A stretch of 64,000 nucleotides of DNA from Hirudinaria manillensis (lineage: Eukaryota; Annelida; Clitellata; Hirudinida; Hirudinidae), in the NCBI GenBank assembly GCA_034509925.1, contig CM067526.1, positions 4,467,501 to 4,531,500 on the forward strand, in the 5' to 3' direction. Under the pieces are notes generated by a model. It had not been told where the DNA came from, did not search any database, and saw only the letters and a list, made by a program, of their open reading frames with translations. Below, piece by piece: positions 1-64,000 of the stretch. Numbering within the stretch: position 1 is the first letter of the stretch; every line of letters begins with the position of its first letter. The position numbers and the translations under genes are program-made.

Positions 1-1709
1 TCAGGTGACAGCTGAAATCAATCAAATAAGATTAATATTCAAACTTATTCAAGACATAACAAACACTTATGTGATTTTTCAAAAAAGTAAATATAATAAA
101 TTGAATGAGACCGAAGTTTCAAATTAACCCAACACTTTGATCAGTACCTAACAAATGACTTAGGTAAATTGGCAACTGATCCATAATGAAAATCAAAAAC
201 TTATAGCATCCTTAAAAAGAGTTGTCTTGACCATCTACATTATGAACAGGACTATAAACTCATTACCATCAGTTTTAAAAAAGCCTTACCTCCAAAGCAA
301 GAAAATCAATCCACATAGATGAAAACAACTTCTTCTGTTCTTTTGGACAAGCACTCTTTGTATGCTCTTTAAGAAATAAATTCAAATAATATCAAGAACG
401 GACTTCAAACATTTCACGTGTTAAATTATAATTTTAAAAAAGTTGAAATAACTCGAATGTATTTAATATTTAGCTATAACGTAATATAAATATTTAATTA
501 ATGATTATACAAACCACAGGTTATGTAGAATTTCTTAAGAGCTTCATCATTCTTGAATTTTGGCATATTTAACTCTTTCATCAATTCAAAAACCATTTTA
601 AGATTGAGCGAATTTCCAGTCTTCTTCTGCACACGATCAGAAAATGTATTTAATTAACCTTCCAATAACGACAAACCAGAACATAAAATAACAACAAACC
701 TTCAAAATAGCATTATGGACAGCTTTCATCGTATAGAACCTGATATCATCAAAATGACAGTATTTTTCTTGAAACTTGTTGATGTTGTCGACCATTGCAA
801 CATCCGAATCTGCAGATTCATTGCTGATCATGGAGTTTATTATTTGCTGAATAAAATTTTTAAAAATGTAGTTGAAGCAGCAAATAAAACAATTTTTTAT
901 TCCTTAAATTCATTTGTAATAGCAATATTTAATCAAAAATGCTTACATATAACAAATGCACTGGAAACTTGTCCGAATTTTTCATATTTTTTGATTCAGC
1001 TTTCAACAAATTCATTAAGGACATAAGTGCAAGATCCTGAGTAAAAAAGCAGTCTTTAAAAAATCATATACAAACCATTCAATAAAATGGATTTTCATAT
1101 TTTACAATAATCAATGAACTTGGATTTTCAAAATAAATAAATAAATAATAACTCACCCTCACAGATTCTTCAGCATTATCAAACAATCCAGACAAAGAAT
1201 TGCAGCAATCATGATATCTCTCCTTCATCCATGATGAGTATATTTCCTCTGGAGTTTTGACTTGAGAAAATATGTGTTGTGAGATAAATGACTTTAAATA
1301 AATGTTTACTATGTCCACTACAAAAGATTAATAGATCTAACCTGCTTTATCTTTATCCGTATTCGATCCTAAGATAATCACACCGGTGTTCAATAGATGC
1401 AAACACACTTTAGTCACTCCATTAATAGATTTGATAACTACTTTCGCGTTTTCATCCTGAATCAATAGTTATGGCTATTTCATAAAATTGTTTGACATAT
1501 ACGTTAACTATTCTTAAAAAAGCAATTGTTGAGCTATCCACTAAAGTAGCCAGTAATAAGTCTATTTAAGGTGTTCGGCTATATCATGTTGGAGAATTTA
1601 AACAAACCTCCAGATCACCTATTAAATCCACAAATAAATTTGCATTTTTCTTTGTAGAAATAATTAAGTCGGCCTTATCGTGCTTCTGATTAGATATTTT
1701 CTTCGTCAT
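1..1709 (-). CDS. NOC4L: Nucleolar complex protein 4 homolog, 5' part of gene (cut by window edge)
   Basis: Noc4 pairs with Nop14 in the nucleolus and is needed for maturation and export of 40S ribosomal precursors. Coding exons, in transcription order: 1608-1709, 1342-1456, 1157-1260, 947-1036, 700-846, 515-626, 290-366, then an exon starting at 11 and leaving the window. All junctions are GT-AG and every phase agrees, giving 249 residues before the last partial exon. The ATG at 1709 is the first in frame and aligns with the start region of animal NOC4L. Recognisable blocks are YSSWMKERYHDCCNSL (human counterpart YKVWMRHRYHSCCNRL), FDDIRFYTMKAVHNAI (YDDTRYHTMQAAVDAV) and KEHTKS...MWIDFL (KEHRRV...MWLSFL). 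These are remembered family sequences, not a search. The C-terminal CBF/Noc domain lies outside the window. Confidence 0.9.
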
Positions 1710-2961
1710 TGTCCGGCAGCTTGTCCACTATCTTGTCCTATTATCACTCTTGCTAGCGCGGGGTAAACAATAGATTTAAAATACTCTGTATATAGCACTC
1801 AGTACATTAAATAAATATTGATGACACTGAAATATAACAAATACGTTATAAGGTAATTATCATTTTAGCAACTTAAAAATAAAAATTTTTAAATATATCT
1901 GATTAATGAACCAACACCACGAAACACAGTTCTGGTGAATTTTATCAAAAATGAACTCCACACGCTGATCGTACAGCCGCCTCTGTCTCTCCTCCCCGTA
2001 ATCTCGTGATTTCATTTCTTTTCATTATGATGTGATTCCATGAATAACAATGGTGTACTTCCTCTGCTTAGATAATTAAAAAAATAATTCGCTTATATCA
2101 TTTTACAAAGACTTTATGGTCAGTGAATGTTTAGGAAAGCCTCTGGCCAATATATTAATTTTTTATGATGGGTTATTATGATTTTGCTTTATTAGCAGCT
2201 GTGCTAGAGAGCACATTTAATGATCAACAAAACAACTGACCACCCTGTGTCACCAATTTTATGTTTTTCTTCAGAATTTGATAATCATATTATATAATGT
2301 TCGGAAATAATTCATTAAAATTCAATGAAAGACATAATCTCAAGTAATGCCTTTGGTACCCGAAATACATACATGATAAGATAAATGCTACAAAGCTTAC
2401 AGAAGTTAAAGAAATAGTAATATTTACCTCACCTAAATTGAGGTGAAGCACAACTATTATGTTAATAATTCAAACCAAACTTACACACGAGAATTTCATG
2501 AATATCAGAATATTAATTACCAATTAAACTAACGTGCTGTGCTTAAGTAAAGCTTTTCCGATGCATGAACTAAGTTTAATCATCACACCAAATTAGAAGC
2601 TTGGAGATATTTTTCAAATATTGTGTTTGATGGCATGAGGAAATTAGGACTACTTTCAAAATTAACATAAACGAGAACTCATTAAATTCAATTTAAAATA
2701 TAAATGCCAGCTTTTTCCATCGGCTGGAAAGAGGTAAGCTTCTTTTCCATGAACTGGTGACAAATGAAACCATAAAATAAGAAACAAATGCTTTTTAATC
2801 ATCTTAAAACTCACCCCAATTTGTTTGATCATCTCAGAAATTATGATCATTGCTGAGCATTTTCTGGCAGGATTACATTGCTCTTGTGAAGCTATTTGAA
2901 TTTAATGAATTTAATTTGATTTTAAACTAAATTAAATTTAATGTTTGAATTGGGTGAGAAG
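1710..2961. other. Intergenic region between NOC4L and the NudE-like gene
   Basis: AT-rich, without a gene I can support. A short minus-strand frame starts at an ATG near 2016 (MKSRDYGEERQRRLYDQ...) and stays open for about 50 codons. Its first half is richer in GC than its surroundings, so it could be an unassigned exon, but I find no partner exon and no family. Confidence 0.5.
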
Positions 2962-2967
2962 TTTATT
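2962..2967 (-). promoter_or_regulatory. Poly(A) signal of the NudE-like gene
   Basis: AATAAA on the minus strand, 44 bp past the proposed stop codon of the NudE-like gene. Its position supports the short terminal exon. Confidence 0.55.
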
Positions 2968-3010
2968 TATGTTTCAAAAATGTTCCGAGGAAATCATTCC
3001 AATGATGTTA

Positions 3011-4791
3011 TTAAAGAACCAATTCTCGGTGCTCGGGTTTTACATACTTTGACTTTCCCTCCTTCTGTCCAGAATTTGTGACATGTCTAATTTCAGTTCA
3101 TTGCAGTTACTATTACTAGGGAGAAAGTAATTATTTTAGTAATTTTGTTCATAATTTTGAGAACAAGGAAGTAAAATGCATTTATTATGACCATACTAAA
3201 TGGCTCAATCAAATATTCAGATTTCCGGTTTAAATAGACCTATCAACTAATGAAAGTGAATACCTGTTAACTGGCATTTCATCAAATGTCAGTTTCCCAT
3301 CATGTTTATTTCGTATAACAATTTCTTGCTTCAAATCTTTAACGATAATGAGTCATTACTAGCATCAATTATGTTATTCTAGCATTAAATTTAAATGTTT
3401 AGTTCTTACTTCTAAGTCTATTATATTTTATTTTTTATTAATGTTATTAGTTTTTGCCAGATTTATAAATGTATCTCTTTATAATAAAATAAAATATTGC
3501 AATCTTTGCCAATCATACCTGTGCCAGATGTCCTATCCTTCCACTTAATATCTTTTTGTTAATTATTATATTATGCAAATGATGTATAGCTGCCATTTAT
3601 GCATTCTAATAAATTTTCTTCAATCGAGTTTTAATTATTTAGAAGAATATGAATGAAATTGATTTTGCAGAGATACTGGAAAATCACAAAAGCTTCACGA
3701 AAACTATTGATTCGCTTAACAAATGCATATTGACTGAGAGAAACATCAGCAGCTTGTGTGAGTGGTTGTGAGTCAAGTTACGAGTCATCTGCATTGGAGG
3801 CTTGTGTGTCCCAAATTAATTTACTTGAAAGTTACCTTTAATTTCTTCCACGAGATGCTGCATTTCAGCAAAATGCAGCGATTCCTTTTCTTCCAAATCA
3901 GTTTCTAAGAATACATTATGTTCAATGGCCTAGAAATATGAATGTAACCATTACATGCTCAGCTTGGTTAGAGTTCATGATAAAATTTATAATAAAATAA
4001 AAGTAATGTAAATTATAATTTACAAAATAAAAATTAATAATTCATTGAAAATTCCTTGGAGCAATCATTATTCTGGTATGGTATGATTGGGGTAAGACTA
4101 ATATCGGATTCAAAATAAATTTAGGACTTGAAAGTAAAAAGCCGTGCCTGGTTAAGTTTGTGTTCGTAGTTTTCCAGACTCGCCAATGCAGCTCTATTTG
4201 CCCTTTCTAAATCATCATTTGTCTGCTCCAACTGCCTGATGTATTGGCGAGCAGTCTCTTTATAATCTTCTACTGTCTTGAGTTTTGTCTCAAGATCTGA
4301 TATCTGGTTGTAATTGCTCTGTTGTAAGTTGCTGTACTTGTCCTAAAGAGTCAGTAAGTTATTTGATTAAAAATTATTTTAAAGAAATTGCTATAAAAAT
4401 CATAAATATACATAGTTGGAAATTTGTACTAACAAAACATTTATTACCTTAATGTCCTCCAATTCATTTTGAAGTTTTGAGCAATACACCTTTAAATCCT
4501 TAAGTTTGACCTCTGTTTGGTTCAACTGGGTTTCCAATTCAGCTTCCAATTCGTGACTATTTAATTGAAATTCATTCAATTCTTCAAGTACAGATTCATA
4601 GCTGGCGAAGACAAAATAAAAATCAAACAAATTGCATGTAGTGTCTACAAAACTTAATTAAATGAAATTGTTGAATTTGAATTAAATGACGGAAAGTATA
4701 AGCCAAACTTTTTTTTGAACTTTTTTGCTTCAGCACACCAATAGTTTATTTCTTCTTTAGGTGTCACGAACGAACTATCACAGCTAGCCAT
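3011..4791 (-). CDS. NudE/NDEL1-like dynein adaptor, short form
   Basis: NudE proteins bind LIS1 and cytoplasmic dynein through a long N-terminal coiled coil and act in mitosis, nuclear migration and transport. Exons: 4709-4791, 4448-4601, 4148-4342, 3836-3929, 3264-3336, 3011-3086; 224 residues with consistent phases. Diagnostic blocks are NYWCAEAKKF (NDEL1 NYWKDLAMTY), ELEAELETQLNQTE (EYEAELETQLQQIE), YIRQLEQTNDDLERANRA (YIRELEQANDDLERAKRA) and LNQ-AIEHNVFLETDLEEKE. Exons 2 to 4 form one coiled coil. The start at 4791 is the first ATG. Two oddities: the third intron begins with GC rather than GT, forced by phase because the exons meet at Gln|Ala as in NDEL1; and the protein ends about 30 residues after the coil, whereas most NudE proteins have 300-345 residues. 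The last two exons rest on splice logic and a nearby poly(A) signal and are less certain. Confidence 0.85.
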
Positions 4792-5585
4792 CAAAGCTCG
4801 AGGAATTCTCCAACGTAGCAACAAATGTCCCAACACCAATTTTCTAAAAATAAAAACATTGAGACATCTAAAAAATTTAAAAAAAAAACATCATTGGAAG
4901 AATGTCAAGGTATGTGCTTTTGCTAAGCCAGAGTGATTACAAAAGTATTTTAATTATTTTGTCAACACATGTCATCAGCTGGTAGCTCCATCTAATTTAT
5001 TCGTGAACACATGGGAACAACCTTAAAATGCGATTTAAGAAACTTGAAAAGCAATTAAAATGTCGATATTTTATTATTTTATCTGTTCGAGACGCCACAA
5101 CTCAAATTCGCAGACAATCCAAGAAAATACCACACAAAGACTGACTCACTTTAAACCATCAGAAGGCAAACTCAATCAATATTAGTTGTGAGAGGAAGCT
5201 AAGCTAATATTTATTTGGCAATTTTAATTTTAAAGTGTTTAAATTTATTTTTCACTTAGAAATAGGATCAAACGTTTCAAGTAGGTCTAAATCTTTAAGT
5301 TAATATTTAATCTTAAGACCTAGTACTATTAAATATTTGATTATTAAATAAAATTAAACAAAAATTATTTACAGATCACTTCTATTTTTATAAATGTTCA
5401 ACTTTGAATTTACTTGATATTTATACTTTGCATGAAGACCTTGTTGATTTTTGGCTGAAGGTGATTTTGTCGCTTGGATCGCCTTGAATTTAGATTCTTC
5501 GGGAGAAATTTTGGTTTGTATTTTTGTTTTATAAAGTTTGTATTTTTAGCCCATGCTATGATTGCTTTCGTGTTTTTTAGGAAAT
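4792..5585. promoter_or_regulatory. Shared upstream region of the divergent NudE-like and COX6B genes
   Basis: About 790 bp separate two divergent start codons, so the promoters of both genes should lie here. The sequence is AT-rich; I recognise no defined element. Confidence 0.35.
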
Positions 5586-7020
5586 ATGTCTGCAAAGGAA
5601 TCTTCGGAAGAGATTAAGTTGTCCACAGCTCCTTTTGACGCTAGGTTCCCTAATACCAATCAAACAAGGTTTGGAAAATTGCTTGACGGTGTTTTGACAC
5701 TCATTAACTGCATTACAGTTTTTGCAACCACTATTTGAATAATTTAACCATGATTTCGACTCCATTCTTGTTAGAAATAGAATGTTAATGTGAACATCCA
5801 TATTTTGCACATGTATTTTGCTTGCGATCGAGAATCTTTGGGGTTTGGGGTCTGCTCCATACCTTCTATCTAAGTTCCATTTAATCATTCAATGTATTTT
5901 GTGACAAGCTAAATTTGGTAAGAGTCTGATCCTCTCCAAATGCTCAATTTTAAATAACATTTAGAGTTTACTGAGCTAAAAGGTTTCATATTTTAGAAAT
6001 GGCTGTACATAATAACCAAAAACAAAATTGTTCACAATTAAAAATAGTTCCTAATTATTTATACAAATCTTGACATCCTTAACACACGTAAAATATACAT
6101 CTGAGTTATTTGGTGTTAACATTTTTATGCATTTCATAGTTTTTTCATGTTGTGCTAAGAATATTGCAGCTGTGTTTTGCTCAAATCAATCAGTCCTTGA
6201 GGCACCTCCAATCTAAGGATTTTCCAACCTTAGGCTCTCCAAATATTCTACAATTTCTGCTTGGGTGGTTGTATGTGTAGCCTTGGAATTATTCCTGGTT
6301 TCTGAATACTTGACCTGTAATCCATCCAAAACAAAAAACATTATTCTGCTCTGAGACTATTTCTACTATAAATCCATGTGGACAAAGTCACTTCTCTCCT
6401 ATTTTGACATTTAAACAGTTAACAATGTTGCACTGCTAATTGCTACTAGTTTTGTGTTATTACCAGTTTCACTAAGTGATAAATATCAAGATTAAGACTG
6501 ATAACAAATAATTGGTGGAGGAACCCAAGATTTTCATACCAGCATGAACATTGAACAGCAATGATGTTCAAATGAACTTAGCTTTTCACCAGACTAGGTA
6601 CATCTTAGTTCATAGACAAAATATCATCCACATCAATTGGTTTATCCATAACAGGAAAAGGTGAACAGTAACTTGGCTGGACAGTCATTTCGTACTTAGT
6701 GGTGTTTTAGGTTAAGGAATACCAAACCTTTTGTTTATTTAATTTTATAATATTGTGATTTAAAATTTTATCAGGAACTGTTGGCAGAACTATGTTGATT
6801 TTCACCGTTGCCAGAATTTGAAAGGCGAGGAATATGAGCCCTGCAACTATTTCAAGAAGATTTACCAGGCTCTGTGTCCTAACGAATGGGTACGTACAGA
6901 CAGCTTCTTATTCAAGATGAGAATAAAATTCTTACTTATTTATCATTTTCATTCTCATGTCTGCAGATTGAGAAGTGGGATTCTCAGAGGGAGACAAGAT
7001 CATTCCCAGCCAGGTTGTGA
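5586..7020 (+). CDS. COX6B: Cytochrome c oxidase subunit 6B
   Basis: COX6B sits on the intermembrane-space side of respiratory complex IV and links the two monomers of the dimer. Exons 5586-5668, 6775-6889 and 6967-7020 give 83 residues, close to the 86 of human COX6B1. The family signature is clear: [20 protein letters not shown] near the N-terminus, then a CX9C pair in NCWQNYVDFHRCQ and a CX10C pair in CNYFKKIYQALC, the disulfide-bonded helical hairpin of this subunit. There is no cleavable mitochondrial presequence, as expected for a CX9C protein imported by Mia40. The first intron is 1.1 kb and the second 77 bp. Any ORF reading straight through the last intron is an artefact. Confidence 0.96.
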
Positions 7021-7096
7021 AGTGTTGGACGTGCGCCTCGACCGACTTTACTGGATGTGTTAAGCTATTAAGTTTTGTTCGCTCATTTTGATTGCA

Positions 7097-7102
7097 AATA
7101 AA
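7097..7102 (+). promoter_or_regulatory. Poly(A) signal of COX6B
   Basis: AATAAA 77 bp after the COX6B stop codon. Confidence 0.6.
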
Positions 7103-9397
7103 GCTTTCAAGTGATTCACGTCTAGTCACTTTATTCAAAATGGAAAAAACCGAACATTTCAAAAGTGTGGTGCATTGTTTCGGCACGGTGCTCATAGAAT
7201 TGCCGCTCTCGTGGGGCGCTTAATTGTATTCCGTCCCGATCAATGACTTGTCTTTGACGTCAACGTCTCTGATCACTGGAAATTCGTTAAGCGGTTAGTC
7301 TTGCAGTTGCGACGAGTATTAATAATTAGTGCAATTGCATTAGGCTTGCCTGTGTACTCTTTGCAGTGGATGTGGTGGACATCAGTCTTCACCCTGTAGG
7401 CAACGAGTGCGAGACTGAGTGTGGCCGCTAAAATTGTATTGGAGATGCAATCTTTTTTTTTTATATTGGATGTTCGTGATGCCACTTACATGTTATTAGA
7501 AGCCCACAAGAAAGCATGAAGTCTGGCACTTCATGGAAACCCTTCTTCATAAGTGCAACTGCAATAAATCAGTTTTGATGTGATTAAACTTTTTAATGAT
7601 CAGGCAATAGAGCAATTTATTCCTTTTAAATCATATAATAAATGATATGTAGCAACTACAGTTTATAAAGGTAGCATTCACCTTTTCCATTATGCATTTC
7701 AGATTTAGAATAGCATTTCATTCAAAAAAATTTTTTGCAAATATGTGGTTGAGCAATCAAATTTAACTTTGGATTCGAATTTAAACTTTCATTCTTCATC
7801 TACCAAAAACCCAAACAGGTTGCTTCCACTGGTTTACATAAAATGAATACTTTTCATAATTTTGGGATCATGTTACAGCATTGCTGTTGATATCAAGTTA
7901 ACATGCAAAACCTCAGCAAGATCCTCCCTTTCAAACAACAAAAACATTAATTGCAACATGCTGTGAGCATCAACATGCATTGAGTTAATGCCAAATTAAT
8001 GAAATGATGGAAGCTGAAATGAGAAACAGACCTGCCACGTAGGTGATTATAACTCTTGTTATGAATGATTGTATAAAAAAACAATAATTAAAAAAAATAA
8101 AAACCACTTATAAAGCCTCACCGAATCTAGATGCCATTCTCGAACGAGCCCAATGTCACCGAAAGTCAGAATCAAAACAAACCTCCAAAGCTTCTTGATA
8201 TGGAGTGATTATAGCAATCTTTCGTTTTTAAACTTCGAGTCAATTTCATAATGAAGTTTTAATTTAGACAAATCTTTTTTTTTTAAATTAATAAAAGGTT
8301 CTTAATGAATTCTTATTCAAGTTAATATGGAGGTGTAATATCAATCGGACATATTTGGAAGTATACAAATGTATTTGGAATTCATTTCAAGTGCTTCTAA
8401 ATAAATTTGAATGTCATCCAGAAACAGCATGAAGAAATTGTAATTAATAATGAAGAAAATAAATAATAGGAGAACAAAGTGTCCAGTTGGAGAAAAGGAC
8501 AAAATGGAGATGAAACAACTTCATGAATTGCGACATCATAACCGGCTTTTATGAAGTCAGTTGGGCTTGACATATTATCCAGTTTTGACAGGAAAGATAT
8601 CTATACGTCAGAACGGTGCTTTTATGGGCACCACCAACTGCAATTTATTGCAAGTACAAATTCTAAAGCGCCCCATCCTAATCGCCCTATGCACTTGATA
8701 ACTTAATGAATGCACGTGTTTGATTAACTAAGATTTAATAGAATACATAAATGCTGGATTAAACTTTGGATACAAAGTCAATTTGAAGAACATTCGTAAG
8801 GGTCTTTGGTGACATATCGATGCGCTATATTAAATGCCAAAATGTAGCATAACTTGACCACATTTGGTAGTTCGTCGGCATCTGTAGGGAAACTGGGATG
8901 AATACAAAAAAAACATTGCATTGGATAACTTAAACTTCCCCTTTCCTTAGCTTTAGTGGATGTCTTTGCTTCATTTCCTAAATATTTTTAATGCCTTCAT
9001 TATTTTCTTTTATTCTTCGGTTTTGCTCTGTCGTCAGGGTAACTAAATAATATTTGGCATATATACTATTTATATTATATGTCGGCAATTTAAACGCTTA
9101 CAAATAATAAATGCGATTTTTAAACTGTTATAATTTGTGCTAATGCAGAGGATTTCTAGACTATTTTGTTAGCTACTGAAAATTAATGAAAGGCAAAAAA
9201 ATATTAATGACTTAATAAGCAGATTTCGTCAGATAAATTCGTCAGAAAATATTTTGAAACTGCAGAGTTTTGCGAATTGTTCATGAGAAACCATAGAATT
9301 TGTTTCATTCTAATATTCAAATTCCCAGTAAAGGTTCGAAAGATTATATAAGCATCACATCAGAATCAATAACACGTTTTCAGGTAAAAAGTTTCTA
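7103..9397. other. Intergenic region with no supported gene
   Basis: About 2.3 kb of AT-rich sequence. Short plus-strand frames at 8132 (25 codons) and near 8450 (about 34 codons) and a minus-strand frame near 8195 reading IAIITPYQEALE before a GT are all too short and isolated to call. The longest minus-strand frame, 7273-7485, begins with GTG, not ATG. Confidence 0.5.
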
Positions 9398-9403
9398 TTT
9401 ATT
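9398..9403 (-). promoter_or_regulatory. Poly(A) signal of the secreted glycoprotein gene
   Basis: AATAAA on the minus strand, about 118 bp past the stop codon at 9521. Confidence 0.45.
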
Positions 9404-9520
9404 TGTGCACATTTTAAATCTTGAATTGTCTATGATTATTCTGTCGAACAGTTATCTATAATGCTTTGTAGGCGTTATGTATATCTGAAATTATCCGACT
9501 CCTTCTGAAAGACTAGTTTT

Positions 9521-10090
9521 TCAATTCTGCTCGTCTGTCATTTCAATAGAACGTTTAATGAGTGGCAGAACGATTCTTTCATTTGGCAGGATCGAATGCT
9601 TTTCAATGGTTTTCATATCAGGACCATCTTCGTCATCGACTTCTACAGGTTGGTATGATTGCGATAAGATTTGCTCGTAATTTCTTATAATGCTTCTCTT
9701 CAAACCTGGAATATTTAAAATTTAAATGAATTGCTTTCTCACTAACGATCTTCATGTTGCTAACCTTTCTTTTCGCCGTATCCCAACGCAGTAGAATTTA
9801 CTAAGGTTTCATTGGATGCTTCCATCCTTCTCGACACGTCGAGGTATCCGAATGTGACATTCTGTACATCCGTTGATGTTTGGTTGAAGAATTGAGACGC
9901 ATTTCCTTGCTGATGATCAGTCGAGTTGAAAAACTGCATTTCAGGACCTTTTGCCACCTGTGGAGCGATCTTCGGGTGTTCAAAAAAATTCTTCTTCATG
10001 CAATTAAATTTTTACCAGAAAAGTTCCAACTGCATTCAGGAGGAAGAAGGAGATGAAAATCAACCAATCGGAGGCTCTCCAGGTCAGCAT
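9521..10090 (-). CDS. Secreted N-glycosylated protein of unknown family, possible prohormone
   Basis: Exons 10016-10090, 9765-9969 and 9521-9705 encode 154 residues with matching phases; the first intron is only 46 bp. Residues 1-25 form a typical signal peptide (polar start, then LIFISFFLLNAVGTFL). The mature part has six N-X-S/T sequons (N40, N48, N54, N62, N78, N83) and four dibasic sites (RR72-73, KK92-93, KR96-97, KR144-145), plus an acidic stretch VDDEDGPD near 116-123. It contains no cysteine. This pattern fits a processed secretory precursor such as a neuropeptide or hormone, but the predicted peptides match no family I know. An alternative single-exon start at the ATG at 9999 would lose the signal peptide. 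A TATA box and a 5' untranslated exon lie upstream. Confidence 0.7.
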
Positions 10091-10235
10091 GGCTGAAAAC
10101 TTCACTATCAGGGATAACCAGGAGCCTTATTTTTTTAGATAAACTTTGTTTTATGTTAAAATTAAATAATAAACTGACTTTGTATAAAGTCTGCCATAAA
10201 ATAATTATTTAACCTTGTAAATATTGAAGTCTCAC

Positions 10236-10290
10236 CAAATCCTGTTTCCTTGGAAGTCTACAGCGAGAAGTTGAAGTGAAATATTTATAG
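10236..10290 (-). promoter_or_regulatory. TATA box and first untranslated exon of the secreted glycoprotein gene
   Basis: CTATAAATA lies at 10290-10282 on the minus strand. About 50 bp downstream a donor (GATTTG|GTGAGA) ends a short leader exon at 10236. The matching acceptor, TTTTCAG, sits two bases before the ATG at 10090. The exact start site is not determined. Confidence 0.5.
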
Positions 10291-10459
10291 GAACGGAATC
10301 CAGTCAAATCAGTGACATTCCAAATGATCGTTAATTGGATTGCAGGTAGGAACACTCACCTGTTTGAGCTGGAAACACCTATCCATTTAATCTTTCAACG
10401 ATAACGAGGACTAATTGAACAATTTCACTTAGTCGCGAATAGGGCTATGATGGTAGGGC

Positions 10460-10827
10460 ATTATATTATATTATATTATATTATATTATATTACATTATA
10501 TTATATTATATTATATTATATTATATTATATTATATTATATTATATTATATTATATTATATTATATTATATTATATTATATTATATTATATTATATTATA
10601 TAATATAATATTATATTACATTATATTATATTAATTATATTATATTACATTATATTATATTATATTATATTATATTATATTATATTATATTATATTATAT
10701 TATATTATATTATATTATATTATATTATATTATATTATATTATATTATATTATATTATATTATATTATATTATATTATATTATATTATATTATATTATAT
10801 TATATTATATTATATTATATTATATTA
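10460..10827. repeat. (TTATA)n microsatellite, about 368 bp
   Basis: Tandem 5-bp unit TTATA, nearly pure, with a few interruptions (TTACA variants near 10491, 10617 and 10645, and a short phase-reversing stretch near 10601-10635). It lies in the intergenic region between two divergent genes for secreted proteins. Confidence 0.95.
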
Positions 10828-11053
10828 ATTTGATTGAAATTCTATATTTTGATCGAACAGAGAATGACGAGAAAGTTTTTTTTTAATTCTCAATAATTGT
10901 TATTGCAAACATTCATTTTAATATCAGACGCTTCGGTCGGTTAACTAAATAAAGGCCTGGGTTTAAGTTTGTTGTGAATGTTTTCAAAAACAAAAACATT
11001 GGAGGTGACCTTTGGAAGGCCTTACGAGAAGCTGCCGTTAATAAAATTCAAGC

Positions 11054-12417
11054 ATGGATTCAAAGCTTGTTTTTATTTTCTTAGTTTTTCTGGAAGCAGG
11101 TGAGGATGATTTTGTAAACTTTAATGTTTCTACGTCGATGACGACTCGAGTCAACTTCTCAGTTTCGACCACAATCAGGACAAGAGAGGGCTTTAAAGCC
11201 GAAAGGAAGCAGTGGAATGAAGTGATAAACAAAGTACAGTTTTATGAATGTTGTTTAAACATTTGTGGTAAATTACTGCAAGCCATTCGAAATTTCAGCC
11301 TTTAGAAGACGCAAAGGAACTCATTTTGGCCGAACATCCTGGTGCCAGAGTAAATCACATTGTTTGCTTTAAAATTTAACGAATTAAATTTTGACTTTAT
11401 GATTTCTGAACCAGATTACATAAATTTTAATAATCGCTCTGCTATGGGGTCATTGATCGTATCAATGATGTTTCCTTTGTTGCTTGATTACTCAAAATAA
11501 ATAAATGATAATTTGATTGATTAATCAACTTTAAGAACGAATCGGTGTTAAACTATCATAGGAATTTTTGAGCAATGAAATGAGAAACAAATGATTAAAA
11601 ACTTCGAGTTAAAACTTTTAGTTTGTCGTACACCCTCTTGACCTCTTCGAAAGAATCCCAGAGGAAGGATACGTCAACAAGATCATTCTTGGCGTATCGG
11701 CCGATGGAACTGTGGCTGCGCCTGCTAAATACTTCGGATATGGTGCGAAATATAGTTTGTAATCGTTAAACTATCCTAACAAAAATAATTGTTCCGAGTG
11801 CCTCTTATTGAATTCATTAAATTAACATTAATTGATTAATTAATGATTTTAACTGCATTTAGATGAACTTTGTTGAAACTTAGATTTAAAAATATGGGCA
11901 AAAATGATTTATCGCAATAGAATACAAAATTTATTCGTTTGCAGTACCAGATATGAATTTCTCTGAAACTCTCGTCGGGAAAGTAAGAATTTGAATTTGA
12001 AGATTATTATATGTCTGTACATATGTGTGTTATTCTAACTCCTTAGGAATTCCTGGATGCGGTGGATATTATAAAGAGACACTTTCCATCGTGTCAGGTT
12101 AATTACAATCCTGTAGCAATCCTTATTTATAACTTGTTTTTAACTTTAGTCACAAAATGTAATTGCATTTAAAATCAAAATAAATCGTCTAAAAAATTAG
12201 AGGCACCGCTTCGTCACGTAAAAATAATTGCTTATTACTGTTTAGCAGATTTAACCCTAACCCTAATAAATATAATTTTTAACTGAAGATCATAGTTTCA
12301 CAAGATGACAGAGTCATTCACAGTTGCTGCGGAAGTGGATTTTTCGATTACATCGAGGTTAAAGTCGATAGCAATGGCGTGGTACAAAAACTTCCTGAAT
12401 TTGTGATAACGGATTGA
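11054..12417 (+). CDS. Secreted two-domain serine protease inhibitor, potato inhibitor I / eglin type
   Basis: Family members (MEROPS I13) block subtilisin- and chymotrypsin-like proteases with an exposed loop. Exons 11054-11233, 11299-11349, 11622-11742, 11945-11982, 12047-12097 and 12289-12417 give 189 residues in consistent phase. Residues 1-15 form a signal peptide. Domain 1 (about 54-117) has W-NEVINK-PLEDAKELI...HPGA and ends VSADGTVAAPAKYFGY; domain 2 (about 121-189) has SETLVGK-EFLDAVDII...FPS and ends VDSNGVVQKLPEFV. Both follow the family pattern of (W)xELVGK, a helix with Ala, then P, a loop, a V-rich strand and a closing P. Each domain's helix exon is exactly 51 bp with phase-0 introns on both sides, showing an internal duplication. 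Domain 2's loop carries a Cys-Cys pair, which is unusual. Assignment is by pattern memory; target protease unknown. Confidence 0.75.
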
Positions 12418-12483
12418 TTGCTAAATCTATTATACCGGTTCAAAATGGATATAGAACGTTGGTGTTACTGAATTTAAATTTGA

Positions 12484-12489
12484 AATAAA
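12484..12489 (+). promoter_or_regulatory. Poly(A) signal of the inhibitor gene
   Basis: AATAAA 67 bp after the stop codon of the two-domain inhibitor gene. Confidence 0.55.
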
Positions 12490-12599
12490 TATTGTGACTA
12501 GAAAATTCACTTGTTTCGAAATTTTTAAACTTATTAGAAAGTTCCACCTATGAATAATTTCAAGTTTTTTTTATGGCCAATTCCGACTCTCATCTTAAA

Positions 12600-12800
12600 G
12601 AACTTAAATAAATTCAACCCAAGGGTACAGAACTTTGTTTTTTAAATCACTGCCTGGACTTATTCGGTTAGCACCGCACATCCCTAAGCAGACGACAGGG
12701 CTTTGGATGACGTGGCAGGCAACCTGGGGCATGAGGTTAACGCCACCGAAGGCACAAGGCTTCGGCAAATGTCCAACTACTTGCACTGTTCTGAGATTCT
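12600..12800. other. GC-richer island of unknown origin between two genes
   Basis: A stretch visibly richer in GC than its neighbours. It is open for about 60 codons on the minus strand and also has open frames on the plus strand, but none has a convincing start or splice partner. It could be a degraded mobile-element fragment (SINE or DNA transposon end) or an unassigned exon; I recognise no family. Confidence 0.3.
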
Positions 12801-13162
12801 GAACAATTATTTTTTAGAGTCGTATCCTTGATACAACTGAGTTTAGTGTCTTGAACTTTATCAACATTCGTTCCATCTATTAAGATATGTAATCTTGACA
12901 GTATTAGTTTTTGTTACGCTTGAAATTTTTGTTGAAATTTTGTGAACTTATTGAAATTTTATCGAACTTATATTTCAGTAAACGTCTCCAAAAGGTATTG
13001 TTGGTGCACTGCTAAATGAGTTTTTAACTCGACTGTTTAAAATCTTATTTACTATTTAATTTCTGGAAACTAAATTTTTGACCAAATTATCAATTTTTTA
13101 AACGGTAAAACAAATCTAGAATACTTATAAGTAACTCCCAATTTCGATTTGAATTTTCGACA

Positions 13163-13176
13163 GTTACTATGGCAAC
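13163..13176 (+). promoter_or_regulatory. X-box (RFX transcription factor site)
   Basis: GTTACTATGGCAAC differs from the palindromic RFX consensus GTTGCCATGGCAAC at two tolerated positions. It lies 62 bp before the ATG of the next gene. RFX factors switch on ciliary genes through X-boxes placed like this in nematodes and flies. Confidence 0.7.
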
Positions 13177-13187
13177 GTTAGTTTCCT

Positions 13188-13219
13188 TATAAACTTCAGA
13201 TAAACACCAGTGTATCAGT
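13188..13219 (+). promoter_or_regulatory. Core promoter: TATA-like box and TCAGT initiator
   Basis: TTATAAAC at 13188 is followed at 13215-13219 by TCAGT, a typical arthropod initiator, with the usual spacing of about 29 bp. Start codon 19 bp further on. Confidence 0.55.
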
Positions 13220-13237
13220 TCGCTGGTGCCGCTGAGC

Positions 13238-15098
13238 ATGATGGAGCGGAGTATATCCAAGGTGGACGATAGCTCTGGACACTTTGATTTTAATGAGAAA
13301 AATTCTGAAGATTATTCTACTGACGATTTTAATAAAGCCACAATTTCTCTAACATTTTATTTGGCTTTTTGTAATGGTATGTTAGCATTACAATCGATTA
13401 TTTACATTAAATTTAAAATGCATTTATATTTATGCTTAAGAACATTTTCGAGCGAAACTGGGAGGAGCCAAGAATGTCGATGTCGATCCAGAAGCGACTC
13501 AGAAAAGAGTCTCACGACATAAAAAAAAAGAGAAAAAAGAGTCATCAGTGGGTGCAGTGGGTCCCGTTTCGGAAATGCCAGGTTTATGTGTCAATTGTGG
13601 ATATGCTTTGGTTCCATTCAATTCAGATCCAACGAAAATGGAATTACAAGTTGATTGTGAAAGTACAAAAATTCAAGTTCCTGGGAAAGAAACCATAACA
13701 ATTACTAATTGGTGTGAAAATTCAATGATCTGGGTTTCTTGGACAAACAAGTATTTGTGGAAACATAAAATTGTAAATAAACTTCAACTTGGAAATCTTA
13801 TTTGATTTCAGCCATACTGTGCGAACAACTGATGATGATTTGCACTTATTCAACCGTGAAATTCGTATTACTTTGACCAAAGATTCTGATAAAATCTTCT
13901 CTAAACTAAAAGAAAAGTCAAAGACAGATGCTTCACAAGAAAATGGTATATTGAAAATTTAAGAATGTTTTTCTGTATAAAAACTTATTTAACTTTACCA
14001 AGGAAATGTAAAGCAGAAAATCGAGGGGCTATTTGGACATGTCAGAAAAATTTATGGAAAGTCTGGAATGAAAGAAATTGAAGAACAGCAACTTTTGCAA
14101 AGGTTGATAGCATGTGAAGTGGAGAAACAAAGTGCCATAGATATGTTGCAAGAGAAAGTATTGAATAATTCATTAAATCCTACTAAAGCAGAAGTTCATG
14201 AAGATGAGGACAAAGCAATAGCAAAGAAGAGCACACTGAAGACTGCTGAAAAGAAAATGTTAAGGAAAGGTCGACATGTAATTTCTTATATATTTTTACT
14301 TGATCAATTTTGTATCGCAATGACTCTATTAATTTTCAATTTAAATAGCATTAAAAATTTGATAAAATGAAAAGTGTATTGACAACAAACAATGAAATTC
14401 AATTCTTAATTTGAATTGATCTTAGATTATTAACCGTCTAAATGCATTCCAAAAGTATGAAACAGTAAGACTGTTTATAAAAAAAGCTTAATGACCTTTA
14501 AAGTTTATTTTCACAGAAAGATCAAAACATGAAAATGACAAAAATATCCCCGAAAATGTGGAGAAACATGAAATTTATATTGCAAAAGTTAACCTGGCCA
14601 AGTTCATCTTAGGTCTGAAAAATGTTTCATCACAATTTCTCAATTCAGTTTTCTATTGTCAATATGTTTTCATTTGTGTGCAACTATTTAGATTCAAAAG
14701 ACGGGGTACTACTGAGAGAGTTTTTGCCACAATCTCACGTGTCCGAACCTTGGATCGAGGAAGCCTTCGTTAAGGTTGAAGTAACCAATGGTCACCTGTC
14801 GACTCGTGAACAGTTGTGCCGTCTCAACCCCATGCTCATCTCCATCAAATCTGCCAAAAACCTCCCCCAGCTGCCTCTGAGCTGCAAAGAGATTGGCATG
14901 TTGTTAGTTTAATTTCTTTCAAGTATGTTTCTTATACATACATATATAAAATTTATATACTGACTATGTAAAATGTCTTTTATGTTTTAACATGCAATCA
15001 TATTTCTACTGTTCAGAAATCTCCTGCTTGGCTTAGAACTATCATTTTCAGCAAATAAGCTGAAATGAAATGATTAATGTAATTATTAACTGATTAAA

Positions 15099-15136
<38 letters not shown>

Positions 15137-17787
15137 ATATATATATAAACTACATCTTTCTAGGTATGAGCCATCTTACATTTCTCACTGTTTCCTTAAT
15201 GATGAGCAATTCAGACACAAGAGTCGTTCATTGCCAAGGTTTAAAAATATCGTTTGGGATGACAATTATGTTGTATTTCTGGGTAAGAAGTCCATTTTCA
15301 CAAAATTTATTATTTTTCATTCATTCTATTAATTCAATTTTTCTATTAATCAGCAATTATAATTGGTTATTTAATCAAATAAATTTGTCGACCCAATAAT
15401 TAATCAGGTGAATTAGAACCTGCCATTCTGAAAGAATATTTCTTTGGTCCTGGTCTTGAAATTGAAGTACATGACAGGGACCTGAAGAAGACCAACAAGG
15501 CATCGTTATTTGGAACTGCTGATGATGATGTCTTGTACAATTGCATGTCCTATATTCATTGTAAGTCATCATTTTACAATAATATAAAATATGCTGCTAA
15601 TATTAATTAAATTTATTGAACAATTTCCAAATATTTAACTTTTTCCGTCGTTACATTTCTGTGAATTTTTTTCCAAACCGCAGATAAAAATTTCTTGAAG
15701 AAGGCACAATCTTGGCACCCTAATAACGTTTCTGCCTACCACGGAAAAGTACTTTGCAACTTGTCCGACTTTCTGAAAGGTCAGACAAAAGTCAAGTCTT
15801 CTCTCTGCATTAGGAATTCGTGGATCCCGAGCGAAACGGAAGATCATCCCAGATCGATTGGGAATTACATCACGTCCGGCTCGGTCCTCAACATCAGAAT
15901 CACTTTGCATCATCCTTTCGTGCCAATAAACATTCTGAACAGCAAGATGAGGTTCTATGATTCACCAAAGGTGCATTTTGGTTCAGTAATTTCAATTCAG
16001 TATTTTTGCATTCAGTGCACTAAAATTTTAGTAAATTTTCTACTTCACCTATTCATCCGTTGTTCTTTAATGTGCCATAATTTATGTTGCAATAATTAAC
16101 TTAATTAATTAAATATTTGCAGAGCCCATTTTCAAGAATTATAATAAAATTTGATCATTCAAACAAATGCTTCCTGAGAGCTCTCGTGGAAATGGTGACA
16201 AAGTTAAACACGAGCGCATTAAACATGGAACAGCAGAGTTTCATGGATCAGCAGATAATTCTATCAACTTATGAATTGTCTGAGTAAGAAGTCAAATAAA
16301 TTTTATGTTCTGTTTCATTAAAACTATGAATAACTTAATAAATAAATAAATAAATAATCAAAGTAACAAAACCATGGTCGACCTTACCTCTGTTTCTGTT
16401 TCTAAGGGAAAGCAGCTGTGACCCTCACCTCGATGTTATCACGGGGTTTCAAATTTGCGACAAGTTGTGTCACGTCGTCATGCTTGAAGGACTCGCTAGT
16501 GGTCTACTCGTAAACTCAGTTTATCACTGGCTTCAATCTTTTGGTGAGTTGTTTGGAGTTTACATAATAATAATAATAATAATAAATTATGAGAATTTAT
16601 GGTTGTATTTTTAATAATTAGAATGCTATTGAATTTGGTAGGTTGGCTGATTTAGTTTTGTAAATTTGTTATTCTGGAAGGCTTAGCAGTACATTTAAAT
16701 TTATACATTTATTTATTTATTTATTTTAAATTCTACAACCTCATAAATATTAATTCATAGCCAATGCCTCCGAGTTAAACGATGAACTGAGAAAGAGTTT
16801 TGAATGTCCTTCAGATAGTTTGAATCAAAATCTCAAGTGGGAGTCCAAAGACATTAAAATTTTGCATCATTCGAACATGTCATTCCAGAAAAGACTTTAT
16901 TCAGCTTTAAATCTGAATTTCCAGACGATACAACTCAAGGATGCAGTTTGTGACATATTATCGCATCCGCTGATACACACCAGAAGCCTCGTTCCTTATC
17001 CTTGCTATTCTGCTCTCACAAAAATACATGAGGTGGAATCAGCTTTAATTAAAATTATATTTTTATAATATTAATTAATTAATTATCTATTTGATTGAAT
17101 TTCTTAATAAAACTATGATCAATAACTTTTTCTGTTCTATCTTGCTGAAATACATTTGCCACAAAGTTTACTCTTTTTCATATCATTCTTTTAATAAACT
17201 TTCATCCATAAAGATACAACAGGCATCCACAATTACTTTCGTGGCAAGAAATGATGCATTCCCAACACTCAAAGAACTGCTCATGCTGACCAAGGAATTC
17301 TCAACTGGCATTTGTTCCAAGCATTTAGGTGAGAGAATTTAGACTGATGTTCATAATTATGAATAGTTTGTCCACCTAATTAATTAACGCCTTACTTCAT
17401 TAATTAGTCGAAGATATTTTTCTTTAACGATTAACAATAAATGAATAAAACTTTTATTGCTTAAGAAATATTGAAAGAACAAATTCAAGTACCAAAAGAT
17501 ACATCTCTTGAAATGAACATTTAAAAGTGGAAGAAAAAAAAAGTGCAGTTAAAAATAGTTGATAGAAGAACTCAAGTGCTTTTGGAATGAAGCTGTCGAA
17601 ATACTTTGGAACTTTTTTAATTTTGCAACATATTCTCAACCGATTAATTAATTAATTAATTTAATTATTTTCCATTATTCTATTAATTTTAAATTCTGAA
17701 ATATACCTTCAGCTGCGTAAACCTTCAAAGGTAAACCAGTTCTATGAAGCCCTAAGTAAACGTCTAAAATTGAATTATAAAGAATAG
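13238..17787 (+). CDS. Large ciliary-type protein, tentatively CFAP92/KIAA1257-like
   Basis: Fifteen exons rebuilt with consistent phase: 13238-13376, 13441-13750, 13812-13945, 14003-14269, 14517-14612, 14692-14899, 15164-15282, 15408-15560, 15684-15970, 16123-16283, 16407-16543, 16761-17032, 17223-17328, 17466-17488, 17713-17787; 828 residues. Order of parts: a charged N-terminus with a Lys-rich run, a beta-rich segment (MELQVDCESTKIQVP...WVSWT), a helical KE-rich stretch (exon 4), then modules with PMLISIKSAKNLP, a GPGLEIEVHDRD motif and repeated strand-rich segments. I link it to CFAP92/KIAA1257 from memory of this kind of protein, so the family name is tentative; the X-box in its promoter independently supports a ciliary role. 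Weak points: the GTTGTT donor of exon 6, the 23-bp exon 14, and a possible 45-bp in-frame mini-intron in exon 2 (from 13577). Confidence 0.75.
15099..15147. repeat. (AT)n microsatellite in an intron
   Basis: About 49 bp of alternating AT, interrupted once (ATTTAT near 15121), in the sixth intron of the ciliary-type gene. Confidence 0.9.
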
Positions 17788-17793
17788 ATAATA

Positions 17794-19971
17794 TTATTGG
17801 TTGCGCCTGGCATAAAAGAGTCTGAAATAATAATTAGGAGCATAACAAACGTCGTCTGGCGATACGGCCCCATCACCATCGACGTCGCAGCCCCTTATCA
17901 ACAGACTGGGACTGCAGGTGAGGACGCTCAAGACCGTCAAAGCTATGCAAATGCCGATTGAATTTCCCGCATCTTTATCCCAGCTCAGATATTCATCGCA
18001 GAAGCGCCACACGGAACGCCATATGATTACGTTGACAAAGTTGCAAAAGAAACCTACGATCACCTCGAGTAGCCATCTGAGAGCGCATTCGTAGTTGTTT
18101 CTAGATTTGGAATCGTCTAAATTGTCGGAGGAAGCAGAGTCTCCAGGTCTCTCGCTTGTCGACTGTTGAGACTTGTAGGATCGCTTGAGTTTGACAACTG
18201 AGCCGATATGGTTCAATTGACCGGAACCTAGTTTACGCATCGCTATGGTGAATATGAGATTGAAGAGAGGCTGAACGAAGCACAAGAGGAACATCAACAA
18301 GTATCCAAATCCAAACCCAGCCCATAGGGATAGCAATGGATTCTCCTTCAGAAAAAGCTCGTCCAGAATTCCCCAGACTCCTCTCCAGTAAAAAACGACC
18401 AACTGATTGATGACAACCACAGAGAAGAGAACATCGTACAGGAAGGGCAGTGAGAATGCAGGCTGAACGAAAAAAAAGTTATAAATTACGAGCGGAGCAC
18501 GTGCTTTGTTTTTTTTACGCTGTCATTCGCAATAAAGCCTTCGATTTGTTCTGTCATAACATTGGATGGCAGATATTTCCGAGCTTTTCTGTGAGACATT
18601 AATCACATGCATACTATTCGGTATTAGGTTGGCGGTCATGATTAATTATCATCATACCTATATTCGTATTAGTGTCAACACTACATACTATTTGATTAAC
18701 TATAACTGCAAGATACAAATTAAATTAATTGAAAAATTAAGTACCGATTTGAGTACTTAGTTACTCTAGCGAGCACGTGCGAAAAACATTCAATATTTCT
18801 TTTCGAGCGAAGCGCACGTAATTTTACAAAAAGGTCGTAATTCTTAGTTTTTAATGTTTTTATTTAAAAAATAATTTTATTCAGATATATTGATATGTTC
18901 TTCGTATAATCCAGTTCTTTCTACCCGAATAACGGCGATGTTCAGTCCATTCAAAATAGTTTTCGATGAAAATTATTTTATTTTTAAGTCTTAAGATTGC
19001 AATTGTTATTTTATTATTATTATTATTATACCAATAATCATTTTAAACTATAAATTTAATAATAAATGAATGCCGTGGAAGATTTAATACCTCAGTTTTG
19101 AATCTCGGTATGTGCGAAAATAAGGAAGATGTTCTGTCTGAAACGATGAGCATAGGTGGCGCTTGCGCAGACCTACTGGATTTGAAAAACCACAAGAAGC
19201 CCTGACCTGTTGTTAAATTTAACCTCTCATTAGAGTATGCATATCCTTAGTTTCAAAACAAATTTTACGAAGGGACTTGCTGATCTTACAAAAATTGCAT
19301 TTCTGCAACAACAGTATAATTTCTTCATAAATTTCGATCGTGTTGTCGCGAAATTAATAACTGGCGTGCCAATATGCGAAAAAATTATTTAGTTACAAAT
19401 TAATGCTTAGCATTTTAACCATTGAAAGTGCAAATATTCCTTAACCTATGGCATAAGTGATCCAAAAGTTGGTCAAGCTAGTGCCTGTATGATGGTCCAA
19501 AATGATCCACACTCCCCGCCAGTGACATACATTGAAAAATCCACAAACAGCAACGTAACCGTGAAAGCCGAATATCCAGGCTAACCAGCTTTTATCAACT
19601 GGTAACAATTTCTTCAACATTTCTGGCGACAGGGCCAGAAGTAAGAGTCCACAGTTTCCAACGACCATGCATGTTATACCGTTCAAGTTTGGGTCGTCGG
19701 GATACAAATGGCGTGCCAGAACATTCCAGAAACCCCACCAAAAGTAAACCGTGAAGGGACCCACAATGAGTCCAGCAAATACCTGGTCCGCTACGAATAG
19801 GCCAATATGTTTCAGCCTCGTCTTGAAACAAATTTTGTCTGTTTCCTCGCGCGTGTTCTCTGAGGCTGCAGAAGAATTTGAAGGATTTGTTGAGTTCCCA
19901 ACGTTGAAAATGCCAAAAGCAGTTGGTTCGTAACTGTCATTATCGTGAATATATCCTTGATTTGAATACAT
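17794..19971 (-). CDS. fusl: Fuseless-like multipass membrane protein
   Basis: In Drosophila, Fuseless is an eight-pass membrane protein needed for presynaptic calcium-channel clustering. Exons 19446-19971, 19091-19206 and 17794-18462 give 436 residues. The middle exon (SSRSAQAPPM...) was found by requiring phase 1 on entry and phase 0 on exit. The membrane part shows four related motifs: YFWWGFW (76-82), CHWRGVW (149-155), FYWRGVW (238-244) and IIWRSVW (360-366), each at the end of a hydrophobic stretch, so the protein looks built from repeated two-helix units. A Ser/Asp-rich hydrophilic loop lies near 309-337. The end, NYYFRLFYARR, is typical of the family. A TTTTCAG acceptor four bases before the start ATG suggests a 5' untranslated exon further upstream. 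Confidence 0.85.
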
Positions 19972-20480
19972 TTTCTGAAAATTTTAATTTGTAATTTTTT
20001 TTTCGAATTCATAAAGGTTTTGTGAACGAGGTTTTTTCTTAATTAATAAAATACTACCGCCTGAGTAAATATCTAACAAATGAAATTCCCTGATATAGAA
20101 AGCAGAGTTTAATTAATTAGGGAAAAACAAGGAATTTTAAAGCATTAAATTCAAATATGAAATGCCGATCAACCGACCTTTAATTTGCCTTTTATGAATA
20201 AAATGTTTACAGAATAAAATTCAGGATTAAAGCTTCTTTAAATCAAAGCCTGATTTTATTTCAAATTCCTCAGCAGAACTCATAGGTGGGTGACGTGCAA
20301 ATGTTAATTGAAGTCTCTTTTATAAACCAGAAGAAGCGAGAGAAAATCAATAAAAATCTTGTAAATGCCAAAGTACTCAACCAAAATAATAAGATACGAA
20401 AAATCGAAAGCATGCGGTAGAAAAAGATTCGATTTTTAATGAGATCGAACAAATAAACAGTTTCGGGGTTTCACTTTTAT
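19972..20480. other. Intergenic region upstream of the fuseless-like gene
   Basis: AT-rich; should contain the fuseless-like promoter and leader exon, which I cannot place. A hydrophobic minus-strand frame at 20270-20452 starts with TTG rather than ATG and is not called. Confidence 0.4.
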
Positions 20481-20869
20481 ATGCTCAAAGGGACCGATAC
20501 ACAAAGGAAATACCGTAACACAAAGCGTCATAGGAGATCACAAACGTGTGACAGGAGTTCATCACCGATGCTAATTCAATGCCTTTTGATGTCCAATGGT
20601 GACTTTTCACGGATAAATGAGCCGCACGACCTTGAGCAAAAAGTCCAAAAAGCAGGTAAAAAATTCATTTTTTTATTGCGCAATAAATCTGATATCTGAT
20701 TATCGTGCATTTATTTCCGCTATTGATTAAATGCATGCTTGCACTTTCCGTTGCTAAGAGCCCGTTGTCATTTAACGATCATTTATTGGCATTTGCAGAT
20801 ATGATCCAAAAAGTCGACATAAAAACGACACGCCGTTTGAAAATAAACATCAGTTTGGAACTAAGGTAG
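20481..20869 (+). CDS. Possible small basic protein, two exons, unknown family
   Basis: Exons 20481-20655 and 20799-20869 join in phase (GCAG|GTAAAA donor, TTTGCAG acceptor) to give 81 residues. The N-terminal part is rich in Arg and Lys (RKYRNTKRHRRSQ, residues 9-21) and the C-terminal part has alternating charged and aliphatic residues (RRLKINISLELR). No family is recognised. The final CTAAG|GTAGTT could also be a donor, so the gene may continue. It is the last unique feature before the tRNA array. Confidence 0.35.
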
Positions 20870-21555
20870 TTTATTATTTTTAAAAAAATTAAGATTAAGT
20901 GGAATTAAATGTAAATAGCCACAATATCAATTAGCGAAGAGCTGTCGATTAATTAACATTAATCACGGGGCATAACCTCTGCCGACTAAGACTAGAGATT
21001 TGATCAAATCGAGAAGTTAAAGGAAGATAATTTAAAAAATGAATTAAAAATAAAGAAATAAACTTAATAAATGCAATCATATCTCCGTCTATTGAACGGT
21101 TGATCATTTCCCGAGACTCCTGTCTCCCGCTTTAGTGGCAAATCTATAACGTTTCGGTGGAAAAGCAAATATTGCATAGAAAAGGTAAAATTTAAAAAGG
21201 GTAGAGATATTCATGACTGAGATAATCAATAAAAAAGAGTTCGATCAGCCGTCGCTAGTTCGCCAAGACAAAAAAAATTAGTGATATTTCACAAGAAGAA
21301 AAATTTCTAAACTATACAGGACTCACTCCTTAAATAGCACAGAACGATGAATTGCAACTCCGCGAATTAAATCAAAAACATATACGCCAAACATCAAATG
21401 AAAACACAAGGAAGTCCAAATAACATTGCTATTCAGCCGAATAGGGCCCGACATCTAGCGACCAAAATTTTAAATATCATTACTAGTTAAAATTTTTCTA
21501 ATAGGTAGACCGTCGACAAAACAATATAAAAGATAAAACATAACTCCTTTCTAAC
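20870..21555. other. Unique AT-rich flank of the tRNA array
   Basis: No gene seen. Contains AATAAA motifs near 21050 that could serve the small basic-protein gene. Composition changes abruptly at about 21,556 where the array starts. Confidence 0.5.
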
Positions 21556-21676
21556 CCATCCTGACACTCCCTACAGCCTCGCTCTACTCCTAACGAACGC
21601 CGTTTTTGGTCGTATCCAACAAAATCGCCTCCAAAGACTCCAGCGATTTCGATCCAACGGTTTCGCAAAACCCCTG
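21556..21676 (-). repeat. Truncated first unit at the array edge
   Basis: Homology to the unit begins with the last 12 bp around the tRNA 5' end (21556-21567). It then skips 23 bp of spacer and resumes at TCCCTACAG, with AC at both sides of the deletion. No tRNA body is present in this piece. Confidence 0.8.
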
Positions 21677-21788
21677 TGTCAGAAGTGGGATTTGAACCCA
21701 CGCCCACATCAGTGGACCAGAATACTCTGCGTCGCAAAGCAAGGAAGAACCTTGAGTCTGGCGCCTTAGACCGCTCGGCCATCCTGAC
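21677..21788 (-). tRNA. tRNA-Leu(CAA), unit 1, with intron; reference copy for the array
   Basis: Acceptor stem GTCAGGA/TTCTGAC with one G-T pair at 6-67, discriminator A at 21677, D-arm start TGGCCGAGCGG (A box, 21781-21771), T-arm GGTTCAAATCC (B box, 21698-21688), and a long variable arm with a CCAC/GTGG stem as expected for a class II tRNA. The anticodon CAA (21754-21752) reads UUG. An intron of 28 nt lies at 21723-21750 after position 37; its CCTTG can pair with CAAGG across the anticodon and first intron base, as in eukaryotic pre-tRNA-Leu(CAA). The Pol III terminator TTTT is at 21670-21667. In every normal unit the intron is at tRNA lower end +46 to +73 and the anticodon at +75 to +77. 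The spacer has two small differences from later units. Confidence 0.97.
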
Positions 21789-21922
21789 ACGACGCCGAAC
21801 AGGAACTCCAAACTCCCTACAGCCTCGCTCTACTCCTAACGAACGCCGTTTTTGGTCGTATCCAACAAAATCGCCTACAAAGACTCCAGCGATTTCGATC
21901 CAACGGTTTCGCAAAACCCTTG

Positions 21923-22034
21923 TGTCACAAGTGGGATTTGAACCCACGCCCACATCAGTGGACCAGAATACTCTGCGTCGCAAAGCAAGGAAGAACCTTG
22001 AGTCTGGCGCCTTAGACCGCTCGGCCATCCTGAC
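21923..22034 (-). tRNA. tRNA-Leu(CAA), unit 2, acceptor-stem mutation
   Basis: Same as unit 1 except that the 3' acceptor strand reads TTGTGAC, so C68 is G and faces G5. This breaks one acceptor-stem pair. Together with unit 1 and the truncated edge it shows decay at the array end. Confidence 0.9.
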
Positions 22035-22168
22035 ACGACGCCGAACAGGAACTCCAAACTCCCTACAGCCTCGCTCTACTCCTAACGAACGCCGTTTTTG
22101 GTCGTATCCAACAAAATCGCCTCCAAAGACTCCAGCGATTTCGATCCAACGGTTTCGCAAAACCCTTG

Positions 22169-22280
22169 TGTCAGAAGTGGGATTTGAACCCACGCCCACA
22201 TCAGTGGACCAGAATACTCTGCGTCGCAAAGCAAGGAAGAACCTTGAGTCTGGCGCCTTAGACCGCTCGGCCATCCTGAC
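22169..22280 (-). tRNA. tRNA-Leu(CAA), unit 3, intact
   Basis: Body identical to unit 1. A 1-bp insertion in the following spacer (near 22386) shifts the register of the next run. Confidence 0.95.
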
Positions 22281-22415
22281 ACGACGCCGAACAGGAACTC
22301 CAAACTCCCTACAGCCTCGCTCTACTCCTAACGAACGCCGTTTTTGGTCGTATCCAACAAAATCGCCTCCAAAGACTCCAGCTATTTTCGATCCAACGGT
22401 TTCGCAAAACCCTTG

Positions 22416-25400
22416 TGTCAGAAGTGGGATTTGAACCCACGCCCACATCAGTGGACCAGAATACTCTGCGTCGCAAAGCAAGGAAGAACCTTGAGTCTGG
22501 CGCCTTAGACCGCTCGGCCATCCTGACACGACGCCGAACAGGAACTCCAAACTCCCTACAGCCTCGCTCTACTCCTAACGAACGCCGTTTTTGGTCGTAT
22601 CCAACAAAATCGCCTCCAAAGACTCCAGCGATTTCGATCCAACGGTTTCGCAAAACCCTTGTGTCAGAAGTGGGATTTGAACCCACGCCCACATCAGTGG
22701 ACCAGAATACTCTGCGTCGCAAAGCAAGGAAGAACCTTGAGTCTGGCGCCTTAGACCGCTCGGCCATCCTGACACGACGCCGAACAGGAACTCCAAACTC
22801 CCTACAGCCTCGCTCTACTCCTAACGAACGCCGTTTTTGGTCGTATCCAACAAAATCGCCTACAAAGACTCCAGCGATTTCGATCCAACGGTTTCGCAAA
22901 ACCCTTGTGTCAGAAGTGGGATTTGAACCCACGCCCACATCAGTGGACCAGAATACTCTGCGTCGCAAAGCAAGGAAGAACCTTGAGTCTGGCGCCTTAG
23001 ACCGCTCGGCCATCCTGACACGACGCCGAACAGGAACTCCAAACTCCCTACAGCCTCGCTCTACTCCTAACGAACGCCGTTTTTGGTCGTATCCAACAAA
23101 ATCGCCTCCAAAGACTCCAGCGATTTCGATCCAACGGTTTCGCAAAACCCTTGTGTCAGAAGTGGGATTTGAACCCACGCCCACATCAGTGGACCAGAAT
23201 ACTCTGCGTCGCAAAGCAAGGAAGAACCTTGAGTCTGGCGCCTTAGACCGCTCGGCCATCCTGACACGACGCCGAACAGGAACTCCAAACTCCCTACAGC
23301 CTCGCTCTACTCCTAACGAACGCCGTTTTTGGTCGTATCCAACAAAATCGCCTCCAAAGACTCCAGCGATTTCGATCCAACGGTTTCGCAAAACCCTTGT
23401 GTCAGAAGTGGGATTTGAACCCACGCCCACATCAGTGGACCAGAATACTCTGCGTCGCAAAGCAAGGAAGAACCTTGAGTCTGGCGCCTTAGACCGCTCG
23501 GCCATCCTGACACGACGCCGAACAGGAACTCCAAACTCCCTACAGCCTCGCTCTACTCCTAACGAACGCCGTTTTTGGTCGTATCCAACAAAATCGCCTC
23601 CAAAGACTCCAGCGATTTCGATCCAACGGTTTCGCAAAACCCTTGTGTCAGAAGTGGGATTTGAACCCACGCCCACATCAGTGGACCAGAATACTCTGCG
23701 TCGCAAAGCAAGGAAGAACCTTGAGTCTGGCGCCTTAGACCGCTCGGCCATCCTGACACGACGCCGAACAGGAACTCCAAACTCCCTACAGCCTCGCTCT
23801 ACTCCTAACGAACGCCGTTTTTGGTCGTATCCAACAAAATCGCCTCCAAAGACTCCAGCGATTTCGATCCAACGGTTTCGCAAAACCCTTGTGTCAGAAG
23901 TGGGATTTGAACCCACGCCCACATCAGTGGACCAGAATACTCTGCGTCGCAAAGCAAGGAAGAACCTTGAGTCTGGCGCCTTAGACCGCTCGGCCATCCT
24001 GACACGACGCCGAACAGGAACTCCAAACTCCCTACAGCCTCGCTCTACTCCTAACGAACGCCGTTTTTGGTCGTATCCAACAAAATCGCCTCCAAAGACT
24101 CCAGCGATTTCGATCCAACGGTTTCGCAAAACCCTTGTGTCAGAAGTGGGATTTGAACCCACGCCCACATCAGTGGACCAGAATACTCTGCGTCGCAAAG
24201 CAAGGAAGAACCTTGAGTCTGGCGCCTTAGACCGCTCGGCCATCCTGACACGACGCCGAACAGGAACTCCAAACTCCCTACAGCCTCGCTCTACTCCTAA
24301 CGAACGCCGTTTTTGGTCGTATCCAACAAAATCGCCTACAAAGACTCCAGCGATTTCGATCCAACGGTTTCGCAAAACCCTTGTGTCAGAAGTGGGATTT
24401 GAACCCACGCCCACATCAGTGGACCAGAATACTCTGCGTCGCAAAGCAAGGAAGAACCTTGAGTCTGGCGCCTTAGACCGCTCGGCCATCCTGACACGAC
24501 GCCGAACAGGAACTCCAAACTCCCTACAGCCTCGCTCTACTCCTAACGAACGCCGTTTTTGGTCGTATCCAACAAAATCGCCTCCAAAGACTCCAGCGAT
24601 TTCGATCCAACGGTTTCGCAAAACCCTTGTGTCAGAAGTGGGATTTGAACCCACGCCCACATCAGTGGACCAGAATACTCTGCGTCGCAAAGCAAGGAAG
24701 AACCTTGAGTCTGGCGCCTTAGACCGCTCGGCCATCCTGACACGACGCCGAACAGGAACTCCAAACTCCCTACAGCCTCGCTCTACTCCTAACGAACGCC
24801 GTTTTTGGTCGTATCCAACAAAATCGCCTACAAAGACTCCAGCGATTTCGATCCAACGGTTTCGCAAAACCCTTGTGTCAGAAGTGGGATTTGAACCCAC
24901 GCCCACATCAGTGGACCAGAATACTCTGCGTCGCAAAGCAAGGAAGAACCTTGAGTCTGGCGCCTTAGACCGCTCGGCCATCCTGACACGACGCCGAACA
25001 GGAACTCCAAACTCCCTACAGCCTCGCTCTACTCCTAACGAACGCCGTTTTTGGTCGTATCCAACAAAATCGCCTACAAAGACTCCAGCGATTTCGATCC
25101 AACGGTTTCGCAAAACCCTTGTGTCAGAAGTGGGATTTGAACCCACGCCCACATCAGTGGACCAGAATACTCTGCGTCGCAAAGCAAGGAAGAACCTTGA
25201 GTCTGGCGCCTTAGACCGCTCGGCCATCCTGACACGACGCCGAACAGGAACTCCAAACTCCCTACAGCCTCGCTCTACTCCTAACGAACGCCGTTTTTGG
25301 TCGTATCCAACAAAATCGCCTACAAAGACTCCAGCGATTTCGATCCAACGGTTTCGCAAAACCCTTGTGTCAGAAGTGGGATTTGAACCCACGCCCACAT

Positions 25401-25725
25401 CAGTGGACCAGAATACTCTGCGTCGCAAAGCAAGGAAGAACCTTGAGTCTGGCGCCTTAGACCGCTCGGCCATCCTGACACGACGCCGAACAGGAACTCC
25501 AAACTCCCTACAGCCTCGCTCTACTCCTAACGAACGCCGTTTTTGGTCGTATCCAACAAAATCGCCTACAAAGACTCCAGCGATTTCGATCCAACGGTTT
25601 CGCAAAACCCTTGTGTCAGAAGTGGGATTTGAACCCACGCCCACATCAGTGGACCAGAATACTCTGCGTCGCAAAGCAAGGAAGAACCTTGAGTCTGGCG
25701 CCTTAGACCGCTCGGCCATCCTGAC
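22416..25725 (-). tRNA. Run of 14 intact tRNA-Leu(CAA) genes, units 4-17
   Basis: Genes at 22416-22527 plus 246k, k = 0 to 13, the last at 25614-25725. Units 14-18 form an unbroken block of five with the A variant in the spacer. Confidence 0.95.
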
Positions 25726-25858
25726 ACGACGCCGAACAGGAACTCCAAACTCCCTACAGCCTCGCTCTACTCCTAACGAACGCCGTTTTGGTCGTATCCA
25801 ACAAAATCGCCTACAAAGACTCCAGCGATTTCGATCCAACGGTTTCGCAAAACCCTTG

Positions 25859-26462
25859 TGTCAGAAGTGGGATTTGAACCCACGCCCACATCAGTGGACC
25901 AGAATACTCTGCGTCGCAAAGCAAGGAAGAACCTTGAGTCTGGCGCCTTAGACCGCTCGGCCATCCTGACACGACGCCGAACAGGAACTCCAAACTCCCT
26001 ACAGCCTCGCTCTACTCCTAACGAACGCCGTTTTTGGTCGTATCCAACAAAATCGCCTCCAAAGACTCCAGCGATTTCGATCCAACGGTTTCGCAAAACC
26101 CTTGTGTCAGAAGTGGGATTTGAACCCACGCCCACATCAGTGGACCAGAATACTCTGCGTCGCAAAGCAAGGAAGAACCTTGAGTCTGGCGCCTTAGACC
26201 GCTCGGCCATCCTGACACGACGCCGAACAGGAACTCCAAACTCCCTACAGCCTCGCTCTACTCCTAACGAACGCCGTTTTTGGTCGTATCCAACAAAATC
26301 GCCTCCAAAGACTCCAGCGATTTCGATCCAACGGTTTCGCAAAACCCTTGTGTCAGAAGTGGGATTTGAACCCACGCCCACATCAGTGGACCAGAATACT
26401 CTGCGTCGCAAAGCAAGGAAGAACCTTGAGTCTGGCGCCTTAGACCGCTCGGCCATCCTGAC
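25859..26462 (-). tRNA. Run of 3 intact tRNA-Leu(CAA) genes, units 18-20
   Basis: Genes at 25859-25970, 26105-26216 and 26351-26462, after a 1-bp deletion in the spacer T run near 25786. Confidence 0.95.
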
Positions 26463-26597
26463 ACGACGCCGAACAGGAACTCCAAACTCCCTACAGCCTC
26501 GCTCTACTCCTAACGAACGCCGTTTTTGGTCGTATCCAAAAAAAATCGCCTCCAAAGACTCCAGCGATTTCGATCCAACGGTTTCGCAAAACCCTTG

Positions 26598-29500
26598 TGT
26601 CAGAAGTGGGATTTGAACCCACGCCCACATCAGTGGACCAGAATACTCTGCGTCGCAAAGCAAGGAAGAACCTTGAGTCTGGCGCCTTAGACCGCTCGGC
26701 CATCCTGACACGACGCCGAACAGGAACTCCAAACTCCCTACAGCCTCGCTCTACTCCTAACGAACGCCGTTTTTGGTCGTATCCAACAAAATCGCCTACA
26801 AAGACTCCAGCGATTTCGATCCAACGGTTTCGCAAAACCCTTGTGTCAGAAGTGGGATTTGAACCCACGCCCACATCAGTGGACCAGAATACTCTGCGTC
26901 GCAAAGCAAGGAAGAACCTTGAGTCTGGCGCCTTAGACCGCTCGGCCATCCTGACACGACGCCGAACAGGAACTCCAAACTCCCTACAGCCTCGCTCTAC
27001 TCCTAACGAACGCCGTTTTTGGTCGTATCCAACAAAATCGCCTCCAAAGACTCCAGCGATTTCGATCCAACGGTTTCGCAAAACCCTTGTGTCAGAAGTG
27101 GGATTTGAACCCACGCCCACATCAGTGGACCAGAATACTCTGCGTCGCAAAGCAAGGAAGAACCTTGAGTCTGGCGCCTTAGACCGCTCGGCCATCCTGA
27201 CACGACGCCGAACAGGAACTCCAAACTCCCTACAGCCTCGCTCTACTCCTAACGAACGCCGTTTTTGGTCGTATCCAACAAAATCGCCTCCAAAGACTCC
27301 AGCGATTTCGATCCAACGGTTTCGCAAAACCCTTGTGTCAGAAGTGGGATTTGAACCCACGCCCACATCAGTGGACCAGAATACTCTGCGTCGCAAAGCA
27401 AGGAAGAACCTTGAGTCTGGCGCCTTAGACCGCTCGGCCATCCTGACACGACGCCGAACAGGAACTCCAAACTCCCTACAGCCTCGCTCTACTCCTAACG
27501 AACGCCGTTTTTGGTCGTATCCAACAAAATCGCCTCCAAAGACTCCAGCGATTTCGATCCAACGGTTTCGCAAAACCCTTGTGTCAGAAGTGGGATTTGA
27601 ACCCACGCCCACATCAGTGGACCAGAATACTCTGCGTCGCAAAGCAAGGAAGAACCTTGAGTCTGGCGCCTTAGACCGCTCGGCCATCCTGACACGACGC
27701 CGAACAGGAACTCCAAACTCCCTACAGCCTCGCTCTACTCCTAACGAACGCCGTTTTTGGTCGTATCCAACAAAATCGCCTCCAAAGACTCCAGCGATTT
27801 CGATCCAACGGTTTCGCAAAACCCTTGTGTCAGAAGTGGGATTTGAACCCACGCCCACATCAGTGGACCAGAATACTCTGCGTCGCAAAGCAAGGAAGAA
27901 CCTTGAGTCTGGCGCCTTAGACCGCTCGGCCATCCTGACACGACGCCGAACAGGAACTCCAAACTCCCTACAGCCTCGCTCTACTCCTAACGAACGCCGT
28001 TTTTGGTCGTATCCAACAAAATCGCCTCCAAAGACTCCAGCGATTTCGATCCAACGGTTTCGCAAAACCCTTGTGTCAGAAGTGGGATTTGAACCCACGC
28101 CCACATCAGTGGACCAGAATACTCTGCGTCGCAAAGCAAGGAAGAACCTTGAGTCTGGCGCCTTAGACCGCTCGGCCATCCTGACACGACGCCGAACAGG
28201 AACTCCAAACTCCCTACAGCCTCGCTCTACTCCTAACGAACGCCGTTTTTGGTCGTATCCAACAAAATCGCCTCCAAAGACTCCAGCGATTTCGATCCAA
28301 CGGTTTCGCAAAACCCTTGTGTCAGAAGTGGGATTTGAACCCACGCCCACATCAGTGGACCAGAATACTCTGCGTCGCAAAGCAAGGAAGAACCTTGAGT
28401 CTGGCGCCTTAGACCGCTCGGCCATCCTGACACGACGCCGAACAGGAACTCCAAACTCCCTACAGCCTCGCTCTACTCCTAACGAACGCCGTTTTTGGTC
28501 GTATCCAACAAAATCGCCTCCAAAGACTCCAGCGATTTCGATCCAACGGTTTCGCAAAACCCTTGTGTCAGAAGTGGGATTTGAACCCACGCCCACATCA
28601 GTGGACCAGAATACTCTGCGTCGCAAAGCAAGGAAGAACCTTGAGTCTGGCGCCTTAGACCGCTCGGCCATCCTGACACGACGCCGAACAGGAACTCCAA
28701 ACTCCCTACAGCCTCGCTCTACTCCTAACGAACGCCGTTTTTGGTCGTATCCAACAAAATCGCCTCCAAAGACTCCAGCGATTTCGATCCAACGGTTTCG
28801 CAAAACCCTTGTGTCAGAAGTGGGATTTGAACCCACGCCCACATCAGTGGACCAGAATACTCTGCGTCGCAAAGCAAGGAAGAACCTTGAGTCTGGCGCC
28901 TTAGACCGCTCGGCCATCCTGACACGACGCCGAACAGGAACTCCAAACTCCCTACAGCCTCGCTCTACTCCTAACGAACGCCGTTTTTGGTCGTATCCAA
29001 CAAAATCGCCTCCAAAGACTCCAGCGATTTCGATCCAACGGTTTCGCAAAACCCTTGTGTCAGAAGTGGGATTTGAACCCACGCCCACATCAGTGGACCA
29101 GAATACTCTGCGTCGCAAAGCAAGGAAGAACCTTGAGTCTGGCGCCTTAGACCGCTCGGCCATCCTGACACGACGCCGAACAGGAACTCCAAACTCCCTA
29201 CAGCCTCGCTCTACTCCTAACGAACGCCGTTTTTGGTCGTATCCAACAAAATCGCCTCCAAAGACTCCAGCGATTTCGATCCAACGGTTTCGCAAAACCC
29301 TTGTGTCAGAAGTGGGATTTGAACCCACGCCCACATCAGTGGACCAGAATACTCTGCGTCGCAAAGCAAGGAAGAACCTTGAGTCTGGCGCCTTAGACCG
29401 CTCGGCCATCCTGACACGACGCCGAACAGGAACTCCAAACTCCCTACAGCCTCGCTCTACTCCTAACGAACGCCGTTTTTGGTCGTATCCAACAAAATCG

Positions 29501-32500
29501 CCTCCAAAGACTCCAGCGATTTCGATCCAACGGTTTCGCAAAACCCTTGTGTCAGAAGTGGGATTTGAACCCACGCCCACATCAGTGGACCAGAATACTC
29601 TGCGTCGCAAAGCAAGGAAGAACCTTGAGTCTGGCGCCTTAGACCGCTCGGCCATCCTGACACGACGCCGAACAGGAACTCCAAACTCCCTACAGCCTCG
29701 CTCTACTCCTAACGAACGCCGTTTTTGGTCGTATCCAACAAAATCGCCTCCAAAGACTCCAGCGATTTCGATCCAACGGTTTCGCAAAACCCTTGTGTCA
29801 GAAGTGGGATTTGAACCCACGCCCACATCAGTGGACCAGAATACTCTGCGTCGCAAAGCAAGGAAGAACCTTGAGTCTGGCGCCTTAGACCGCTCGGCCA
29901 TCCTGACACGACGCCGAACAGGAACTCCAAACTCCCTACAGCCTCGCTCTACTCCTAACGAACGCCGTTTTTGGTCGTATCCAACAAAATCGCCTCCAAA
30001 GACTCCAGCGATTTCGATCCAACGGTTTCGCAAAACCCTTGTGTCAGAAGTGGGATTTGAACCCACGCCCACATCAGTGGACCAGAATACTCTGCGTCGC
30101 AAAGCAAGGAAGAACCTTGAGTCTGGCGCCTTAGACCGCTCGGCCATCCTGACACGACGCCGAACAGGAACTCCAAACTCCCTACAGCCTCGCTCTACTC
30201 CTAACGAACGCCGTTTTTGGTCGTATCCAACAAAATCGCCTCCAAAGACTCCAGCGATTTCGATCCAACGGTTTCGCAAAACCCTTGTGTCAGAAGTGGG
30301 ATTTGAACCCACGCCCACATCAGTGGACCAGAATACTCTGCGTCGCAAAGCAAGGAAGAACCTTGAGTCTGGCGCCTTAGACCGCTCGGCCATCCTGACA
30401 CGACGCCGAACAGGAACTCCAAACTCCCTACAGCCTCGCTCTACTCCTAACGAACGCCGTTTTTGGTCGTATCCAACAAAATCGCCTCCAAAGACTCCAG
30501 CGATTTCGATCCAACGGTTTCGCAAAACCCTTGTGTCAGAAGTGGGATTTGAACCCACGCCCACATCAGTGGACCAGAATACTCTGCGTCGCAAAGCAAG
30601 GAAGAACCTTGAGTCTGGCGCCTTAGACCGCTCGGCCATCCTGACACGACGCCGAACAGGAACTCCAAACTCCCTACAGCCTCGCTCTACTCCTAACGAA
30701 CGCCGTTTTTGGTCGTATCCAACAAAATCGCCTCCAAAGACTCCAGCGATTTCGATCCAACGGTTTCGCAAAACCCTTGTGTCAGAAGTGGGATTTGAAC
30801 CCACGCCCACATCAGTGGACCAGAATACTCTGCGTCGCAAAGCAAGGAAGAACCTTGAGTCTGGCGCCTTAGACCGCTCGGCCATCCTGACACGACGCCG
30901 AACAGGAACTCCAAACTCCCTACAGCCTCGCTCTACTCCTAACGAACGCCGTTTTTGGTCGTATCCAACAAAATCGCCTCCAAAGACTCCAGCGATTTCG
31001 ATCCAACGGTTACGAAAAAACAAACTGTCAGAAGTGGGATTTGAACCCACGCCCACATCAGTGGACCAGAATACTCTGCGTCGCAAAGCAAGGAAGAACC
31101 TTGAGTCTGGCGCCTTAGACCGCTCGGCCATCCTGACACGACGCCGAACAGGAACTCCAAACTCCCTACAGCCTCGCTCTACTCCTAACGAAACCCGTTT
31201 ATGGTCGTATCCAACAAAATCGCCTCCAAAGACTCCAGCGATTTCGATCCAACGGTTTCGCAAAACCCTTGTGTCAGAAGTGGGATTTGAACCCACGCCC
31301 ACATCAGTGGACCAGAATACTCTGCGTCGCAAAGCAAGGAAGAACCTTGAGTCTGGCGCCTTAGACCGCTCGGCCATCCTGACACGACGCCGAACAGGAA
31401 CTCCAAACTCCCTACAGCCTCGCTCTACTCCTAACGAACGCCGTTTTTGGTCGTATCCAACAAAATCGCCTCCAAAGACTCCAGCGATTTCGATCCAACG
31501 GTTTCGCAAAACCCTTGTGTCAGAAGTGGGATTTGAACCCACGCCCACATCAGTGGACCAGAATACTCTGCGTCGCAAAGCAAGGAAGAACCTTGAGTCT
31601 GGCGCCTTAGACCGCTCGGCCATCCTGACACGACGCCGAACAGGAACTCCAAACTCCCTACAGCCTCGCTCTACTCCTAACGAACGCCGTTTTTGGTCGT
31701 ATCCAACAAAATCGCCTCCAAAGACTCCAGCGATTTCGATCCAACGGTTTCGCAAAACCCTTGTGTCAGAAGTGGGATTTGAACCCACGCCCACATCAGT
31801 GGACCAGAATACTCTGCGTCGCAAAGCAAGGAAGAACCTTGAGTCTGGCGCCTTAGACCGCTCGGCCATCCTGACACGACGCCGAACAGGAACTCCAAAC
31901 TCCCTACAGCCTCGCTCTACTCCTAACGAACGCCGTTTTTGGTCGTATCCAACAAAATCGCCTCCAAAGACTCCAGCGATTTCGATCCAACGGTTTCGCA
32001 AAACCCTTGTGTCAGAAGTGGGATTTGAACCCACGCCCACATCAGTGGACCAGAATACTCTGCGTCGCAAAGCAAGGAAGAACCTTGAGTCTGGCGCCTT
32101 AGACCGCTCGGCCATCCTGACACGACGCCGAACAGGAACTCCAAACTCCCTACAGCCTCGCTCTACTCCTAACGAACGCCGTTTTTGGTCGTATCCAACA
32201 AAATCGCCTCCAAAGACTCCAGCGATTTCGATCCAACGGTTTCGCAAAACCCTTGTGTCAGAAGTGGGATTTGAACCCACGCCCACATCAGTGGACCAGA
32301 ATACTCTGCGTCGCAAAGCAAGGAAGAACCTTGAGTCTGGCGCCTTAGACCGCTCGGCCATCCTGACACGACGCCGAACAGGAACTCCAAACTCCCTACA
32401 GCCTCGCTCTACTCCTAACGAACGCCGTTTTTGGTCGTATCCAACAAAATCGCCTCCAAAGACTCCAGCGATTTCGATCCAACGGTTTCGCAAAACCCTT

Positions 32501-34827
32501 GTGTCAGAAGTGGGATTTGAACCCACGCCCACATCAGTGGACCAGAATACTCTGCGTCGCAAAGCAAGGAAGAACCTTGAGTCTGGCGCCTTAGACCGCT
32601 CGGCCATCCTGACACGACGCCGAACAGGAACTCCAAACTCCCTACAGCCTCGCTCTACTCCTAACGAACGCCGTTTTTGGTCGTATCCAACAAAATCGCC
32701 TACAAAGACTCCAGCGATTTCGATCCAACGGTTTCGCAAAACCCTTGTGTCAGAAGTGGGATTTGAACCCACGCCCACATCAGTGGACCAGAATACTCTG
32801 CGTCGCAAAGCAAGGAAGAACCTTGAGTCTGGCGCCTTAGACCGCTCGGCCATCCTGACACGACGCCGAACAGGAACTCCAAACTCCCTACAGCCTCGCT
32901 CTACTCCTAACGAACGCCGTTTTTGGTCGTATCCAACAAAATCGCCTCCAAAGACTCCAGCGATTTCGATCCAACGGTTTCGCAAAACCCTTGTGTCAGA
33001 AGTGGGATTTGAACCCACGCCCACATCAGTGGACCAGAATACTCTGCGTCGCAAAGCAAGGAAGAACCTTGAGTCTGGCGCCTTAGACCGCTCGGCCATC
33101 CTGACACGACGCCGAACAGGAACTCCAAACTCCCTACAGCCTCGCTCTACTCCTAACGAACGCCGTTTTTGGTCGTATCCAACAAAATCGCCTACAAAGA
33201 CTCCAGCGATTTCGATCCAACGGTTTCGCAAAACCCTTGTGTCAGAAGTGGGATTTGAACCCACGCCCACATCAGTGGACCAGAATACTCTGCGTCGCAA
33301 AGCAAGGAAGAACCTTGAGTCTGGCGCCTTAGACCGCTCGGCCATCCTGACACGACGCCGAACAGGAACTCCAAACTCCCTACAGCCTCGCTCTACTCCT
33401 AACGAACGCCGTTTTTGGTCGTATCCAACAAAATCGCCTCCAAAGACTCCAGCGATTTCGATCCAACGGTTTCGCAAAACCCTTGTGTCAGAAGTGGGAT
33501 TTGAACCCACGCCCACATCAGTGGACCAGAATACTCTGCGTCGCAAAGCAAGGAAGAACCTTGAGTCTGGCGCCTTAGACCGCTCGGCCATCCTGACACG
33601 ACGCCGAACAGGAACTCCAAACTCCCTACAGCCTCGCTCTACTCCTAACGAACGCCGTTTTTGGTCGTATCCAACAAAATCGCCTCCAAAGACTCCAGCG
33701 ATTTCGATCCAACGGTTTCGCAAAACCCTTGTGTCAGAAGTGGGATTTGAACCCACGCCCACATCAGTGGACCAGAATACTCTGCGTCGCAAAGCAAGGA
33801 AGAACCTTGAGTCTGGCGCCTTAGACCGCTCGGCCATCCTGACACGACGCCGAACAGGAACTCCAAACTCCCTACAGCCTCGCTCTACTCCTAACGAACG
33901 CCGTTTTTGGTCGTATCCAACAAAATCGCCTACAAAGACTCCAGCGATTTCGATCCAACGGTTTCGCAAAACCCTTGTGTCAGAAGTGGGATTTGAACCC
34001 ACGCCCACATCAGTGGACCAGAATACTCTGCGTCGCAAAGCAAGGAAGAACCTTGAGTCTGGCGCCTTAGACCGCTCGGCCATCCTGACACGACGCCGAA
34101 CAGGAACTCCAAACTCCCTACAGCCTCGCTCTACTCCTAACGAACGCCGTTTTTGGTCGTATCCAACAAAATCGCCTCCAAAGACTCCAGCGATTTCGAT
34201 CCAACGGTTTCGCAAAACCCTTGTGTCAGAAGTGGGATTTGAACCCACGCCCACATCAGTGGACCAGAATACTCTGCGTCGCAAAGCAAGGAAGAACCTT
34301 GAGTCTGGCGCCTTAGACCGCTCGGCCATCCTGACACGACGCCGAACAGGAACTCCAAACTCCCTACAGCCTCGCTCTACTCCTAACGAACGCCGTTTTT
34401 GGTCGTATCCAACAAAATCGCCTCCAAAGACTCCAGCGATTTCGATCCAACGGTTTCGCAAAACCCTTGTGTCAGAAGTGGGATTTGAACCCACGCCCAC
34501 ATCAGTGGACCAGAATACTCTGCGTCGCAAAGCAAGGAAGAACCTTGAGTCTGGCGCCTTAGACCGCTCGGCCATCCTGACACGACGCCGAACAGGAACT
34601 CCAAACTCCCTACAGCCTCGCTCTACTCCTAACGAACGCCGTTTTTGGTCGTATCCAACAAAATCGCCTCCAAAGACTCCAGCGATTTCGATCCAACGGT
34701 TTCGCAAAACCCTTGTGTCAGAAGTGGGATTTGAACCCACGCCCACATCAGTGGACCAGAATACTCTGCGTCGCAAAGCAAGGAAGAACCTTGAGTCTGG
34801 CGCCTTAGACCGCTCGGCCATCCTGAC
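26598..34827 (-). tRNA. Run of 34 intact tRNA-Leu(CAA) genes, units 21-54
   Basis: Genes at 26598-26709 plus 246k, k = 0 to 33, the last at 34716-34827. Units 23-45 all carry the C variant in the spacer, the longest uniform stretch. Unit 39 (31026-31137) has an intact body but a changed 3' flank in which the terminator is T6 rather than T4. Confidence 0.95.
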
Positions 34828-34961
34828 ACGACGCCGAACAGGAACTCCAAACTCCCTACAGCCTCGCTCTACTCCTAACGAACGCCGTTTTTGGTCGTAT
34901 CCAACAAAATCGCCTCCAAAGACTCCAGCGATTTCGATCCAACGGTTTCGCAAAACCCTCG

Positions 34962-35073
34962 TGTCAGAAGGTGGACTAGAACCCACGCCCACATCAGTGG
35001 ACCAGAATACTCTGCGTCGCAAAGCAAGGAAGAACCTTGAGTCTGGCGCCTTAGACCGCTCGGCCATCCTGAC
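34962..35073 (-). tRNA. tRNA-Leu(CAA), unit 55, altered T arm
   Basis: The T arm reads GGTTCTAGTCCACC instead of GGTTCAAATCCCAC, and the 3' flank has one further change. With the unchanged 5' side GTGGG, two T-stem pairs are lost. Length is unchanged. Probably a poor substrate for folding, although the B box is still close to consensus. Confidence 0.85.
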
Positions 35074-35207
35074 ACGACGCCGAACAGGAACTCCAAACTC
35101 CCTACAGCCTCGCTCTACTCCTAACGAACGCCGTTTTTGGTCGTATCCAACAAAATCGCCTACAAAGACTCCAGCGATTTCGATCCAACGGTTTCGCAAA
35201 ACCCTTG

Positions 35208-35811
35208 TGTCAGAAGTGGGATTTGAACCCACGCCCACATCAGTGGACCAGAATACTCTGCGTCGCAAAGCAAGGAAGAACCTTGAGTCTGGCGCCTTAG
35301 ACCGCTCGGCCATCCTGACACGACGCCGAACAGGAACTCCAAACTCCCTACAGCCTCGCTCTACTCCTAACGAACGCCGTTTTTGGTCGTATCCAACAAA
35401 ATCGCCTCCAAAGACTCCAGCGATTTCGATCCAACGGTTTCGCAAAACCCTTGTGTCAGAAGTGGGATTTGAACCCACGCCCACATCAGTGGACCAGAAT
35501 ACTCTGCGTCGCAAAGCAAGGAAGAACCTTGAGTCTGGCGCCTTAGACCGCTCGGCCATCCTGACACGACGCCGAACAGGAACTCCAAACTCCCTACAGC
35601 CTCGCTCTACTCCTAACGAACGCCGTTTTTGGTCGTATCCAACAAAATCGCCTCCAAAGACTCCAGCGATTTCGATCCAACGGTTTCGCAAAACCCTTGT
35701 GTCAGAAGTGGGATTTGAACCCACGCCCACATCAGTGGACCAGAATACTCTGCGTCGCAAAGCAAGGAAGAACCTTGAGTCTGGCGCCTTAGACCGCTCG
35801 GCCATCCTGAC
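35208..35811 (-). tRNA. Run of 3 intact tRNA-Leu(CAA) genes, units 56-58
   Basis: Genes at 35208-35319, 35454-35565 and 35700-35811. An extra GAC lies just upstream of the last one, at about 35815. Confidence 0.95.
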
Positions 35812-35948
35812 ACGACGACGCCGAACAGGAACTCCAAACTCCCTACAGCCTCGCTCTACTCCTAACGAACGCCGTTTTTGGTCGTATCCAACAAAATCGC
35901 CTACAAAGACTCCAGCGATTTCGATCCAACGGTTTCGCAAAACCCTTG

Positions 35949-38028
35949 TGTCAGAAGTGGGATTTGAACCCACGCCCACATCAGTGGACCAGAATACTCT
36001 GCGTCGCAAAGCAAGGAAGAACCTTGAGTCTGGCGCCTTAGACCGCTCGGCCATCCTGACACGACGCCGAACAGGAACTCCAAACTCCCTACAGCCTCGC
36101 TCTACTCCTAACGAACGCCGTTTTTGGTCGTATCCAACAAAATCGCCTCCAAAGACTCCAGCGATTTCGATCCAACGGTTTCGCAAAACCCTTGTGTCAG
36201 AAGTGGGATTTGAACCCACGCCCACATCAGTGGACCAGAATACTCTGCGTCGCAAAGCAAGGAAGAACCTTGAGTCTGGCGCCTTAGACCGCTCGGCCAT
36301 CCTGACACGACGCCGAACAGGAACTCCAAACTCCCTACAGCCTCGCTCTACTCCTAACGAACGCCGTTTTTGGTCGTATCCAACAAAATCGCCTCCAAAG
36401 ACTCCAGCGATTTCGATCCAACGGTTTCGCAAAACCCTTGTGTCAGAAGTGGGATTTGAACCCACGCCCACATCAGTGGACCAGAATACTCTGCGTCGCA
36501 AAGCAAGGAAGAACCTTGAGTCTGGCGCCTTAGACCGCTCGGCCATCCTGACACGACGCCGAACAGGAACTCCAAACTCCCTACAGCCTCGCTCTACTCC
36601 TAACGAACGCCGTTTTTGGTCGTATCCAACAAAATCGCCTCCAAAGACTCCAGCGATTTCGATCCAACGGTTTCGCAAAACCCTTGTGTCAGAAGTGGGA
36701 TTTGAACCCACGCCCACATCAGTGGACCAGAATACTCTGCGTCGCAAAGCAAGGAAGAACCTTGAGTCTGGCGCCTTAGACCGCTCGGCCATCCTGACAC
36801 GACGCCGAACAGGAACTCCAAACTCCCTACAGCCTCGCTCTACTCCTAACGAACGCCGTTTTTGGTCGTATCCAACAAAATCGCCTCCAAAGACTCCAGC
36901 GATTTCGATCCAACGGTTTCGCAAAACCCTTGTGTCAGAAGTGGGATTTGAACCCACGCCCACATCAGTGGACCAGAATACTCTGCGTCGCAAAGCAAGG
37001 AAGAACCTTGAGTCTGGCGCCTTAGACCGCTCGGCCATCCTGACACGACGCCGAACAGGAACTCCAAACTCCCTACAGCCTCGCTCTACTCCTAACGAAC
37101 GCCGTTTTTGGTCGTATCCAACAAAATCGCCTACAAAGACTCCAGCGATTTCGATCCAACGGTTTCGCAAAACCCTTGTGTCAGAAGTGGGATTTGAACC
37201 CACGCCCACATCAGTGGACCAGAATACTCTGCGTCGCAAAGCAAGGAAGAACCTTGAGTCTGGCGCCTTAGACCGCTCGGCCATCCTGACACGACGCCGA
37301 ACAGGAACTCCAAACTCCCTACAGCCTCGCTCTACTCCTAACGAACGCCGTTTTTGGTCGTATCCAACAAAATCGCCTACAAAGACTCCAGCGATTTCGA
37401 TCCAACGGTTTCGCAAAACCCTTGTGTCAGAAGTGGGATTTGAACCCACGCCCACATCAGTGGACCAGAATACTCTGCGTCGCAAAGCAAGGAAGAACCT
37501 TGAGTCTGGCGCCTTAGACCGCTCGGCCATCCTGACACGACGCCGAACAGGAACTCCAAACTCCCTACAGCCTCGCTCTACTCCTAACGAACGCCGTTTT
37601 TGGTCGTATCCAACAAAATCGCCTCCAAAGACTCCAGCGATTTCGATCCAACGGTTTCGCAAAACCCTTGTGTCAGAAGTGGGATTTGAACCCACGCCCA
37701 CATCAGTGGACCAGAATACTCTGCGTCGCAAAGCAAGGAAGAACCTTGAGTCTGGCGCCTTAGACCGCTCGGCCATCCTGACACGACGCCGAACAGGAAC
37801 TCCAAACTCCCTACAGCCTCGCTCTACTCCTAACGAACGCCGTTTTTGGTCGTATCCAACAAAATCGCCTACAAAGACTCCAGCGATTTCGATCCAACGG
37901 TTTCGCAAAACCCTTGTGTCAGAAGTGGGATTTGAACCCACGCCCACATCAGTGGACCAGAATACTCTGCGTCGCAAAGCAAGGAAGAACCTTGAGTCTG
38001 GCGCCTTAGACCGCTCGGCCATCCTGAC
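35949..38028 (-). tRNA. Run of 9 intact tRNA-Leu(CAA) genes, units 59-67
   Basis: Genes at 35949-36060 plus 246k, k = 0 to 8, the last at 37917-38028. Confidence 0.95.
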
Positions 38029-38163
38029 ACGACGCCGAACAGGAACTCCAAACTCCCTACAGCCTCGCTCTACTCCTAACGAACGCCGTTTTTTGGTCGT
38101 ATCCAACAAAATCGCCTCCAAAGACTCCAGCGATTTCGATCCAACGGTTTCGCAAAACCCTTG

Positions 38164-38521
38164 TGTCAGAAGTGGGATTTGAACCCACGCCCACATCAGT
38201 GGACCAGAATACTCTGCGTCGCAAAGCAAGGAAGAACCTTGAGTCTGGCGCCTTAGACCGCTCGGCCATCCTGACACGACGCCGAACAGGAACTCCAAAC
38301 TCCCTACAGCCTCGCTCTACTCCTAACGAACGCCGTTTTTGGTCGTATCCAACAAAATCGCCTACAAAGACTCCAGCGATTTCGATCCAACGGTTTCGCA
38401 AAACCCTTGTGTCAGAAGTGGGATTTGAACCCACGCCCACATCAGTGGACCAGAATACTCTGCGTCGCAAAGCAAGGAAGAACCTTGAGTCTGGCGCCTT
38501 AGACCGCTCGGCCATCCTGAC
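38164..38521 (-). tRNA. Two intact tRNA-Leu(CAA) genes, units 68-69
   Basis: Genes at 38164-38275 and 38410-38521, between a 1-bp insertion (near 38091) and a 1-bp deletion (near 38583) in the same spacer T run. Confidence 0.95.
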
Positions 38522-38654
38522 ACGACGCCGAACAGGAACTCCAAACTCCCTACAGCCTCGCTCTACTCCTAACGAACGCCGTTTTGGTCGTATCCAACAA
38601 AATCGCCTCCAAAGACTCCAGCGATTTCGATCCAACGGTTTCGCAAAACCCTTG

Positions 38655-39996
38655 TGTCAGAAGTGGGATTTGAACCCACGCCCACATCAGTGGACCAGAA
38701 TACTCTGCGTCGCAAAGCAAGGAAGAACCTTGAGTCTGGCGCCTTAGACCGCTCGGCCATCCTGACACGACGCCGAACAGGAACTCCAAACTCCCTACAG
38801 CCTCGCTCTACTCCTAACGAACGCCGTTTTTGGTCGTATCCAACAAAATCGCCTCCAAAGACTCCAGCGATTTCGATCCAACGGTTTCGCAAAACCCTTG
38901 TGTCAGAAGTGGGATTTGAACCCACGCCCACATCAGTGGACCAGAATACTCTGCGTCGCAAAGCAAGGAAGAACCTTGAGTCTGGCGCCTTAGACCGCTC
39001 GGCCATCCTGACACGACGCCGAACAGGAACTCCAAACTCCCTACAGCCTCGCTCTACTCCTAACGAACGCCGTTTTTGGTCGTATCCAACAAAATCGCCT
39101 ACAAAGACTCCAGCGATTTCGATCCAACGGTTTCGCAAAACCCTTGTGTCAGAAGTGGGATTTGAACCCACGCCCACATCAGTGGACCAGAATACTCTGC
39201 GTCGCAAAGCAAGGAAGAACCTTGAGTCTGGCGCCTTAGACCGCTCGGCCATCCTGACACGACGCCGAACAGGAACTCCAAACTCCCTACAGCCTCGCTC
39301 TACTCCTAACGAACGCCGTTTTTGGTCGTATCCAACAAAATCGCCTCCAAAGACTCCAGCGATTTCGATCCAACGGTTTCGCAAAACCCTTGTGTCAGAA
39401 GTGGGATTTGAACCCACGCCCACATCAGTGGACCAGAATACTCTGCGTCGCAAAGCAAGGAAGAACCTTGAGTCTGGCGCCTTAGACCGCTCGGCCATCC
39501 TGACACGACGCCGAACAGGAACTCCAAACTCCCTACAGCCTCGCTCTACTCCTAACGAACGCCGTTTTTGGTCGTATCCAACAAAATCGCCTCCAAAGAC
39601 TCCAGCGATTTCGATCCAACGGTTTCGCAAAACCCTTGTGTCAGAAGTGGGATTTGAACCCACGCCCACATCAGTGGACCAGAATACTCTGCGTCGCAAA
39701 GCAAGGAAGAACCTTGAGTCTGGCGCCTTAGACCGCTCGGCCATCCTGACACGACGCCGAACAGGAACTCCAAACTCCCTACAGCCTCGCTCTACTCCTA
39801 ACGAACGCCGTTTTTGGTCGTATCCAACAAAATCGCCTCCAAAGACTCCAGCGATTTCGATCCAACGGTTTCGCAAAACCCTTGTGTCAGAAGTGGGATT
39901 TGAACCCACGCCCACATCAGTGGACCAGAATACTCTGCGTCGCAAAGCAAGGAAGAACCTTGAGTCTGGCGCCTTAGACCGCTCGGCCATCCTGAC
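38655..39996 (-). tRNA. Run of 6 intact tRNA-Leu(CAA) genes, units 70-75
   Basis: Genes at 38655-38766 plus 246k, k = 0 to 5, the last at 39885-39996. Confidence 0.95.
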
Positions 39997-40130
39997 ACGA
40001 CGCCGAACAGGAACTCCAAACTCCCTACAGCCTCGCTCTACTCCTAACGAACGCCGTTTTTGGTCGTATCCAACAAAATCGCCTCCAAAGACTCCAGCGA
40101 TTTCGATCCAACGGTTTCGCAAAACCCTTG

Positions 40131-40242
40131 TGTCAGAAGTGGGATTTGAACCCACGCCCACATCAGTGGACCAGAATACTCTGCGTCGCAAAGCAAGGAA
40201 GAACCTTGAGTCTGGCGCCTTTTACCGCTCGGCCATCCTGAC
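40131..40242 (-). tRNA. tRNA-Leu(CAA), unit 76, D-loop change
   Basis: The D loop reads GCGGTAAAAGGC instead of GCGGTCTAAGGC (two bases near 40221-40222). The A box itself and all stems are kept, so the gene may still work. Confidence 0.85.
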
Positions 40243-40376
40243 ACGACGCCGAACAGGAACTCCAAACTCCCTACAGCCTCGCTCTACTCCTAACGAACGC
40301 CGTTTTTGGTCGTATCCAACAAAATCGCCTCCAAAGACTCCAGCGATTTCGATCCAACGGTTTCGCAAAACCCTTG

Positions 40377-41964
40377 TGTCAGAAGTGGGATTTGAACCCA
40401 CGCCCACATCAGTGGACCAGAATACTCTGCGTCGCAAAGCAAGGAAGAACCTTGAGTCTGGCGCCTTAGACCGCTCGGCCATCCTGACACGACGCCGAAC
40501 AGGAACTCCAAACTCCCTACAGCCTCGCTCTACTCCTAACGAACGCCGTTTTTGGTCGTATCCAACAAAATCGCCTCCAAAGACTCCAGCGATTTCGATC
40601 CAACGGTTTCGCAAAACCCTTGTGTCAGAAGTGGGATTTGAACCCACGCCCACATCAGTGGACCAGAATACTCTGCGTCGCAAAGCAAGGAAGAACCTTG
40701 AGTCTGGCGCCTTAGACCGCTCGGCCATCCTGACACGACGCCGAACAGGAACTCCAAACTCCCTACAGCCTCGCTCTACTCCTAACGAACGCCGTTTTTG
40801 GTCGTATCCAACAAAATCGCCTCCAAAGACTCCAGCGATTTCGATCCAACGGTTTCGCAAAACCCTTGTGTCAGAAGTGGGATTTGAACCCACGCCCACA
40901 TCAGTGGACCAGAATACTCTGCGTCGCAAAGCAAGGAAGAACCTTGAGTCTGGCGCCTTAGACCGCTCGGCCATCCTGACACGACGCCGAACAGGAACTC
41001 CAAACTCCCTACAGCCTCGCTCTACTCCTAACGAACGCCGTTTTTGGTCGTATCCAACAAAATCGCCTCCAAAGACTCCAGCGATTTCGATCCAACGGTT
41101 TCGCAAAACCCTTGTGTCAGAAGTGGGATTTGAACCCACGCCCACATCAGTGGACCAGAATACTCTGCGTCGCAAAGCAAGGAAGAACCTTGAGTCTGGC
41201 GCCTTAGACCGCTCGGCCATCCTGACACGACGCCGAACAGGAACTCCAAACTCCCTACAGCCTCGCTCTACTCCTAACGAACGCCGTTTTTGGTCGTATC
41301 CAACAAAATCGCCTCCAAAGACTCCAGCGATTTCGATCCAACGGTTTCGCAAAACCCTTGTGTCAGAAGTGGGATTTGAACCCACGCCCACATCAGTGGA
41401 CCAGAATACTCTGCGTCGCAAAGCAAGGAAGAACCTTGAGTCTGGCGCCTTAGACCGCTCGGCCATCCTGACACGACGCCGAACAGGAACTCCAAACTCC
41501 CTACAGCCTCGCTCTACTCCTAACGAACGCCGTTTTTGGTCGTATCCAACAAAATCGCCTCCAAAGACTCCAGCGATTTCGATCCAACGGTTTCGCAAAA
41601 CCCTTGTGTCAGAAGTGGGATTTGAACCCACGCCCACATCAGTGGACCAGAATACTCTGCGTCGCAAAGCAAGGAAGAACCTTGAGTCTGGCGCCTTAGA
41701 CCGCTCGGCCATCCTGACACGACGCCGAACAGGAACTCCAAACTCCCTACAGCCTCGCTCTACTCCTAACGAACGCCGTTTTTGGTCGTATCCAACAAAA
41801 TCGCCTCCAAAGACTCCAGCGATTTCGATCCAACGGTTTCGCAAAACCCTTGTGTCAGAAGTGGGATTTGAACCCACGCCCACATCAGTGGACCAGAATA
41901 CTCTGCGTCGCAAAGCAAGGAAGAACCTTGAGTCTGGCGCCTTAGACCGCTCGGCCATCCTGAC
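40377..41964 (-). tRNA. Run of 7 intact tRNA-Leu(CAA) genes, units 77-83
   Basis: Genes at 40377-40488 plus 246k, k = 0 to 6, the last at 41853-41964. Confidence 0.95.
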
Positions 41965-42099
41965 ACGACGCCGAACAGGAACTCCAAACTCCCTACAGCC
42001 TCGCTCTACTCCTAACGAACGCCGTTTTTGGTCGTATCCAACAAAATCGCCTCCAAAGACTCCAGCGATTTCGATCCAACGGTTTCGCAAAAACCCTTG

Positions 42100-45000
42100 T
42101 GTCAGAAGTGGGATTTGAACCCACGCCCACATCAGTGGACCAGAATACTCTGCGTCGCAAAGCAAGGAAGAACCTTGAGTCTGGCGCCTTAGACCGCTCG
42201 GCCATCCTGACACGACGCCGAACAGGAACTCCAAACTCCCTACAGCCTCGCTCTACTCCTAACGAACGCCGTTTTTGGTCGTATCCAACAAAATCGCCTA
42301 CAAAGACTCCAGCGATTTCGATCCAACGGTTTCGCAAAACCCTTGTGTCAGAAGTGGGATTTGAACCCACGCCCACATCAGTGGACCAGAATACTCTGCG
42401 TCGCAAAGCAAGGAAGAACCTTGAGTCTGGCGCCTTAGACCGCTCGGCCATCCTGACACGACGCCGAACAGGAACTCCAAACTCCCTACAGCCTCGCTCT
42501 ACTCCTAACGAACGCCGTTTTTGGTCGTATCCAACAAAATCGCCTCCAAAGACTCCAGCGATTTCGATCCAACGGTTTCGCAAAACCCTTGTGTCAGAAG
42601 TGGGATTTGAACCCACGCCCACATCAGTGGACCAGAATACTCTGCGTCGCAAAGCAAGGAAGAACCTTGAGTCTGGCGCCTTAGACCGCTCGGCCATCCT
42701 GACACGACGCCGAACAGGAACTCCAAACTCCCTACAGCCTCGCTCTACTCCTAACGAACGCCGTTTTTGGTCGTATCCAACAAAATCGCCTCCAAAGACT
42801 CCAGCGATTTCGATCCAACGGTTTCGCAAAACCCTTGTGTCAGAAGTGGGATTTGAACCCACGCCCACATCAGTGGACCAGAATACTCTGCGTCGCAAAG
42901 CAAGGAAGAACCTTGAGTCTGGCGCCTTAGACCGCTCGGCCATCCTGACACGACGCCGAACAGGAACTCCAAACTCCCTACAGCCTCGCTCTACTCCTAA
43001 CGAACGCCGTTTTTGGTCGTATCCAACAAAATCGCCTACAAAGACTCCAGCGATTTCGATCCAACGGTTTCGCAAAACCCTTGTGTCAGAAGTGGGATTT
43101 GAACCCACGCCCACATCAGTGGACCAGAATACTCTGCGTCGCAAAGCAAGGAAGAACCTTGAGTCTGGCGCCTTAGACCGCTCGGCCATCCTGACACGAC
43201 GCCGAACAGGAACTCCAAACTCCCTACAGCCTCGCTCTACTCCTAACGAACGCCGTTTTTGGTCGTATCCAACAAAATCGCCTCCAAAGACTCCAGCGAT
43301 TTCGATCCAACGGTTTCGCAAAACCCTTGTGTCAGAAGTGGGATTTGAACCCACGCCCACATCAGTGGACCAGAATACTCTGCGTCGCAAAGCAAGGAAG
43401 AACCTTGAGTCTGGCGCCTTAGACCGCTCGGCCATCCTGACACGACGCCGAACAGGAACTCCAAACTCCCTACAGCCTCGCTCTACTCCTAACGAACGCC
43501 GTTTTTGGTCGTATCCAACAAAATCGCCTCCAAAGACTCCAGCGATTTCGATCCAACGGTTTCGCAAAACCCTTGTGTCAGAAGTGGGATTTGAACCCAC
43601 GCCCACATCAGTGGACCAGAATACTCTGCGTCGCAAAGCAAGGAAGAACCTTGAGTCTGGCGCCTTAGACCGCTCGGCCATCCTGACACGACGCCGAACA
43701 GGAACTCCAAACTCCCTACAGCCTCGCTCTACTCCTAACGAACGCCGTTTTTGGTCGTATCCAACAAAATCGCCTCCAAAGACTCCAGCGATTTCGATCC
43801 AACGGTTTCGCAAAACCCTTGTGTCAGAAGTGGGATTTGAACCCACGCCCACATCAGTGGACCAGAATACTCTGCGTCGCAAAGCAAGGAAGAACCTTGA
43901 GTCTGGCGCCTTAGACCGCTCGGCCATCCTGACACGACGCCGAACAGGAACTCCAAACTCCCTACAGCCTCGCTCTACTCCTAACGAACGCCGTTTTTGG
44001 TCGTATCCAACAAAATCGCCTCCAAAGACTCCAGCGATTTCGATCCAACGGTTTCGCAAAACCCTTGTGTCAGAAGTGGGATTTGAACCCACGCCCACAT
44101 CAGTGGACCAGAATACTCTGCGTCGCAAAGCAAGGAAGAACCTTGAGTCTGGCGCCTTAGACCGCTCGGCCATCCTGACACGACGCCGAACAGGAACTCC
44201 AAACTCCCTACAGCCTCGCTCTACTCCTAACGAACGCCGTTTTTGGTCGTATCCAACAAAATCGCCTCCAAAGACTCCAGCGATTTCGATCCAACGGTTT
44301 CGCAAAACCCTTGTGTCAGAAGTGGGATTTGAACCCACGCCCACATCAGTGGACCAGAATACTCTGCGTCGCAAAGCAAGGAAGAACCTTGAGTCTGGCG
44401 CCTTAGACCGCTCGGCCATCCTGACACGACGCCGAACAGGAACTCCAAACTCCCTACAGCCTCGCTCTACTCCTAACGAACGCCGTTTTTGGTCGTATCC
44501 AACAAAATCGCCTCCAAAGACTCCAGCGATTTCGATCCAACGGTTTCGCAAAACCCTTGTGTCAGAAGTGGGATTTGAACCCACGCCCACATCAGTGGAC
44601 CAGAATACTCTGCGTCGCAAAGCAAGGAAGAACCTTGAGTCTGGCGCCTTAGACCGCTCGGCCATCCTGACACGACGCCGAACAGGAACTCCAAACTCCC
44701 TACAGCCTCGCTCTACTCCTAACGAACGCCGTTTTTGGTCGTATCCAACAAAATCGCCTACAAAGACTCCAGCGATTTCGATCCAACGGTTTCGCAAAAC
44801 CCTTGTGTCAGAAGTGGGATTTGAACCCACGCCCACATCAGTGGACCAGAATACTCTGCGTCGCAAAGCAAGGAAGAACCTTGAGTCTGGCGCCTTAGAC
44901 CGCTCGGCCATCCTGACACGACGCCGAACAGGAACTCCAAACTCCCTACAGCCTCGCTCTACTCCTAACGAACGCCGTTTTTGGTCGTATCCAACAAAAT

Positions 45001-45409
45001 CGCCTACAAAGACTCCAGCGATTTCGATCCAACGGTTTCGCAAAACCCTTGTGTCAGAAGTGGGATTTGAACCCACGCCCACATCAGTGGACCAGAATAC
45101 TCTGCGTCGCAAAGCAAGGAAGAACCTTGAGTCTGGCGCCTTAGACCGCTCGGCCATCCTGACACGACGCCGAACAGGAACTCCAAACTCCCTACAGCCT
45201 CGCTCTACTCCTAACGAACGCCGTTTTTGGTCGTATCCAAAAAAATCGCCTCCAAAGACTCCAGCGATTTCGATCCAACGGTTTCGCAAAACCCTTGTGT
45301 CAGAAGTGGGATTTGAACCCACGCCCACATCAGTGGACCAGAATACTCTGCGTCGCAAAGCAAGGAAGAACCTTGAGTCTGGCGCCTTAGACCGCTCGGC
45401 CATCCTGAC
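42100..45409 (-). tRNA. Run of 14 intact tRNA-Leu(CAA) genes, units 84-97
   Basis: Genes at 42100-42211 plus 246k, k = 0 to 13, the last at 45298-45409. Unit 84 follows a 1-bp insertion that makes its terminator T5. Confidence 0.95.
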
Positions 45410-45543
45410 ACGACGCCGAACAGGAACTCCAAACTCCCTACAGCCTCGCTCTACTCCTAACGAACGCCGTTTTTGGTCGTATCCAACAAAATCGCCTACA
45501 AAGACTCCAGCGATTTCGATCCAACGGTTTCGCAAAACCCTTG

Positions 45544-45656
45544 TGTCAGAAAGTGGGATTTGAACCCACGCCCACATCAGTGGACCAGAATACTCTGCGT
45601 CGCAAAGCAAGGAAGAACCTTGAGTCTGGCGCCTTAGACCGCTCGGCCATCCTGAC
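45544..45656 (-). tRNA. tRNA-Leu(CAA), unit 98, 1-bp insertion at the acceptor/T-stem junction
   Basis: An extra T between the T stem and the acceptor 3' strand (CCCACTTTCTGAC) makes this gene 113 bp. A bulge at this junction would disturb the coaxial stack, so the copy is probably defective. Confidence 0.85.
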
Positions 45657-45790
45657 ACGACGCCGAACAGGAACTCCAAACTCCCTACAGCCTCGCTCTA
45701 CTCCTAACGAACGCCGTTTTTGGTCGTATCCAACAAAATCGCCTCCAAAGACTCCAGCGATTTCGATCCAACGGTTTCGCAAAACCCTTG

Positions 45791-48700
45791 TGTCAGAAGT
45801 GGGATTTGAACCCACGCCCACATCAGTGGACCAGAATACTCTGCGTCGCAAAGCAAGGAAGAACCTTGAGTCTGGCGCCTTAGACCGCTCGGCCATCCTG
45901 ACACGACGCCGAACAGGAACTCCAAACTCCCTACAGCCTCGCTCTACTCCTAACGAACGCCGTTTTTGGTCGTATCCAACAAAATCGCCTACAAAGACTC
46001 CAGCGATTTCGATCCAACGGTTTCGCAAAACCCTTGTGTCAGAAGTGGGATTTGAACCCACGCCCACATCAGTGGACCAGAATACTCTGCGTCGCAAAGC
46101 AAGGAAGAACCTTGAGTCTGGCGCCTTAGACCGCTCGGCCATCCTGACACGACGCCGAACAGGAACTCCAAACTCCCTACAGCCTCGCTCTACTCCTAAC
46201 GAACGCCGTTTTTGGTCGTATCCAACAAAATCGCCTCCAAAGACTCCAGCGATTTCGATCCAACGGTTTCGCAAAACCCTTGTGTCAGAAGTGGGATTTG
46301 AACCCACGCCCACATCAGTGGACCAGAATACTCTGCGTCGCAAAGCAAGGAAGAACCTTGAGTCTGGCGCCTTAGACCGCTCGGCCATCCTGACACGACG
46401 CCGAACAGGAACTCCAAACTCCCTACAGCCTCGCTCTACTCCTAACGAACGCCGTTTTTGGTCGTATCCAACAAAATCGCCTCCAAAGACTCCAGCGATT
46501 TCGATCCAACGGTTTCGCAAAACCCTTGTGTCAGAAGTGGGATTTGAACCCACGCCCACATCAGTGGACCAGAATACTCTGCGTCGCAAAGCAAGGAAGA
46601 ACCTTGAGTCTGGCGCCTTAGACCGCTCGGCCATCCTGACACGACGCCGAACAGGAACTCCAAACTCCCTACAGCCTCGCTCTACTCCTAACGAACGCCG
46701 TTTTTGGTCGTATCCAACAAAATCGCCTACAAAGACTCCAGCGATTTCGATCCAACGGTTTCGCAAAACCCTTGTGTCAGAAGTGGGATTTGAACCCACG
46801 CCCACATCAGTGGACCAGAATACTCTGCGTCGCAAAGCAAGGAAGAACCTTGAGTCTGGCGCCTTAGACCGCTCGGCCATCCTGACACGACGCCGAACAG
46901 GAACTCCAAACTCCCTACAGCCTCGCTCTACTCCTAACGAACGCCGTTTTTGGTCGTATCCAACAAAATCGCCTCCAAAGACTCCAGCGATTTCGATCCA
47001 ACGGTTTCGCAAAACCCTTGTGTCAGAAGTGGGATTTGAACCCACGCCCACATCAGTGGACCAGAATACTCTGCGTCGCAAAGCAAGGAAGAACCTTGAG
47101 TCTGGCGCCTTAGACCGCTCGGCCATCCTGACACGACGCCGAACAGGAACTCCAAACTCCCTACAGCCTCGCTCTACTCCTAACGAACGCCGTTTTTGGT
47201 CGTATCCAACAAAATCGCCTCCAAAGACTCCAGCGATTTCGATCCAACGGTTTCGCAAAACCCTTGTGTCAGAAGTGGGATTTGAACCCACGCCCACATC
47301 AGTGGACCAGAATACTCTGCGTCGCAAAGCAAGGAAGAACCTTGAGTCTGGCGCCTTAGACCGCTCGGCCATCCTGACACGACGCCGAACAGGAACTCCA
47401 AACTCCCTACAGCCTCGCTCTACTCCTAACGAACGCCGTTTTTGGTCGTATCCAACAAAATCGCCTACAAAGACTCCAGCGATTTCGATCCAACGGTTTC
47501 GCAAAACCCTTGTGTCAGAAGTGGGATTTGAACCCACGCCCACATCAGTGGACCAGAATACTCTGCGTCGCAAAGCAAGGAAGAACCTTGAGTCTGGCGC
47601 CTTAGACCGCTCGGCCATCCTGACACGACGCCGAACAGGAACTCCAAACTCCCTACAGCCTCGCTCTACTCCTAACGAACGCCGTTTTTGGTCGTATCCA
47701 ACAAAATCGCCTCCAAAGACTCCAGCGATTTCGATCCAACGGTTTCGCAAAACCCTTGTGTCAGAAGTGGGATTTGAACCCACGCCCACATCAGTGGACC
47801 AGAATACTCTGCGTCGCAAAGCAAGGAAGAACCTTGAGTCTGGCGCCTTAGACCGCTCGGCCATCCTGACACGACGCCGAACAGGAACTCCAAACTCCCT
47901 ACAGCCTCGCTCTACTCCTAACGAACGCCGTTTTTGGTCGTATCCAACAAAATCGCCTCCAAAGACTCCAGCGATTTCGATCCAACGGTTTCGCAAAACC
48001 CTTGTGTCAGAAGTGGGATTTGAACCCACGCCCACATCAGTGGACCAGAATACTCTGCGTCGCAAAGCAAGGAAGAACCTTGAGTCTGGCGCCTTAGACC
48101 GCTCGGCCATCCTGACACGACGCCGAACAGGAACTCCAAACTCCCTACAGCCTCGCTCTACTCCTAACGAACGCCGTTTTTGGTCGTATCCAACAAAATC
48201 GCCTCCAAAGACTCCAGCGATTTCGATCCAACGGTTTCGCAAAACCCTTGTGTCAGAAGTGGGATTTGAACCCACGCCCACATCAGTGGACCAGAATACT
48301 CTGCGTCGCAAAGCAAGGAAGAACCTTGAGTCTGGCGCCTTAGACCGCTCGGCCATCCTGACACGACGCCGAACAGGAACTCCAAACTCCCTACAGCCTC
48401 GCTCTACTCCTAACGAACGCCGTTTTTGGTCGTATCCAACAAAATCGCCTCCAAAGACTCCAGCGATTTCGATCCAACGGTTTCGCAAAACCCTTGTGTC
48501 AGAAGTGGGATTTGAACCCACGCCCACATCAGTGGACCAGAATACTCTGCGTCGCAAAGCAAGGAAGAACCTTGAGTCTGGCGCCTTAGACCGCTCGGCC
48601 ATCCTGACACGACGCCGAACAGGAACTCCAAACTCCCTACAGCCTCGCTCTACTCCTAACGAACGCCGTTTTTGGTCGTATCCAACAAAATCGCCTCCAA

Positions 48701-51700
48701 AGACTCCAGCGATTTCGATCCAACGGTTTCGCAAAACCCTTGTGTCAGAAGTGGGATTTGAACCCACGCCCACATCAGTGGACCAGAATACTCTGCGTCG
48801 CAAAGCAAGGAAGAACCTTGAGTCTGGCGCCTTAGACCGCTCGGCCATCCTGACACGACGCCGAACAGGAACTCCAAACTCCCTACAGCCTCGCTCTACT
48901 CCTAACGAACGCCGTTTTTGGTCGTATCCAACAAAATCGCCTCCAAAGACTCCAGCGATTTCGATCCAACGGTTTCGCAAAACCCTTGTGTCAGAAGTGG
49001 GATTTGAACCCACGCCCACATCAGTGGACCAGAATACTCTGCGTCGCAAAGCAAGGAAGAACCTTGAGTCTGGCGCCTTAGACCGCTCGGCCATCCTGAC
49101 ACGACGCCGAACAGGAACTCCAAACTCCCTACAGCCTCGCTCTACTCCTAACGAACGCCGTTTTTGGTCGTATCCAACAAAATCGCCTACAAAGACTCCA
49201 GCGATTTCGATCCAACGGTTTCGCAAAACCCTTGTGTCAGAAGTGGGATTTGAACCCACGCCCACATCAGTGGACCAGAATACTCTGCGTCGCAAAGCAA
49301 GGAAGAACCTTGAGTCTGGCGCCTTAGACCGCTCGGCCATCCTGACACGACGCCGAACAGGAACTCCAAACTCCCTACAGCCTCGCTCTACTCCTAACGA
49401 ACGCCGTTTTTGGTCGTATCCAACAAAATCGCCTCCAAAGACTCCAGCGATTTCGATCCAACGGTTTCGCAAAACCCTTGTGTCAGAAGTGGGATTTGAA
49501 CCCACGCCCACATCAGTGGACCAGAATACTCTGCGTCGCAAAGCAAGGAAGAACCTTGAGTCTGGCGCCTTAGACCGCTCGGCCATCCTGACACGACGCC
49601 GAACAGGAACTCCAAACTCCCTACAGCCTCGCTCTACTCCTAACGAACGCCGTTTTTGGTCGTATCCAACAAAATCGCCTCCAAAGACTCCAGCGATTTC
49701 GATCCAACGGTTTCGCAAAACCCTTGTGTCAGAAGTGGGATTTGAACCCACGCCCACATCAGTGGACCAGAATACTCTGCGTCGCAAAGCAAGGAAGAAC
49801 CTTGAGTCTGGCGCCTTAGACCGCTCGGCCATCCTGACACGACGCCGAACAGGAACTCCAAACTCCCTACAGCCTCGCTCTACTCCTAACGAACGCCGTT
49901 TTTGGTCGTATCCAACAAAATCGCCTCCAAAGACTCCAGCGATTTCGATCCAACGGTTTCGCAAAACCCTTGTGTCAGAAGTGGGATTTGAACCCACGCC
50001 CACATCAGTGGACCAGAATACTCTGCGTCGCAAAGCAAGGAAGAACCTTGAGTCTGGCGCCTTAGACCGCTCGGCCATCCTGACACGACGCCGAACAGGA
50101 ACTCCAAACTCCCTACAGCCTCGCTCTACTCCTAACGAACGCCGTTTTTGGTCGTATCCAACAAAATCGCCTCCAAAGACTCCAGCGATTTCGATCCAAC
50201 GGTTTCGCAAAACCCTTGTGTCAGAAGTGGGATTTGAACCCACGCCCACATCAGTGGACCAGAATACTCTGCGTCGCAAAGCAAGGAAGAACCTTGAGTC
50301 TGGCGCCTTAGACCGCTCGGCCATCCTGACACGACGCCGAACAGGAACTCCAAACTCCCTACAGCCTCGCTCTACTCCTAACGAACGCCGTTTTTGGTCG
50401 TATCCAACAAAATCGCCTCCAAAGACTCCAGCGATTTCGATCCAACGGTTTCGCAAAACCCTTGTGTCAGAAGTGGGATTTGAACCCACGCCCACATCAG
50501 TGGACCAGAATACTCTGCGTCGCAAAGCAAGGAAGAACCTTGAGTCTGGCGCCTTAGACCGCTCGGCCATCCTGACACGACGCCGAACAGGAACTCCAAA
50601 CTCCCTACAGCCTCGCTCTACTCCTAACGAACGCCGTTTTTGGTCGTATCCAACAAAATCGCCTACAAAGACTCCAGCGATTTCGATCCAACGGTTTCGC
50701 AAAACCCTTGTGTCAGAAGTGGGATTTGAACCCACGCCCACATCAGTGGACCAGAATACTCTGCGTCGCAAAGCAAGGAAGAACCTTGAGTCTGGCGCCT
50801 TAGACCGCTCGGCCATCCTGACACGACGCCGAACAGGAACTCCAAACTCCCTACAGCCTCGCTCTACTCCTAACGAACGCCGTTTTTGGTCGTATCCAAC
50901 AAAATCGCCTCCAAAGACTCCAGCGATTTCGATCCAACGGTTTCGCAAAACCCTTGTGTCAGAAGTGGGATTTGAACCCACGCCCACATCAGTGGACCAG
51001 AATACTCTGCGTCGCAAAGCAAGGAAGAACCTTGAGTCTGGCGCCTTAGACCGCTCGGCCATCCTGACACGACGCCGAACAGGAACTCCAAACTCCCTAC
51101 AGCCTCGCTCTACTCCTAACGAACGCCGTTTTTGGTCGTATCCAACAAAATCGCCTCCAAAGACTCCAGCGATTTCGATCCAACGGTTTCGCAAAACCCT
51201 TGTGTCAGAAGTGGGATTTGAACCCACGCCCACATCAGTGGACCAGAATACTCTGCGTCGCAAAGCAAGGAAGAACCTTGAGTCTGGCGCCTTAGACCGC
51301 TCGGCCATCCTGACACGACGCCGAACAGGAACTCCAAACTCCCTACAGCCTCGCTCTACTCCTAACGAACGCCGTTTTTGGTCGTATCCAACAAAATCGC
51401 CTCCAAAGACTCCAGCGATTTCGATCCAACGGTTTCGCAAAACCCTTGTGTCAGAAGTGGGATTTGAACCCACGCCCACATCAGTGGACCAGAATACTCT
51501 GCGTCGCAAAGCAAGGAAGAACCTTGAGTCTGGCGCCTTAGACCGCTCGGCCATCCTGACACGACGCCGAACAGGAACTCCAAACTCCCTACAGCCTCGC
51601 TCTACTCCTAACGAACGCCGTTTTTGGTCGTATCCAACAAAATCGCCTCCAAAGACTCCAGCGATTTCGATCCAACGGTTTCGCAAAACCCTTGTGTCAG

Positions 51701-53036
51701 AAGTGGGATTTGAACCCACGCCCACATCAGTGGACCAGAATACTCTGCGTCGCAAAGCAAGGAAGAACCTTGAGTCTGGCGCCTTAGACCGCTCGGCCAT
51801 CCTGACACGACGCCGAACAGGAACTCCAAACTCCCTACAGCCTCGCTCTACTCCTAACGAACGCCGTTTTTGGTCGTATCCAACAAAATCGCCTCCAAAG
51901 ACTCCAGCGATTTCGATCCAACGGTTTCGCAAAACCCTTGTGTCAGAAGTGGGATTTGAACCCACGCCCACATCAGTGGACCAGAATACTCTGCGTCGCA
52001 AAGCAAGGAAGAACCTTGAGTCTGGCGCCTTAGACCGCTCGGCCATCCTGACACGACGCCGAACAGGAACTCCAAACTCCCTACAGCCTCGCTCTACTCC
52101 TAACGAACGCCGTTTTTGGTCGTATCCAACAAAATCGCCACCAAAGACTCCAGCGATTTCGATCCAACGGTTTCGCAAAACCCTTGTGTCAGAAGTGGGA
52201 TTTGAACCCACGCCCACATCAGTGGACCAGAATACTCTGCGTCGCAAAGCAAGGAAGAACCTTGAGTCTGGCGCCTTAGACCGCTCGGCCATCCTGACAC
52301 GACGCCGAACAGGAACTCCAAACTCCCTACAGCCTCGCTCTACTCCTAACGAACGCCGTTTTTGGTCGTATCCAACAAAATCGCCTCCAAAGACTCCAGC
52401 GATTTCGATCCAACGGTTTCGCAAAACCCTTGTGTCAGAAGTGGGATTTGAACCCACGCCCACATCAGTGGACCAGAATACTCTGCGTCGCAAAGCAAGG
52501 AAGAACCTTGAGTCTGGCGCCTTAGACCGCTCGGCCATCCTGACACGACGCCGAACAGGAACTCCAAACTCCCTACAGCCTCGCTCTACTCCTAACGAAC
52601 GCCGTTTTTGGTCGTATCCAACAAAATCGCCTACAAAGACTCCAGCGATTTCGATCCAACGGTTTCGCAAAACCCTTGTGTCAGAAGTGGGATTTGAACC
52701 CACGCCCACATCAGTGGACCAGAATACTCTGCGTCGCAAAGCAAGGAAGAACCTTGAGTCTGGCGCCTTAGACCGCTCGGCCATCCTGACACGACGCCGA
52801 ACAGGAACTCCAAACTCCCTACAGCCTCGCTCTACTCCTAACGAACGCCGTTTTTGGTCGTATCCAACAAAATCGCCTCCAAAGACTCCAGCGATTTCGA
52901 TCCAACGGTTTCGCAAAACCCTTGTGTCAGAAGTGGGATTTGAACCCACGCCCACATCAGTGGACCAGAATACTCTGCGTCGCAAAGCAAGGAAGAACCT
53001 TGAGTCTGGCGCCTTAGACCGCTCGGCCATCCTGAC
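45791..53036 (-). tRNA. Run of 30 intact tRNA-Leu(CAA) genes, units 99-128
   Basis: Genes at 45791-45902 plus 246k, k = 0 to 29, the last at 52925-53036. One spacer near 52140 has A for T. Confidence 0.95.
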
Positions 53037-53170
53037 ACGACGCCGAACAGGAACTCCAAACTCCCTACAGCCTCGCTCTACTCCTAACGAACGCCGTTTT
53101 TGGTCGTATCCAACAAAATCGCCTCCAAAGACTCCAGCGATTTCGATCCAACGGTTTCGCAAAACCCTTG

Positions 53171-53282
53171 TGTCAGAAGTGGGATTTGTAACCGAGCCCA
53201 CATCAGTGGACCAGAATACTCTGCGTCGCAAAGCAAGGAAGAACCTTGAGTCTGGCGCCTTAGACCGCTCGGCCATCCTGAC
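53171..53282 (-). tRNA. tRNA-Leu(CAA), unit 129, damaged B box and T arm
   Basis: The T-arm region reads GGGCTCGGTTACAAATCC where the others have GGGCGTGGGTTCAAATCC. The T stem's 5' strand and the B-box spacing are lost, so this copy is likely a pseudogene. Confidence 0.85.
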
Positions 53283-53416
53283 ACGACGCCGAACAGGAAC
53301 TCCAAACTCCCTACAGCCTCGCTCTACTCCTAACGAACGCCGTTTTTGGTCGTATCCAACAAAATCGCCTCCAAAGACTCCAGCGATTTCGATCCAACGG
53401 TTTCGCAAAACCCTTG

Positions 53417-56400
53417 TGTCAGAAGTGGGATTTGAACCCACGCCCACATCAGTGGACCAGAATACTCTGCGTCGCAAAGCAAGGAAGAACCTTGAGTCTG
53501 GCGCCTTAGACCGCTCGGCCATCCTGACACGACGCCGAACAGGAACTCCAAACTCCCTACAGCCTCGCTCTACTCCTAACGAACGCCGTTTTTGGTCGTA
53601 TCCAACAAAATCGCCTCCAAAGACTCCAGCGATTTCGATCCAACGGTTTCGCAAAACCCTTGTGTCAGAAGTGGGATTTGAACCCACGCCCACATCAGTG
53701 GACCAGAATACTCTGCGTCGCAAAGCAAGGAAGAACCTTGAGTCTGGCGCCTTAGACCGCTCGGCCATCCTGACACGACGCCGAACAGGAACTCCAAACT
53801 CCCTACAGCCTCGCTCTACTCCTAACGAACGCCGTTTTTGGTCGTATCCAACAAAATCGCCTACAAAGACTCCAGCGATTTCGATCCAACGGTTTCGCAA
53901 AACCCTTGTGTCAGAAGTGGGATTTGAACCCACGCCCACATCAGTGGACCAGAATACTCTGCGTCGCAAAGCAAGGAAGAACCTTGAGTCTGGCGCCTTA
54001 GACCGCTCGGCCATCCTGACACGACGCCGAACAGGAACTCCAAACTCCCTACAGCCTCGCTCTACTCCTAACGAACGCCGTTTTTGGTCGTATCCAACAA
54101 AATCGCCTACAAAGACTCCAGCGATTTCGATCCAACGGTTTCGCAAAACCCTTGTGTCAGAAGTGGGATTTGAACCCACGCCCACATCAGTGGACCAGAA
54201 TACTCTGCGTCGCAAAGCAAGGAAGAACCTTGAGTCTGGCGCCTTAGACCGCTCGGCCATCCTGACACGACGCCGAACAGGAACTCCAAACTCCCTACAG
54301 CCTCGCTCTACTCCTAACGAACGCCGTTTTTGGTCGTATCCAACAAAATCGCCTACAAAGACTCCAGCGATTTCGATCCAACGGTTTCGCAAAACCCTTG
54401 TGTCAGAAGTGGGATTTGAACCCACGCCCACATCAGTGGACCAGAATACTCTGCGTCGCAAAGCAAGGAAGAACCTTGAGTCTGGCGCCTTAGACCGCTC
54501 GGCCATCCTGACACGACGCCGAACAGGAACTCCAAACTCCCTACAGCCTCGCTCTACTCCTAACGAACGCCGTTTTTGGTCGTATCCAACAAAATCGCCT
54601 ACAAAGACTCCAGCGATTTCGATCCAACGGTTTCGCAAAACCCTTGTGTCAGAAGTGGGATTTGAACCCACGCCCACATCAGTGGACCAGAATACTCTGC
54701 GTCGCAAAGCAAGGAAGAACCTTGAGTCTGGCGCCTTAGACCGCTCGGCCATCCTGACACGACGCCGAACAGGAACTCCAAACTCCCTACAGCCTCGCTC
54801 TACTCCTAACGAACGCCGTTTTTGGTCGTATCCAACAAAATCGCCTCCAAAGACTCCAGCGATTTCGATCCAACGGTTTCGCAAAACCCTTGTGTCAGAA
54901 GTGGGATTTGAACCCACGCCCACATCAGTGGACCAGAATACTCTGCGTCGCAAAGCAAGGAAGAACCTTGAGTCTGGCGCCTTAGACCGCTCGGCCATCC
55001 TGACACGACGCCGAACAGGAACTCCAAACTCCCTACAGCCTCGCTCTACTCCTAACGAACGCCGTTTTTGGTCGTATCCAACAAAATCGCCTCCAAAGAC
55101 TCCAGCGATTTCGATCCAACGGTTTCGCAAAACCCTTGTGTCAGAAGTGGGATTTGAACCCACGCCCACATCAGTGGACCAGAATACTCTGCGTCGCAAA
55201 GCAAGGAAGAACCTTGAGTCTGGCGCCTTAGACCGCTCGGCCATCCTGACACGACGCCGAACAGGAACTCCAAACTCCCTACAGCCTCGCTCTACTCCTA
55301 ACGAACGCCGTTTTTGGTCGTATCCAACAAAATCGCCTACAAAGACTCCAGCGATTTCGATCCAACGGTTTCGCAAAACCCTTGTGTCAGAAGTGGGATT
55401 TGAACCCACGCCCACATCAGTGGACCAGAATACTCTGCGTCGCAAAGCAAGGAAGAACCTTGAGTCTGGCGCCTTAGACCGCTCGGCCATCCTGACACGA
55501 CGCCGAACAGGAACTCCAAACTCCCTACAGCCTCGCTCTACTCCTAACGAACGCCGTTTTTGGTCGTATCCAACAAAATCGCCTCCAAAGACTCCAGCGA
55601 TTTCGATCCAACGGTTTCGCAAAACCCTTGTGTCAGAAGTGGGATTTGAACCCACGCCCACATCAGTGGACCAGAATACTCTGCGTCGCAAAGCAAGGAA
55701 GAACCTTGAGTCTGGCGCCTTAGACCGCTCGGCCATCCTGACACGACGCCGAACAGGAACTCCAAACTCCCTACAGCCTCGCTCTACTCCTAACGAACGC
55801 CGTTTTTGGTCGTATCCAACAAAATCGCCTCCAAAGACTCCAGCGATTTCGATCCAACGGTTTCGCAAAACCCTTGTGTCAGAAGTGGGATTTGAACCCA
55901 CGCCCACATCAGTGGACCAGAATACTCTGCGTCGCAAAGCAAGGAAGAACCTTGAGTCTGGCGCCTTAGACCGCTCGGCCATCCTGACACGACGCCGAAC
56001 AGGAACTCCAAACTCCCTACAGCCTCGCTCTACTCCTAACGAACGCCGTTTTTGGTCGTATCCAACAAAATCGCCTACAAAGACTCCAGCGATTTCGATC
56101 CAACGGTTTCGCAAAACCCTTGTGTCAGAAGTGGGATTTGAACCCACGCCCACATCAGTGGACCAGAATACTCTGCGTCGCAAAGCAAGGAAGAACCTTG
56201 AGTCTGGCGCCTTAGACCGCTCGGCCATCCTGACACGACGCCGAACAGGAACTCCAAACTCCCTACAGCCTCGCTCTACTCCTAACGAACGCCGTTTTTG
56301 GTCGTATCCAACAAAATCGCCTACAAAGACTCCAGCGATTTCGATCCAACGGTTTCGCAAAAACCTTGTGTCAGAAGTGGGATTTGAACCCACGCCCACA

Positions 56401-59400
56401 TCAGTGGACCAGAATACTCTGCGTCGCAAAGCAAGGAAGAACCTTGAGTCTGGCGCCTTAGACCGCTCGGCCATCCTGACACGACGCCGAACAGGAACTC
56501 CAAACTCCCTACAGCCTCGCTCTACTCCTAACGAACGCCGTTTTTGGTCGTATCCAACAAAATCGCCTCCAAAGACTCCAGCGATTTCGATCCAACGGTT
56601 TCGCAAAACCCTTGTGTCAGAAGTGGGATTTGAACCCACGCCCACATCAGTGGACCAGAATACTCTGCGTCGCAAAGCAAGGAAGAACCTTGAGTCTGGC
56701 GCCTTAGACCGCTCGGCCATCCTGACACGACGCCGAACAGGAACTCCAAACTCCCTACAGCCTCGCTCTACTCCTAACGAACGCCGTTTTTGGTCGTATC
56801 CAACAAAATCGCCTCCAAAGACTCCAGCGATTTCGATCCAACGGTTTCGCAAAACCCTTGTGTCAGAAGTGGGATTTGAACCCACGCCCACATCAGTGGA
56901 CCAGAATACTCTGCGTCGCAAAGCAAGGAAGAACCTTGAGTCTGGCGCCTTAGACCGCTCGGCCATCCTGACACGACGCCGAACAGGAACTCCAAACTCC
57001 CTACAGCCTCGCTCTACTCCTAACGAACGCCGTTTTTGGTCGTATCCAACAAAATCGCCTCCAAAGACTCCAGCGATTTCGATCCAACGGTTTCGCAAAA
57101 CCCTTGTGTCAGAAGTGGGATTTGAACCCACGCCCACATCAGTGGACCAGAATACTCTGCGTCGCAAAGCAAGGAAGAACCTTGAGTCTGGCGCCTTAGA
57201 CCGCTCGGCCATCCTGACACGACGCCGAACAGGAACTCCAAACTCCCTACAGCCTCGCTCTACTCCTAACGAACGCCGTTTTTGGTCGTATCCAACAAAA
57301 TCGCCTCCAAAGACTCCAGCGATTTCGATCCAACGGTTTCGCAAAACCCTTGTGTCAGAAGTGGGATTTGAACCCACGCCCACATCAGTGGACCAGAATA
57401 CTCTGCGTCGCAAAGCAAGGAAGAACCTTGAGTCTGGCGCCTTAGACCGCTCGGCCATCCTGACACGACGCCGAACAGGAACTCCAAACTCCCTACAGCC
57501 TCGCTCTACTCCTAACGAACGCCGTTTTTGGTCGTATCCAACAAAATCGCCTCCAAAGACTCCAGCGATTTCGATCCAACGGTTTCGCAAAACCCTTGTG
57601 TCAGAAGTGGGATTTGAACCCACGCCCACATCAGTGGACCAGAATACTCTGCGTCGCAAAGCAAGGAAGAACCTTGAGTCTGGCGCCTTAGACCGCTCGG
57701 CCATCCTGACACGACGCCGAACAGGAACTCCAAACTCCCTACAGCCTCGCTCTACTCCTAACGAACGCCGTTTTTGGTCGTATCCAACAAAATCGCCTCC
57801 AAAGACTCCAGCGATTTCGATCCAACGGTTTCGCAAAACCCTTGTGTCAGAAGTGGGATTTGAACCCACGCCCACATCAGTGGACCAGAATACTCTGCGT
57901 CGCAAAGCAAGGAAGAACCTTGAGTCTGGCGCCTTAGACCGCTCGGCCATCCTGACACGACGCCGAACAGGAACTCCAAACTCCCTACAGCCTCGCTCTA
58001 CTCCTAACGAACGCCGTTTTTGGTCGTATCCAACAAAATCGCCTCCAAAGACTCCAGCGATTTCGATCCAACGGTTTCGCAAAACCCTTGTGTCAGAAGT
58101 GGGATTTGAACCCACGCCCACATCAGTGGACCAGAATACTCTGCGTCGCAAAGCAAGGAAGAACCTTGAGTCTGGCGCCTTAGACCGCTCGGCCATCCTG
58201 ACACGACGCCGAACAGGAACTCCAAACTCCCTACAGCCTCGCTCTACTCCTAACGAACGCCGTTTTTGGTCGTATCCAACAAAATCGCCTCCAAAGACTC
58301 CAGCGATTTCGATCCAACGGTTTCGCAAAACCCTTGTGTCAGAAGTGGGATTTGAACCCACGCCCACATCAGTGGACCAGAATACTCTGCGTCGCAAAGC
58401 AAGGAAGAACCTTGAGTCTGGCGCCTTAGACCGCTCGGCCATCCTGACACGACGCCGAACAGGAACTCCAAACTCCCTACAGCCTCGCTCTACTCCTAAC
58501 GAACGCCGTTTTTGGTCGTATCCAACAAAATCGCCTCCAAAGACTCCAGCGATTTCGATCCAACGGTTTCGCAAAACCCTTGTGTCAGAAGTGGGATTTG
58601 AACCCACGCCCACATCAGTGGACCAGAATACTCTGCGTCGCAAAGCAAGGAAGAACCTTGAGTCTGGCGCCTTAGACCGCTCGGCCATCCTGACACGACG
58701 CCGAACAGGAACTCCAAACTCCCTACAGCCTCGCTCTACTCCTAACGAACGCCGTTTTTGGTCGTATCCAACAAAATCGCCTCCAAAGACTCCAGCGATT
58801 TCGATCCAACGGTTTCGCAAAACCCTTGTGTCAGAAGTGGGATTTGAACCCACGCCCACATCAGTGGACCAGAATACTCTGCGTCGCAAAGCAAGGAAGA
58901 ACCTTGAGTCTGGCGCCTTAGACCGCTCGGCCATCCTGACACGACGCCGAACAGGAACTCCAAACTCCCTACAGCCTCGCTCTACTCCTAACGAACGCCG
59001 TTTTTGGTCGTATCCAACAAAATCGCCTCCAAAGACTCCAGCGATTTCGATCCAACGGTTTCGCAAAACCCTTGTGTCAGAAGTGGGATTTGAACCCACG
59101 CCCACATCAGTGGACCAGAATACTCTGCGTCGCAAAGCAAGGAAGAACCTTGAGTCTGGCGCCTTAGACCGCTCGGCCATCCTGACACGACGCCGAACAG
59201 GAACTCCAAACTCCCTACAGCCTCGCTCTACTCCTAACGAACGCCGTTTTTGGTCGTATCCAACAAAATCGCCTCCAAAGACTCCAGCGATTTCGATCCA
59301 ACGGTTTCGCAAAACCCTTGTGTCAGAAGTGGGATTTGAACCCACGCCCACATCAGTGGACCAGAATACTCTGCGTCGCAAAGCAAGGAAGAACCTTGAG

Positions 59401-60416
59401 TCTGGCGCCTTAGACCGCTCGGCCATCCTGACACGACGCCGAACAGGAACTCCAAACTCCCTACAGCCTCGCTCTACTCCTAACGAACGCCGTTTTTGGT
59501 CGTATCCAACAAAATCGCCTCCAAAGACTCCAGCGATTTCGATCCAACGGTTTCGCAAAACCCTTGTGTCAGAAGTGGGATTTGAACCCACGCCCACATC
59601 AGTGGACCAGAATACTCTGCGTCGCAAAGCAAGGAAGAACCTTGAGTCTGGCGCCTTAGACCGCTCGGCCATCCTGACACGACGCCGAACAGGAACTCCA
59701 AACTCCCTACAGCCTCGCTCTACTCCTAACGAACGCCGTTTTTGGTCGTATCCAACAAAATCGCCTCCAAAGACTCCAGCGATTTCGATCCAACGGTTTC
59801 GCAAAACCCTTGTGTCAGAAGTGGGATTTGAACCCACGCCCACATCAGTGGACCAGAATACTCTGCGTCGCAAAGCAAGGAAGAACCTTGAGTCTGGCGC
59901 CTTAGACCGCTCGGCCATCCTGACACGACGCCGAACAGGAACTCCAAACTCCCTACAGCCTCGCTCTACTCCTAACGAACGCCGTTTTTGGTCGTATCCA
60001 ACAAAATCGCCTCCAAAGACTCCAGCGATTTCGATCCAACGGTTTCGCAAAACCCTTGTGTCAGAAGTGGGATTTGAACCCACGCCCACATCAGTGGACC
60101 AGAATACTCTGCGTCGCAAAGCAAGGAAGAACCTTGAGTCTGGCGCCTTAGACCGCTCGGCCATCCTGACACGACGCCGAACAGGAACTCCAAACTCCCT
60201 ACAGCCTCGCTCTACTCCTAACGAACGCCGTTTTTGGTCGTATCCAACAAAATCGCCTACAAAGACTCCAGCGATTTCGATCCAACGGTTTCGCAAAACC
60301 CTTGTGTCAGAAGTGGGATTTGAACCCACGCCCACATCAGTGGACCAGAATACTCTGCGTCGCAAAGCAAGGAAGAACCTTGAGTCTGGCGCCTTAGACC
60401 GCTCGGCCATCCTGAC
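53417..60416 (-). tRNA. Run of 29 intact tRNA-Leu(CAA) genes, units 130-158
   Basis: Genes at 53417-53528 plus 246k, k = 0 to 28, the last at 60305-60416. Units 132-135 are a block of four A-variant spacers; units 143-157 are all C variant. Unit 142 has a T5 terminator. Confidence 0.95.
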
Positions 60417-60551
60417 ACGACGCCGAACAGGAACTCCAAACTCCCTACAGCCTCGCTCTACTCCTAACGAACGCCGTTTTTGGTCGTATCCAACAAAATC
60501 GCCTCCAAAGACTCCAGCGATTTCGATCCAACGGTTTTCGCAAAACCCTTG

Positions 60552-61893
60552 TGTCAGAAGTGGGATTTGAACCCACGCCCACATCAGTGGACCAGAATAC
60601 TCTGCGTCGCAAAGCAAGGAAGAACCTTGAGTCTGGCGCCTTAGACCGCTCGGCCATCCTGACACGACGCCGAACAGGAACTCCAAACTCCCTACAGCCT
60701 CGCTCTACTCCTAACGAACGCCGTTTTTGGTCGTATCCAACAAAATCGCCTCCAAAGACTCCAGCGATTTCGATCCAACGGTTTCGCAAAACCCTTGTGT
60801 CAGAAGTGGGATTTGAACCCACGCCCACATCAGTGGACCAGAATACTCTGCGTCGCAAAGCAAGGAAGAACCTTGAGTCTGGCGCCTTAGACCGCTCGGC
60901 CATCCTGACACGACGCCGAACAGGAACTCCAAACTCCCTACAGCCTCGCTCTACTCCTAACGAACGCCGTTTTTGGTCGTATCCAACAAAATCGCCTCCA
61001 AAGACTCCAGCGATTTCGATCCAACGGTTTCGCAAAACCCTTGTGTCAGAAGTGGGATTTGAACCCACGCCCACATCAGTGGACCAGAATACTCTGCGTC
61101 GCAAAGCAAGGAAGAACCTTGAGTCTGGCGCCTTAGACCGCTCGGCCATCCTGACACGACGCCGAACAGGAACTCCAAACTCCCTACAGCCTCGCTCTAC
61201 TCCTAACGAACGCCGTTTTTGGTCGTATCCAACAAAATCGCCTCCAAAGACTCCAGCGATTTCGATCCAACGGTTTCGCAAAACCCTTGTGTCAGAAGTG
61301 GGATTTGAACCCACGCCCACATCAGTGGACCAGAATACTCTGCGTCGCAAAGCAAGGAAGAACCTTGAGTCTGGCGCCTTAGACCGCTCGGCCATCCTGA
61401 CACGACGCCGAACAGGAACTCCAAACTCCCTACAGCCTCGCTCTACTCCTAACGAACGCCGTTTTTGGTCGTATCCAACAAAATCGCCTACAAAGACTCC
61501 AGCGATTTCGATCCAACGGTTTCGCAAAACCCTTGTGTCAGAAGTGGGATTTGAACCCACGCCCACATCAGTGGACCAGAATACTCTGCGTCGCAAAGCA
61601 AGGAAGAACCTTGAGTCTGGCGCCTTAGACCGCTCGGCCATCCTGACACGACGCCGAACAGGAACTCCAAACTCCCTACAGCCTCGCTCTACTCCTAACG
61701 AACGCCGTTTTTGGTCGTATCCAACAAAATCGCCTCCAAAGACTCCAGCGATTTCGATCCAACGGTTTCGCAAAACCCTTGTGTCAGAAGTGGGATTTGA
61801 ACCCACGCCCACATCAGTGGACCAGAATACTCTGCGTCGCAAAGCAAGGAAGAACCTTGAGTCTGGCGCCTTAGACCGCTCGGCCATCCTGAC
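60552..61893 (-). tRNA. Run of 6 intact tRNA-Leu(CAA) genes, units 159-164
   Basis: Genes at 60552-60663 plus 246k, k = 0 to 5, the last at 61782-61893. Confidence 0.95.
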
Positions 61894-62027
61894 ACGACGC
61901 CGAACAGGAACTCCAAACTCCCTACAGCCTCGCTCTACTCCTAACGAACGCCGTTTTTGGTCGTATCCAACAAAATCGCCTACAAAGACTCCAGCGATTT
62001 CGATCCAACGGTTTCGCAAAACCCTTG

Positions 62028-62188
62028 TGTCAGAAGTGGGATTTGAACCCACGCCCACATCAGTGGACCAGAATACTCTGCGTCGCAAAGCAAGGAAGAA
62101 CCTTGAGTCTGGCGCCTTAGAATACTCTGCGTCGCAAAGCAAGGAAGAACCTTGAGTCTGGCGCCTTAGACCGCTCGGCCATCCTGAC
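62028..62188 (-). tRNA. tRNA-Leu(CAA), unit 165, with internal 49-bp duplication
   Basis: A 49-bp segment running from the end of the D loop through the anticodon stem, anticodon and intron is repeated in tandem, so the gene is 161 bp and holds two CAA anticodons and two introns between one set of acceptor and T arms. Very likely not a normal tRNA. Confidence 0.9.
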
Positions 62189-62321
62189 ACGACGCCGAAC
62201 AGGAACTCCAAACTCCCTACAGCCTCGCTCTACTCCTAACGAACGCCGTTTTTGGTCGTATCCAAAAAATCGCCTACAAAGACTCCAGCGATTTCGATCC
62301 AACGGTTTCGCAAAACCCTTG

Positions 62322-63909
62322 TGTCAGAAGTGGGATTTGAACCCACGCCCACATCAGTGGACCAGAATACTCTGCGTCGCAAAGCAAGGAAGAACCTTGA
62401 GTCTGGCGCCTTAGACCGCTCGGCCATCCTGACACGACGCCGAACAGGAACTCCAAACTCCCTACAGCCTCGCTCTACTCCTAACGAACGCCGTTTTTGG
62501 TCGTATCCAACAAAATCGCCTCCAAAGACTCCAGCGATTTCGATCCAACGGTTTCGCAAAACCCTTGTGTCAGAAGTGGGATTTGAACCCACGCCCACAT
62601 CAGTGGACCAGAATACTCTGCGTCGCAAAGCAAGGAAGAACCTTGAGTCTGGCGCCTTAGACCGCTCGGCCATCCTGACACGACGCCGAACAGGAACTCC
62701 AAACTCCCTACAGCCTCGCTCTACTCCTAACGAACGCCGTTTTTGGTCGTATCCAACAAAATCGCCTCCAAAGACTCCAGCGATTTCGATCCAACGGTTT
62801 CGCAAAACCCTTGTGTCAGAAGTGGGATTTGAACCCACGCCCACATCAGTGGACCAGAATACTCTGCGTCGCAAAGCAAGGAAGAACCTTGAGTCTGGCG
62901 CCTTAGACCGCTCGGCCATCCTGACACGACGCCGAACAGGAACTCCAAACTCCCTACAGCCTCGCTCTACTCCTAACGAACGCCGTTTTTGGTCGTATCC
63001 AACAAAATCGCCTCCAAAGACTCCAGCGATTTCGATCCAACGGTTTCGCAAAACCCTTGTGTCAGAAGTGGGATTTGAACCCACGCCCACATCAGTGGAC
63101 CAGAATACTCTGCGTCGCAAAGCAAGGAAGAACCTTGAGTCTGGCGCCTTAGACCGCTCGGCCATCCTGACACGACGCCGAACAGGAACTCCAAACTCCC
63201 TACAGCCTCGCTCTACTCCTAACGAACGACGTTTTTGGTCGTATCCAACAAAATCGCCTACAAAGACTCCAGCGATTTCGATCCAACGGTTTCGCAAAAC
63301 CCTTGTGTCAGAAGTGGGATTTGAACCCACGCCCACATCAGTGGACCAGAATACTCTGCGTCGCAAAGCAAGGAAGAACCTTGAGTCTGGCGCCTTAGAC
63401 CGCTCGGCCATCCTGACACGACGCCGAACAGGAACTCCAAACTCCCTACAGCCTCGCTCTACTCCTAACGAACGCCGTTTTTGGTCGTATCCAACAAAAT
63501 CGCCTCCAAAGACTCCAGCGATTTCGATCCAACGGTTTCGCAAAACCCTTGTGTCAGAAGTGGGATTTGAACCCACGCCCACATCAGTGGACCAGAATAC
63601 TCTGCGTCGCAAAGCAAGGAAGAACCTTGAGTCTGGCGCCTTAGACCGCTCGGCCATCCTGACACGACGCCGAACAGGAACTCCAAACTCCCTACAGCCT
63701 CGCTCTACTCCTAACGAACGCCGTTTTTGGTCGTATCCAACAAAATCGCCTCCAAAGACTCCAGCGATTTCGATCCAACGGTTTCGCAAAACCCTTGTGT
63801 CAGAAGTGGGATTTGAACCCACGCCCACATCAGTGGACCAGAATACTCTGCGTCGCAAAGCAAGGAAGAACCTTGAGTCTGGCGCCTTAGACCGCTCGGC
63901 CATCCTGAC
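62322..63909 (-). tRNA. Run of 7 intact tRNA-Leu(CAA) genes, units 166-172
   Basis: Genes at 62322-62433 plus 246k, k = 0 to 6, the last at 63798-63909. The 91 bases after it are spacer of the next unit, so the array continues beyond the window. Confidence 0.95.
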
Positions 63910-64000
63910 ACGACGCCGAACAGGAACTCCAAACTCCCTACAGCCTCGCTCTACTCCTAACGAACGCCGTTTTTGGTCGTATCCAACAAAATCGCCTACA

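Follow-up and report, generated by a model that had tools for sequence, protein, structure and literature searches.

In Xenopus, a single mixed unit of 3.18 kb that carries several tRNAs is repeated in tandem. Clusters of up to 110 tRNA genes, for instance one of 27 tRNA-Pro genes in Arabidopsis, are described in plants (PMC12652284), tandem arrays of non-coding RNA genes in Hydractinia and Nematostella (PMC11067881), and the human tDNA VNTR at 1q23.3 varies in copy number from 9 to 43 units (PMC4041453). Genome-wide organisation of tRNA genes in arrays was long regarded as a peculiarity of Entamoeba and has recently been reported in two hydroids. Concerning leeches, the accessible part of the Hirudo medicinalis draft genome description gives 429 tRNA genes and makes no mention of arrays; we found no published work on annelid tRNA arrays and, by title, none among the leech papers listed (12 of 86), which is not proof of absence. 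Short-read assemblies have probably hidden such arrays. We describe here a locus of the leech Hirudinaria manillensis on the basis of a stretch of 64,000 nucleotides (the window), whose position 1 corresponds to C1:4,467,501, and of the complete assembly. We consider it quite probable that this locus is an RNA polymerase III tRNA multigene array of about 255 copies, uniform by concerted evolution, similar to those of Entamoeba and Hydractinia, and one of at least seven in the genome.

Results

Organization and extent of the array

Analysis of the window reveals 172 full head-to-tail units of 246 bp between positions 21,567 and 64,000, followed by one cut unit (Table 1). Between 21567 and 63934 there are 173 exact occurrences of a 21-base anchor, which corresponds to 172 full units and 67 bases of the next one, and the anchor spacing is exactly 246 bp in 161 of the 172 units. 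Tandem Repeats Finder reports a period of 246 over 21566–62121 and 62119–63997, with 99% matches. As assembled, the whole array extends over C1:4,489,066–4,551,796 and comprises about 255 units (254.7 copies by Tandem Repeats Finder). The original prediction of a single-isoacceptor, intron-bearing tRNA-Leu(CAA) array of at least 172 copies is thus borne out by the 172 full units of the window and extended by the assembled array. The units had also been called perfect, a description that has to be relaxed given two main types, other changes in 22 of 172 units, one 49-bp duplication and an error-rich stretch outside the window. Type A accounts for 115 of the 172 window units and type B, which differs from it by one C/A change in the spacer, for 35, that is 150 for both types together; some of the 22 off-type units carry clustered changes resembling sequencing error.

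Table 1. Coordinates of features of the tRNA-Leu(CAA) array in the window, and further tRNA arrays located in the genome
Feature	Position in window	Strand	Remarks
tRNA-Leu(CAA) tandem array, in-window part	21556..64000	-	continues to C1:4,551,796
Left boundary, decayed terminal copy	21556..21566	-	11 bases of tRNA 5' end joined to next unit via a deletion of about 23 bp; sequence comparison
First complete tRNA-Leu(CAA) gene	21677..21788	-	exon 1 38 nt, intron 28 nt, exon 2 46 nt; Rfam, intron placement, cloverleaf
Representative type A unit (unit 3)	22059..22304	-	246 bp; gene 22169-22280
Four-T run, likely Pol III terminator of the unit	22159..22162	-	7 nt past the gene; T-run length 4 at +7
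49-bp duplication within one tRNA copy	62070..62170	-	295-bp unit; broken copy
Cut unit at window edge	63934..64000	-	array runs on
Thr(AGT)/Leu(CAG) array			585-bp unit x 75
Phe(GAA)/Glu(TTC) array			400-bp unit; at least 90 Phe copies
Ala(TGC)-Gly(GCC)-Ala(AGC) array			553-bp unit; 99 Ala(AGC)
Initiator Met array			185-bp unit x 80
Asp(GTC)/Asn(GTT) array			499-bp unit x 78
Lys(CTT) array block

The terminal units at both ends of the array are truncated or internally deleted, as is expected if terminal copies escape homogenisation. Type B units form 18 adjacent pairs versus 16.3 in shuffles; clustering therefore does not exceed chance, and the distribution of this type bears no direct sign of blocks having been duplicated recently. 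Segments with private changes are concentrated outside the window in C1:4,540,500–4,549,200 (21 of 32 segments, versus 15 of 217 elsewhere), many of these changes being insertions and deletions. This region resembles low-accuracy sequence bridging the array, as would be found if the copy number were an assembly artefact, wrong or inflated. We regard such an artefact as highly improbable, since non-array DNA flanks the array both on the left and on the right within one contig of 14.8 Mb, since several other arrays with units of their own lie on other contigs, and since collapse is as likely as inflation. According to the shared markers, any run of 23 units (5.7 kb) is unique in the array, which would allow most of it to be placed by long reads of high accuracy.

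Identification of the tRNA gene

Each complete unit contains one minus-strand tRNA-Leu(CAA) gene with a 28-nt intron; the gene measures 112 nt with the intron and the mature tRNA 84 nt without CCA. A G/C variant of the intron occurs in 12 segments. Exact copies of the 112-nt gene number 166 in the window and 211 in the whole array. Within positions 1–24000 of the window, Rfam family RF00005 matches all 10 tRNA positions (eight score 48.4 bits, another 42.8, and the tenth, truncated where the stretch ends, 36.6), nothing else in Rfam matches above threshold, and ARAGORN returns 0 tRNAs. When introns are allowed, ARAGORN lists 232 genes in the array region, labelled Met(CAT) and with the intron placed elsewhere. 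The assignment to Leu(CAA) rests on the Rfam alignment, on the position of the intron, which follows the nucleotide immediately 3' of the anticodon, and on the cloverleaf of the spliced form. Judging from sequence, an internal promoter and a terminator in the form of a short T-run appear to be present in each unit; among the arrayed gene types, all 11 examined (Lys not among them) are followed within 45 nt by a run of at least four T.

Gene and spacer are equally uniform, the two main types making up 150 of the 172 window units, as in concerted evolution. Private substitutions outside the error-rich stretch amount to 7 in the 84 positions of the mature tRNA and 15 in the 162 positions of spacer and intron, a comparison that is confounded by likely sequencing errors; with no clear deficit in the mature tRNA, there is no visible sign that single copies are under selection.

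A single detected locus for tRNA-Leu(CAA)

The 5' half of tRNA-Leu(CAA) including the anticodon was used to scan the whole genome, allowing up to 2 mismatches. All 249 matches fall inside the array, with 0 matches on the opposite strand and 0 control matches. At the sensitivity used, the array is the sole Leu(CAA) locus detected in the assembly. Copies of a tRNA-derived SINE would be scattered and would combine a degenerate tRNA head with an unrelated tail; here the 249 copies share one locus and the genes are intact. Nor is this a satellite whose unit lacks a conserved functional gene, as a tRNA gene is found in each complete unit and the exact copies are those counted above. A DNA search of the genome with the whole unit, which skips very common words and hence does not list the array itself, yielded a 62-bp fragment on contig C12 and brought a second tRNA array to the surface. 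Open frames on C12 and in the right flank correspond to fragments of ordinary genes and, in one case, to a reverse transcriptase.

Absence of a second detected locus would also suit an explanation by dosage, in which copy number was selected for a high UUG-decoding demand, and UUG is indeed the commonest single leucine codon (43, ahead of CUG with 24) in 1,960 codons sampled across seven exon-like pieces. Nevertheless, in this small sample 249 genes face 43 UUG codons, whereas 78 Asp genes face 121 Asp codons; the demand for UUG decoding proposed originally is weakened by this comparison, and we consider it an unlikely cause of the copy number.

Mitochondrial contig C23 (15,581 bp, 2,871 bases read) carries cox1, trnN, cox2, trnD, an atp8-like frame, trnG, trnY and cox3. 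It uses the invertebrate mitochondrial code and follows the annelid gene order cox1-N-cox2-D-atp8-Y/G-cox3. Both features indicate an annelid and led us to discard a nematode origin. Searching solved structures with cox1 retrieved the expected cytochrome oxidases only.

Other tRNA arrays in the genome

The 148-Mb genome contains at least six further tandem tRNA arrays, hence at least seven in all. The seven arrays are distributed over six contigs and cover 12 isoacceptors for 10 amino acids, with 1–3 isoacceptors each; several arrays of different isoacceptors thus coexist in one genome, built from near-identical head-to-tail units that each hold one complete tRNA gene or a few. Arrays of other tRNAs have their own, unrelated spacers. 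That it is one of many is the main fact about the Leu(CAA) array, and it is invisible from the window.

For Asp and initiator Met, few copies were found away from the arrays. The Asp array holds 78 of the 79 Asp genes, the remaining one lying about 21 kb off, and 80 of 84 initiator Met matches are located in the corresponding array, those outside being three exact ones on C2 and one with 3 mismatches on C4. In 120 kb of non-array DNA there was no Rfam match at all. A genome search for proline tRNA with a motif (up to 3 mismatches) revealed no proline gene, its matches being confined to the Ala array, and an arrangement of all isoacceptors in arrays is therefore not shown. Counts of B-box patterns on both strands, against a reversed control, were 1368 versus 91, 763 versus 52, 218 versus 30, 369 versus 111 (part of this excess comes from a C5 array spacer that matches the pattern) and 24 versus 23; these counts point to a number of tRNA genes well above that in the located arrays. 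In the Rfam genome search, 63 of 10,475 loose candidates were scored, the latter figure not being a gene count.

The multiplicity of arrays bears on the two other explanations proposed originally. According to the first, the locus acts on chromatin, its many consecutive TFIIIC-bound genes serving as a barrier or domain boundary. Every complete unit does contain the gene-internal promoter region, and the human 1q23.3 tDNA repeat has been proposed as a boundary (PMC4041453); however, a strict CTCF-type motif is absent from all six array units inspected, and the very different gene content of at least seven arrays makes a specific boundary role unlikely as a general cause. We consider this explanation very unlikely. 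The second, a passive satellite into which a tRNA gene was captured and whose copies are not working genes, is highly improbable. Amplification and uniformity are satellite-like, the copy excess is far above need, and private changes show no visible depletion in the mature tRNA. Yet the cell would then lack tRNA-Leu(CAA), no other gene having been detected in the genome, 211 of about 255 genes share an identical 112 nt, and at least six other arrays with unrelated spacers would not be given by one satellite capture.

Discussion

For the multigene array that we favour, at least some copies would be transcribed by RNA polymerase III, and many may be silent, as is usual in ribosomal DNA. Unequal sister-chromatid exchange together with gene conversion would keep the units uniform and set their number, so that high copy number would stem mainly from array dynamics, probably more than from codon demand. 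The array would be retained because its loss could not be tolerated by a cell that has this tRNA gene at one place only. Spacer G+C amounts to 51.5–57.2% in six arrays compared with 31.7–36.6% in three array flanks. These G+C-rich spacers beside A+T-rich flanks suggest GC-biased gene conversion, which may have lifted the G+C of the spacers; their occurrence in six of six arrays examined, in an A+T-rich genome, offers a natural test case for biased gene conversion.

A bolder reading, which we advance tentatively and rate somewhat short of an even chance, is that most or all nuclear tRNA genes have been reorganised into satellite-like arrays, with a single locus for each isoacceptor group. The supply of tRNA would then be managed in the manner of ribosomal DNA, from an extensive, homogenised and G+C-driven stock of copies in which the activity of a part would suffice. 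If so, one exchange or conversion event could swap the sequence of a tRNA genome-wide. One locus per tRNA species would moreover permit direct tests tying gene number, silencing and concerted evolution to translation.

Comparison with known systems

The human 1q23.3 repeat (PMC4041453) is like the leech arrays a G+C-rich and CpG-rich tandem repeat with tRNA genes, but its unit of 7.3 kb contains five tRNA genes and CTCF sites, whereas the units here measure 185–585 bp and the six inspected contain no strict CTCF motif. A closer parallel is Entamoeba, for which the study of Tawari et al. (PMC2652664) describes most tRNA genes as lying in tandem arrays and few as dispersed; copies that are near-uniform and, in the small codon sample, a copy number without a clear tie to codon use recur here. 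According to the same study, Entamoeba units contain up to 5 tRNA genes (1–3 here), the intergenic regions of Entamoeba histolytica are very A+T-rich and include short tandem repeats whereas the leech spacers are G+C-rich, and the arrays occupy more than 10% of the E. histolytica genome, the share of the arrays located here being far below. Entamoeba is a protist, whereas the present case concerns an animal; Hydractinia is a cnidarian, and the leech an annelid in which arrays for ten amino acids have been located so far. The annelid arrays thus indicate that this arrangement arose, or was kept, in bilaterian animals too.

The tRNA-Leu(CAA) array and its surroundings

The original prediction, that a head-to-tail array of 246-bp units each carrying one tRNA-Leu(CAA) gene begins at window position 21,556, is borne out: the array is genuine and starts there, and the window contains 172 full units of 246 bp followed by a 67-base remnant. 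These units are 99% alike; 150 of the 172 belong to two types that differ by a single spacer base (115 and 35 units), and other changes are present in the remaining 22. Every complete unit has a minus-strand tRNA gene of 112 nt (Rfam score 48.4 bits) made of a 38-nt exon, a 28-nt intron and a 46-nt exon, with a single base between the CAA anticodon and the intron. Folding of the spliced form gives a tRNA with the long variable arm usual for leucine tRNAs; the best fold of the unspliced form lacks a clean cloverleaf.

Within the assembled genome (148,429,096 bases in 23 contigs), the window occupies C1:4,467,501-4,531,500; the array ends on the right at C1:4,551,796 and comprises approximately 254.7 copies in all. 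Non-array DNA lies on both sides, and both terminal units are damaged, the leftmost by an internal deletion and the rightmost by stopping inside the tRNA. The 5' half and anticodon are kept, with at most two mismatches, in 249 copies, and the exact 112-nt gene in 211. Private changes, many of them insertions and deletions, were found in 21 of 32 array segments within C1:4,540,500-4,549,200 (about 8.7 kb, outside the window) vs. 15 of 217 in the remaining array (both totals include five double-length segments that the variant listing omits). This stretch is probably a patch of low-accuracy sequence, so the true copy number may differ from the assembled one.

The closest recognised gene on the left of the array belongs to the Fuseless family, and the closest Pfam match on the right, among the frames scanned, is a weak T-box match.

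Features near the tRNA-Leu(CAA) array and other tRNA arrays of the genome
Feature	Location	Strand	Details
Cytochrome c oxidase subunit VIb exon	window 6764-7063	+	PF02297
Pentanucleotide array ATTAT	window 10460-10827		~74 copies, 97% matches
Fuseless-family membrane protein exons	window 17794-18522 and 19441-19983	-	PF15993
T-box domain start, weak match	L011 (right flank of array):5688-6506	+	27.2 bits, cut-off 26
Thr(AGT) + Leu(CAG)	C1:5,585,418-5,629,428	opposite	585-bp unit, 75 copies
Phe(GAA) + Glu(TTC)	C2 from 14,065,966	opposite	400-bp unit, at least 90 Phe copies
Lys(CTT) tandem block	C4		at least 3 genes
Ala(TGC)-Gly(GCC)-Ala(AGC)	C5 ~8,149,600-8,204,000		553-bp unit, 99 matches to Ala(AGC) anticodon arm
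Initiator Met	C6:2,218,587-2,233,221		185-bp unit, 80 of 84 genome matches
Asp(GTC) + Asn(GTT)	C8:2,930,667-2,969,110		499-bp unit, 78 of 79 Asp matches, Asn(GTT) in every unit read

A single detected locus among several arrays

A 22-base motif comprising part of the 5' half and the anticodon, searched genome-wide with up to two mismatches, gave 249 matches, on one strand only, and none with the reversed control. The identical search of the fetched array region likewise gave 249, so that all genome matches lie within the array, which is the only Leu(CAA) locus detected at the sensitivity used (a more diverged gene would escape the motif). The sole other trace of the unit among the matches listed is a 62-bp fragment at C12:549,766-549,827 (loci L001 and L023), 92% identical to the 3' part of the gene, at whose locus ARAGORN found no tRNA gene; it is perhaps a retroposed piece. 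The surrounding 10-kb locus also contains a reverse transcriptase frame.

The arrayed set so far covers 12 isoacceptors for ten amino acids. A proline tRNA motif search of the genome found no proline gene. In contrast to the arrays, 12 loci of non-array DNA, 120 kb in total, gave zero Rfam matches of any kind. A lone Asp-like match with one mismatch lies at C8:2,990,334-2,990,354, about 21 kb past the Asp/Asn array.

The mitochondrial contig (C23, 15,581 bp) uses a code with AGR = Ser, ATA = Met and TGA = Trp, and its gene order, cox1-trnN-cox2-trnD-atp8-like-trnG-trnY-cox3, agrees with the conserved annelid order. A nuclear copy at C9:3,026,446-3,027,786 (L029), running to the end of that locus, is 99.72% identical to it (L030; 8 mismatches and no gaps over 2,871 bases); a very recent insertion or an error in the assembly would explain this.

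Maintenance and function

The best supported reading is that these are working Pol III gene arrays, presumably transcribed by that polymerase and with part of the copies presumably silenced, and that unequal exchange and gene conversion would homogenise the units. Four or more consecutive T occur within 45 nt downstream (+6 to +35) of all 11 arrayed gene types examined. Pure dosage, in which codon demand sets the copy number, is argued against by codon counts. Seven exon-like pieces, which may include non-coding bases at their ends, supplied a small, unweighted sample of 1,960 codons; UUG is found 43 times for 249 genes, and the Asp codons are found 121 times for 78 genes. Outside the error-rich stretch, the 84 positions of the mature tRNA carry 7 private substitutions and the 162 positions of spacer plus intron carry 15, which speaks against any purifying selection visible at the level of the single copy; selection on the entire locus may instead protect the arrays.

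The G+C content is 51.5-57.2% in the spacers of six arrays, while three flanks of arrays gave 33.7%, 36.6% and 31.7%; CpG observed/expected ratios are 0.97-1.68 in those spacers and 0.80-1.17 in those flanks. GC-biased conversion during homogenisation would account for this composition, which could alternatively reflect selection on the spacers or inheritance from a GC-rich founding unit.

Comparison with known arrays

For Entamoeba, 25 array units of at most five tRNA genes each are described, in an account that treats their role as unclear and suggests concerted evolution (PMC2652664). Arrayed tRNAs for all 20 amino acids are reported in Hydractinia, and some arrays in Nematostella (PMC11067881); a 2010 survey lists Nematostella and fishes as having clusters that reach or exceed fifty tRNA genes (PMC2888827). 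Tandem tRNA arrays are thus of a known kind. A literature search for annelid tRNA arrays found no report, which does not prove their absence. The present genome contributes a likely bilaterian, annelid case, with units that are very short, spacers rich in G+C and the supply of at least one isoacceptor from a single locus.
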